A stretch of DNA of 43,999 nt. Source: an uncultured Dokdonia sp. (GTDB taxonomy: Bacteria > Bacteroidota > Bacteroidia > Flavobacteriales > Flavobacteriaceae). Of the stretch, positions 1 through 43,999 are shown piece after piece. The notes under the pieces are model-generated. The model did no database searches, was not told the DNA's origin, and was given only the letters and a program-made list of their open reading frames with translations. The position numbers and the translations under genes were made by a program. Where the stretch lies: the NCBI GenBank assembly GCA_913060645.1, contig CAJXSW010000011.1, positions 1 through 43,999 of the forward strand, in the 5' to 3' direction. Each line of letters starts with the position of its first letter. The first letter of the stretch is position 1.

Positions 1-48
1 TCTACACTATCCTCTTCGTCGGCAGCGTCAGATGTGTATAAGAGACAG
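1..48 (+). other. Nextera adapter with i5 index (not genomic)
   Basis: The sequence reads as the tail of the Illumina i5 primer (TCTACAC), the 8-base index TATCCTCT, TCGTCGGCAGCGTC, and the transposon mosaic end AGATGTGTATAAGAGACAG. Genomic sequence begins at base 49. The same 48 bases occur inverted at the other end of the contig. Confidence 0.98.
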
Positions 49-1943
49 ATACAAAGGACTTTCAGAAATCACTTTTTGAAGAAATGAAAGGTCGTATTAA
101 AGAAGATGATTCGTCGGTACCTTATAAGCACAATGGTTTCTGGTATTACCGTCGTTTTGAGACGGGAAAAGACTATCCACTATATTGTAGAAAAGAAGCT
201 ACCTTGGATAGTGAAGAGATTATTGTATTTGATAATAATAAAATGGCAGAAGGGCATTCTTATTTTAGTCAAGCTAGTTATGCCGTATCTGAGGATAATA
301 TGATTGCTGCTTTTGGGATAGACACGGTAAGTAGAAGGCAATATACAATCAGGTTTAAAAATCTTAAGACTGGAGAAATTTATCCAGCTGAAATCAAAAA
401 CACCACTGGAGGCGCTGTTTGGTCAAATGATAATAAAACGGTTTATTATTCTAGAAAAGACGCAGAAACCCTGAGATCTAATCAAATATTTAAGCACACC
501 TTAGGAACAGATCCTAGCCAAGACGAACTTGTTTATCAAGAAAATGACGAGACGTTTTATACCTATGTTTTTAAATCTAAGTCTAAGGATTACATTATGA
601 TAGGTTGTGACAGTACGATGACGAGTGAATTTCGCTTTGCATCTGCAGCAGAAGGTACTACAGATTTTAAGGTTTTTCAAGAACGTACAAGAGGGCTGGA
701 GTACGCAGTATCTCATTATGACGATTCTTTTTATATACAGACTAATAAAGATAAGGCGACCAACTTTAAACTCATGAAAACGCCAGTATCTGCTACTGGA
801 ATGGAAAATTGGGTAGACATAATCCCTCATCGAGATGATACCTTGCTAGAAGATGTAGAGATTTTTAAGGATTTTCTTGTGGTAAGTGAGCGTAGCAATG
901 GTTTGAATAAGATACACATCAAGCGATGGGATAATTCAGAAAGCTATTATTTGCCTTTTGATAATGAAACATACGACGCTTATCCTACCACAAATATCGA
1001 TTTTGATACTCAGATTTTACGATATGCTTATAATGCGCTTAATACACCTGCGTCTGTTATAGATTTTGATATGGTCACTCAAGAAAAAGTGGTCCTTAAA
1101 GAGCAAGAGGTATTAGGCGGAAACTTTGATAAAGATAATTATAACATGGAGCGCATCTGGACAACAGCTCAAGATGGAGTTAAGGTTCCAGTATCTATAA
1201 TCTACCACAAAGACACACAACTAGATGGTACAGCTCCTTTGTTACAGTATGCCTATGGAAGTTACGGTAGTACTACAGATCCTTCTTTCTCAACAATAAG
1301 ATTATCTCTTTTAGATCGTGGTTTTATTTATGCCATCGCACACGTAAGAGGAGGTGAGTATTTAGGAAGAAAGTGGTATGAGGATGGAAAGTTGCTCAAG
1401 AAAAGAAATACGTTCACAGATTTTATTGATGTTTCAAAACATTTGATAAGTAACTCTTACACTTCGGCTAGTCATTTATATGCTTACGGAGGTTCGGCAG
1501 GAGGATTATTGATGGGTGCAATTGTAAACATGGCGCCAGAGCTTTATAATGGAATTATTGCGGCAGTCCCTTTTGTAGACGTTGTGACAACCATGCTTGA
1601 CGATACCATTCCGCTTACCACAGGTGAGTATGATGAGTGGGGCAATCCTAATGAAAAGGAGTCCTATGAGTATATGAAGAGCTACAGTCCTTATGATAAC
1701 GCTTTCGCGAAAGCGTACCCAAATATATTTGTTACCACAGGATACCATGATAGTCAAGTGCAATATTGGGAACCTGCAAAGTGGGTAGCGAGACTAAGAG
1801 AAACGAATCAAGCTGATACAAAAATCATGTTTCATTGTAATATGGATGCAGGTCATGGTGGTGCTTCTGGACGTTTTGAAGCATTAAAAGAAATCGCCGA
1901 AGATTATGCCTTTTTACTTGACTTAGAGTCTATTACTCAGTAA
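49..1943 (+). CDS. S9 family peptidase, oligopeptidase B-like (5' truncated)
   Basis: Serine oligopeptidase of the prolyl-oligopeptidase clan, expected to cleave short peptides, probably after basic residues if it is a true oligopeptidase B. The first Met in frame is at 84, but the open frame runs on upstream through family-like residues (..FEEMKGRIKEDDSSVPY) into the adapter, so the real N-terminus, perhaps 50 residues, is missing. The N-terminal two thirds fits the beta-propeller. The C-terminal alpha/beta-hydrolase domain shows the full triad: nucleophile in GGSAGG (Ser471 counted from Met84), Asp556 in GYHDSQV and His591 in AGHGG. A copy of the repeated palindrome encodes residues 540-544 (AFAKA). 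The family assignment is firm; the exact substrate is not. Confidence 0.9.
1699..1716. repeat. Iterated palindrome copy 1 (in S9 peptidase)
   Basis: Perfect 18-bp palindrome ACGCTTTCGCGAAAGCGT. It lies inside the S9 peptidase gene and is read as Ala-Phe-Ala-Lys-Ala, at a place where homologues also have an Ala/Lys-rich stretch before the conserved YPN. Confidence 0.9.
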
Positions 1944-2015
1944 GTGGGTAACACGCTGTTTATAACTGTATGATATTGAACTAGTGTAGAGGAAACACGT
2001 TCCATATTTTTATGT

Positions 2016-2023
2016 TACTTTTG
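2016..2023 (+). promoter_or_regulatory. Bacteroidota -7 element upstream of the capA-like gene
   Basis: TACTTTTG matches the Bacteroidota -7 consensus TAnnTTTG exactly and lies 53 nt before the ATG at 2077. No convincing TTG -33 box is visible at the expected spacing, so this is a candidate only. Confidence 0.4.
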
Positions 2024-2076
2024 CTCTGTTTTGCACGTCTGTTTTTTAGGATTGTGCAGCGCTTTAACCAAGATAT

Positions 2077-3117
2077 ATGAATAAGGATTTAAACGTGTAT
2101 GATAACGTGTTACAACTAGTAGGCAACACACCACTCATCAAGTTAAATAAAATTACAGAAGGTTTTGAAGGTCAGTTTTACGCAAAGGTAGAGGCTTTTA
2201 ACCCGGGACACTCATCAAAAGATCGTATTGCTCTTCACATTATAGAAGAGGCAGAACGTACAGGAGTTCTTAAACCTGGTGACACTATTATTGAAACTAC
2301 ATCTGGAAACACTGGATTTAGTATCGCAATGGTAAGTATTATTAAAGGGTATGAATGTATTCTTGCAGTAAGCTCAAAATCATCACCAGACAAGATTGAT
2401 GCTTTAAAAGCGATGGGAGCAAAGGTGTATGTATGTCCTGCAAATGTAAAGGCAGACGACCCGAGATCTTATTATAGTGTGGCAAAGCGTTTACATGAAG
2501 AAAATAAGGGTTCTGTATATATCAATCAGTATTTTAATGAGTTGAATATAGACGCTCACTTTAACACTACAGGACCAGAAATCTGGAATCAAACAGAAGG
2601 TAACATTACACACTTAATTGCTTGTAGTGGAACTGGAGGTACTATATCTGGTACTGCACGTTTTTTAAAGCAACAAAATCCAGCAATAAAAATTATAGGT
2701 ATAGATGCTTATGGATCTGTGATTCAAAAGTATCATCAAACCCGTGAGTTTGACGCAGCAGAAATTTATCCGTACCGTATAGAAGGGCTAGGGAAAAACT
2801 TAATACCCTCTGCAACAGATTTTGATGCAATAGATAAGTTTGAAAAAGTAAGTGATCAAGAGAGTGCTCACAGTGCGAGAGAAATTGCTACTACAGAAGG
2901 TCTTTTTGTAGGATATACAAGTGGTGCTGCTATTCAAGGGGTAAAACAACTTGCTGCGCAAGGGGAGTTTGACGAGAATAGCAAGGTGGTGGTTATTTTT
3001 CCAGATCACGGAAGTCGCTATATGAGTAAAGTGTTTTCTGATAAGTGGATGAATGATCAAGGTTTTTTTGATAGTCAAAATGAAGAGACTGTAGCAACTA
3101 TAGAATACATCAAATAA
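2077..3117 (+). CDS. capA: PLP-dependent cysteate synthase-like (cysteine synthase/CBS family)
   Basis: Fold-type II PLP enzyme of the cysteine synthase / cystathionine beta-synthase family, 346 residues without a CBS regulatory domain. Visible motifs are the PLP lysine in SSKDR (Lys48), the substrate loop TSGNTG (75-80), the phosphate-binding SGTGGT (184-189) and a late TSGAA. The next gene is an alpha-oxoamine synthase. This pairing matches the described capnine pathway, in which CapA makes L-cysteate from O-phosphoserine and sulfite and CapB acylates it. The symbol therefore rests on family plus neighbour; from sequence alone an ordinary O-acetylserine sulfhydrylase or CBS remains possible. 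It has its own terminator at 3143, so the two genes are probably separate transcripts. Confidence 0.72.
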
Positions 3118-3142
3118 ACGTCTAAAATATTACGTATATTTA

Positions 3143-3168
3143 AGCTCCTACCTATGTAGGAGCTTTTT
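3143..3168 (+). terminator. Intrinsic terminator after the capA-like gene
   Basis: Perfect 9-bp stem AGCTCCTAC / GTAGGAGCT with a 4-nt loop (CTAT), followed by a T run. It begins 26 nt after the stop codon. Confidence 0.8.
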
Positions 3169-3202
3169 GATTTTTGGCATCATATTACAATTGTTTTTGT
3201 AT

Positions 3203-3233
3203 TTGTTCAAAATATCAAAAATGTGTACTTTTG
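3203..3233 (+). promoter_or_regulatory. Bacteroidota promoter of the capB-like gene
   Basis: A -33-like TTG at 3203-3205 is followed after 20 nt by TACTTTTG at 3226-3233, an exact TAnnTTTG -7 element. The first ATG downstream is at 3256, giving a short leader. The promoter also shows that a GTG at 3223, just before the -7 box, cannot be the start codon. Confidence 0.65.
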
Positions 3234-3255
3234 CACCTGTTTTCAAAACAAGTAT

Positions 3256-4515
3256 ATGAGAGATTTATTTGATAAAATTTACAAGGATAAGGGGCCATTA
3301 GGTAAATGGGCTTCAGTGGCAGAGGGATACTTTGTTTTTCCTAAACTAGAAGGACCTATTTCTAACCGAATGAAGTTCCAAGGAAAGGAAGTAATTACAT
3401 GGAGTGTAAATGATTATTTAGGTCTTGCAAATCGTCCAGAAATACGTGAGGTAGATGCGCAAGCAGCAGCAGATTATGGTGCGGCTTACCCTATGGGTGC
3501 TCGTATGATGTCTGGTCATACTTCATTGCATGAACAACTACAAAATGAGTGTGCGGAGTTTGTACAAAAAGAAGCTGCCTATCTTTTAAACTTTGGATAC
3601 CAAGGTATCATGTCTACTATTGATGCATTAGTAGGTAAAGATGATATTATCGTATATGACGTAGATACTCACGCTTGTATTATAGACGGTGTTCGTTTGC
3701 ATATGGGTAAACGTTTTACCTACAAGCATAACGATATGGCAAGTATCGAAAAGAATCTTGAGCGTGCTACTAAAATGGCAGAGCAAACAGGAGGAGGAAT
3801 TCTTGTGATTTCTGAAGGTGTTTTTGGAATGCGCGGAGAACAAGGGAAGCTTAAAGAAATAGTAGCCCTTAAGAAAAAATTTAACTTCCGTTTACTTGTT
3901 GATGATGCACATGGTTTTGGAACTTTAGGAGCAACGGGAGCAGGAGCAGGAGAAGAACAAGGAGTACAAGATGATATTGATGTGTATTTTGCAACATTTG
4001 CAAAGTCTATGGCATCTACAGGAGCTTTTATTGCGGGAGATCAAGAAATCATTGATTACTTAAAATATAACCTAAGATCACAAATGTTTGCAAAGTCATT
4101 GCAAATGCAACTTGTGGTAGGAGCACTTAAACGTCTTGATATGTTACGCACAATGCCAGAACTTCGTGAGAAGTTATGGGAGAATGTAAATGCACTTCAA
4201 GGTGGTCTTAAAGATAGAGGTTTTGATATAGGGACTACACAGTCATGTGTAACTCCTGTATATCTCAAAGGAAGCGTACCAGAAGCAATGGCGCTTGTAA
4301 AAGATCTACGTGAGAACCACGGAGTATTTTGTTCTATCGTAGTGTATCCAGTGATTCCTAAAGGACTTATTTTACTTAGAATGATACCTACAGCGTCACA
4401 TACACTTACAGATGTAGAAGAGACTCTAAATGCCTTTGAAGCAATTCGTGAGCGATTAGATAATGGAACTTATAAAAGACTTTCTGCTAAAGTAGCAGAA
4501 GCTTTTGGAGCATAA
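3256..4515 (+). CDS. capB: Alpha-oxoamine synthase, cysteate/serine fatty-acyltransferase-like
   Basis: Fold-type I PLP enzyme of the alpha-oxoamine synthase family (serine palmitoyltransferase, KBL, BioF), 419 residues from the chosen start. Key features are DDAHG (216-220), with the Asp and His that hold PLP, and the Schiff-base lysine in FAKSMASTGAF (Lys250). The reaction would be decarboxylative condensation of an amino acid with a fatty acyl thioester. Next to a cysteate-synthase-like gene, the likely product is 3-dehydrocapnine, the precursor of capnine, an outer-membrane sulfonolipid linked to gliding. Alternatives are serine palmitoyltransferase or glycine C-acetyltransferase. The start at 3256 is chosen because the upstream in-frame GTG (3223) overlaps the promoter. 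Confidence 0.75.
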   Translation: MRDLFDKIYKDKGPLGKWASVAEGYFVFPKLEGPISNRMKFQGKEVITWSVNDYLGLANRPEIREVDAQAAADYGAAYPMGARMMSGHTSLHEQLQNECAEFVQKEAAYLLNFGYQGIMSTIDALVGKDDIIVYDVDTHACIIDGVRLHMGKRFTYKHNDMASIEKNLERATKMAEQTGGGILVISEGVFGMRGEQGKLKEIVALKKKFNFRLLVDDAHGFGTLGATGAGAGEEQGVQDDIDVYFATFAKSMASTGAFIAGDQEIIDYLKYNLRSQMFAKSLQMQLVVGALKRLDMLRTMPELREKLWENVNALQGGLKDRGFDIGTTQSCVTPVYLKGSVPEAMALVKDLRENHGVFCSIVVYPVIPKGLILLRMIPTASHTLTDVEETLNAFEAIRERLDNGTYKRLSAKVAEAFGA

Positions 4516-4533
4516 AACTCCACTATATACTTT

Positions 4534-4576
4534 AAAAAATAAGCCGTTACTTTTAAAAAGTAACGGCTTATTTTTT
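4534..4576. terminator. Bidirectional terminator between capB-like gene and mscS-like gene
   Basis: Long stem AAGCCGTTACTTTT / AAAAGTAACGGCTT flanked by A6 on the left and T6 on the right, placed between two convergent genes. It can serve both strands. Confidence 0.88.
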
Positions 4577-4590
4577 ACACTACTTAAAAT

Positions 4591-5478
4591 CTATTCTTGA
4601 CTATCATTAGATGAAGCCATTTGCAATTTATTATCAAATTGTAATGTTCTAATAGGGAATGGGATATTAACATCATTGGCATCAAAAGCTTTCTTTATAG
4701 CTAGCATTCCTTGGTGCTTGGCAGTTAGTTTTTGCTTTCCATTTACACAATCAACCCAGTATCTACATATAAAGTCAATTGAACTTCCTCCAAAGGCAGT
4801 GTAGAAAAATTCTACCTCCTCCTTGTCACCTTCTTGAGGAAATTTACTTGAGATGGTATCCTTAGTTAGTTTTTCTACCATTTCCAAGTCAGACTCATAA
4901 CCTACACCACATTCTATAATGATGCGCATACGATCTGTAACCGAATAATTTTTCATCGGGTTATCAGTAATCGTTTTATTTGGTATTACAACAATATTAT
5001 TATCTGGCTCTCTTATACTAAAGTTGTTAAGCTTAATATCCTCTATAAAACCTACATATCCACTAGTTTCTATCCAGTCTCCTATATTAACTCTTTTTCT
5101 AAAAGATAATATGATCCCCGCAATTCCATTTGCTAGGGCACCTTGTAAGGCCAGACCTATAACAAGACCAGAAACTCCTGCTCCAGCAATTAAGGTATTT
5201 AATGTTTTGTCTAAATTCAATACACCTAAGGCGAGAAATATACCTACAAGTACTACAAATACAGCGAGGGCTCTACCTATGAGTTTTGTGATAGATTGTT
5301 GTGGTACGTATCGCTTTACAATCTTTTGAGAGTATTTATTTACAAATCTCGATACGAAGTAAGCAATAAGTAATACTAGAAGAGCGACTCCTAAGTTTGG
5401 TAAGTTTCTTATAAAAGCTTCAACCCATCCCCAGAGTTTTTCTGAGAGATTATTTAGTGATTCAGTAATCTTATCCAT
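4591..5478 (-). CDS. Small-conductance mechanosensitive channel (MscS family)
   Basis: Pressure-gated inner-membrane channel, 295 residues, close to the 286 of E. coli MscS. Three hydrophobic segments lie in the first 130 residues. The third is the pore helix, with the Gly/Ala-rich pattern of the family (GVSGLVIGLALQGALANGIA), followed by the beta domain (VNIGDWIE) and the alpha/beta cage. The last 15 residues are a short polar tail. The gene is convergent with the capB-like gene. The 161-nt upstream gap carries palindrome copy 2. No clear TAnnTTTG promoter was found. Confidence 0.93.
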   Translation of the reverse strand: MDKITESLNNLSEKLWGWVEAFIRNLPNLGVALLVLLIAYFVSRFVNKYSQKIVKRYVPQQSITKLIGRALAVFVVLVGIFLALGVLNLDKTLNTLIAGAGVSGLVIGLALQGALANGIAGIILSFRKRVNIGDWIETSGYVGFIEDIKLNNFSIREPDNNIVVIPNKTITDNPMKNYSVTDRMRIIIECGVGYESDLEMVEKLTKDTISSKFPQEGDKEEVEFFYTAFGGSSIDFICRYWVDCVNGKQKLTAKHQGMLAIKKAFDANDVNIPFPIRTLQFDNKLQMASSNDSQE

Positions 5479-5600
5479 GTCTTTTTTTTAGTTGGATTTC
5501 AATTTACTTCTGCTTGTTGGCGTTCACAAGGGCTTTAACCATCATTAACGCCTGTAGTAAGATATTTTGAGTAAATATTAAGAAGTAATGTGGGAATGTT

Positions 5601-5618
5601 ACGCTTTCGCGAAAGCGT
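5601..5618. repeat. Iterated palindrome copy 2 (intergenic)
   Basis: Perfect 18-bp palindrome ACGCTTTCGCGAAAGCGT between the start of the mscS-like gene and the stop of the EEP gene, both on the minus strand. It has no loop and no T run of its own, so a terminator role is unlikely. Confidence 0.9.
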
Positions 5619-5639
5619 GAAAAAACAATAATCCGCCGC

Positions 5640-6695
5640 TTAATGATTTTGTGAAGCTCTAGCCGAAAGAATCCCATCGCCTATTATCTCCTGAATATTT
5701 TCCTTGTCCTCTGTAGTAATTTTAGGATTTGCAACATCAATATTTACCATAGGAAATGCTATATTATAGTACATAGCAAAATGATCTGAACCAAAATATG
5801 CCAGTCTTTTCATGTTTGTTACATGAAGATCTTTTGAATAAAATAAATGGTCAAGAGGGAATCTGAGTAACCAGTAATTTGCATGAAAGGACGGATAGAG
5901 ACCACGACCTACGCGCGGGTCTAGATATCCTGTGATTTTGCTAAAAAGTCTAGAAGTCTTAGACCACACCACATCATTGAGATCGCCGCAAACTACGGTT
6001 GCGTCCTTAGATTCTCTGCATTGCTTACCTACGAGCATCAACTCGGCATCACGTTCTTTTGAAGTTTCGTTTTCTGATGGACTAGGAGGAGCAGGGTGTA
6101 TTGCTATAAGATTAAAAGGCTGGTCTGCATATGTTATCTCACAATGTATGGATGGAATGTCCTTTTCTACAAGATATTTAATCTCTGATGATTGAAACGG
6201 AATTTTTGAGTACACATGCATTCCATAAAAATTATCTAGTGTAGCTTTTACGGTGTGAGTATACTCTGGAAAAGCTTGAGATATTTCTTTATCCCACTTT
6301 TGATCAGACTCCATGGTGATAAATATATGAGGATTGCTCTCCTTTATGATAGTTATAAATTTATCGTAGTTCGTGTTAGTCTGTAATACATTTGCGGTAA
6401 CGAGTGTGAGCTGTTCTTTATGGAACTCTGCCTTAGGCTTGCGTCTGTGATAAAAAGGTGTGTAAGGTCTAATGAGCCATAATTGAAATAAAAGAACCGC
6501 TATCATCACAGCGATAAATACTATGTGTGTCACAGTGAAGACCTCCCAAGATATAAATGCAACTCCCAACAAAAGTAGCTGGATAACTACTGTTTGAATT
6601 CTCACAAAATCAAAAAAGCGTATGCTCCAGTGTGTCGCCGGAAGCAAGGGGAGTAGTGGCCCTATGATAAATATTGAGAATAGTAGTAGTAACAT
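5640..6695 (-). CDS. Membrane-anchored endonuclease/exonuclease/phosphatase family protein
   Basis: 351 residues. Three hydrophobic helices occupy about residues 1-75, followed by a soluble EEP (DNase I-like) domain. EEP motifs are visible: TANVLQ with the first Asn, METDQ with the metal Glu, AIHPAPP, CGDLNDV (the GDxN motif), PLDHLFY and a final SDHFAMYY. The real substrate (nucleic acid, inositol phosphate or lipid head group) cannot be read from sequence. It is clearly paralogous to the gene at 21072-22172, sharing topology and the PRVGRG / WPLDHLF-type blocks. The last 40 residues form a polar extension. Confidence 0.85.
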   Translation of the reverse strand: MLLLLFSIFIIGPLLPLLPATHWSIRFFDFVRIQTVVIQLLLLGVAFISWEVFTVTHIVFIAVMIAVLLFQLWLIRPYTPFYHRRKPKAEFHKEQLTLVTANVLQTNTNYDKFITIIKESNPHIFITMESDQKWDKEISQAFPEYTHTVKATLDNFYGMHVYSKIPFQSSEIKYLVEKDIPSIHCEITYADQPFNLIAIHPAPPSPSENETSKERDAELMLVGKQCRESKDATVVCGDLNDVVWSKTSRLFSKITGYLDPRVGRGLYPSFHANYWLLRFPLDHLFYSKDLHVTNMKRLAYFGSDHFAMYYNIAFPMVNIDVANPKITTEDKENIQEIIGDGILSARASQNH

Positions 6696-6708
6696 TATAG
6701 TAAATGTA

Positions 6709-6739
6709 AAAAAGCATCGCGATAGGAGCGATGCTTTTT
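6709..6739 (-). terminator. Terminator after the TlpA-like gene
   Basis: Stem AAAAAGCATCGC / GCGATGCTTTTT with a 7-nt loop. On the minus strand it follows the TlpA-like stop and ends in a T run. The A/T tracts on both sides would let it work in either direction. Confidence 0.8.
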
Positions 6740-6762
6740 AGAATTGTTTGTGAAGAATAAAA

Positions 6763-7899
6763 CTAAATTTCTCCTAGGAGCTCTTTCATTTTTGCTCCTA
6801 GTGCAGGACCTCTTAGATCTTTTGCTATAATAACGCCATTTTCATCTAGTAAAAATGTCGCAGGTATTGCTCGTACTCCATAACTTCTAGGGATAGGATC
6901 CTGCCAAAACTGTAAGTTTGAAACATGATACCAGTCCATTTTATCTTTTTCTATGGCCTGTAGCCATCTTTCTTTTTGGTCTGGTCTATCAAGAGATACA
7001 CTTATAATATTAAGACCTTTGTCATGATATTGATTATACACATTTACAACATTAGGATTTTCCATACGGCAAGGGCGACACCATGAAGCCCAAAAGTCAA
7101 TGATTGTGTATTTGCCTAAAGTCTCTGAGAGTGAAAGTTCTTTACCTTCTGGAGTTTTTGCGGTAAACTCAGGAGCTTTATTTCCTATACTGGCAAGTCC
7201 GCTAGCGATACGTTGTGACTTGAGTTGTGCGATATAGTTTTCTACACTTTCTCCCACAGTAGAGTTTTGAATATCCTCAGAAAGACTATTATAATATGCT
7301 TCGGACTCTTCAATTTTCAAGACTTTCTCATTTATTAAGTCAGATAGTGCGATTACGGAGACCATTTTGTCAGTATTTTTCTCAACTACTGCTTTTTTAT
7401 CGGTAATAAATTGCGTGTCCATGGCTGCTATTTGGTCACGTATAATGTTTACCTTAATTCCATCTGTTTCTCTCTGTGCCTTTTGCATGTCTTGAATGAG
7501 CTGTTGTCTCTTTTTGTTAGTCTGCATAGCAGTCTTACGATAATTATTAAACAACTCATTTTCTATACTACCTGTGACTAAAGAGCTAGATAAGCTATCT
7601 TTGTACAGAGTTAGAGTAAGTGGTTGCTCATCTTTTACAAGCAAAAGTTGGCTAGTAGCTGTAGCTTCACTTAGTATTAATAAACCAGTTCCTTCTGTTA
7701 TAGCTTTTGTAAAAGTGAATTTACCAGCATTTACAACGGCAGTGTCTAAAGGAATACGTTTATTATTAGGCCCTAATTCCTCTAAGATAAGTGACGTACC
7801 ATCAGCCATACCAGCAGCGGTACCTTTTATAGGAGTACTATTATTATCTCCACAGGAGAATAAAGAGAATAAAATTACAAGAATTAGTAATTGTTTCAT
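6763..7899 (-). CDS. TlpA-like thiol-disulfide oxidoreductase lipoprotein (DUF4369 N-domain)
   Basis: 378 residues. A lipoprotein signal peptide with lipobox LFSC (Cys16) is followed by a beta-rich DUF4369-type domain (about 20-130), a helical charged linker (130-230) and a C-terminal thioredoxin/AhpC-TSA domain. The redox motif is WCRPC (around residues 272-276) and the cis-Pro region is AIPATF. Proteins of this build are envelope reductases or resilience factors common in Bacteroidota. It is likely periplasmic and lipid-anchored. A TAnnTTTG element lies just upstream on the minus strand, and the gene is divergent from the large GAF gene. The partner substrate is unknown. Confidence 0.9.
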   Translation of the reverse strand: MKQLLILVILFSLFSCGDNNSTPIKGTAAGMADGTSLILEELGPNNKRIPLDTAVVNAGKFTFTKAITEGTGLLILSEATATSQLLLVKDEQPLTLTLYKDSLSSSLVTGSIENELFNNYRKTAMQTNKKRQQLIQDMQKAQRETDGIKVNIIRDQIAAMDTQFITDKKAVVEKNTDKMVSVIALSDLINEKVLKIEESEAYYNSLSEDIQNSTVGESVENYIAQLKSQRIASGLASIGNKAPEFTAKTPEGKELSLSETLGKYTIIDFWASWCRPCRMENPNVVNVYNQYHDKGLNIISVSLDRPDQKERWLQAIEKDKMDWYHVSNLQFWQDPIPRSYGVRAIPATFLLDENGVIIAKDLRGPALGAKMKELLGEI

Positions 7900-7920
7900 G
7901 AGATCATATTTTTATAAGAA

Positions 7921-7928
7921 CAAAAATA
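7921..7928 (-). promoter_or_regulatory. -7 element upstream of the TlpA-like gene
   Basis: On the minus strand this reads TATTTTTG, an exact TAnnTTTG match, 21 nt before the start codon. No good -33 TTG is seen. Confidence 0.42.
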
Positions 7929-7980
7929 AGGTTTACAGTTATTAATAAAGAAGAGAAGAGGAGTTTTGAAGACCCATTTT

Positions 7981-10368
7981 ATGAAAAGCGGAGTACATTT
8001 TAAAGATCAAGAGTTTCCACTAGAATTACATTTTAGTGTAGGGAAATTAGTGAGTCATTATAAAAACAATCTTACTTCAGATAATTTAAGATTAAAAAGA
8101 CGTGCAACAGAAATAATGGAAATTATTTCTGACTATCCAGAATTAGAATCAGGAATAAATAATCTAGATACTATAGGGAGCTATAAGAATCAAATTGATG
8201 ATCTTCTTAGTGAGCTATTTCCAGAAGTACTGCAGCAGAATGAAATAAAAATTGCATCTATGCCTTTTCAAGAGGCTGTGCTACAATCTACGCAGAGGTA
8301 TGATAATATACTTCTGAATGCAGGTGATAATTTTATTCCAGAGATAAAGAATTTTAATGCAGACCATTACTACCTCATGGGATGTAGCATTATCCTAATG
8401 CAGTATTATGGTTTTAAAATAGACTTCAGACGTCCATTTTACTATGAAATTCCTGACGGTCTAGGTATGACACGTTTTTATAGAATGCTCTATAATGGGG
8501 ATTATATAGATATAGAACGTAAGGAAGGAACACCTCAAATAACAGAAGAAGAAGTAAACGTACTGCTAGATAATTTTGATAATATAGAGATGTGGAAAGA
8601 AAAATTTCCTCCGCACAGTTATATTTTCAAAGGCTTTGTGATAGCAAATTTATATGATGCCACTACTGAAGTTTCAATATCAGATTTTAAGTCTGGCTTA
8701 CTTCGTTATGAAGATGAGGACATAAACTTTACACATGACTTCCATAGAATTTTTCAAGCCATTTTTGATCTTCCAGAATTACAAATAGGTTTTTCTAATT
8801 ATAATAAGGAAGACGAGGCCTTTGAGCTTGTGCCATTTAAGGATATAAGTAGTTATCTATTATATGGAGATACAGAAGCGTCGTGTAATACGATACTTTG
8901 TAAAGGGTCTTATGATGTTGTATTTAATACTGGAGACTACTTTGCGGTTTCAGATATTGCAAAACATCACAAAAGCGATAAGAGTATAAAGATGTATCAA
9001 AATCTTTATGACCAGGGGATAAAAAGTGTTATTCTAGCCCCAATACGTCACAAAGGTGTTTTACTAGGTATTCTAGAGCTAGCCTCCCCTAATAAAGGAG
9101 CGCTTAATAGTATAAATGCAAATAAGCTTGCAGACATAATGCCGTATCTTATTGATGCTGTATTACGTAACAAGGAGCAACAAGAAAATGAAATAGACCT
9201 AATTATTCAAAATGAATGTACATCTATTCATAAAAGTGTGTACTGGAAATTTGAAAAGGAAGCAAAACGATATTTAAGATTACAGATAGAGGGGGATAAT
9301 AACGTTCAATATAGGGATGTTGTATTTAAAGATGTTTATCCGTTATTTGGACAGATTGATATTAAAGGATCTTCAGAGTCTCGTAATGCTGCGACACAAA
9401 AAGATATTTTATTACAACTTCACAATGCCATCGCCATTTTAGAGGCGGCTAAGACTAATGAAAGTCTACCTATATATGAGCAGCTTATTTTTAATCTAAA
9501 TGATTTTTTAGAAAGAACACAAGAAAAATTAGAGGTAGATAGTGAACGAAAGATATTAAAATTCTTGAGTGAAAATATCAGACCGTTATTTACTCACTTA
9601 CTAGAAAAGAGTGATGAACTCAATGAATTAATTACTGCATATAGAAGTCAGATCGAAGATAGTCTTGGCCTTGTGTATCGACATCGTAAGTTTTATGATG
9701 AGTCTGTAATGTTATTAAATAAACGTCTAGCATCTGTATTACAGCGCAAACAAAAGGAGGCGCAAATGATGTATCCTCACTTTTTTGAACTCTTTAAAAC
9801 CGATGGGGTAGAACATAATATGTATGTTGGTGAGTCTATAACAAAGCATAATAGCTTTAATAAGATTTATCTTTATAACTTACGTTTATGGCAGCTTCAG
9901 GTAATGTGCGAAATGGAGAATGAGCACTTTTCGCTTGCGCAAAAAATGGATCACCCACTTGAGGTGGCTTCTATGATATTAGTGTTTAATACTTCATTAT
10001 CTGTCCGATATCGTATGGATGAGAAGAGGTTTGATGTAGATGGAACCTATAATGCTCGTTACGAAGTAGTGAAAAAGCGTGTAGATAAAGCTTTTATAAA
10101 GGGTACAACAGAGCGTATAACACAACCCGGAAAAATCACTATTGTCTATTCACAAGAAGCAGATGAGCAAGAGTACCTTAGGTATATTAATTTCCTACAA
10201 TTAAAGAATCACCTTGGTGCCGAGGTAGAAATTCTAGAGTTAGAAGATTTACAAGCCGTTACTGGTCTTAAGGCTATACGTGTTAATATACTGTATAAAA
10301 AAGTAATAGGTAAAGAGACGAAAGAATTTTACACCTATGAAGATCTCATTGAGGAAATAAAAAATTAA
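7981..10368 (+). CDS. Large GAF-domain protein of unknown function
   Basis: About 795 residues, soluble, with no signal peptide or membrane segment. A GAF-like domain lies at roughly residues 310-410 (TILCKGSYDVVFNTGDYFAVSD.. through ILAPIRHKGVLLGILELASP), a fold that binds small ligands such as cyclic nucleotides or senses redox state. The N-terminal 300 residues and the long helical C-terminal half match nothing I recognise, and no kinase, cyclase or GGDEF motif is visible. An in-frame TTG at 7966 sits just behind a purine-rich AAGAGGAG and could be the start. I prefer ATG 7981 because it opens directly on what looks like conserved protein (MKSGVHFKDQEFPLEL). It is convergent with the HD-PycTM gene. 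Confidence 0.7.
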   Translation: MKSGVHFKDQEFPLELHFSVGKLVSHYKNNLTSDNLRLKRRATEIMEIISDYPELESGINNLDTIGSYKNQIDDLLSELFPEVLQQNEIKIASMPFQEAVLQSTQRYDNILLNAGDNFIPEIKNFNADHYYLMGCSIILMQYYGFKIDFRRPFYYEIPDGLGMTRFYRMLYNGDYIDIERKEGTPQITEEEVNVLLDNFDNIEMWKEKFPPHSYIFKGFVIANLYDATTEVSISDFKSGLLRYEDEDINFTHDFHRIFQAIFDLPELQIGFSNYNKEDEAFELVPFKDISSYLLYGDTEASCNTILCKGSYDVVFNTGDYFAVSDIAKHHKSDKSIKMYQNLYDQGIKSVILAPIRHKGVLLGILELASPNKGALNSINANKLADIMPYLIDAVLRNKEQQENEIDLIIQNECTSIHKSVYWKFEKEAKRYLRLQIEGDNNVQYRDVVFKDVYPLFGQIDIKGSSESRNAATQKDILLQLHNAIAILEAAKTNESLPIYEQLIFNLNDFLERTQEKLEVDSERKILKFLSENIRPLFTHLLEKSDELNELITAYRSQIEDSLGLVYRHRKFYDESVMLLNKRLASVLQRKQKEAQMMYPHFFELFKTDGVEHNMYVGESITKHNSFNKIYLYNLRLWQLQVMCEMENEHFSLAQKMDHPLEVASMILVFNTSLSVRYRMDEKRFDVDGTYNARYEVVKKRVDKAFIKGTTERITQPGKITIVYSQEADEQEYLRYINFLQLKNHLGAEVEILELEDLQAVTGLKAIRVNILYKKVIGKETKEFYTYEDLIEEIKN

Positions 10369-10376
10369 GATAGCAT

Positions 10377-10411
10377 AAAAAAACGGGTTCTGTAAAGAAC
10401 CCGTTTTGCTT
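10377..10411. terminator. Bidirectional terminator between GAF gene and HD-PycTM gene
   Basis: Stem AAAACGGGTTCT / AGAACCCGTTTT with a 4-nt loop (GTAA), placed 12 nt after the GAF-gene stop and directly before the end of the convergent gene. Confidence 0.88.
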
Positions 10412-10412
10412 T

Positions 10413-11654
10413 TTATAATAGTGTTGTCACCATATTAGTGAGGCTTTCTACGTCCTCCATGACTTCTACTGCTTGATCTCTGTAAGCAAAAAACACAGCA
10501 AACGTTAGTACAGATATAATGATACCCACCATAAAAATATTATAGGTTATTCTTAAGAGCTTATATTTTCTGTCGAGTACAACTCCGAGAAAGTATAAGT
10601 CTTTAGTAAGAGCAGAGTAGATATAATCTTTGTCTTGAAGCATTTCTCCTATTGCCCATTCATAATCTTCAAGTTTCATTTTATGAAAATTACCAAAAAA
10701 CAATAGGTTCACCTTTTTCAATTTTACATCTTCTCTGTCAAACTCACCCCTTGTGACATTAGGTCGTGTAGCAATGATTGACATAATCATAGAGATCATG
10801 GCAAAAAGTACAAATACCGCCGTTGGATAGATAAGGTGAGCATTACTAGGAGACTCTAGTTTTGGGATCAAGTTTGCAAGAGCAAGAGAAATCACAATCG
10901 CATTTACAGAAAGCAATATGTTTGCTTTAGTATCTGCAATATCACTTAATTTAATGTGATTGCGTAGCGCGATGCGATACATAGACTGGATTCCTTTTTC
11001 TGGGCTAGCATCTTTAAGTTGTACTTTTAGTTTTTCCTTTTTACGTGCCTTTTTAGCTTTCTTTCTTGCTTTGGTGAGATCGTTTAGGTTATTATCTTTT
11101 TTCGGTTTCCAGTTTTCTTGGGCATAGTGCGTGTAATAGCGATGTTTTATGGTGAACATCTCAATATTTGCCTTATTCCACTCCTCCGTGGTAAACTCTT
11201 TAATACCTTTTATTTTTAATTCTTGACGTAAATACTCACTAGCCTCAGGAAAATAATCCTTGGCAAAATGTGAAGCATCTGCGTCTCTTAAAACTTGTTC
11301 TAGGTATGTTTGTGGTTCTACGCGCATGTCTGTGGCAAGAATCACTTTTTTCACCTCTTCTATAATAGTAGCCTCAACGCCCTGTTCTTTCAAAAACGTT
11401 TCAGCCATTTCGGCACTGCGTGCTTCATGATTTTCGGTTCCATCTACATACCCTATGTCATGTAGTAGTGCGCTAAGCTGTAAGATGAGCTTTTCTTCAT
11501 CTTTAAGACTTTCTTCACTATTATCAATTATTTCTTGGGTACTTTTAAGTACTCGTTTGGTATGGACATAGTTATGATATATACATGTCTTAGGTAGTTC
11601 ATTATCAAATAGTTCAGAAATAAATCTATCTGTCTTTTCTAGTAGTTCAGTCAT
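10413..11654 (-). CDS. HD phosphohydrolase fused to a Pycsar-effector-like membrane domain (PycTM)
   Basis: 413 residues in two parts. The N-terminus is an HD-domain metal phosphohydrolase: YHNYVH (His27, His31), LLHDIGY (His65-Asp66), NHEARS (His76) and RDADASHF (Asp124, Asp126). A very basic linker rich in Lys/Arg (about 195-211) follows. The C-terminal part matches the PycTM family used as a membrane effector in Pycsar anti-phage systems: a polar helix with RNHIKLSDIADTKANILL, then hydrophobic helices near 246-265 and 275-296 and a last one near 374-395. The HD half could hydrolyse a nucleotide messenger while the C-half sits in the membrane; that is inference. No nucleotide cyclase is encoded in this window. 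It is divergent from the Omp85 gene with under 50 bp between them. Confidence 0.82.
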   Translation of the reverse strand: MTELLEKTDRFISELFDNELPKTCIYHNYVHTKRVLKSTQEIIDNSEESLKDEEKLILQLSALLHDIGYVDGTENHEARSAEMAETFLKEQGVEATIIEEVKKVILATDMRVEPQTYLEQVLRDADASHFAKDYFPEASEYLRQELKIKGIKEFTTEEWNKANIEMFTIKHRYYTHYAQENWKPKKDNNLNDLTKARKKAKKARKKEKLKVQLKDASPEKGIQSMYRIALRNHIKLSDIADTKANILLSVNAIVISLALANLIPKLESPSNAHLIYPTAVFVLFAMISMIMSIIATRPNVTRGEFDREDVKLKKVNLLFFGNFHKMKLEDYEWAIGEMLQDKDYIYSALTKDLYFLGVVLDRKYKLLRITYNIFMVGIIISVLTFAVFFAYRDQAVEVMEDVESLTNMVTTLL

Positions 11655-11702
11655 AGTTACTATAAGCCTGTTAGACCTCTAATGTACATTAAAAACAAGG
11701 AC

Positions 11703-14700
11703 ATGAACAAATATTACCGTTTTCTTAACTTCTCAGTGGCCATTTTGCTTAGTAGTTGTGCGACTTATTCTCCTAAATATGCAGATGAGTCAAGCGAGCC
11801 TTCTCGTTTTGATAATAGTTCGCTTTCGCGAAAGCGTATACATAAAACCTTCTATCTTATAGGCGATGCAGGAGGAGATAAGGATGGTGGTAGCACTTAT
11901 GCACTTGATGCATTTAAGAGAGTGATAGACACTGCACAAACAGAAAACGATTATGCAATCTTTTTAGGTGACAATATTTATGATGCTGGACTTCCATCAA
12001 AGAATAATCCAGAAAGAGCCGAAGCTGAGCGCAGATTAAATATTCAAGTAGCGGCAGTCGAAAATTTTAAGGGTAAAACCATTTTTATTCCAGGAAACCA
12101 TGATTGGTATGCAGATGGCGTAGAAGGTGTAAAGCGTCAAGAGAAGTATATAGAAGATGCGCTAGATGATAAGGAAGCATTTCAACCTGAAAATGGATGT
12201 CCTATTGAAATGAAAAGCATAAGCGACTCTGTAGAGTTGATGATCATTGACACGCAGTGGTATCTAGAAGACTGGGACAAGCATCCTACAATAAATGATA
12301 ATTGCGATATTAGAAATAGAACTGATTTATTTTTAGAAATAGAAAATGAGTTCAAAAAGAATAACGAAAAGACAATACTTGTAGCAATGCACCACCCTAT
12401 GTATACAAATGGGATTCATGGTGGTAAATATGGTATAAGAAAGCAGTTATATCCTACACAAAGCAATCTGCCGCTTCCAGTACTTGCCTCTCTTGTCACT
12501 CAAGTAAGATCACAAGGTGGAGTGTCAATTCAAGATCGCTATAACAAGCAATATAATGAGTTAATGCAACGCATCTCTGTACTTGCGAGAGATACAGATA
12601 AAGTGATTTTTGCATCAGGTCACGAGCACAGTATACAGTATATAGAGCATGATGGTATAAAACAGATTGTGAGTGGAGCAGGAGCAAAGAACAGTGCCGC
12701 AGCTTTAGGAGACGATGGTTTGTTTTCTTACGGAGGTCAAGGATTTGCTATTCTGGACGTATATGAAGATGAGTCTTCATCTGTAAGATTTTATGCAGCA
12801 AATCAAGGAGAACCTACTTTACTTTATACAAAGGAAATTTTTGCTCCTCGCAAAGAAGTAAATTTAGATTCGCTACCAGATATATATCCAGAGACTGTAA
12901 TGGCTACGGTGTATGCTCAGAATAATACAGATGTGTCAGATGTACATGAGTCACTATGGGGAGATCATTATAGAGCTGTTTACGGAACTCCAGTAACGGC
13001 TAAAGTTGCTACGCTAGACACACTCATGGGCGGATTTACAGTTGACCGTAAAGGTGGTGGTCACCAGACAAGATCATTACGATTAAAAGATAAAGACGGA
13101 AGAGCTTATAATTTAAGAGCAGTGAGAAAAAGCGCCGTGCAGTTCTTGCAAAGTGTTGCTTTTAAAGAGGTTTTTGTTCAAGAAGAATTCAGAGATACAT
13201 TTACAGAGGATTTAATCTTAGATTTCTATACATCTGCACATCCATATGCTTCTCTTGCTGTGGCAGAGCTCTCTGATGCAGTGGGTATTTATCACACAAA
13301 TCCTAGCTTAATTTATGTTCCAAAACATGATGCATTAGGTAAGTATAATGCAGATTACGGTAATGAATTATATATTATAGAAGAACGCCCAGACGAAGAT
13401 TTTCTGGACGTTCCTTCTTTTGGAAATCCTGATAGTATTGATAGTACAGATGATCTTTATGAAAACTTACGTAAGGATGAGAAGTATCAAGTAGATGAAG
13501 ACTCCTATTTACGAGCACGTATTTTTGATATGCTTATAGGTGACTGGGATCGTCATGCAGACCAGTGGAGATGGGCACGTTTTGATAGTGATGGAAAGAA
13601 AATATACAAGCCTATTCCAAGAGATAGAGATCAGGTTTTTTCAAAATTTGATGGTGCTATATTAGGATTACTTAAAACATTAATTCCAGCGTCTAGACAG
13701 TTTCAAAATTATGATGGAGATCTAGAAAATGTAAAGTGGATCAACGAGGCAGGTATTAAGATGGATAGAGCGCTTACCAAGAATTCTGTAAAGAAGGACT
13801 GGATAGCACAAGCTCAATATATACAAGATAACCTCAGTGATGAAGATATCGCGAGAGCATTTACAAAATTGCCTCTTGAAGTTCAAGATGTAGGTGTAGA
13901 TGAGATTAAGAAAAGCCTTAAAGAACGTAGAGGTAATATCGTTGACATCGCAGGTGAATATTATGATTATCTGGCTTCGCTAGTAGTACTTACAGGAACA
14001 GATAAGGATGATCATTTTGAAATCACACGTAACGATAAGGAGACCAGAGTCCAGATATCAAGGATTAAAGATGGAGAAGTTCAAACTCCTTTTGTAGATC
14101 GCATTATAAACTCAGATGAGACTGGGGAGATATGGATTTACGGTCTTGATGATGATGATAGCTTTAAAGTAAGTGGAGAAGGAAAGTCGCCTATAAGAAT
14201 GAAAATTGTAGGAGGACAAAACAACGATATCTACGAGATAAAAGATGGTCGTCGCCTCAAGGTTTATGAGCATAAGACGCTTCCTAATACGATAAAAGAA
14301 AAAGGAGGAGCAAGTTTCAAAATGTCAAATATCTATTCCTTTAACACCTATGACCCTTTAAAGAAAAAGAGTTATGCAAATAATATTTTACCAGCCATAG
14401 GTTTTAATCCTGATGATGGATTCCTGATAGGAGTAAATGATGTGTTTACTACTAACGGTTTTAAGAATGATCCATTCAGCAGCAAGCACGTTCTTAATGG
14501 TACCTACTCATTTGCAACAGAATCACTCAGCTTAAAATATGAAGGAAATTTTGCAAACGCCTTTGGACAGTGGAATTTATTGATAGGAGGGAAGTTTACA
14601 AACGAAGCTTTTTCTCGTAACTTCTTTGGTTTTGGTAACGAGACTGTAAATAACGATGATGATTTAGGTCTTGACTTTAATAGAGTTCGTAATGGAGAAG

Positions 14701-15425
14701 TAGGCGCTCATATAGGAGTAGAGAGTGACAATACCTTTGGTAGTAGATTGCGATTTGTATTTAATTATGAGCGTATTGAAATTGAACCTACAGGTGGCCG
14801 AGTGATTGATGACGCTAGCTTATTTACACCAGATCGCAGTAATTTCTTTGGAGGGCAATCTTTTATAGGTGTAGAAGGAGCTTATACTTATGTAAGTGCA
14901 GATAACCAAGCTAACCCTACGAGAGGGATGGATTTTGCAACAGTAATAGGTGCAAAGCGCAATATAAGCGATGGTAGTAGAATGTATGCATATGTAAACC
15001 CTAAATTAGGGTTCTACAATGCACTATCTAAAAACAGAAAACTTGTCCTTAAAACACTTGTGCAAGCCCAAGTTCTTATAGGTGATGACTATGAGTTCTA
15101 TCAAGCCGCATCATTAGGTGCAAATTCTGGTTTGAGAGGATATAGATTTAATAGATTTACAGGAGAATCATCCCTAGCTGGGTCGGCAGATTTGAGATAT
15201 AGTTTTAATAGATTTTCTACAGGCTTAATTCCTATTCAGATAGGTGTTTTTGGTGGAGGAGATGTAGGTCGTGTTTGGCTTGATGGAGAAGATAGTGAGA
15301 AGTGGCACAATGACTTTGGTGGAGGTTTCTGGTTAAATATGGTAGATACTGTATCTGGCCAACTAGGAGCGTTTGCTGGTGAAGATGGTATGAGAATCGA
15401 TTTTAGATTTGGTGTAAGATTGTAA
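11703..15425 (+). CDS. Metallophosphoesterase - kinase-like - Omp85 barrel fusion (active-site intact)
   Basis: 1240 residues from ATG 11703; an in-frame ATG at 11682 would add 7 residues but spoils the signal peptide. A lipoprotein-type signal ends at LLSSC. A metallophosphoesterase domain of the purple-acid-phosphatase style has all five motifs: GDAGG (Asp55), GDNIY (Asp90), GNHDW (Asn132-His133-Asp134), MHHP (His230, His231) and GHEH (His307, His309). The middle (about 420-760) holds a Gly-rich GGGHQTRSLRL, an IGDWDRHADQW motif (about 612-622) and PRDRDQVFSKFDG, reminiscent of atypical kinases. From about 893 to the end it is a beta-barrel with the Omp85-type LRGYR motif (about 1144-1148). 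Predicted in the outer membrane. Its paralogue at 15616-19302 points towards it. Confidence 0.85.
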   Translation: MNKYYRFLNFSVAILLSSCATYSPKYADESSEPSRFDNSSLSRKRIHKTFYLIGDAGGDKDGGSTYALDAFKRVIDTAQTENDYAIFLGDNIYDAGLPSKNNPERAEAERRLNIQVAAVENFKGKTIFIPGNHDWYADGVEGVKRQEKYIEDALDDKEAFQPENGCPIEMKSISDSVELMIIDTQWYLEDWDKHPTINDNCDIRNRTDLFLEIENEFKKNNEKTILVAMHHPMYTNGIHGGKYGIRKQLYPTQSNLPLPVLASLVTQVRSQGGVSIQDRYNKQYNELMQRISVLARDTDKVIFASGHEHSIQYIEHDGIKQIVSGAGAKNSAAALGDDGLFSYGGQGFAILDVYEDESSSVRFYAANQGEPTLLYTKEIFAPRKEVNLDSLPDIYPETVMATVYAQNNTDVSDVHESLWGDHYRAVYGTPVTAKVATLDTLMGGFTVDRKGGGHQTRSLRLKDKDGRAYNLRAVRKSAVQFLQSVAFKEVFVQEEFRDTFTEDLILDFYTSAHPYASLAVAELSDAVGIYHTNPSLIYVPKHDALGKYNADYGNELYIIEERPDEDFLDVPSFGNPDSIDSTDDLYENLRKDEKYQVDEDSYLRARIFDMLIGDWDRHADQWRWARFDSDGKKIYKPIPRDRDQVFSKFDGAILGLLKTLIPASRQFQNYDGDLENVKWINEAGIKMDRALTKNSVKKDWIAQAQYIQDNLSDEDIARAFTKLPLEVQDVGVDEIKKSLKERRGNIVDIAGEYYDYLASLVVLTGTDKDDHFEITRNDKETRVQISRIKDGEVQTPFVDRIINSDETGEIWIYGLDDDDSFKVSGEGKSPIRMKIVGGQNNDIYEIKDGRRLKVYEHKTLPNTIKEKGGASFKMSNIYSFNTYDPLKKKSYANNILPAIGFNPDDGFLIGVNDVFTTNGFKNDPFSSKHVLNGTYSFATESLSLKYEGNFANAFGQWNLLIGGKFTNEAFSRNFFGFGNETVNNDDDLGLDFNRVRNGEVGAHIGVESDNTFGSRLRFVFNYERIEIEPTGGRVIDDASLFTPDRSNFFGGQSFIGVEGAYTYVSADNQANPTRGMDFATVIGAKRNISDGSRMYAYVNPKLGFYNALSKNRKLVLKTLVQAQVLIGDDYEFYQAASLGANSGLRGYRFNRFTGESSLAGSADLRYSFNRFSTGLIPIQIGVFGGGDVGRVWLDGEDSEKWHNDFGGGFWLNMVDTVSGQLGAFAGEDGMRIDFRFGVRL
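11821..11836. repeat. Iterated palindrome copy 3 (in Omp85 fusion gene)
   Basis: Perfect 16-bp CGCTTTCGCGAAAGCG close to the 5' end of the gene, between the signal peptide and the first catalytic motif. This is the only intact coding copy read in a different frame (Ser-Leu-Ser-Arg-Lys-Arg). Confidence 0.88.
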
Positions 15426-15467
15426 TAATCCTTAATAGCAAGACTTTAAAATCTCGCATTAATGCAT

Positions 15468-15498
15468 AAAAAATGCTCCCAAATAGGGAGCATTTTTT
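15468..15498. terminator. Bidirectional terminator between the two Omp85 fusion genes
   Basis: Stem AAAAAATGCTCCC / GGGAGCATTTTTT with a 5-nt loop, 43 nt after the stop of the plus-strand gene. Confidence 0.88.
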
Positions 15499-15576
15499 AT
15501 ATGTACTATTTTTGAATTTGTGTAGGTTGTAGAAGACTAAGACTTGATTCTTTTTTAGGGTGTAAATATCTTTTTC

Positions 15577-15594
15577 ACGCTTTCGCGAAAGCGT
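15577..15594. repeat. Iterated palindrome copy 4 (intergenic)
   Basis: Perfect 18-bp palindrome in the gap between the two convergent Omp85 fusion genes. It sits downstream of both, so it cannot be a promoter operator for either. Confidence 0.9.
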
Positions 15595-15615
15595 AACTCT
15601 AAAACTAGTAGTCTA

Positions 15616-18600
15616 TTATAATCCGAGTGATATTCCTAAGCCTAGTCTTCCACCTTCAGGACCTTCAAAATAGCTTATATTTCCTTTAAGAGCGTTAGCG
15701 GTTGAAAGGTTAACACCACCACCATAACTATAATGTAGCGTGCTGCTTTCCTTGAGTTCGCTCCAGACTCTTCCTGTATCATAACCTGCATACATATCTA
15801 TTCTCAACGGGAAAAAGGCAGTTTTAATAGGTTTCAATTGGAAAGCCAGATCTGCCGAAGCTGCAAGCGCTTGTTTGCCTATAAAACGATCTTGCCTATA
15901 AGATCTTAACCCTGTATTTGCTCCTAACGAAGCTGCTTTATAGAACGGTATATCATTTCCAAAGCGCAACTGTCCCGCTATACTAGTTTTAAGTACAAGA
16001 TAACGAGATCTATCTATTGCATTCCAAAGCGTAAGACGAGGATCTAGCACTCCTACAGTATTTGTACTAGTTACTTCATCAAGAAAACTTCCTCTTATAG
16101 CCACATCCATCCCGCGAGTAGGGAATCGCTCATCATCGATACTATGATAATTATAGAGCCCCGTTACTACAAAATAACGAGCATCTACTATGCTAGTATT
16201 ATTTTGAGGTCCCACGTTTATATCTTCATAAGATATGTCAATCTCAGAAGTAGTTCCATATTCTCCATTGTAGTACATCCCTATACCACCTGTGAGATAC
16301 TGCATATTAATGCGGTTTACGTCAAAAGAGTTGGTGGTGTTGAACAGTGAACTATTACCTTCTCCGAAAAAGTTTTCTGTAAAATTTGCAGTAGTTGCTC
16401 GTCCAAAAACTTTGAAATTCCAGTCATGAAAAAGGTGCGCTTTATGCCATGATAGTTTAACATCACCTGCTTGGTTAAGGGAAATATAGCGAGCATCTAG
16501 CTCAAATTTTGTAGTAAAAGGATTTCTTTCAAATCCTAAAGTAGATTTTCCAAATTGTATTCTAGGAGAGAAACCTTCATCTGGATTATAGACCGCCTCA
16601 AGACCAAAGCTTCCTCCTTTTTTAGGTGTTCTCTCTGCATCGTAAATGCGGTTTTCATAAATGTCATCTATATGCCTTGTCGCATTCCCTTTATCTACAA
16701 TCTTATTTTTAGTAGATTTTTGATCGTATATGGTAACATTATTTCCGCCATTAATATCATAAGTATCATTGTCTAATCCTCCAGATAGCACAATGTTAAT
16801 CGCACTTTTATGTTCACCTTGCACGTCAAATACATCTTTGTCATCAAGTCCATAAATCCAGATATCTTTAGTATCAACAGGATTAAAAGTACGATGAAAT
16901 AATACGTTTCCTTTTTCACCATCTTTAATTCTATAGCCCGTTACACGTACCTCACCATTAGCAAGATTCTGGATATCAAAATGGTCATCTTTGTCAGTTC
17001 CCTTGAGCACTTGAAACTCTAGAAAGTGCTTGTAGTACTTCTGTACAATGTCCTCTAGGTTGTCTTTACGTGAGAGAAGATCAGTTTGAATACCTTTCCA
17101 TATCTCATCTTGAATTTCAATTGGAGCCTCACTAAAAGCCTTTTTTACCACTTCAGGTGTGATATTTTGCTGGATATACTTCATCTCTTCTATCCACACA
17201 GACTTATCTGAATGCATCACTAAGGCGCGGTCGAGATTAATAGCGCTCTGACTAAATTGTTCTATGTATGGAATATCTGGACCGTAATTACCAAACTGTC
17301 TCAAACCACTCATTACCTTTTGCATGGAGGTAAGGAATGAACCATCAAACTTTGCAAACACTTGATCCCGATCTCTAGGGACAGCAGTGTATATGGTAGT
17401 TCCTTCTTTCTCATCTACTTGGCTTTGTGCCCAGCGCCATTGATCCTCATGTCTATCCCAATCACCTATGAGCATATCAAAAATGCGAGCTCTTATATAA
17501 GTTCTTTCATCAAGTTGATTTTGATCATCTTCTCGTAGTTCTTTGAAAAGATCCTGAGTGCTTTCTACCTCCTTACTAAATTTGAACATATGTGAATCGT
17601 CAAAATCACCATCAGGTTTTTCGACTATCATATATAATTGGTCACCATGTGTTTTATTAAAATCCCCTAGTAACTTTTGCTTAGGGACATAGAATAATTT
17701 AGGATGCGTATGTGGTAATTTTATCGCACCTGCTAGTCTAGGGATAGCAAAGGCGCCATAGGGATGTGCAGCGGTGTAAAAATCTTTGATGATACTCGCC
17801 GGCACGGTTCCTTTAAAATAATTGTCTCCATCAAGATCATTGTATCCAGCAGATTTAAGAAAGGCGATTGGGTCTTTTGCAATGGCTCGCATGTTATATT
17901 CCTTATCGTCTTTTGTTACTAGACGCAAACCGTTAGTCTGGTTTCCGCCACCTGCTCTTTCTACAGTAAGTCCTCCGTATAGAGTGTCGAGTAGTACAAC
18001 GGGTGCTTCTACATCAACTCCGTACACGTATCGATAATGTTTACCCCAAAACTTTTCATACTTCTCAGATTTCTTTACAGCCTCTGCAGGATACACAGAA
18101 GCCTTCACTGTTTTAGGAAACACCGTAGGAAGTGAATCAAGGTTGAAAGGTTCCGGTTGTTTAAAAGCTCTCTGGCTAAAAGCTTCTTTAAAAGCACCGT
18201 TTTGCAATGTAAAGAAGTGAACAGATGATGAGTTGTCTTCATAAATCCTTACTTCTGTGTATCCAGGTTTTGTTGAGGTAAACAGTCCTCTCTTGCTCAA
18301 ACGAGCAGGTTTTATACTACTTGCCGTTCCTGATATTACTTGCTTTATAGCTCCGTGATCTATATACTGTAATGAGCGTTCATGACCAGAAACAATAATT
18401 ACCTTTGGAACATCAAATGCAGCCAGTTCTATGGTAGACATTAACTCGTTCATAAGAGGATTATAGCGGTCTTGCTTAGATAGACCTCCTTGTGATCTTA
18501 AAAATGATAACGATGCTCCTGCGAGTGGTATAAATGCATTTTCTGAAGTAGGTTTATAAACTACTGTAGACGGGATTTCTCCACCATAAATACCATTTGA

Positions 18601-19302
18601 GTACAAAGGGTGGTGCATAGCAATAAGCACTGTTTTGTGACGAGCTTTACGCATCTCACTAGCGAGAAGGGTATTAAACTGTACTCTTGTCTTCAACTCG
18701 CATTTATCATTAATACCGTCCGTTTTACTCCAGTCTTCTATATACCATTGTGAGTTTATGAGTATAAGCTCTATTTCATCATTCACGCTTATCACCTCTA
18801 GCGGACAACCATTTTTAGGTAAAAAGTGATCTTCTTCCTTATAAAAGTCTTCAATGTAAGTTTCAATATCTTCAAGACCTTTTACACCTCTCTCGTTCCA
18901 TTCTTGCTCTCCAGTAAGAAATAATGAAGTTCCTTTGAATGATGTAGATAACGATAATTGTGCATCTAGTTGAGATGAAACCTGGCTATCCTCTAGATTG
19001 CTATTATGTAGATTATCTCCTAGAAATAGGAGGTAGTCATCTTCTTTTGATAACGATGCAAATTCTTTTTCTAATGAGACGATTAGTTGGCTATTTGGAC
19101 CTTTCGAGGCTGCACCAGCATTGGCTATAGAAAATATGCTCGTGTATTCTCTAGAATTGGAGTCAAAAAAAGTACTATTATCTTTATCTCTATAATTATC
19201 GCGATGTACAGCACACGCTATAAATAGCAGAGATACAATAGATAAGCCAAACATTTTATTAAAGAAGAGTAGTCTTTTATTCACAAGAAATATTTTTTTC
19301 AA
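15616..19302 (-). CDS. Metallophosphoesterase-like (degenerate) - kinase-like - Omp85 barrel fusion
   Basis: Paralogue of the gene at 11703-15425 with the same order of parts, 1228 residues from a TTG start. TTG is preferred because it gives a basic n-region (MKKIFLVNKRLLFFNK) before the hydrophobic LLFIAC lipobox; the next in-frame Met is residue 16. The phosphoesterase site is broken. GDAG has become ANAG (Asn61), GNHDW has become GEQEW (131-135) and GHEH has become GHER (Arg309), while GDN (95-97) and MHHP (229-232) remain. By contrast the middle region keeps AGGGNQTNGLRL, IGDWDRHEDQW and PRDRDQVFAKFDG, and the C-terminal barrel is retained (LRSYR instead of LRGYR). It is likely a non-catalytic partner or a binding variant at the outer membrane. 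Confidence 0.83.
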   Translation of the reverse strand: MKKIFLVNKRLLFFNKMFGLSIVSLLFIACAVHRDNYRDKDNSTFFDSNSREYTSIFSIANAGAASKGPNSQLIVSLEKEFASLSKEDDYLLFLGDNLHNSNLEDSQVSSQLDAQLSLSTSFKGTSLFLTGEQEWNERGVKGLEDIETYIEDFYKEEDHFLPKNGCPLEVISVNDEIELILINSQWYIEDWSKTDGINDKCELKTRVQFNTLLASEMRKARHKTVLIAMHHPLYSNGIYGGEIPSTVVYKPTSENAFIPLAGASLSFLRSQGGLSKQDRYNPLMNELMSTIELAAFDVPKVIIVSGHERSLQYIDHGAIKQVISGTASSIKPARLSKRGLFTSTKPGYTEVRIYEDNSSSVHFFTLQNGAFKEAFSQRAFKQPEPFNLDSLPTVFPKTVKASVYPAEAVKKSEKYEKFWGKHYRYVYGVDVEAPVVLLDTLYGGLTVERAGGGNQTNGLRLVTKDDKEYNMRAIAKDPIAFLKSAGYNDLDGDNYFKGTVPASIIKDFYTAAHPYGAFAIPRLAGAIKLPHTHPKLFYVPKQKLLGDFNKTHGDQLYMIVEKPDGDFDDSHMFKFSKEVESTQDLFKELREDDQNQLDERTYIRARIFDMLIGDWDRHEDQWRWAQSQVDEKEGTTIYTAVPRDRDQVFAKFDGSFLTSMQKVMSGLRQFGNYGPDIPYIEQFSQSAINLDRALVMHSDKSVWIEEMKYIQQNITPEVVKKAFSEAPIEIQDEIWKGIQTDLLSRKDNLEDIVQKYYKHFLEFQVLKGTDKDDHFDIQNLANGEVRVTGYRIKDGEKGNVLFHRTFNPVDTKDIWIYGLDDKDVFDVQGEHKSAINIVLSGGLDNDTYDINGGNNVTIYDQKSTKNKIVDKGNATRHIDDIYENRIYDAERTPKKGGSFGLEAVYNPDEGFSPRIQFGKSTLGFERNPFTTKFELDARYISLNQAGDVKLSWHKAHLFHDWNFKVFGRATTANFTENFFGEGNSSLFNTTNSFDVNRINMQYLTGGIGMYYNGEYGTTSEIDISYEDINVGPQNNTSIVDARYFVVTGLYNYHSIDDERFPTRGMDVAIRGSFLDEVTSTNTVGVLDPRLTLWNAIDRSRYLVLKTSIAGQLRFGNDIPFYKAASLGANTGLRSYRQDRFIGKQALAASADLAFQLKPIKTAFFPLRIDMYAGYDTGRVWSELKESSTLHYSYGGGVNLSTANALKGNISYFEGPEGGRLGLGISLGL

Positions 19303-19360
19303 TGTACATTTCTTTTCTCCTAAATAGTTGCCATAGTACTATTAAAATATGTTAATAAAA

Positions 19361-19390
19361 AAGGGTCCTGCTTATATAAGCAAGACCCTT
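19361..19390 (-). terminator. Terminator after the 19415-19792 gene
   Basis: Hairpin AAGGGTC..GCTTATATAAGC..GACCCTT with a small internal loop. On the minus strand it is followed by a T run. Confidence 0.78.
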
Positions 19391-19414
19391 TAGGTGATTG
19401 TACTGTATTGAAAT

Positions 19415-19792
19415 TTATATGCGAATGAAATCTTTATTGAGATTAGTATCTGCAATCATATCTCTTGTAAAGCTGAGATGTCCTTTGGTCGTTATGATTC
19501 TAAAGCGATAATCTTTCATTCTAGTTAAGGTGTCTAGAAGTAACCACTTAGATTTTAATAATTTTGGTTTCGAACTTTTTAAACTCACTTCAAAAAAGTA
19601 TTTGATACCGCGTTTTTCGGCTACGATATCTGGAGTGAGAGAATTTCCTGTTTCCTGTCTTTTAAAGGAAATAGGGGACTCATAACCTTCGGCATCTGCC
19701 TTAATATTTTCGAATCCCTTGTTTTCTAGATATTCGATAGTTTCTGTTAAAAAAGCGTTGTTCTTGTTTTCTGTTTTATCTGAGTATATCAT
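19415..19792 (-). CDS. Small conserved-looking protein, possible PD-(D/E)xK-like fold
   Basis: 125 residues, no signal peptide, no membrane segment, charged. I do not recognise the family. The run TPDIVAEKRGIKYFFEVSLKS near residue 70 has the spacing of a PD-(D/E)xK nuclease core (Pro-Asp, then a beta-strand, then Glu and Lys), but the second motif is EVSLK, not the canonical ExK, so activity is doubtful. It has its own terminator and a 147-nt upstream gap with palindrome copy 5. Ordinary coding composition supports a real gene. Confidence 0.6.
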   Translation of the reverse strand: MIYSDKTENKNNAFLTETIEYLENKGFENIKADAEGYESPISFKRQETGNSLTPDIVAEKRGIKYFFEVSLKSSKPKLLKSKWLLLDTLTRMKDYRFRIITTKGHLSFTRDMIADTNLNKDFIRI

Positions 19793-19883
19793 AATCAGTA
19801 AGATACAAGATAGACGAGCCTTTAAGTATTAAGCTCGGGTTAAAATAGTTACAATTAATGTTAAAGCCAGTATTGAGGATAGG

Positions 19884-19903
19884 TACGCTTTCGCGAAAGC
19901 GTA
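19884..19903. repeat. Iterated palindrome copy 5 (intergenic)
   Basis: Perfect 20-bp palindrome TACGCTTTCGCGAAAGCGTA between two minus-strand genes. Confidence 0.9.
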
Positions 19904-19939
19904 ACAAAAAGCAATTAACATCTTTAAAACATTAAAACG

Positions 19940-21037
19940 TTATTGATAAGACATTCCTACATAAGCTACCCAGTGCGTGCTATCTGCCTGTGCGGTATGC
20001 CCCATGCGTAAATCGTCAACCTTAATATGAGTATTGTGTATGCTAGATCGCCAGTCTATAAACGTACCAGTGAGGTGCGGAAGTTTTCCATCTTTATTAG
20101 ACGCTCCCGTAAGTTGCTCTATGCGATTTGCAAGCAGTAAGCCGAAAGGAGTGGAGTATCTACCACACCAAGTCCATTTATAAGACTTATAATCGTCAGC
20201 CATAATAGTTATATCGTTGAACTTTTGAACCCTCTTTGTGGTGAGTTCTCCCTGCAGCGTCTCCTTTACAATATCAAGATCCTTCTGCCTAGCCTGAGCT
20301 GTCCCTATACTGTCTGTGCCAAAGGGAGCGAGATTACCGCTTCCCCAGCCCTCAGAACCGTAATGTATAGCATCATTAGAAATTACGACAGCAATATCTT
20401 TACCATATATAAGCTTCTCTTCCTTCATAAGTGCAGCAATACCACTTCCTATATCATCAGAAAATAACTGCATGTTTTGGAATGTGTTGTAAGGAACGAG
20501 CATGGGTATGATTTCTAGAGCAGGGTTTTTACGTTTCAAAAAAGGGGTTATAGCTTCTAGAGAATGTTCTAACTGCATCATAGAATCATGCACGACGTAT
20601 GTTTTTTTATTGAGTTTAGTGAGGAGTTTATCTCTAAGGCTGCTTACGGGAATAATGCCATCGGGAGATTGCCAACTATCATAACTCCCAAAAATGATAC
20701 AATCTTGTAAATCAAAATTTCTTGCTCTGTGAGCTACGCCCACAAGGATAATTGTTTTGGCTTTTATTCCAGAGAGGGTTTTGTAATACAATCCTCCGGC
20801 ATATCCATAATCATCATGTGGGCATATTACAGCTTTGTAGGTTTCAGAATTTGGCAGTTTATCCGCGTCATCCATTCTACTGATTATACTATCCATTTGC
20901 CATGAATATTGAGCAAAACCGATAGTATCCTCTTGATGCCTAATATGATTTTGAAGTAGTGCAGCCTTTGCTTGAGGATTTTTATCGCAAGCAACGACAC
21001 AAATACAGCATACAAATAGTAATAGAATAAAACGCAT
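19940..21037 (-). CDS. MEMO / AmmeMemoRadiSam protein B-like lipoprotein
   Basis: 365 residues with an N-terminal lipoprotein signal (hydrophobic stretch ending VVAC, Cys17). The body matches the MEMO family: AVICPHDDYGYAGGLYYKTL and ILVGVAHRAR correspond to the conserved HAGY..YSG and GPxH-type blocks, and the late ISNDAIHYG corresponds to the SSDLSHY-type motif. MEMO proteins resemble non-haem-iron dioxygenases, and their bacterial role is unsettled. The lipid-anchored, exported form is unusual, since most members are cytosolic. It lies 34 nt downstream of the EEP gene on the same strand, so the two are probably cotranscribed. Confidence 0.8.
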   Translation of the reverse strand: MRFILLLFVCCICVVACDKNPQAKAALLQNHIRHQEDTIGFAQYSWQMDSIISRMDDADKLPNSETYKAVICPHDDYGYAGGLYYKTLSGIKAKTIILVGVAHRARNFDLQDCIIFGSYDSWQSPDGIIPVSSLRDKLLTKLNKKTYVVHDSMMQLEHSLEAITPFLKRKNPALEIIPMLVPYNTFQNMQLFSDDIGSGIAALMKEEKLIYGKDIAVVISNDAIHYGSEGWGSGNLAPFGTDSIGTAQARQKDLDIVKETLQGELTTKRVQKFNDITIMADDYKSYKWTWCGRYSTPFGLLLANRIEQLTGASNKDGKLPHLTGTFIDWRSSIHNTHIKVDDLRMGHTAQADSTHWVAYVGMSYQ

Positions 21038-21071
21038 GAACAGTGAGTTAGACTATAAATATAGATAAACT

Positions 21072-22172
21072 TTAATCACTAGAAATTGTAGGCATTTCCA
21101 TATTAAGAAGATGCTGTTCTTTTAATTGGGATTGTGCTCTCTCTAGGATTTCCTTGGATGGTTTTTTAGCTTTTTGTTCTTTTGCTTTCTCTGGTTCAAA
21201 AGTAAGTTCTGTATACATCGGGAAATGATCAGATTTGATATCCTTTGTGCGGTTTAAAGTCTTTACACGAAACTCCTCAGAAATAAATAAATGATCCAAT
21301 GGCCAGCGCATGAGCACATTTTTTGCATTAAATGTGTTGTAAAAACCACGACCTATTCGAGGATCAAGTAATGTACTTGTCTTTCTGAACAATGAGGTAG
21401 TCTCAGACCAGGCAACATCATTAAAATCGCCCATTACAATCACGGGCATTTCTCTTTTGTAAACACGAAGTGCCGTAGTCATCATCTCTGTATCTCTGTC
21501 TGAGCTCATAGGATTATGCTGTGGCATAGGTGGAGTAGGGTGGATGGCAAATAATTGAAATTGATTACCGCTCTCCAAGGTAACAATCGCCTCCATAGAT
21601 GGAATCTCTTTATCTACAAGGTGATTAATTTTGTTTTGAGACATAGGTAAGCGAGAGTATAGCAACATTCCATAAGTATTGTCTAGCGGCTCCAGCATAC
21701 TAAAAGGATATGATGCAGATAATGTTTTGTGTACGGCATCTTGCCACAGTTGGTCTGTTTCCATCAGTAATACAATGTCAGGATTTTTTTCTACTACTTG
21801 GTCGAGTAGAAGTTGGTACTCTTCGTTCTTCTGTAATACATTGGCTGTATAAATTTTTAATGTATTTGATGAGTCAGTAATTGTGCTTTCTTGAGCTTCA
21901 AAATCTGCAAATGGCGTGTAAGCATAAATTTTACTTAACTGAAATAAGAAACAACCTATAAGAATGATTACAAAAAGGTAATCTTTATAATACTTTATGT
22001 CAAACCGTATGAAGTAGGTAAGGATAGCAATGAACGTAAGCCCCGTAAGCTGAGCGTGCGGAAAATCAAAAATGCGTATCCACCAGTAATCTACGGCAAT
22101 AAGAGGTAACAATGTTAAAATGACAGCAATGATGCCAAAACCTTGCAAGAAGTTTTTGAGAGTGAAATTCAT
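21072..22172 (-). CDS. Membrane-anchored endonuclease/exonuclease/phosphatase protein (second copy)
   Basis: 366 residues with the same build as the gene at 5640-6695: about three N-terminal membrane helices (9-90) and an EEP domain. Motifs are YTANVLQK, METDQLW (metal Glu), AIHPTPPMP, MGDFNDVAW (GDxN), the DPRIGRGFYNTF block, WPLDHLF and KSDHFPMYTE. The C-terminal 50 residues are Lys/Glu-rich and polar. Predicted inner membrane with the catalytic domain on one face; the side cannot be fixed from sequence. It probably forms an operon with the MEMO-like gene 34 nt downstream. Confidence 0.85.
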   Translation of the reverse strand: MNFTLKNFLQGFGIIAVILTLLPLIAVDYWWIRIFDFPHAQLTGLTFIAILTYFIRFDIKYYKDYLFVIILIGCFLFQLSKIYAYTPFADFEAQESTITDSSNTLKIYTANVLQKNEEYQLLLDQVVEKNPDIVLLMETDQLWQDAVHKTLSASYPFSMLEPLDNTYGMLLYSRLPMSQNKINHLVDKEIPSMEAIVTLESGNQFQLFAIHPTPPMPQHNPMSSDRDTEMMTTALRVYKREMPVIVMGDFNDVAWSETTSLFRKTSTLLDPRIGRGFYNTFNAKNVLMRWPLDHLFISEEFRVKTLNRTKDIKSDHFPMYTELTFEPEKAKEQKAKKPSKEILERAQSQLKEQHLLNMEMPTISSD

Positions 22173-22328
22173 TTTATTGGATTGGTTGGTTACGTAAAAC
22201 TATCCTTAAAAATGCTGAACTCTCTTAAAGCCATATTAAATGGGAAAGATTTAAGATTTTAGAACGTCAGATACCGCTAAGCTGTCGATTAATAAAATCG
22301 CCAATCTTACAGTGTTCTATATGTATGA

Positions 22329-22646
22329 TTATCTCAATACTACAGCAGTGCCCATTGAAGAGATTCCTAATTTAAAACCTTCATTTATTACCTCTACATC
22401 CATTGTAACTCCTACAATCGCGTGAGCTCCCAATTCTTTAGCTTTGGCTTCCAGTTTCTTGAGTACTTCTTGTTTTGCAGCATCTATTCCTTCCTCACTT
22501 CGCTCATAAATCTTATCTCTATTGAGTGAATCTCGAAAACTAAGCCCCTTAGTATCGTAAATCTTTGCATAGATGAAGTCTGTAATCACACCTAAGTACT
22601 GTGTGATCTCTCTGCCCTGTATACTATTTGTAGTTGTTATAATCAT
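22329..22646 (-). CDS. YbjQ/UPF0145 family protein
   Basis: 105 residues, the usual length for this family. Typical features are the start MIITTTNSIQGREITQYLGV, a central KLEAKAKELGAHAIVGV block and the C-terminal MGTAVVLR beta-strand. The fold forms a pentameric dodecin-like or heavy-metal-binding-like domain, and no enzyme activity is established. It is divergent from the membrane HTH gene, with palindrome copy 6 between them. Confidence 0.9.
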   Translation of the reverse strand: MIITTTNSIQGREITQYLGVITDFIYAKIYDTKGLSFRDSLNRDKIYERSEEGIDAAKQEVLKKLEAKAKELGAHAIVGVTMDVEVINEGFKLGISSMGTAVVLR

Positions 22647-22687
22647 TTATATAAGTTTGTATGTAAGTAGCTTTTAAAATGGTTTTG

Positions 22688-22709
22688 TTACGCTTTCGCG
22701 AAAGCGTAA
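22688..22709. repeat. Iterated palindrome copy 6 (intergenic)
   Basis: Perfect 22-bp palindrome (the 16-bp unit with TTA and TAA added at the ends) in the divergent gap between the ybjQ-like gene and the membrane HTH gene. Confidence 0.9.
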
Positions 22710-22772
22710 TGTAAAACAATCAAAATTATAGAGGTCTATTTAATAGCAAACAATCTCTTATATTAGTACTCT

Positions 22773-23891
22773 ATGCTCACGACCACTGTTTACACCGTTA
22801 CTGCCATTGTCTGTCTTATTACGGCTGTTGTCATACAACGTATTTACTTTAAAGAATTACAACGCGGAGCTTCTTTAAAGGCTGTAAACGGCATAAAATG
22901 GTTTGGCTGGGCAATTTTAATTTGGGGAGTGGGCGCATTAGCTAACCTTGTACTAGGAGGTATATTTGATAGTAATTATAACGGTAGGTCTATCATTTAT
23001 CTAGGTGTACTTTTTTCCTTAGTAAACTCGCTGTGTATTTTACTCTCATTACCATCTATAGAACATAACAAAGAGCGTAGCCTAGTTGTACGATTAGTAG
23101 AACGTTTTACAGAGCGTGAGTTTGTGCGTGTATTCTTAGGAATACTGTTGATGATTGCTTTTGTTTTTATAGTAACCTCGTATAATAATACAGCTATAAG
23201 CAATACACTTATCTGGCTTATAGATATCCCTATTTCTATTGTTGTGGCTGTGGCATTACTTATCGAGTTGCATAAAGCATTTAATAATAGAGATATGCGA
23301 TTTATGATAATCCCTGTAATAGCTCTTTTTATCCTAATTGTAATTGCAGTAACGCATCGCATTATACCTTATAGCTATATAGAGAATACCCCACTTACAG
23401 AAAGTTGGGCAGCTATAGGAGCGGTGACCTCAATATCATTTAAGTTTCTCTTTATTTTATTATTTTCCATCTTGTTATATAGTTGGAAATTCTTATCAGA
23501 AAAAGAACAAGAAGAAAGTAGAGCGGCATCACTCACCCTTGAAAATAGTAGACTACTTAAAAATCAAGAGCAACTTACACTGGCAAATGAGAGCCATCTG
23601 GATACTATAAAAAGCATGAAGTTTGAGCTTAAAACGCTCAAGGCAGCACATAAGATTGAACTCTCAGACAGGCAAAAAGAAGTTTTAGGCAACTTAGGGT
23701 TATATGGCGATACAATGTCTTATGGAGAGATGGCAGAGGCGATGCACATCTCGCTAGATGGTTTTCAAGCTCATATACACCAAATCAAAAAGATGCTAAG
23801 CATAAGCGGAACAGGAGGTAAGGAGCGACTTATTGCATTTGCAAAAGCAAATGATTTACTGCAACACGCTTCTATAAAACAAGAGGGTTAA
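22773..23891 (+). CDS. Membrane-bound helix-turn-helix (LuxR-type) regulator
   Basis: 372 residues. About seven hydrophobic helices fill residues 4-236. A charged coiled-coil linker (about 238-295) and a C-terminal DNA-binding domain follow. The last part (SDRQKEVLGNLG..MSYGEMAEAMHISLDGFQAHIHQIKKML) resembles a GerE/LuxR helix-turn-helix with the recognition helix around 335-350. The layout suggests a one-component sensor in the inner membrane that binds DNA directly. No ligand-binding domain other than the membrane part is visible. The target is unknown; neighbouring candidates are the ybjQ-like gene and the AGCS symporter that follows. Confidence 0.78.
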   Translation: MLTTTVYTVTAIVCLITAVVIQRIYFKELQRGASLKAVNGIKWFGWAILIWGVGALANLVLGGIFDSNYNGRSIIYLGVLFSLVNSLCILLSLPSIEHNKERSLVVRLVERFTEREFVRVFLGILLMIAFVFIVTSYNNTAISNTLIWLIDIPISIVVAVALLIELHKAFNNRDMRFMIIPVIALFILIVIAVTHRIIPYSYIENTPLTESWAAIGAVTSISFKFLFILLFSILLYSWKFLSEKEQEESRAASLTLENSRLLKNQEQLTLANESHLDTIKSMKFELKTLKAAHKIELSDRQKEVLGNLGLYGDTMSYGEMAEAMHISLDGFQAHIHQIKKMLSISGTGGKERLIAFAKANDLLQHASIKQEG

Positions 23892-23989
23892 GAAGTACTT
23901 AAGTACATAACTATGTCTTTTTGAACACTGCGTAACCTTTTATAGTGAGCATAAGTATATGACTTTTGAGAAGATCAAAAACATATACT

Positions 23990-25519
23990 ATGAATCTCTT
24001 TTTATGTATTCAAAACAGCTCTCTAGATGAGCGTATTAATGAACAATTTGATAAGGCAACTAGCTGGTTTGTAGATGCAGTAATGTGGCAAATTCCCATT
24101 ACTGAAAATGTGGGCTTGCCTTGGGTACTTATCGTTCTTATTGCTGGAGCTACATATTTCACCTTCTATTTTAAGGCTATTAATGTAAGAGGTTTCTGGA
24201 CTTCTATTCAGGTTGTGCGAGGTAAGTATGATGCAATAGAAAAGGGAGGAGAAATGCATACACCCACAGTAGATATACCTGACACTATAAGAGATGAAAG
24301 TGAGCAGGGAGAGGTAAGTCACTTTCAAGCCCTCACAGCAGCATTATCTGCAACAGTAGGACTTGGTAATATTGCAGGTGTTGCAATCGCACTTTCTATA
24401 GGTGGTCCAGGTGCAACTTTCTGGATGATTGTTGTCGGGTTGCTAGGTATGTCATCAAAGTTTGTTGAGTGTACGCTAGGTGTTTCTTATAGAGAAGTAG
24501 CAGCAAATGGAACTGTATATGGAGGGCCTATGTATTATTTGAGTAAAGGTCTCAGGAGTAAAGGATTCACAAAGCTGGGAAAGGTGCTAGCTGTTATTTT
24601 TGCTATAATGTGTATAGGTGGGTCTTTTGGTGGAGGTAATATGTTTCAGGTAAATCAAGCATTTAAGTTATTCGAACACGTCACGGGAGCAGAGCAAAGT
24701 TGGTTTTATGGTAAGGGATGGCTTTTTGGACTAATAATGTCCATACTTGTGGGTATCGTTATCATAGGAGGAATAAAGAAAATAGCCACGGTTACAGATA
24801 AAATTGTTCCAGCTATGGTGGTGATGTATGTACTTGCCGTGCTCACAGTAATAGGGCTAAATATAGACGCTTTGCCTGCAGCATTACTAAGTATATGGGA
24901 CGGAGCATTTAGCCCAGAAGGTGTTACTGGTGGTTTTGTAGGTGTGATGATACAAGGCTTTAGGCGTGGCGCTTTTTCTAATGAGGCTGGTATAGGAAGT
25001 GCCTCTATCGCACACAGTGCTGTAAAGACCAATTATCCAGCAAGTGAAGGATTAGTAGCTTTGCTAGAGCCTTTTATAGATACCGTTCTGGTTTGTACAA
25101 TGACTGCGTTAGCACTTATTATAACAGATACACTAGTGGTAGGGGCAATTTTGAATGATGAGCAAGGCGTCTTGCTCACGGCATCTGCGCTAGAGAGCGG
25201 GATTTCTTGGTTTCCTTATTTACTTTCTTTTGCAGTGATACTTTTTGCCTTTTCATCTATGATATCGTGGTCTTATTATGGGTATCAATCGTGGAGTTAT
25301 CTCTTTGGGAGAGGTAAAAAAGTGGAGTATGCCTATAAGACGCTCTTTTGCATATTTGTAGTAATTGGTGGTGCAGCTAGTCTAGGAGCGGTCATAGGCT
25401 TTTCTGATGCAATGGTATTTGCGATGATGGTACCTAATATGATAGGGCTTGTGATACTTGCTCCTAAGGTTGCAAATGAGTTAAAGAAATATATGTCTGT
25501 CATTAACAAGAAATCGTAA
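23990..25519 (+). CDS. Sodium:alanine symporter family (AGCS) amino-acid transporter
   Basis: 509 residues from ATG 23990; an in-frame TTG at 23966 would add eight polar residues and is not favoured. Multi-pass inner-membrane protein with the family signature region QALTAALSATVGLGNIAGVAIAL, then GGPMYYLSKGL and RRGAFSNEAGIGSASIAHSA. It is expected to import alanine or glycine with Na+. About 50 residues precede the first strong membrane helix, and an acidic insertion with DIPDTIRDESEQGE lies before the signature. It follows the HTH regulator by 98 nt on the same strand, so regulation by it is possible. Confidence 0.93.
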   Translation: MNLFLCIQNSSLDERINEQFDKATSWFVDAVMWQIPITENVGLPWVLIVLIAGATYFTFYFKAINVRGFWTSIQVVRGKYDAIEKGGEMHTPTVDIPDTIRDESEQGEVSHFQALTAALSATVGLGNIAGVAIALSIGGPGATFWMIVVGLLGMSSKFVECTLGVSYREVAANGTVYGGPMYYLSKGLRSKGFTKLGKVLAVIFAIMCIGGSFGGGNMFQVNQAFKLFEHVTGAEQSWFYGKGWLFGLIMSILVGIVIIGGIKKIATVTDKIVPAMVVMYVLAVLTVIGLNIDALPAALLSIWDGAFSPEGVTGGFVGVMIQGFRRGAFSNEAGIGSASIAHSAVKTNYPASEGLVALLEPFIDTVLVCTMTALALIITDTLVVGAILNDEQGVLLTASALESGISWFPYLLSFAVILFAFSSMISWSYYGYQSWSYLFGRGKKVEYAYKTLFCIFVVIGGAASLGAVIGFSDAMVFAMMVPNMIGLVILAPKVANELKKYMSVINKKS

Positions 25520-25601
25520 TGCGTTAGGGATAGAGGCAATTGTTGAAGCTCCTCGTAGAGAGCGACTGCCGAAAGCCCGACCGACAGGTAACGCCCAACT
25601 A

Positions 25602-26315
25602 TTAAAACTGCATAGGTACCTCGATAAGTAATATTTTAGAATCAGATTGTGCGGTGATTTCTAGCTCGGCAATGTCATAAACTCCTATGGCGTCACGTCT
25701 ATCTAATAGTTCGCCAGCGGCGTGGGCGCTACCTTCAAGTACAAAAACAAAAAGGCCGTTCCCTTTTTTATGTAATTTGTGTACAAGCGTTTGCTCTTGT
25801 GTAAACTCACCGATATGAAACCAAGCGTCTTGGTAAATCCATACGCCCTCATCATCTTGATTTGGTGAGAGTATTTGTACAAATTCATTTTTGAGATGAT
25901 GCTCATTTATTTTAATCTGATCATATCGAGGCGAGACTGGACGCTGGTTAGGCATAATCCAGATTTGTAAAAACTGTACCTCGCGATCACTATTTTTATT
26001 ATACTCACTGTGATCTATTCCAGTCCCAGCACTCATCACTTGGATGTCACCTTGCTGTATCACCGTCTGATTACCCATACTATCCTTATGCTCTAGATCA
26101 CCAGAAAGCGGGATGGATATAATCTCCATATTGAGATGCCTGTGCATATCAAAACCTCTACCAGCCGCTACGGTGTCATCATTGAGCACACGCATCGCCC
26201 CAAAGTTCATACGATTGGGGTTATGGTAACTCGCAAAGCTAAAGGTGTGAAAACTCTGTAACCAGCCGTGGTTTGCGTTTCCTCGAGTGTTTGATTTATA
26301 TAGAATCGTTTGCAT
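25602..26315 (-). CDS. Pirin family protein
   Basis: 237 residues, standard for bacterial pirins (bicupin). The N-terminal cupin has GFDMHRHLNMEIISIPLSGDLEHKDSMGN, which carries the metal-binding His residues and Glu, and TGIDHSEYN follows. Known roles of the family are quercetin 2,3-dioxygenase activity or binding of regulatory partners; which applies here is not evident. It is convergent with the AGCS gene, with no terminator hairpin in the 82-nt gap. Confidence 0.92.
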   Translation of the reverse strand: MQTILYKSNTRGNANHGWLQSFHTFSFASYHNPNRMNFGAMRVLNDDTVAAGRGFDMHRHLNMEIISIPLSGDLEHKDSMGNQTVIQQGDIQVMSAGTGIDHSEYNKNSDREVQFLQIWIMPNQRPVSPRYDQIKINEHHLKNEFVQILSPNQDDEGVWIYQDAWFHIGEFTQEQTLVHKLHKKGNGLFVFVLEGSAHAAGELLDRRDAIGVYDIAELEITAQSDSKILLIEVPMQF

Positions 26316-26394
26316 AGGTGATAAATTAGGGATTAAGTAGCTCTATTTTTTGCTATAAAGTTACGATATGTGAACTTGTTTTTGAACGTGTTTT

Positions 26395-26418
26395 TTTACG
26401 CTTTCGCGAAAGCGTAAA
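26395..26418. repeat. Iterated palindrome copy 7 (longest, intergenic)
   Basis: Perfect 24-bp palindrome, the longest copy, adding TTTA and TAAA to the 16-bp unit. It lies between the pirin start and the GreA/B-like stop, both on the minus strand. Confidence 0.92.
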
Positions 26419-26425
26419 CCTCATA

Positions 26426-26929
26426 CTACTCTACGTAGGATATATTTTTAATAGTGAGTTTCTTCTCCTCATTACCTAGCTGAAATGTAGTTGTTTCATC
26501 CACCTTTTTGCCAATAAGGGCTCTAGCAATAGGAGCGGTGAACGCAATTTTTTTGTCTTTTACACTAGCCTCATCTACGCCCACAATCTGGATGGTAATG
26601 GGCTTAGGCATACCAGCGATGGTATAGGTGACTGTGGCGCCAAAACGTATTTCTCCCTCATCCTTTATGTGATCAAGTAGTCTTGCGCTCTGTATGCGTT
26701 CCAGTAGTAAGTTGCGCTTCCCATTAAGTACGGCGAGTGCGCGCCTGCGCTCGCGCTCATCTGTCTCATCAAGGGTGGAGATTTTATTATCTAGCGTACT
26801 AAGCTCTTCCTTAAGTTGCGTTAATCCGTGGCTAGTGACGTAGTTTGTTACACCATCTGGTAGTGCTGCCCTAGGCGGAATTATAGGAGTTTCTTCTTGG
26901 TCATCTTCTTTTACAAATCCTCTGCTCAT
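26426..26929 (-). CDS. GreA/GreB family transcription elongation factor
   Basis: 167 residues. An N-terminal extension of about 25 residues precedes the coiled-coil (about 30-95, with the acidic-basic tip DETDERERRRAL) and the C-terminal FKBP-like domain (IRFGATVTYTIAG.. to LTIKNISYVE). The family stimulates cleavage of backtracked RNA by RNA polymerase. The coiled-coil hairpin looks complete and GreB-like. It starts 5 nt after the FAD protein's stop, so it is probably translated from the same mRNA. A separate housekeeping GreA probably exists elsewhere. Confidence 0.88.
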   Translation of the reverse strand: MSRGFVKEDDQEETPIIPPRAALPDGVTNYVTSHGLTQLKEELSTLDNKISTLDETDERERRRALAVLNGKRNLLLERIQSARLLDHIKDEGEIRFGATVTYTIAGMPKPITIQIVGVDEASVKDKKIAFTAPIARALIGKKVDETTTFQLGNEEKKLTIKNISYVE

Positions 26930-26934
26930 CTTCT

Positions 26935-28674
26935 TTATTTTTCGTTCTTCATTAAGGCTATACTGCGCTCAGACCAGCTTATAGTGCGCGGTCCAAAACA
27001 CTCTAAAATTGCATCTACACCTATCACACTTCCCTTAGATAGTCTGCCCAATACCACTAGTGGCACAAAACTTTTACCCTCGGGTACTTCTACATAACCA
27101 TAATCGTCTGTGCGTATGCCTAGATCAGTATGTTTAGGCTCAATCATTTCATAACTGAGCAAGTTTTTAATAATTGGTGTATCTACGGTGACAAGTTGTG
27201 GTGAGTCAAGTACGGCGTTAAGCATTACGTCTACGGTAACCTTATTATCATCAGATTTAAGTTGCCAGCCTCCGTTTACACAAGTGATTTCTGGATTATT
27301 TACAAAACCAAGATCTAACAATCCTGCTTTTGCAAGCGCGATAAGCTGTTGTATGCTCTCAACAGGTGGACCGTAAGAATAACGTTTTGATGCTTCGTCT
27401 AGCGCAATAACTTCGGCAACTACATCATCTGCGATTGCTGGATATGAGAACTCTCTGTAGATTGTAGGCTGGCATTGTCGCCATACTTGACCTATAAAAT
27501 AGTCGAGGCTAACCGGTGCTTCTCCTACTGCCATTTCCACTTGCTGTTGCATCATTTGCAAGACAGGTTTTTGATGGGATAGGAGTAGGGGATGCGCTAG
27601 TGATTTATTGTTGAGGTAATTTATCGTCAAGAAATAAACTTCTTCTTCAGTAAGATCGTGTTGTATGGCTTTGTCTCCTAATTTTAAAAACAAATGAGCC
27701 ACAACAGCTGCCATTGCTTCTAGTAGAAAGTATTGATCTTTTGCAGGGTGATTGCCGCAGGCGCCTTTATGTATCGCTTTCGCGAAAGCGTTTATAGCAT
27801 CATCATTTGGCATAAACCACTCATCTACCGCTTTATTTATAGGTTTTGGCACCATAGGAAGTCCGTCTAAGGAAAAGGGAACAAACCGCTGTGGATGGTT
27901 TTCTCCAGCGTGAAAATCAACTTCTTTGGTATCATTATCAAGTATTTCAAAATGCGCGCCTTGCTGCAAGGTGAGCGCACGTATCTGATCAATCATAGCG
28001 AGTCCAAAACCTCTAAAAGCAACTACGCTCTCTGAGTTAATGTTTGCATCTATAATTTTTTCTACGGGATAGGCTTCTGTAAATAGTAGGGCGTTATCAG
28101 TTTGTGCAACGTGATCTTTCCATTCTTGCAGCTGCTCTGAAAGCTCCGTATCCTGATGCCCAATGGTAAGTACTACTTCATCTATTGCGTTGATTGATGT
28201 GTTTTCTGTAATTGCTGTGAATTCTGGTGCGATATAGGTGAGTTTGGTAACAGTTTCCTCAACAATATTTAATAAATCAAACCCCTTAAGCGCACTAGCA
28301 ATATTCTCAAAACGAGCATTAAGGTATGTTCCCATCTTTGCCCGTGGAGGAAACTGATCTGAATGCGTCGCAGGAGGGTTTTGTTGTTCTTCTGGTAACC
28401 ACTCCGTATATGAGGGAAATGCAGGGATGACATCATCACCTAATTTCATTTCTGGTCTGCCAGGCAAGTCTTGTAAAGCACGCTCAGTAATATTAAGCCA
28501 GTTGCTCGCTACTTGCTCAGGATTCCACACCCAGCCTGCACCTAGATATTTAAAAGGTTCAAATAAAGTGACTTTTATTTGAGCTTCTGGAGCGTAATTG
28601 TAGAGCGCAGTAAAAAGGCTTTCAAGAGCAAAAAGTCCTCTGGGACCTCCTCCTATTATGGCGTAGTGTTTCAT
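26935..28674 (-). CDS. FAD/NAD(P)-binding protein of the FAD-NAD(P)-binding family (PF13454 type)
   Basis: 579 residues. The N-terminal Rossmann motif IGGGPRGLFALESL (about 7-20) binds FAD. The rest follows the pattern of the HI0933/PF13454-type proteins found as unassigned oxidoreductases in Bacteroidota (EPFKYLGAGWVW, VAFRGFGLAMIDQ). No substrate motif is recognisable. Palindrome copy 8 encodes INAFAKAIHKG in its middle. It leads a two-gene operon with the GreA/B-like factor. Confidence 0.8.
   Translation of the reverse strand: MKHYAIIGGGPRGLFALESLFTALYNYAPEAQIKVTLFEPFKYLGAGWVWNPEQVASNWLNITERALQDLPGRPEMKLGDDVIPAFPSYTEWLPEEQQNPPATHSDQFPPRAKMGTYLNARFENIASALKGFDLLNIVEETVTKLTYIAPEFTAITENTSINAIDEVVLTIGHQDTELSEQLQEWKDHVAQTDNALLFTEAYPVEKIIDANINSESVVAFRGFGLAMIDQIRALTLQQGAHFEILDNDTKEVDFHAGENHPQRFVPFSLDGLPMVPKPINKAVDEWFMPNDDAINAFAKAIHKGACGNHPAKDQYFLLEAMAAVVAHLFLKLGDKAIQHDLTEEEVYFLTINYLNNKSLAHPLLLSHQKPVLQMMQQQVEMAVGEAPVSLDYFIGQVWRQCQPTIYREFSYPAIADDVVAEVIALDEASKRYSYGPPVESIQQLIALAKAGLLDLGFVNNPEITCVNGGWQLKSDDNKVTVDVMLNAVLDSPQLVTVDTPIIKNLLSYEMIEPKHTDLGIRTDDYGYVEVPEGKSFVPLVVLGRLSKGSVIGVDAILECFGPRTISWSERSIALMKNEK
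27775..27790. repeat. Iterated palindrome copy 8 (in FAD protein gene)
   Basis: Perfect 16-bp CGCTTTCGCGAAAGCG, read on the minus strand as Ala-Phe-Ala-Lys-Ala. Confidence 0.88.
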
Positions 28675-28718
28675 AGGTTGGTTGTTATATTCATCCTTTA
28701 TAAAAAGAGCAAGTGTAA

Positions 28719-28726
28719 CAAAGCTA
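28719..28726 (-). promoter_or_regulatory. -7 element upstream of the FAD protein gene
   Basis: On the minus strand this reads TAGCTTTG, an exact TAnnTTTG match, 44 nt before the start codon. No clear -33 box. Confidence 0.4.
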
Positions 28727-28776
28727 TGGCATTACTACGCTAGACGGTAGTTGTTTAAGATTGTGTTAGGAGTTAT

Positions 28777-29337
28777 TTAAGACCCCATACTGATAGTTAC
28801 ATCATTTGCAAAGCGCTCGTTGTTCACCACAAACCTTGTGTGCATTTCTTTAAATAAATCTATAAGTGGAAGCACAGGACTATTCCAGTTGTCAAATTCT
28901 AGATGATATTTTGCTATCAACATATAATGATCATCCTCGTTTGTACCCGTAATTATAGGCTGGAAGCTATCTTCTTGAGCAATTTCTTTTAAGATTGCAA
29001 TATGACTGTTGTTTCTTAAAAATTCGGTCATTTGAGCGCTGTCGCTATTGATGTCAAAGCGCTTTGATTTTCCTATAAAAAGTGATTTAATATGCGAATT
29101 TGTAGTGAGTTCAAAAGTGTGACTCTCGGGTTGTTTTGGTAACTTCATAGAGATATGACCAGAAAATTCTTTTCCAGTGATATTAATGATGTTTATTTCA
29201 GTATCCCCTACAGGAAGTGTTAAGAGATACTGTACTTTAGGAAGGCGTATACCGCCACCTATACTAATATCTTTATCTTGGTATAAAAAAGTACCTCCTT
29301 GCTCTGCCGCTATGTTTTGAAAAAATGATTTATACAT
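28777..29337 (-). CDS. Hypothetical protein, 186 residues
   Basis: I do not recognise a family. It has no signal peptide and no strong membrane helix. The first half is rich in beta-strands (ISIGGGIRLPKVQYLLTLPVG, TEINIINITGKEF) and the second half is mixed. It stands alone, 102 nt upstream of the FAD protein gene and on the same strand. Coding character is supported by length and neighbour-like codon use. Function open. Confidence 0.65.
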   Translation of the reverse strand: MYKSFFQNIAAEQGGTFLYQDKDISIGGGIRLPKVQYLLTLPVGDTEINIINITGKEFSGHISMKLPKQPESHTFELTTNSHIKSLFIGKSKRFDINSDSAQMTEFLRNNSHIAILKEIAQEDSFQPIITGTNEDDHYMLIAKYHLEFDNWNSPVLPLIDLFKEMHTRFVVNNERFANDVTISMGS

Positions 29338-29535
29338 ACCCTATATGTATTAAAGTACTTCACTTTGTTACATTAGTTACGTTTTTTTAATCTGTTAAAG
29401 TCTAAAAACCAACGCATACGTAAACGTAAGGTACTTTATCAAGTATTATAATCGCTAGTAGCTAAAACATTTTTACAAATCTAGCGTACACTATTAGTTT
29501 TGATAGTTAATTGGGTGGTTATGATTTATTTTATT

Positions 29536-30825
29536 CTACTTAAATTTTTCAGTAAACTCTTTTAGATTCTTTAAATCTGTTTCATTTTTAATATATGCTT
29601 GTGCATCTTCTAGAATAAGATGAGCCTGTGTATCTATTACTTTCTTATAATCATCATCTATAGTTTCTACATTTTTGAGGTAATATAGAGAGGTCAACAT
29701 TTTTGTCATCATTATAAAATCAGACTTACAGTACTGACGTAAGCTAGCGAAAATGAAATAGATAAGCTCGTCAAAGTCTACAGTGTCGAGCGAAACAACA
29801 GCTTTATTATCATTATTTACTACGTAGCTATTATCTTTTTTAAGCATTCTCAAAGCAAAGAGTTCTGTGAGATAGTCAATACAGGTTATAGCAGTTCCTG
29901 GGTCATTAATTCCCGGACTCATTGCTTTTACTGCAATTTCTGTGAGCTGTTTAAAACCGAGTACATAATTGAGTTTTACTATCTCACTACGAGAAAATCC
30001 AAAGCATGACTGTAGCATTTCTTGATTTTCTTCGTCTAGTTCTTTATTCACTTTTACAATAGGGACATCTACAAGTACAAACTCTCCTTTAGAAACGAGC
30101 ATTTTTATGGAGATGTCACATTCTTTGGCTAGTTTAGATAGGGAATCAAATGCAATATCATTGAGATATCCAGACGAGGTACTTTTATAACCATGCCACT
30201 CAGAAATATCCTCAAAAATATCTAATCCTTGAACCTCACTCTCTTTATCAATGAGGCCTTGTAACCTCTTGTGAGCTGCAACAAAAATGCGATCTGTAAT
30301 ATTGTTAATCTGTATTGCTTGTGAGATAGAGTGAATAAAATAGATGAAGGCTGCAAGTACATGAATACTCAAAATAATTCCCACAAGCACTGCAAAACCA
30401 GGTAACTGATGCTTGTCATCAGTAGGCACAATACTTAGCAATACGATAATGCAATAAATGATTACAGCAATATAAAAACCTAATACATACTGGTGTTTTT
30501 TATTTGATATAAGACCTGGAAGAATACGAGGAGAGTAATTACTCGAAGCTTGGTTGAGCAATAGCATCACCATAGAGAAGCTAAAAACCATAAGAGAGAT
30601 AATCCCTCCTATAAACGTACTCAATAAGGAGCGAGCAGTATCTGCATTATTAATAACGAGCCACGGGAAGTTGTCAATAAAGTATTTGGAAACCCCTTGT
30701 TCCTCTATGTAGAGCATTAAAAAAGCAAAAGCAAGTCCCATTAATGCTATAATACTTGGGAAGAAGCCTATGTTTCCAGTAACTTGACTATATAGTAATC
30801 TGAGTTTTGTGTAGATTTTATTCAT
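29536..30825 (-). CDS. DUF2254 family membrane protein
   Basis: 429 residues. Four hydrophobic helices lie in the N-terminal 175 residues, followed by a soluble region of about 250 residues. The conserved block AVKAMSPGINDPGTAITCIDYL is typical of DUF2254. No biochemical role is established for the family. It has a 395-nt upstream gap with palindrome copy 9. Confidence 0.87.
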   Translation of the reverse strand: MNKIYTKLRLLYSQVTGNIGFFPSIIALMGLAFAFLMLYIEEQGVSKYFIDNFPWLVINNADTARSLLSTFIGGIISLMVFSFSMVMLLLNQASSNYSPRILPGLISNKKHQYVLGFYIAVIIYCIIVLLSIVPTDDKHQLPGFAVLVGIILSIHVLAAFIYFIHSISQAIQINNITDRIFVAAHKRLQGLIDKESEVQGLDIFEDISEWHGYKSTSSGYLNDIAFDSLSKLAKECDISIKMLVSKGEFVLVDVPIVKVNKELDEENQEMLQSCFGFSRSEIVKLNYVLGFKQLTEIAVKAMSPGINDPGTAITCIDYLTELFALRMLKKDNSYVVNNDNKAVVSLDTVDFDELIYFIFASLRQYCKSDFIMMTKMLTSLYYLKNVETIDDDYKKVIDTQAHLILEDAQAYIKNETDLKNLKEFTEKFK

Positions 30826-30905
30826 TACTGCAATTTCCGTAAAATAGTTTGAGTAGGTTTCTTTTTTAATATTAGTTAACAGTGATAGCAGCGTGTGTTG
30901 AGGTG

Positions 30906-30927
30906 TTACGCTTTCGCGAAAGCGTAA
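30906..30927. repeat. Iterated palindrome copy 9 (intergenic)
   Basis: Perfect 22-bp palindrome. The 12 nt before it (TGTTGAGGTGTT) are identical to the 12 nt before the 16-bp unit of copy 10. Confidence 0.9.
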
Positions 30928-31147
30928 AAATGAAAGTTCAATACTTATAACGCTTAATTATTCTATACTGAATAATACTAATAACCGAACCTCTCAGCCG
31001 CTATATGTAAATTAGGAATTTCAAAATTAATGGTAGTGCGGGTATAAGCAGACTAATGTTTAAGAATCTCATCTCCTACAATCTAAGCCTTGAATATATT
31101 TTAACATTTTTTAAAAGTTGGCGTTAATTGTATGGTAAAAAGAATAT

Positions 31148-31160
31148 TTTCGCTAAAGCG
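31148..31160. repeat. Decayed palindrome copy
   Basis: TTTCGCTAAAGCG matches the right part of the iterated motif with a single G-to-T change in the core. Confidence 0.5.
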
Positions 31161-31220
31161 TTTATAATAAAATCCAATTCTTTGCATTAAACGTATAACC
31201 ATTAAAACAACTATTAAATT

Positions 31221-32102
31221 ATGGATAACGAAAAAAGTGGAAACGGGATTAAGATTATTGCAGGAATCCTTGCAGTACTTCTTGTCGTAGCCGGTGCCTT
31301 TGCTGTAAAATTGTATAATCAAGAGAAGGATACAAAGAGCCAACTCACAAAGGAAAAGAACGTAGTACTCTCAGATCTTAAAGAAATGGTGAGTAAATAC
31401 GATGTAGTCATTGAAGAGAATAATCTTAAGGATACAGAACTTAATGATGCGCGCGATAGAATCCAGAAGCTCATAGGTGATATTGAGGAAAAGGATGCAA
31501 CTATTGCAAGTTTAGGAAAGTATAGAGCAGAAGTATTTAAATTACGTAATGAGCGTGATTTCTTATTTGCTCAAAACGATTCACTACGCGGCAGTAATCA
31601 GATGCTAGCTATGCGTATAGATAGTACAACTTATGAACTTGAAGTACAGCGTGGAGTAGGGGACTCCCTCACGTTAGAAAACTCTGCACTAGCAGAAAGA
31701 GTAACCTTAGGATCTGCACTTGCAGCAAACAAGCTTAGAGCAGTAGGAGTTATAGAGCGCTCTTCTGGAAAACTCGTAGAAAACGCAAATAATAAGCGAG
31801 TAGATAAGTTAAGAGCTTGCTATACAGTACCACAAAACAGACTTGCCGAAGCTGGTGACCGTGTGTTATATGTACAAATGATTGATCCTTCTGGAGCAAC
31901 ACTAGGAGAAAATAAGCAAGTTGCCTTTGATGGTAAGGTTGTAAATTATAGTGCAATTTCTAAATTTTACTATGAGAACACTGCACTTGATATCTGTGAG
32001 AATATAGGTAAAACAACAAAGGATTTTCTTGAAGGAAAGTACGAAGTAAACGTTTTTGATAAAGGAGTACTTATTGCTCAAACATCATTCAGTTTAAAAT
32101 AG
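31221..32102 (+). CDS. Membrane-anchored coiled-coil protein of unknown function
   Basis: 293 residues. One N-terminal membrane helix (about 11-30) is followed by a long coiled coil (about 33-160, rich in Lys/Glu heptads) and a small C-terminal domain (about 175-293) with a RACYTVPQNRLAEAGDRVLYVQM stretch ending in beta-strands (NVFDKGVLIAQTSFSLK). It is probably anchored in the inner membrane with the bulk in the periplasm. Proteins of this build in Bacteroidota are sometimes labelled as chromosome-partition proteins, but no ParA motif (no Walker ATPase) exists here. It stands alone. Confidence 0.72.
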   Translation: MDNEKSGNGIKIIAGILAVLLVVAGAFAVKLYNQEKDTKSQLTKEKNVVLSDLKEMVSKYDVVIEENNLKDTELNDARDRIQKLIGDIEEKDATIASLGKYRAEVFKLRNERDFLFAQNDSLRGSNQMLAMRIDSTTYELEVQRGVGDSLTLENSALAERVTLGSALAANKLRAVGVIERSSGKLVENANNKRVDKLRACYTVPQNRLAEAGDRVLYVQMIDPSGATLGENKQVAFDGKVVNYSAISKFYYENTALDICENIGKTTKDFLEGKYEVNVFDKGVLIAQTSFSLK

Positions 32103-32125
32103 AAGATACTTAAGTAGGTTAAGTA

Positions 32126-32166
32126 AGAAGCCGCAATGCGACCTAGGTCCATTGCGGCTTTCTTTT
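32126..32166. terminator. Terminator between coiled-coil gene and MBL gene
   Basis: Stem GAAGCCGCAATG / CATTGCGGCTTTC with an 11-nt self-complementary loop, between convergent genes. The T run is short and interrupted. Confidence 0.72.
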
Positions 32167-32195
32167 GTTATAAACGCTGGTATTAAAATGTATAT

Positions 32196-32996
32196 TTAGT
32201 CACGATTAGGATACCAATCTAGTTGTACAACCTCAATAGCATCACTTCCTTTATTCACAATAGATTTGAATGTAGCGACATCACTCAGACCGTCAGACCC
32301 TCTATAATGAAATGGATATACTTGTGTAGGTTTAAAATCTAAAACCGCACTAGCAGCACTCTCTACCGTCATAGTGTACGGTAAGTTCATACATACAAAG
32401 GCAATGTCAATATCTTGTAGGTTGCGCATCTCTGGAATATCTTCTGTATCTCCAGAAAAGTAAACTCTCTTACCATCTTTCTCTAGTACATAACCATTAC
32501 CCCATCCTTTTTTGTGACGGCGTTCCTCTACTGGACCTAGATTATACATGGGTACAGCATTTGTCGTGATACCTAAAGTTTCTATTTTTTCTCCGTTATT
32601 TAAGATTTCTAGCTTTGAGCTAAATGCTTCTGGCATTTTTTCTGCTACAGATTGTGGCACAACGATTCTTGCGGTTGAGGTGTCTAGACCTTCGAGCGTT
32701 TTTACATTGAGGTGATCTCCGTGTAGGTGTGTAATTACAATAAGATCTGGCTTTTTATAACCTTTATAAAGCTCCGGTTTTCCCACTGGATCTACATAAA
32801 CGGTTCTGCCATCCCAATTAAGAATAGTAGATGCATGCTCAATAGGGATAATTTCAAACTCTTCTACTTCTGAATCTGTTGTGGTAGTTATTTCTTCCAC
32901 TTCTTCTACCGTGGTAACGGTTACTGTTTCCTTTGCAGTTTCTTTACAGCTGCTCATCGTACAAGCGATAAGAAAGAGGGTACATAAATATTTCAT
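32196..32996 (-). CDS. MBL-fold metallo-hydrolase lipoprotein
   Basis: 266 residues. A lipoprotein signal ends at MSSC (Cys17) and is followed by a low-complexity Thr/Glu/Val stretch (about 20-46) that looks like a surface spacer. The metallo-beta-lactamase domain has HLHGDH (90-95), a later YFSGDTED and a C-terminal FHYRGSD, as in the UlaG/YcjY-like L-ascorbate-6-phosphate-lactonase branch. Substrate unknown; likely periplasmic. It has its own promoter, separated from the GNAT gene upstream. Confidence 0.86.
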   Translation of the reverse strand: MKYLCTLFLIACTMSSCKETAKETVTVTTVEEVEEITTTTDSEVEEFEIIPIEHASTILNWDGRTVYVDPVGKPELYKGYKKPDLIVITHLHGDHLNVKTLEGLDTSTARIVVPQSVAEKMPEAFSSKLEILNNGEKIETLGITTNAVPMYNLGPVEERRHKKGWGNGYVLEKDGKRVYFSGDTEDIPEMRNLQDIDIAFVCMNLPYTMTVESAASAVLDFKPTQVYPFHYRGSDGLSDVATFKSIVNKGSDAIEVVQLDWYPNRD

Positions 32997-33022
32997 AACA
33001 TTGTTTTAATGGATTACATTAA

Positions 33023-33056
33023 CAAAGTTATCGTCTTGTAGGTTACATTATGACAA
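33023..33056 (-). promoter_or_regulatory. Promoter of the MBL lipoprotein gene
   Basis: On the minus strand, TTG (33054-33056) is followed after 23 nt by TAACTTTG (33023-33030), an exact -7 match, 26 nt before the start codon. The spacing is at the long end. Confidence 0.5.
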
Positions 33057-33059
33057 AAA

Positions 33060-33521
33060 TTAGTTAAAAGCGAGTTCCATTTTAATGTTTGCGCGCTTGT
33101 AGACAACATCTTCTTCAAGAGGAATTTCTATAAAATCCCATTTCTTATAGATATGAACGGCATTTTCTAGCTTACGGTGTGAGTATAGAATGAGTTTGTT
33201 GAGGTGTTGCGCTTTCGCGAAAGCGATACAATGTGCAATCAATTGCTGTCCAATACCCATCCCTCTAGCCGAAGGTGAAACTGCCATTTTTGTAAGTTCT
33301 AACACACCAGTATATCCAGTAGGCATAAGCGCTACCGTACCTAGAATTTGATCATCTTTTGATGCAAAGAAGATAAAACCTCCTTTGTTAATGATATATT
33401 CTTCGGGATTACTCAACACTTTGAGATCATAAGGCTCTACGTAGAAAAAGGCCTCGAGCCATTCTATATTAAGAGTTTTAAAATCTGCAGCAAATTGAGA
33501 GTTATATGGAATGATGTTCAC
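33060..33521 (-). CDS. GNAT family N-acetyltransferase
   Basis: 153 residues from a GTG start. The acetyl-CoA binding motif A is SPSARGMGIGQQLIAHC (the RxxGxG pattern). The gene overlaps the last 20 nt of hutG, so it is the fourth member of the hut cluster by position. Its substrate is unknown and it is not a standard histidine-degradation enzyme. Palindrome copy 10 encodes IAFAKAQ right after motif A. Confidence 0.86.
   Translation of the reverse strand: MNIIPYNSQFAADFKTLNIEWLEAFFYVEPYDLKVLSNPEEYIINKGGFIFFASKDDQILGTVALMPTGYTGVLELTKMAVSPSARGMGIGQQLIAHCIAFAKAQHLNKLILYSHRKLENAVHIYKKWDFIEIPLEEDVVYKRANIKMELAFN
33210..33225. repeat. Iterated palindrome copy 10 (in GNAT gene)
   Basis: Perfect 16-bp CGCTTTCGCGAAAGCG, read as Ala-Phe-Ala-Lys-Ala on the minus strand. 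Confidence 0.88.
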
Positions 33522-34515
33522 GGTAGTTTCTTATAAAATCTGTTACTAAATAGGTGAGTGCTTTTCCTATCTGTTTTTTATTCTTTTTTGATGGTGAAGC
33601 TTCACAAATATGAAGGTAAGTAGCCTGCGATAACTGAGCAAGCTCATTTAGGTAATAGCGTGTTATTTCAAGGCTAAAACCAGTAGGAGATTGCGCACTA
33701 CTTGAAAAGTTTGCAATACTATCACAATCTACTTCAATACCGAGATTATTTTTTGAAAGTGTACTTTTTGCTTTTGTAAATTGGATTACTTGAGCAGCTT
33801 CTAAGAGCATATCTTCCATAAGGAAGAGACTTACTTTATTTTTATACGAACCTGTCTCTATAGCTTCAAGAATATATTGTGGCGTATAATTTTTATGAAG
33901 TCCAAATACGGTATAGTGATTCAAATAAGCATATTTTTCTTGCATAAAAGCGTAGGAGAAACCATTACCGCTATTTCTATAATCTGTGCTTCTTAAATCT
34001 GTGTGCGCATCAAAATTAATCACGTCAATTGGCTTCTTTAAAGCACCAACCGCACCTTTAATAATTCCGTAAGCATTATTATGACCACCACCTATGATTA
34101 CAGGGATTTTGCCAGACTCAATAATGCGTTGTACTACAGCAGCTACCTTGCTATCAATTCTATTTACAATAGTTCCAAGAGAATCGGCAGGCTCCTGCGC
34201 GATGTCTTTAATATCTGGAGATACAGAGATATGACCTAAGAGAATAATATCTGCTCCTTTATTAAATGTATTTTCTTGTACGTTTACAAATGAGGTCAAA
34301 AAGCTATCCCAAGCTTTTCTTGCTCCGGCCTTACCATAATTTGCTTGAACCCCTATATCCTCACAAATACCAAAGACTACAAATGTTCCTAGAGTTGTGG
34401 CCATATCATCTAGGCTATCACATATTTGTACAGTCTCACCTAGTTTAGTCTCGCCTTCTCTTACAAAAGTGCGAGTACGTATATGGTCTCGTGTGGCTAT
34501 GTGAAGTTGAATCAT
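33502..34515 (-). CDS. hutG: Formimidoylglutamase
   Basis: Arginase/ureohydrolase family, 337 residues. The Mn-binding motifs GGGHNNAYG, NFDAHTDLR and EVDCDSI are complete. In the hut pathway it hydrolyses N-formimino-L-glutamate to glutamate and formamide. The assignment rests on its place 4 nt after the transglutaminase-like gene and in the same run as hutI; agmatinase is the alternative from fold alone. hutH and hutU are not in the window. Confidence 0.88.
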   Translation of the reverse strand: MIQLHIATRDHIRTRTFVREGETKLGETVQICDSLDDMATTLGTFVVFGICEDIGVQANYGKAGARKAWDSFLTSFVNVQENTFNKGADIILLGHISVSPDIKDIAQEPADSLGTIVNRIDSKVAAVVQRIIESGKIPVIIGGGHNNAYGIIKGAVGALKKPIDVINFDAHTDLRSTDYRNSGNGFSYAFMQEKYAYLNHYTVFGLHKNYTPQYILEAIETGSYKNKVSLFLMEDMLLEAAQVIQFTKAKSTLSKNNLGIEVDCDSIANFSSSAQSPTGFSLEITRYYLNELAQLSQATYLHICEASPSKKNKKQIGKALTYLVTDFIRNYREHHSI

Positions 34516-34519
34516 GGTG

Positions 34520-35098
34520 CTATAATATTTTTACACTAGCTAGCTCTTCAATGCATTGCTCGCGTATGTTCCAGATGTCATCTAGTGAATATGCTAGCTC
34601 GTCTCTTTTTATCCAGTCCTCCAGAACAGATTTGTGATACTCCATCTTAAAATCTTCTATTTGATCTGTATCGATAGTAGTTTGCATGAGCACAGCCTCT
34701 CTCCAGCTCATATTATGAGTACCTGCAAAGGTGTAATCATACACCTCATCATCGTATGCTAAGACAGTGTGTGCCTCTAGCATGTACGGTAAATTATACT
34801 TTTCGAGTATATTTCCTATGCCAGGAGTATTTTTATTATCCATCGCATAAATTACTAGTTCTAGCTGTAAGCCATAGATTGCGTGCTCATCTGTTAGTGT
34901 CTTAAGCGTTGCATGCTTGGTACTGCAAGTACCTCGCCCCTCAGTAATGATGTTTCCAAAATCAAGTGGGTTATCAATACGTCCATAAGGCAATTTATGT
35001 ACAGCGCGTATGGCGTCATAAAATGTGTATATTCCATTTTCTATAAAAATATCGCTTACGGTGTTTCCTGCTGTGATGTTAAAGTTAGGTATGATCAT
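34520..35098 (-). CDS. Transglutaminase-like protein inside the hut operon
   Basis: 192 residues, no signal peptide. The residues fit a transglutaminase-like cysteine protease fold: GRGTCSTKHATL with Cys58, EAHTVLAY with His110 and VYDYT with Asp121, in the order and spacing of the Cys-His-Asp triad. The start codon overlaps the hutI stop by 4 nt, and hutG follows after 4 nt. It is therefore translationally coupled to histidine degradation, yet no hut step needs such an enzyme. Function open. Confidence 0.72.
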   Translation of the reverse strand: MIIPNFNITAGNTVSDIFIENGIYTFYDAIRAVHKLPYGRIDNPLDFGNIITEGRGTCSTKHATLKTLTDEHAIYGLQLELVIYAMDNKNTPGIGNILEKYNLPYMLEAHTVLAYDDEVYDYTFAGTHNMSWREAVLMQTTIDTDQIEDFKMEYHKSVLEDWIKRDELAYSLDDIWNIREQCIEELASVKIL

Positions 35099-36324
35099 AA
35101 AATGCCTCCATTTACGATAATAGTATCTATCTGGCTTTCGCCAAAATGATAAGGTATCGCATTATAAGAAGGTAGGGGTTTTGTGATGATTAAATTAGCT
35201 TTTTTTCCTTTGGTAATACTTCCAGTTTCTGCTGCTACATCCATAGCAAAAGCGCCATTAATGGTGGCTGCTACAATAGCCTCTGCTGGTGTCATTCTTA
35301 AATTTATACAAGCTTGAGAGACTATAAAATTCATAGATGAACTAGGGGATGATCCCGGATTATAATCTGTTGCAATCGCAAGTGGTAATCCAGCATCTAT
35401 AATACTACGTGCTGGAGTATATGGTATATTCAAAAAGAAAGAACAGCCAGGCAATGCAACGGGTATGGTACTTGAACCCTGTAAGACTGATATATCAGCT
35501 TTTGTTAATTCTTCTAGATGATCTACAGAAAGTGCATTTAGCGCTACTGCTTTTTGGATTCCGCCTATACTATTAAATTGATTGACGTGAACTTTAGCCT
35601 TAAGACCATGAGCAGCTCCTGCCGTTACAATAGTATCCATTTCCTCAACCGTAAAATAACCCGTCTCACAGAAAATATCTATAAAATCACATAAGTCTGC
35701 TTTCGCGAAAGCAGGAATCATTTCCTCTACAATTTCTTTAATATATCCTTCTCTATTGGTTTTATAATTTTCAGGAATAGCATGTGCAGCAAGTAATGTA
35801 GCCTTTACAGGTATATTTACTTTTTTACGCAATCGTTGTATGACCTTGAGCATTTTAAGCTCTGCATCTTTTGTAAGACCATAACCGGTTTTAATTTCAA
35901 TAGCACCTGTACCGCTTGCAATAGCAGTATTAAGTCTTACTAGTGCATCTTCATAAAGATCATCTTCACTCATCTCACGTAAGGTTCTTGCGCTATTCAT
36001 TATTCCGCCGCCTTTGGCAGCAATTTCTTGATAAGTAAGACCTTTAATACGATCTACAAACTCATCTTCACGAGTTGCTGCATACACAAGATGCGTGTGA
36101 GAGTCACACCACATAGGGAGCACTATTTGTCCGGTGGCATCTATTACCTCTTCTACAGCAATAGGGTGAAGGTCTTCCATAAGACCATATTCGTAAATAA
36201 GATCTTCATCAATAACGAGGTATGCATTCTCGAGATAAGGCATTGCCTCCATATTTTTTCCAGAGAGGGGAGCTGTAAAATCTCCTGTTACTAGAAGCTG
36301 GTGGATATTTGTGATTAATTTCAT
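35095..36324 (-). CDS. hutI: Imidazolonepropionase
   Basis: Amidohydrolase superfamily, 409 residues, the usual HutI length. The metal site is CDSHTHLVYAA (His76, His78), with KTGYGL, VHVNQF and ATDYNPGSSPSSSMNF further on, as in HutI. It opens the imidazolone ring to N-formimino-L-glutamate. It is the first gene of the hutI - transglutaminase-like - hutG - GNAT run. Palindrome copy 11 encodes PAFAKAD near its middle. Confidence 0.93.
   Translation of the reverse strand: MKLITNIHQLLVTGDFTAPLSGKNMEAMPYLENAYLVIDEDLIYEYGLMEDLHPIAVEEVIDATGQIVLPMWCDSHTHLVYAATREDEFVDRIKGLTYQEIAAKGGGIMNSARTLREMSEDDLYEDALVRLNTAIASGTGAIEIKTGYGLTKDAELKMLKVIQRLRKKVNIPVKATLLAAHAIPENYKTNREGYIKEIVEEMIPAFAKADLCDFIDIFCETGYFTVEEMDTIVTAGAAHGLKAKVHVNQFNSIGGIQKAVALNALSVDHLEELTKADISVLQGSSTIPVALPGCSFFLNIPYTPARSIIDAGLPLAIATDYNPGSSPSSSMNFIVSQACINLRMTPAEAIVAATINGAFAMDVAAETGSITKGKKANLIITKPLPSYNAIPYHFGESQIDTIIVNGGIL
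35697..35714. repeat. Iterated palindrome copy 11 (in hutI, changed arms)
   Basis: Perfect 18-bp palindrome CTGCTTTCGCGAAAGCAG. The usual outer CG pair is replaced by paired changes (CT/AG), so symmetry is kept although the sequence differs. Read as Ala-Phe-Ala-Lys-Ala. Confidence 0.85.
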
Positions 36325-36490
36325 TGTCTTAAAGGTAGCTACTTTAACTGATAGTTTATCTAAGTTTAGACCGAGAATTTTATATTAAAATGTAAAATAT
36401 TGAACGTTAGTGGTGTAAGAATTTTCTTGGTAAGTACCCTCGTAAACTATAATAAATTGGCTGATTTACTGTAACCCTTTTTTGTATTTT

Positions 36491-36498
36491 TAGATTTG
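36491..36498 (+). promoter_or_regulatory. -7 element upstream of the Cys/Met PLP enzyme gene
   Basis: TAGATTTG is an exact TAnnTTTG match, 16 nt before the ATG. No -33 TTG at the right distance. Confidence 0.45.
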
Positions 36499-36514
36499 AA
36501 AAAAAACATACACT

Positions 36515-37690
36515 ATGAGTAAATCACATAAAGGCCTTAATACCATTTGTACGCATACAGGAGAAATTAAAGACGAGCAGTTTCAAGGAGCTGTATCTCC
36601 TATCTACTTATCATCTTCTTATGCCTTTATGGATGTAGATGTAAAGCGCTACCCTCGCTACTTTAATACTCCTAATCAAGAAGGATTAAGCAAGAAAATT
36701 GCTGCCCTTGAGAAGACAGAGGCTGGGATGATCTTTGGTAGTGGTATGGCGGCAGTAAGTACTGCATTGCTGGCTTTTTTGAGAAGTGGCGACCATGTTG
36801 TGCTTCAAGAAACATTATATGGAGGTACATATAACCTCGTAGTTGAGGAATTTGAGAAGTACGGTATCACATATTCATTTACTGAGGATTTGAGTGAGGC
36901 CGCTTTCGCGAAAGCGATAACTCCACATACTAAAGTGATTTACATTGAGACACCTTCTAATCCACTTATGAAAGTGACAGATATGAAGATGGTTGCTACA
37001 CTTGCCAAAAAACACGGCATTGTGACCATGATAGATAATACATTTGCCTCTCCAGTAAATCAAAATCCAGCAGATTTTGGGATTGATATTATACTTCACT
37101 CTGCAACAAAATATATGGGAGGGCACAGTGACATCTGTGCAGGAGCAATTGCTGCGAGCCAAGAACATATGGATCGCATCTGGAATCTAGCAAAAAATCT
37201 AGGAGGAAGTCTAAGTGACCTTACCGTATGGATGCTTGAGCGTAGCATGAAAACCATGGCACTACGTGTAAAAGCTCAAAATAGAAATGCAAAGAAAATA
37301 GCCAAATGGCTTGATAAGAAAGACGAGATAAGTCGGGTGTACTATCCAGGATTAAAGTCTCATCCAGATTATAAACTGGCCAAAGAGCAGATGAGCGGTT
37401 TTGGAGGGATGATGTCCTTCGAGTTAGTATCACACATTGATGCCGAAGATTTTCAGAAAGCCTTACAACTTATCAAACCTTCTATGAGTCTTGCAGGTGT
37501 AGAGAGTACGATGTTATGTCCAGCACAAACTTCGCACTCATTACTAGGAGAAGAAGAGCGAGCAAAACAGGGTATCGCAGATGGCTTAATTCGTTTTTCT
37601 GTAGGAATAGAGGAGAAGGCAGACTTGATGGAAGATATAGACCAAGCACTTAAAGCTGTTTTGAAAAAAACAGTATTAGTCGCAGATTAA
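36515..37690 (+). CDS. Cys/Met metabolism PLP enzyme (trans-sulfuration family)
   Basis: 391 residues, fold-type I PLP enzyme. Motifs are YPRYFNTPN, the FGSGMAAVS phosphate loop, YIETPSNP, the IDNTFASP region and the PLP lysine in HSATKYMGGHSD (Lys199). Possible activities are cystathionine gamma-synthase, cystathionine gamma-lyase or methionine gamma-lyase; the sequence alone does not decide. It is 130 nt upstream of bshB1, a thiol-metabolism gene, which would fit supply or turnover of cysteine. Palindrome copy 12 encodes residues 129-135 (AAFAKAI) just before the conserved YIETPSNP. Confidence 0.85.
   Translation: MSKSHKGLNTICTHTGEIKDEQFQGAVSPIYLSSSYAFMDVDVKRYPRYFNTPNQEGLSKKIAALEKTEAGMIFGSGMAAVSTALLAFLRSGDHVVLQETLYGGTYNLVVEEFEKYGITYSFTEDLSEAAFAKAITPHTKVIYIETPSNPLMKVTDMKMVATLAKKHGIVTMIDNTFASPVNQNPADFGIDIILHSATKYMGGHSDICAGAIAASQEHMDRIWNLAKNLGGSLSDLTVWMLERSMKTMALRVKAQNRNAKKIAKWLDKKDEISRVYYPGLKSHPDYKLAKEQMSGFGGMMSFELVSHIDAEDFQKALQLIKPSMSLAGVESTMLCPAQTSHSLLGEEERAKQGIADGLIRFSVGIEEKADLMEDIDQALKAVLKKTVLVAD
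36901..36916. repeat. Iterated palindrome copy 12 (in Cys/Met PLP enzyme gene)
   Basis: Perfect 16-bp CGCTTTCGCGAAAGCG, read as Ala-Phe-Ala-Lys-Ala on the plus strand. Confidence 0.88.
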
Positions 37691-37763
37691 AACTCGATTG
37701 CGCTTAACTTTTTATTTGTTCTTAAAAGTCGGTAATTAAATAAAGGGAAATGTCATTCACACG

Positions 37764-37771
37764 TAAGTTTG
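37764..37771 (+). promoter_or_regulatory. -7 element upstream of bshB1
   Basis: TAAGTTTG is an exact TAnnTTTG match, 49 nt before the bshB1 ATG. No good -33 box. Confidence 0.38.
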
Positions 37772-37820
37772 ATGACTATATAACAATAATCCAAAAGATA
37801 CTCGTACAGCGAGCATACAT

Positions 37821-38537
37821 ATGAAACTAGATATACTTGCCATAGGAGCACACCCAGATGATGTAGAATTAGGCTGTGGTGCAACCATAGCAAAGGAGAT
37901 AGCAAATGGAAAGAAAGTAGGAATACTTGATCTCACAAGAGGCGAACTAGGAACTCGAGGTAGTGCAGAGATACGTGATGAGGAAGCTGCAGCTGCAGCA
38001 AAGATTCTAGGTGTAGCTGTACGTGAGAATATTGCACTTGCAGATGGTTTCTTTGTAAATGATAAAGAGAGCCAACTCAAAATCATAGAAGTAATAAGAA
38101 AGTATCAACCAGAAATGGTGCTCTGTAACGCTATAACAGATAGGCATATAGACCACGGAAAGGGAAGTAAACTTGCCAGTGATGCTTGCTTTTTGAGCGG
38201 GCTGAAAAAGATTGAAACCATTGTAGACGGAAAGTCACAAGAAAAATGGCGCCCTAAGACTGTGTATCACTATATACAATGGCAGCACATCGAGCCAGAT
38301 GTAGTGGTAGATGTAAGTGGGTTTATAGATAAAAAATGTGATGCCGTCTTTGCATACAGCTCACAGTTTCACGATCCAAATAATAAAGATGGTGATACAC
38401 CTATTTCTAGCGAAACCTTTAAAGAGAGTATTAATTATCGCTCTAGAGACCTAGGACGTCTCATAGGTACAGAATATGGAGAAGGTTTTACCGTAGAGCG
38501 TTATCCAGCGGTAGATAGCTTATTTGATTTAAAATAA
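37821..38537 (+). CDS. bshB1: Bacillithiol biosynthesis deacetylase BshB1
   Basis: 238 residues, PIG-L/LmbE zinc deacetylase family. The zinc and catalytic motifs GAHPDDVELG (His11-Pro12-Asp13-Asp14) and DRHIDHGKG are present. The C-terminal FHDPN.. and SRDLGRLIGTEYGEGF blocks are typical of BshB1. The enzyme removes acetate from GlcNAc-malate to give GlcN-malate in bacillithiol synthesis; some homologues also act on bacillithiol conjugates. The interrupted secreted-protein gene starts 1 nt after the stop. Confidence 0.93.
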   Translation: MKLDILAIGAHPDDVELGCGATIAKEIANGKKVGILDLTRGELGTRGSAEIRDEEAAAAAKILGVAVRENIALADGFFVNDKESQLKIIEVIRKYQPEMVLCNAITDRHIDHGKGSKLASDACFLSGLKKIETIVDGKSQEKWRPKTVYHYIQWQHIEPDVVVDVSGFIDKKCDAVFAYSSQFHDPNNKDGDTPISSETFKESINYRSRDLGRLIGTEYGEGFTVERYPAVDSLFDLK

Positions 38538-38538
38538 A

Positions 38539-38895
38539 ATGGGGATGATACAACGGATTGTAATGATTTGTTTTTTAACGTGCGGAGTGGTTGCGATAGG
38601 TCAAACGTCTTCGTTTCATTTAGATAGTATACCCACTTCGATACCTTTCAAACACACGCTAAATATATCTAGCTTAGACAACCTTAAGAAGTTACCATCT
38701 TAACTATTTAAGAGATATGATATGTCAGGAAATCTCATTGTTGATGAAAAGTTTGCGTCTAGTAAGCAGAAAGCCTATACCATGAGGGTTTATCCTATTA
38801 AATCAAATGATGAGATGAGAGTTGTTATCCCAGATACCACCACAACGCAATACTTAAGAATATATGGAATAGATAAGACTACATTAAACAACTAG
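38539..38895 (+). pseudogene. Small secreted-protein gene interrupted by an in-frame TAA
   Basis: From ATG 38539 an in-frame reading gives a signal-peptide-like start (IVMICFLTCGVVAIGQ) and runs to a TAA at codon 55 (38701-38703). The same frame then continues without another stop (LFKRYDMSGNLIVDEKF.. to GIDKTTLNN) up to TAG 38893-38895, 118 codons in all. The continuation looks like ordinary protein, so a single nonsense mutation in a short secreted-protein gene is the simplest reading. An alternative is two small genes, with a restart at ATG 38722. No family recognised. It begins 1 nt after bshB1 and is followed by a terminator. Confidence 0.6.
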
Positions 38896-38918
38896 GGAAT
38901 AAATATTCTGAGTTATTA

Positions 38919-38945
38919 AAAAGCCACCTACGGGTGGCTTTTTAA
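38919..38945 (+). terminator. Terminator after the bshB1 operon
   Basis: Stem AAAAGCCACC / GGTGGCTTTT with loop TACG, followed by T residues. Confidence 0.85.
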
Positions 38946-38991
38946 TGTCTAGTATGTAAAGAATGGAATAGGCGCTACTTATTTACATAAC

Positions 38992-39023
38992 AAAAAAAAG
39001 TCTTCAGATTTCTCTGAAGACTT
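38992..39023 (-). terminator. Terminator after tRNA-His
   Basis: Stem AAGTCTTCAGA / TCTGAAGACTT with a 4-nt loop. On the minus strand it is followed by eight T and lies 8 nt after the tRNA 3' end. Confidence 0.87.
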
Positions 39024-39030
39024 GAATAAG

Positions 39031-39105
39031 GGTGGAAGACCGGGTTCGAACCGGCGACCTCTGGTACCACAAACCAGCGCTCTAACCAACTGAGCTACAA
39101 CCACC
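39031..39105 (-). tRNA. tRNA-His (GTG)
   Basis: The minus strand folds as a cloverleaf: D stem GCTC/GAGC, anticodon stem CTGGT/ACCAG with loop TTGTGGT (anticodon GTG), T stem GCCGG/CCGGT with loop TTCGAAC. The encoded extra G at -1 (base 39105) faces the discriminator C (base 39031), the tRNA-His identity feature. CCA is not encoded. The acceptor halves GTGGTTG and CTTCCAC pair at 1-4 and 7 but place U opposite U at pairs 5-68 and 6-67, which is odd. Confidence 0.93.
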
Positions 39106-39162
39106 ATTTTAATTGCGAGTGCAAAGATAATTAATATTAGAAGATGTGCAACTTTTTCTAAT

Positions 39163-39195
39163 AAAAAAAGGAGTGAAATTTTTCACTCCTTTTTC
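39163..39195 (-). terminator. Terminator after the M28 peptidase gene
   Basis: Stem AAAAAGGAGTGAAA / TTCACTCCTTTTT with a short loop. On the minus strand it ends in a T run. It separates the peptidase from tRNA-His. Confidence 0.82.
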
Positions 39196-39255
39196 AAAGT
39201 GTTGATTATTAGGTGAATTTACTTAAATAAAACACATAATAATTTTTAAAATAAT

Positions 39256-40329
39256 TTATTCTTCTTTCTCCGCTTTGTCTACTACAGGTCTATCCTTACG
39301 ATTTGCAAGTTCCCAAGCAGTTGCAAAAACTAGTTTTGTGCGCTTTTCAAGTAAAGGGTAGTTAATCTTATCTGGTGTATCACCTATCTTGTGATAATCT
39401 TCATGTGTTCCATTAAAGTAAAAAATGATAGGCACATTCTTCTTTGCAAAGTTGTAGTGATCTGAGCGGTAGTAAAAACGGTTAGGCTCATTTTCTACGT
39501 TATAGCGATAATCAAGATTAATATCAAAATACTTTGCATTTACTGCAGATGATACATTATGTAAATCTGTACTTAATTTATCTGACCCTATTAAATAAAC
39601 GTAGTTATTGTCTTCTAAGTGGGCATCATCATTACGACCTATCATATCGATGTTAAGGTCTGCGATTGTATTTGCTAGTGGGTATACTGGATTTTCAGAG
39701 TAGAATCTAGACCCGTATAAGCCTTTCTCTTCTCCTGTAACGTGTAAAAAGAGGATAGAGCGCTTAGGTCCTTTTCCGTCTTTTACAGCTTGTTTAAAAG
39801 CTTCTGCAATCTCAAGTAAAGCTACAGTACCAGATCCATCATCATCTGCCCCATTAAAGACATTACCTTTTGAGTCCATTCCTACGTGGTCCAGGTGTGC
39901 AGAGAGTACAAGCACTTCCTCAGGCTTTTCTGATCCTTCTATAAATGCTAGTATGTTTTCTGAGTCGTTTAGATCACTTCCTTTCCTAAAAAAGGTGTTA
40001 GGTACAATCTGGTAATAATCTCCATTATTTCCTGGAGCCACTTCTAGTTGCTTGTAATAGTTTACAAGGTATGCAGCCGCTTTCTTTTGCCCTGGATCTC
40101 CAGTGTTACGACCTTCAAAATCATCACCTGCAAATACGTAAAGCATGTCTTGTAGCTCATTTGCAGTAATAGTATTAGTGTATTTACGCACATCATTCTC
40201 ATTGCTTTCAAGAGAAGTAACATCTATAAGTACAGGTTCTGAAGGAGCAGCAGGTGCTACTACTTTTTTTGATTCGTTACAGGAAAGGGCAATGAGTCCC
40301 AATCCCATGAGCGCAATATATTTTTTCAT
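39256..40329 (-). CDS. M28 family metallopeptidase lipoprotein
   Basis: 357 residues. A lipoprotein signal ends at ALSC (Cys17). The M28 zinc ligands are visible in order: LSAHLDHVG, NGADDDGSG, GEEKGLYGS, NIDMIGRND and a later RSDHYNF / HEDYH. The domain is expected to release N-terminal residues from peptides outside the cytoplasm. A Thr/Asn-rich prodomain of about 60 residues precedes the protease-associated part. Single gene between tRNA-His and dnaN. Confidence 0.92.
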   Translation of the reverse strand: MKKYIALMGLGLIALSCNESKKVVAPAAPSEPVLIDVTSLESNENDVRKYTNTITANELQDMLYVFAGDDFEGRNTGDPGQKKAAAYLVNYYKQLEVAPGNNGDYYQIVPNTFFRKGSDLNDSENILAFIEGSEKPEEVLVLSAHLDHVGMDSKGNVFNGADDDGSGTVALLEIAEAFKQAVKDGKGPKRSILFLHVTGEEKGLYGSRFYSENPVYPLANTIADLNIDMIGRNDDAHLEDNNYVYLIGSDKLSTDLHNVSSAVNAKYFDINLDYRYNVENEPNRFYYRSDHYNFAKKNVPIIFYFNGTHEDYHKIGDTPDKINYPLLEKRTKLVFATAWELANRKDRPVVDKAEKEE

Positions 40330-40406
40330 TTATAAGGAATTGTTTATTCTGATAAAAGTACTGAATTCAATTGGATAAAATATGAGATAGCGTAGTGTGT
40401 TTTTTT

Positions 40407-40420
40407 GCTTTCGCGAAAGC
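40407..40420. repeat. Iterated palindrome copy 13 (intergenic, short arms)
   Basis: Perfect 14-bp GCTTTCGCGAAAGC; the right arm continues as GCGTAA but the left arm is a T run. It lies between the M28 peptidase start and the dnaN stop. Confidence 0.82.
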
Positions 40421-40464
40421 GTAACTACCCAATATATCTTATACAACTTTAAAAAAAAGAGCAT

Positions 40465-40496
40465 AAAAAAAGGTCACTCTATTGCTAGAGTGACCT
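40465..40496 (-). terminator. Terminator after dnaN
   Basis: Stem AGGTCACTCTA / TAGAGTGACCT with loop TTGC. On the minus strand it is followed by a T run. Confidence 0.87.
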
Positions 40497-40518
40497 CGTT
40501 TTATAAAGATATGAAATC

Positions 40519-41637
40519 TTAGTTGTTAAGCATTACTGGCATTACAAGCATTGTGACTTGCTCTCCTTCATCTAGTCCATCTACTGGAGTAAGGATACCT
40601 GCTCTATTAGGTAGTGACATTTCTAGTGAAACATCATTTGCATTCATATTATTAAGCATCTCTGTTAAGAAACGAGAGTTGAAGCCTATTTGCATATCAT
40701 CACCTTGATAATCACAAGTAAGACGCTCTTCTGCTTTGTTACTGTAATCGATATCTTCTGCAGAAATATTAAGCTCTGCTCCAGCGATTTTTAAACGAAT
40801 CTGGTGCGTAGTTTTATTTGAGAAAATAGAAACACGACGTACAGAGTTTAAAAACTGATTACGGTCTATAGTAAGTCTGTTTGGATTCTCTTTTGGGATT
40901 ACCGCTTCATAGTTAGGGTATTTACCATCAATAAGACGACATACAAGCTCCACATTATCAAATGTAAACTTTGCATTACTCTCATTATACTCTACAGCGA
41001 TTTCATCATCAGAAGTAGAAAGTATTCCCTTAAGTAAGTTAAGTGGTTTCTTAGGCATGATAAATTCCGCCGCTTGAGAAGCCACAACGTCTGTGCGACC
41101 ATACTTTACAAGCTTGTGAGCATCTGTTGCTACAAACGTAAGTCCATCTGTACCAAACTGAAAAAATACTCCACTCATTACTGGGCGTAAATCATCATTT
41201 CCTGTAGCAAAAATAGTATTGCTTATTGCGGTAGCTAGCACACTTCCAGGTATTTTTACAACACTAGGATCTTCTAGTGATACTGCATTAGGAAACTCTG
41301 CTCCATCTGCATATGCCAGTGCATATTTACCATGATTAGAGCTTATCTCTACGGTATTGTTCTCGTGCTGTGTGAACGTAAGTGGTTGCTCTGGAAACGT
41401 CTTAAGCGTGTCAAGAAGTAAACGAGCTGGTAACGCAATCGCACCATTATCACTAGACTCCACATCTAATTTTGATGTCATCGTAGTTTCTAGATCTGAT
41501 GCAGAAACTGTAAGTGTATTTCCGTCTAGTTCAAAAAGGAAATTATCGAGTATAGGTAAGGTGTTGCTGTTGTTTATAACACCACCCAATACTTGTAATT
41601 GTTTAAGGAGGTATGTACTAGAGACTATAAATTTCAT
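40519..41637 (-). CDS. dnaN: DNA polymerase III beta subunit (sliding clamp)
   Basis: 372 residues, the standard clamp length, with three repeated clamp domains. Characteristic are the N-terminus MKFIVSSTYLLKQLQVLGGVI, VSASDLETTM, VFFQFGTDGLTFVATDAHKL in the second domain and the C-terminal TPVDGLDEGEQVTMLVMPVMLN. It is the dimeric ring that holds polymerase on DNA. It is not next to dnaA or recF here, but follows gldFG on the same strand. Confidence 0.97.
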   Translation of the reverse strand: MKFIVSSTYLLKQLQVLGGVINNSNTLPILDNFLFELDGNTLTVSASDLETTMTSKLDVESSDNGAIALPARLLLDTLKTFPEQPLTFTQHENNTVEISSNHGKYALAYADGAEFPNAVSLEDPSVVKIPGSVLATAISNTIFATGNDDLRPVMSGVFFQFGTDGLTFVATDAHKLVKYGRTDVVASQAAEFIMPKKPLNLLKGILSTSDDEIAVEYNESNAKFTFDNVELVCRLIDGKYPNYEAVIPKENPNRLTIDRNQFLNSVRRVSIFSNKTTHQIRLKIAGAELNISAEDIDYSNKAEERLTCDYQGDDMQIGFNSRFLTEMLNNMNANDVSLEMSLPNRAGILTPVDGLDEGEQVTMLVMPVMLNN

Positions 41638-41755
41638 AGAAAGTTAGGTTTTGCAATACAATAAAATGGTACTGAAAGTGACGCAATCTATGCTTCACTC
41701 ACTACTTACAAATATATTTTAAATGCGACGGCTTTTATAATTAACTTATCAACAT

Positions 41756-43450
41756 CTAGCGTGCGTAACGACGTTTCCTAATTGCGTTGTAGATGAGACC
41801 AAAGATAAGCAAAATAGCCAGCGGAAGCCCAATAGTAAAGACTTGCCACGTGGTCATACTTTGTGCTGTCTTTTTCATATCAAGAAAAGGAAGCGCAATT
41901 TCTTTACTGCGTATGTTAATAAGCCCAGTGTCATCAAGGAGATAGTTAATCGCATTGAGCAAAAACTCTTTATTTCCATAGCTGGTTCTTGTGTAATAAT
42001 CAAATCCTAATTCTAGTGGTTGCCCGCGTGCATCAAGACTATTTGAGATTATATCACCATCGGCTATGAGAATAAGCTTAGGATTTTTTTGTGCGCTTTC
42101 GCGAAAATTACTTTTATCACTTCCATCTGGTAATACTCTATTAGTAAAAGCCGAATTAAACGAGCCTTCTAGTAGAACGGCAAGTGGTTGCTGTCCGCTT
42201 TGAAAATCACTTTCTAAAGGTTCAATATCTACCTGGCCGAGAGAGATTTCTCGTGGCGTACTTTCTATTTTAGTATAAATACTAGATTGCAATAAGACCG
42301 TTTTATTTACGCCTCTATTGTTGTCTAATAAAGTGATAGGATTTGCATAATTGAAAAGAACAGGCTTTTCAATATTAGTATTTATGGGATGCGTATTCAT
42401 ACTAGGTACTTGTGGTCTATACAACCATGGTAGCTGTATGTACTGAGCATCACTGCCATCACCAGAAGCAACACTAAGCGGGGCAGAGTAGAGATCTACT
42501 ACTAAGGATGGGTCTACTCTAATCCCATATTTGAATAGTTGGTCATCTAGATTAATATCTCTAGGGAAAGCAATAGTTTTACCTTGATCATTGCGAAGAC
42601 TATCATCTTCCATGGCTACAGCATCTAGCATCCAAAGGCTGTTACCACCGTTCATGATATATTGATCAATCACATACTTCTGCTTATCTGTAAATGCTTT
42701 TGTGGGCTTTGCAATAACTACTAGATCAAAGGTGTTTTGTAAAGCTTTGAGCGCTTTATCTGGATCTTGATTTGCAAATTCCATCGGGAAAGGTGCAATA
42801 TTGTAAGTGTCACCCAGTTTACGAAACATATCTGCAATGTTTGCATCTGGTAGCTCTCCATTATCTCTCAATACAGCAATACGCTTAGACTTTGCATTTA
42901 ATGTACTGTGTAAACTTTCGGCAAATACGTATTCAAGGTTTTGGATGGAGGCATATACGAGTTGTTCTGGAGAAGCGCCTACTACATTCTTTACAAGTCC
43001 TACCGGTACTGCCTTGTCATTGAAATTTATAGTAGCCCACGGAAAAATAGTTTGCGTGGTCTCCTTTCCGTTTTCTTTTACTTTGAGAGGGATGGTGGTC
43101 ATCCCAAACTCATTAAATTGTCCCGCTACTTCGGCTATATTTTCTCCTTCTTCTACGGGGTTTGAAAATTCGAACCTAATGTTATCATTATAAGCTTGCA
43201 TTTCCTCTAGCAGGTAACGCGTCTCGTTTTGAAGTTTTTTAAACTCCGCAGGAAAATTTCCTTTTAGAAAAACATCAATAATAAGCGGACTGTCTATTTG
43301 ATCTAATAAATCAAGCGTAGGATCACTTAAACTGTAACGTTGATCTTGTGTTAGGTCATAGCGCTTGTGAACTAGCGAACCTATAACGTTAATTATAAAT
43401 AGGCCGATAATTACAAGAAGAAGTGATAGTATGTATTTTAAATTTTTCAC
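41756..43450 (-). CDS. gldG: Gliding motility-associated ABC transporter component GldG
   Basis: 564 residues. An N-terminal membrane helix (about 6-27), a large extracytoplasmic region and a C-terminal membrane helix (about 535-556) are followed by the basic tail KRRYAR. Family features include the KRYDLTQDQRYSLSDPT start and a long ABC-type uncharacterised-transport (GldG/IFT52-like) body. With GldF and GldA it forms an ABC transporter needed for gliding in Flavobacterium. The start overlaps the gldF stop by 4 nt. A decayed palindrome copy lies in the gene at 42097-42106. Confidence 0.95.
   Translation of the reverse strand: MKNLKYILSLLLVIIGLFIINVIGSLVHKRYDLTQDQRYSLSDPTLDLLDQIDSPLIIDVFLKGNFPAEFKKLQNETRYLLEEMQAYNDNIRFEFSNPVEEGENIAEVAGQFNEFGMTTIPLKVKENGKETTQTIFPWATINFNDKAVPVGLVKNVVGASPEQLVYASIQNLEYVFAESLHSTLNAKSKRIAVLRDNGELPDANIADMFRKLGDTYNIAPFPMEFANQDPDKALKALQNTFDLVVIAKPTKAFTDKQKYVIDQYIMNGGNSLWMLDAVAMEDDSLRNDQGKTIAFPRDINLDDQLFKYGIRVDPSLVVDLYSAPLSVASGDGSDAQYIQLPWLYRPQVPSMNTHPINTNIEKPVLFNYANPITLLDNNRGVNKTVLLQSSIYTKIESTPREISLGQVDIEPLESDFQSGQQPLAVLLEGSFNSAFTNRVLPDGSDKSNFRESAQKNPKLILIADGDIISNSLDARGQPLELGFDYYTRTSYGNKEFLLNAINYLLDDTGLINIRSKEIALPFLDMKKTAQSMTTWQVFTIGLPLAILLIFGLIYNAIRKRRYAR
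42097..42106. repeat. Decayed palindrome copy in gldG
   Basis: The core TTTCGCGAAA is intact and the left arm CGC remains, but the right arm is lost. Read in another frame (Phe-Arg-Glu-Ser). Confidence 0.6.
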
Positions 43451-43951
43451 GAAAGTGTACTCCTTTTATGCAATCTCATCATCGTAATAATGATAAAGAA
43501 TGCGGTTACACTAATAAAGTAAATGAGATCTCTAGTATCTACCACACCGCGGCTTATGCTAGTATAATGCGATTGTATACCCATTGAATTAATGAAATCT
43601 CTCACGCTGCTTGTTGTACTAAATGCTGCTATGCCTTCTAGTCCAAAATATAAAAAGAAGCTTAAGAACACGGCGATTATAAAAGCTATGATTTGATTAT
43701 CTGTAAGGCTTGAGGCAAATATGCCTATTGCCGTAAATGTTGCAGCTAGAAGCATTAGTCCTATATAACTGCCTATGGTTACTCCTATATCAAGGTTTCC
43801 CACGGGATTACCCAGTTGGTAAATTGCGACTACATAAATAAGTGTGGGTATGATAGCAAGTATGATAAGAGTAAATGCTCCTAAAAATTTTCCTAGTGTT
43901 AACTGGAATTTAGAGATAGGTTTTGTGAGTAACAGTTCTAAGGTGCCTACT
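43447..43951 (-). CDS. gldF: Gliding motility ABC transporter permease GldF (N-terminus missing)
   Basis: The genomic part encodes about 167 C-terminal residues: VGTLELLLTKPISKFQLTLGKFLGA, then several membrane helices and the C-terminal TMMRLHKRSTLS. This fits the ABC-2-type permease GldF, about 240 residues when complete. The apparent start MCIRDR is adapter sequence and must be ignored; the true N-terminus lies beyond the contig. The gene overlaps gldG by 4 nt. Confidence 0.93.
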
Positions 43952-43999
43952 CTGTCTCTTATACACATCTGACGCTGCCGACGAAGAGGATAGTGTAGA
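43952..43999 (-). other. Nextera adapter with i5 index (not genomic)
   Basis: Exact reverse complement of bases 1-48, starting with the inverted mosaic end CTGTCTCTTATACACATCT and carrying the index as AGAGGATA. Confidence 0.98.

Follow-up and report, generated by a model that had tools for sequence, protein, structure and literature searches.

An iterated palindrome as a candidate self-DNA mark in Dokdonia and related marine flavobacteria

The palindrome in the 44-kb window

The DNA analysed here (the window, a stretch of 44 kb) carries genes of unrelated function, such as those for an S9 peptidase, a metallophosphatase and a GNAT acetyltransferase, and a single palindrome is scattered within and between them. 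The exact core TTTCGCGAAA is present 14 times, against a mean of 0.03 in 100 dinucleotide shuffles (largest 1). The 13 perfect palindromes of the initial annotation, with coordinates that mark their outer ends, are all found and range from 14 to 24 bp. Two further copies had been called decayed; this is true of the one at 31148, which has one mismatch, but not of the one at 42097, where the core is exact and the right arm is lost. Half of the copies (7/14) lie in predicted genes and half (7/14) are intergenic, the gene calls being greedy, uncurated open reading frames. Gaps between copies measure 1203-6219 bp (mean 3107, CV 0.42), in keeping with the spacing of about 1-6 kb first described. 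The sites, none with an assigned strand, are the following.

1699..1716, palindrome copy of 18 bp, inside the S9 peptidase gene 84-1943, peptide NAFAKAY
5601..5618, palindrome copy of 18 bp, intergenic
11821..11836, palindrome copy of 16 bp, inside the metallophosphatase gene 11682-15425, peptide LSRKR
15577..15594, palindrome copy of 18 bp, intergenic, between convergent genes
19884..19903, palindrome copy of 20 bp, intergenic
22688..22709, palindrome copy of 22 bp, intergenic, between divergent genes
26395..26418, palindrome copy of 24 bp, intergenic
27775..27790, palindrome copy of 16 bp, inside the FAD-NAD(P)-binding protein gene 26935-28674, AFAKA frame
30906..30927, palindrome copy of 22 bp, intergenic, between divergent genes
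31148..31157, near-miss copy TTTCGCTAAA with one mismatch, right arm GCG
33210..33225, palindrome copy of 16 bp, inside the GNAT acetyltransferase gene 33060-33521, AFAKA frame
35697..35714, palindrome copy of 18 bp with variant arms CTGC/GCAG, inside the amidohydrolase gene 35095-36324
36901..36916, palindrome copy of 16 bp, inside the Cys/Met-metabolism PLP enzyme gene 36515-37690; site also in G190
40407..40420, palindrome copy of 14 bp, intergenic
42097..42106, exact 10-bp core with left arm only, inside the gene 41756-43450, FRES frame

The copy at 1699 is conserved in 14 of the 15 other genus members compared, and also in G190; that at 11821 is retained in 11 of 12.

The consensus is TACGCTTTCGCGAAAGCGTA, with an invariant 10-bp core and conserved CGC/GCG arms that together form a perfect palindrome. 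With a keto-rich flank of about 20 bp on each side, the signature is about 50 bp wide. This flank is G/T-rich 5' of the site on each strand in Dokdonia, G242 and G190, is symmetric at genic, convergent and divergent sites, and makes the DNA T-rich before the site and A-rich after it, the reverse of a terminator. Arms are lost independently of each other, and loss of both GC arms occurs in 0 of 205 cases. The first three arm positions do not covary; at position 4 complementary pairs other than the consensus are mildly over-represented (30 versus 19 expected, orthologues included). Near-misses are scarce: genome G249 has 36 one-mismatch cores for 206 exact ones, of which the 28 that keep an arm are probably real copies, and 1.04 Mb of Dokdonia-genus DNA has 51 (43 simulated) for 334 exact.

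Abundance and range across genomes

The Dokdonia genome of 3.11 Mb from which the window comes holds 932 copies of TTTCGCGAAA, one site per 3.3 kb, against 10 for a reversed-pattern control, and the 1.04 Mb of Dokdonia-genus DNA holds 334 against 1 in a second-order Markov simulation. These counts, together with the shuffles, exclude chance or composition as the origin and bear out the comparison with a highly iterated palindrome of the HIP1 type; they are far from the near-Markov counts that the initial annotation had set as a refutation. All 18 Dokdonia-genus genomes examined carry 481-1195 copies, and hundreds are found in Nonlabens and in a third genus; many genera of the same family are without the motif, and in the other Bacteroidota sampled the 14-mer is found 0-19 times. 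Larger genomes do not carry more copies: the 14-mer is present 903 times in G250 (5.5 Mb) and 899 times in G249 (3.3 Mb). Three genomes (G253, G256 and G258) are incomplete (76-85%).

In low-copy genomes the copies are clustered in ten cases and scattered in five, and the clusters look as if they had been transferred. Several clusters in other genera sit with apparent metal-efflux genes. An explanation of a 933-bp spacing in low-copy genomes by conserved ribosomal relics proved wrong, since the genes concerned are of TolC, CusA, CopA and Fur type by their translations. No alternate palindrome was seen in the examined stretches of low-copy genera, mostly the motif-bearing regions themselves. 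Single-gene trees conflict, placing G190 nearer Leeuwenhoekiella or nearer Dokdonia, and the history of the motif fits either one origin with losses or several origins. A description of the palindrome was not found in the open-access literature, among the matches listed.

Conservation and origin of the sites

Selection acts on the DNA at fixed positions. Core identity is 0.998 in genic and 0.995 in intergenic sites, versus 0.931 and 0.851 at 16-40 nt out, and wobble positions in the core are identical in 324 of 324 cases, versus 0.853 in the flanks. Of 351 close comparisons that could be aligned, 340 retain the orthologous site; this count and the identities above pool overlapping genome pairs and drop sites with unalignable flanks or present in the subject only. 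The initial annotation had named absence from relatives at the same sites as a refutation, and the reverse is found. Genic copies occupy all three reading frames, which, with the frozen wobble bases, excludes coding bias.

Sites arise in place. At the position where Dokdonia and G190 read NAFAKA, Leeuwenhoekiella reads QVTVQN and G242 reads QVIAQS, with no indel; insertion events were not seen among alignable sites, and a mobile insert or REP element is thereby rejected. Between genera few genic sites are shared where an aligned homologue is present (Dokdonia to G190, 2/8; Dokdonia to G242, 0/3), nor does a looser cut in the other direction yield many (G190 to Dokdonia, 1/8; G242 to Dokdonia, 0/4). 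In addition to these counts, a single codon position of comEC bears the mark in each of the 12 Dokdonia-genus genomes inspected, as well as in G190 (ComEC 35% identical to that of G249) and, with one arm altered, in Nonlabens xiamenensis. Wobble divergence dips weakly within 250 bp of sites; at 1.5-1.8 sd only, the dip is not counted as evidence of recombination near them.

Placement, spacing and motif-free DNA

Copies are eight- to tenfold denser between genes than inside them, although 103 of 206 sites in G249 are genic (5 of 334 sites in the pooled set stay unclassed). Intergenic sites, in gaps of at least 40 bp, number 28 in 22.9 kb between divergent, 25 in 17.0 kb between convergent and 119 in 54.0 kb between tandem genes. 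Neighbours of the sites are unrelated genes on every side, so that a regulon is excluded, as first supposed. Spacing is more even than chance, with a CV of 0.51-0.65 versus about 1.0 in nulls that preserve the genic/intergenic split, and in each of four 200-kb stretches 0 of 2000 simulations are as low. Thirty 20-kb stretches of the G249 chromosome (600 kb of 3.29 Mb) hold 3-9 copies each (variance/mean 0.31), with no terminus gap or regional bias among them.

Five gaps longer than 7.5 kb were found, and runs of 10-12 kb that contain no site are tolerated. Ten proteins were scanned from four of these gaps (all but the 8.2-kb gap of G249), and three gaps hold defence-type genes. An Eco57I-type methyltransferase was seen once, in a motif-free gap. 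The 35 kb of Nonlabens phage P12024S are without the palindrome, while some phage-like contigs, one with an integrase, do carry copies (80 stretches of virus DNA examined, of at least 120). Absence from recently acquired DNA is thus seen in the three defence-gene gaps and one phage only.

What maintains the palindrome

The palindrome is maintained by selection, probably as a mark by which the cell recognises, takes up or organises its own DNA. Our first choice, held tentatively and by analogy, is a palindromic DNA uptake or recombination sequence. Abundance, a copy number that does not grow with genome size, even spacing, conservation at the DNA level, in-place origin and absence from gaps and phage lead to this reading, as does the like behaviour of neisserial DUS; palindromy, scarce near-misses, phage-like contigs with copies and the weak wobble dip are counted against it. 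The palindrome would be a genome-wide self-mark, recognised by a putative sequence-specific DNA-binding protein that, we infer, serves uptake or recombination and not chromosome folding. If a bacteroidotal uptake or recombination complex preferred site-bearing DNA, kin DNA would bring in perfect copies, and its recombination would repair defective ones and plant new ones roughly every 3 kb, yielding even spacing, tolerant placement and a lack of sites in newly acquired DNA. All 25 genomes examined have ComEC, motif-poor genera included, so that its presence does not discriminate. Natural transformation is described, in parts of PMC8459023, for Riemerella, which that paper assigns to Flavobacteriaceae, with ComEC, DprA, ComF, RecA and four further proteins as essentials; under conditions in which Riemerella columbina proved competent, Flavobacterium johnsoniae did not (a passage of PMC7965970). 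A fuller proposal, offered with still more reserve and again from likeness to known systems, is that DNA uptake sequences may here have their first palindromic member, and Bacteroidota their first self-DNA mark, with a receptor in the uptake complex, a symmetric site of about 50 bp and a transformation club of three genera.

The main rival, possible but on the doubtful side, takes the palindrome as the binding site of a putative abundant nucleoid or chromosome-organising protein, a dimer lying on core and arms and touching the flanks, with selection retaining one site per domain at one site per about 3 kb. A palindromic core with half-site arms lost independently suits a dimer, scarce near-misses suit strong selection on each site, and the symmetric flanks and the even, uniform density point the same way; Karlin, as told in a section of PMC1939737, took the regular placement of USS to point to replication, repair or compaction. 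That many genera of the family live without the motif, that long site-free stretches are tolerated and that copy number does not grow with genome size all weigh against such a protein. Uniform density makes a Noc- or MatP-like role less likely but does not count against a general organiser. Recombination could also be served by a bidirectional Chi-like site, read from both sides by a nuclease-helicase of the AddAB/RecBCD type, the keto-rich strand, 3'-ended at the site, being the RecA-loading strand. This appears improbable: density is similar (350 kb of E. coli MG1655 contain 81 Chi sites) and a G/T-rich 5' side would match the strand 3'-ended at a Chi-type stop, but the DNA next to E. coli Chi is not skewed in this way (keto fraction 0.52 over the 20 nt upstream), and core and arms span 16 bp, far longer than known Chi sites, which are short, non-palindromic and strand-biased.

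A palindrome driven by methylation, as proposed for HIP1, would need a solitary methyltransferase on CGCG or TCGCGA and a mismatch-repair ratchet. HIP1 is the nearest look-alike, the near-miss ratio is closer to HIP1 than to USS, and alternate HIPs of cyanobacteria accompany a matching methyltransferase, although HIP1-rich genomes without a CGATCG enzyme exist (both in portions of PMC4390886). Here 10 of 16 motif-rich genomes lack PF00145 and only 3 contain a PF01555 match that exceeds the cut-off; in 8 of the 16 neither of these two families passes it, and one of the eight (G251) has a sub-threshold PF01555 match. TCGCGA is not in excess outside TTCGCGAA, where 1.04 Mb contain 90 of the 428 copies against about 121 predicted by composition (5.1 per 44 kb), and the conserved stretch comprises 16 bp plus flanks. 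Methylation at the TCGCGA core, raised in the initial annotation, is accordingly a very improbable cause. Least credible of all is a REP-like mobile hairpin or bidirectional terminator: the perfect inverted repeat and its higher density between genes would fit, but about half of the copies are genic, in every frame, divergent and convergent gaps have similar densities, and alignable sites show no insertion. A hairpin or terminator is further disfavoured by arm bases 1-3 that do not covary, flanks that are the wrong way round and divergent gaps that are not avoided.

Significance

To our knowledge, genome-wide DNA marks of this strength occur in few lineages, namely HIP1 in cyanobacteria and DUS/USS in two families of proteobacteria. 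A palindromic mark in marine flavobacteria, with no methyltransferase shared in the two families tested, offers a second, clean system for asking what preserves such marks: uptake, chromosome folding or repair. The palindrome may also serve as a tracer, its clusters elsewhere flagging DNA with a probable past in Dokdonia- or Nonlabens-like hosts.

Comparison with known systems

HIP1 (GCGATCGC) and the alternate HIPs of cyanobacteria, as treated in parts of Elhai 2015 (PMC4390886), are alike in perfect palindromy and in hundreds to thousands of copies. HIP1 is likewise patchy between lineages, with few near-misses and no agreed function. The palindrome described here differs in being twice as long, in its extended keto-rich flanks, its spacing of about 3 kb and its Bacteroidota host, and its motif-rich genomes share no methyltransferase in the two families tested. 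In near-miss scarcity the motif is HIP1-like and not USS-like, a portion of PMC1939737 giving 947 near-misses for 438 exact copies of the Pasteurellaceae uptake sequence and 1830 for 5648 of HIP1.

Chi of E. coli (GCTGGTGG) is alike in density per kb, but the present palindrome is long, excludes strand bias and has a flank skew that is missing at Chi. REP elements are likewise dispersed inverted repeats, whereas here half of the sites are genic and no insertion is seen. Regional restriction or exclusion of the Noc or MatP type was not seen in the 30 stretches of G249. The 18-nt palindrome of Caldithrix abyssi, as described in sections of PMC5317091, is also dispersed, unexplained and biased to intergenic DNA; it differs in having 38 exact copies and a strand-specific centre, and its authors doubt all coding overlaps.

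The overall profile fits DNA uptake sequences best, by analogy and despite palindromy and fewer near-misses. Shared with DUS/USS are copy numbers of the order of 1000, even spacing, genic and intergenic sites, in-place origin, sites more conserved than their surroundings, absence from the new DNA examined and an extended flank preference, the last being a property of USS. Neisserial DUS have 97% identity versus about 85% around them, a spacing that matches conversion fragments, a core-genome bias and no presence in recently acquired genes (passages of PMC2397512). Even spacing of USS is reported in part of PMC1939737; excerpts of PMC7811141 call their distribution uneven in one place and relatively even in another. 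In contrast to the motif described here, known DUS and USS are not palindromic, and the one-mismatch excess expected of gradual accumulation is replaced here by far fewer near-misses (both points as covered in part by PMC1939737). The four further Riemerella proteins needed for transformation have no known homologues in other machinery, according to a part of PMC8459023. DUS-proximal regions of Neisseria are more divergent, as stated in a section of PMC2397512, whereas divergence near the flavobacterial sites dips weakly.

Excess of the palindrome in the window and its genome

The 10-mer core TTTCGCGAAA occurs 14 times exactly in the window, against 0.03 expected from shuffles, and at 13 of these copies the perfect palindrome reaches 14–24 bp, which bears out the repeated palindrome described in the initial annotation. 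The 12-mer CTTTCGCGAAAG (13 copies against 0.002 expected from composition) tops all 12-mer palindromes in the window for over-representation. The genome-wide count proposed at the same time agrees: the window's own genome (3.11 Mb in 219 contigs, 89% complete) carries 932 copies of the 10-mer, against 10 of its reversed control. The window also encodes a tRNA-His (anticodon GTG; 39030–39104, minus strand).

Distribution among genomes

The 14-mer GCTTTCGCGAAAGC is present in 53 of 249 family genomes and its reversed control in none of them. Only five of the 249 are rich (G000, 705 copies; G206, 857; G010, 578; G242, 664; G190, 408); the remaining 48 positive genomes have 1–17 copies each. All 18 genomes of the window's genus are rich (369–905 copies), with a count no higher in a 5.5-Mb genome than in a 3.3-Mb one. 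The window aminotransferase is 98% identical to its homolog in an uncultured Dokdonia isolate; this isolate and another of Dokdonia have 905 and 827 copies, the counts of genomes G263 and G262 of the window's genus, which accordingly is, or contains, Dokdonia. Nonlabens xiamenensis contains 553 copies and Leeuwenhoekiella polynyae nine. No further genome exceeds six copies among 296 from the order and 395 from the phylum, in overlapping samples. The 10-mer is found 481–1195 times in 22 rich genomes (reversed control 6–23) and 23–34 times in five low-copy genomes (control 10–21).

In a one-gene tree, Dokdonia and Nonlabens each form one clade and G190 stands next to Leeuwenhoekiella; at least two changes are required. 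Quick S9-peptidase and ComEC trees do not fix the position of G190. From their place beside N. xiamenensis in the one-gene tree, G010 and G242 are presumably Nonlabens.

Consensus, near-misses and flanks

In a consensus built on 338 TTCGCGAA sites in 1.04 Mb of Dokdonia-genus DNA, core bases are ∼100% conserved. Arm frequencies, outward, are C 0.89, G 0.90 and C 0.83, followed by A 0.59, T 0.66 and T 0.59. The same DNA contains 255 exact and 28 one-mismatch 14-mers, against means of 0.05 and 0.1 for up to 20 shuffled palindromes, and 334 exact 10-mers with 51 one-mismatch forms, close to the 43 of a Markov simulation. Genome G249 alone has 206 exact cores and 36 one-mismatch forms, of which 28 retain a GC arm. 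From this ratio, the formula of Treangen and colleagues (PMC2397512) gives a 2Nes of ∼5.4, against ∼4 for DUS, both values being rough. Arm losses in G249 are independent of each other, and both GC arms are lost at none of 205 sites.

The 20-base stretch on the 5′ side of the site is rich in keto bases on both strands (0.65, falling to 0.51–0.54 farther out) and has C at 0.06–0.08. This skew is present at genic, convergent and divergent sites, recurs in G242 (0.68) and G190 (0.60), and is absent around six other palindromes tested. Left and right flanks in G249 have no positive correlation (r = −0.18).

Placement, spacing and motif-free gaps

Among 329 classed sites, 172 are intergenic and 157 genic, non-coding DNA being 10% of the total; G249 alone has 103 of each. 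The 157 genic sites encode, according to frame, the peptides AFAKA (78), FRES (39) or LSRK (40). The sites avoid each other: the coefficient of variation of gaps is 0.53, 0.51, 0.55 and 0.65 in four stretches, against a null near 1.0 (values as low in 0/2000 simulations for each), and 3–11% of gaps are <1 kb, against 28–31% in the null. Density around the G249 chromosome is even, with 3–9 copies per 20 kb in 30 sampled stretches and a variance/mean of 0.31.

Five motif-free gaps >7.5 kb were found. Three, >9.5 kb, in G251, G252 and G254, are by our own reading defence islands; the nine proteins scanned there include a reverse transcriptase adjoining a PRTase-CE, an Eco57I-type methylase and a GmrSD endonuclease.

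Defence-type genes in motif-free gaps (DNA stretch: coordinates)
L049: 12004–19738, defence-type genes
L071: 18124–19812, defence-type genes
L055: 14902–16005, defence-type genes

A fourth gap, in G249 (stretch L081 from 7753), holds a single 4126-aa open reading frame, with 12.4 kb lacking the palindrome; SprB repeats occur in its first 1000 aa, the part scanned. Virus-catalogue contigs contain copies with similar arms, and three of them have a head protease, a tape measure plus integrase, or a baseplate match (ten proteins scanned). Nonlabens phage P12024S (L334) has no palindrome in 35 kb. Its genome strongly avoids CGCG (9 against 37 expected), with TCGCGA at 0 against 3.8 expected by composition.

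Conservation and origin of sites

Across G000, G251, G252 and G254, the last three 90–93% identical to the window, the core is kept in 340 of 351 alignable site comparisons, and against G249 (76% identity) in 75 of 96, both counts being pooled across overlapping genome pairs. No indel of ≥8 bp was classed at sites in either set; smaller gaps occur at four of the G249 comparisons. Core identity is 0.998 in genic and 0.995 in intergenic sites, against 0.931 and 0.851 in flanks. In the close comparisons, 324/324 core wobble bases are identical; against G249, wobble identity is 0.81 in the core and 0.53 in the flank.

Of 15 genus members compared, 14 retain the site at 1703, in the S9 peptidase gene, as does G190; in G261 it was lost through substitution and reads AFEKA. 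The site at 11824, in the metallophosphatase gene, is kept in 11 of 12, including proteins only 61–64% identical. Dokdonia and G190 read DNAFAKAYP or DNAFAKAFP where Leeuwenhoekiella reads DQVTVQNYP and G242 DQVIAQSYP, which indicates that the mark overwrote ∼18 bp in place. Dokdonia genic sites with an aligned homolog are shared by G190 in two of eight cases and by G242 in none of three; in the reverse direction, one of eight G190 sites is shared with Dokdonia.

The comEC gene was picked up from coordinates falling next to copies of the motif and not by a survey across genes. Among 16 motif-rich genomes (L380–L395), 14, from three genera, carry the palindrome core at the same codon of comEC: 12/12 Dokdonia-genus genomes, G190 and N. 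xiamenensis, the last with an altered left arm. The core is absent at this codon from G010, G242 and four motif-poor genomes. ComEC of G190 is 35% identical to that of G249 and 32% to that of N. xiamenensis. The marked codon adjoins an arginine found in 20/20 ComEC, so convergence is possible.

In low-copy genera, copies are often clustered (G078, G215, G087, G012, G201, G160, G101, G559, G552 and G051). Ulvibacter G552, which shares identical coordinates with G076 and looks like the same genome, has 16/16 copies inside one 78-kb stretch (C3:32331–110029), and G051 has 12/17 within 38 kb (C6:1640–39803). These two clusters could be islands or, for G051, binning contamination. In G101, G078, G215, G087, G201 and G012 (L001–L011), copies lie in apparent metal-efflux genes, labeled CusA-, TolC-, CopA- or Fur-like by eye; a 933-bp spacing in TolC/CusA-like genes is common to the first four. 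These copies are likely DNA transferred from motif-rich hosts. In G281, G412, G510, G380 and Leeuwenhoekiella G553, copies are spread across contigs or lie at large distances from each other, which leaves room for accounts other than transfer.

Possible function and comparison with known systems

The data point to a sequence-specific recognizer acting on double-stranded DNA genome-wide. Two readings are serious contenders. Tentatively, the palindrome may be an uptake or recombination mark, a reading that would account for sites evenly spaced and missing from new DNA, for the gain of several bases in place with few intermediates, for sharing between genera and for the clusters. A nucleoid or chromosome-organizing site, on balance somewhat less likely, would explain the palindrome and its symmetric 50-bp signature more naturally than uptake does, and is no worse at explaining why near-misses are scarce. 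Methylation, a Chi role or a REP/terminator function are weaker explanations.

Open-access literature searches with four forms of the motif, and with Dokdonia or Nonlabens plus palindromes, gave no paper on the subject among the matches listed; none joining ‘highly iterated palindrome’ with flavobacteria was found. PMC4390886 contains none of the terms flavobacter, dokdonia, krokinobacter or bacteroid. The Caldithrix palindrome, according to PMC5317091, is different from the Dokdonia motif and rare. Chi differs as well: its 81 E. coli sites examined lack the keto flank skew, whereas the palindrome has it. For DUS, PMC2397512 argues that many recent sites arise by in-place multi-base gain with few intermediates.
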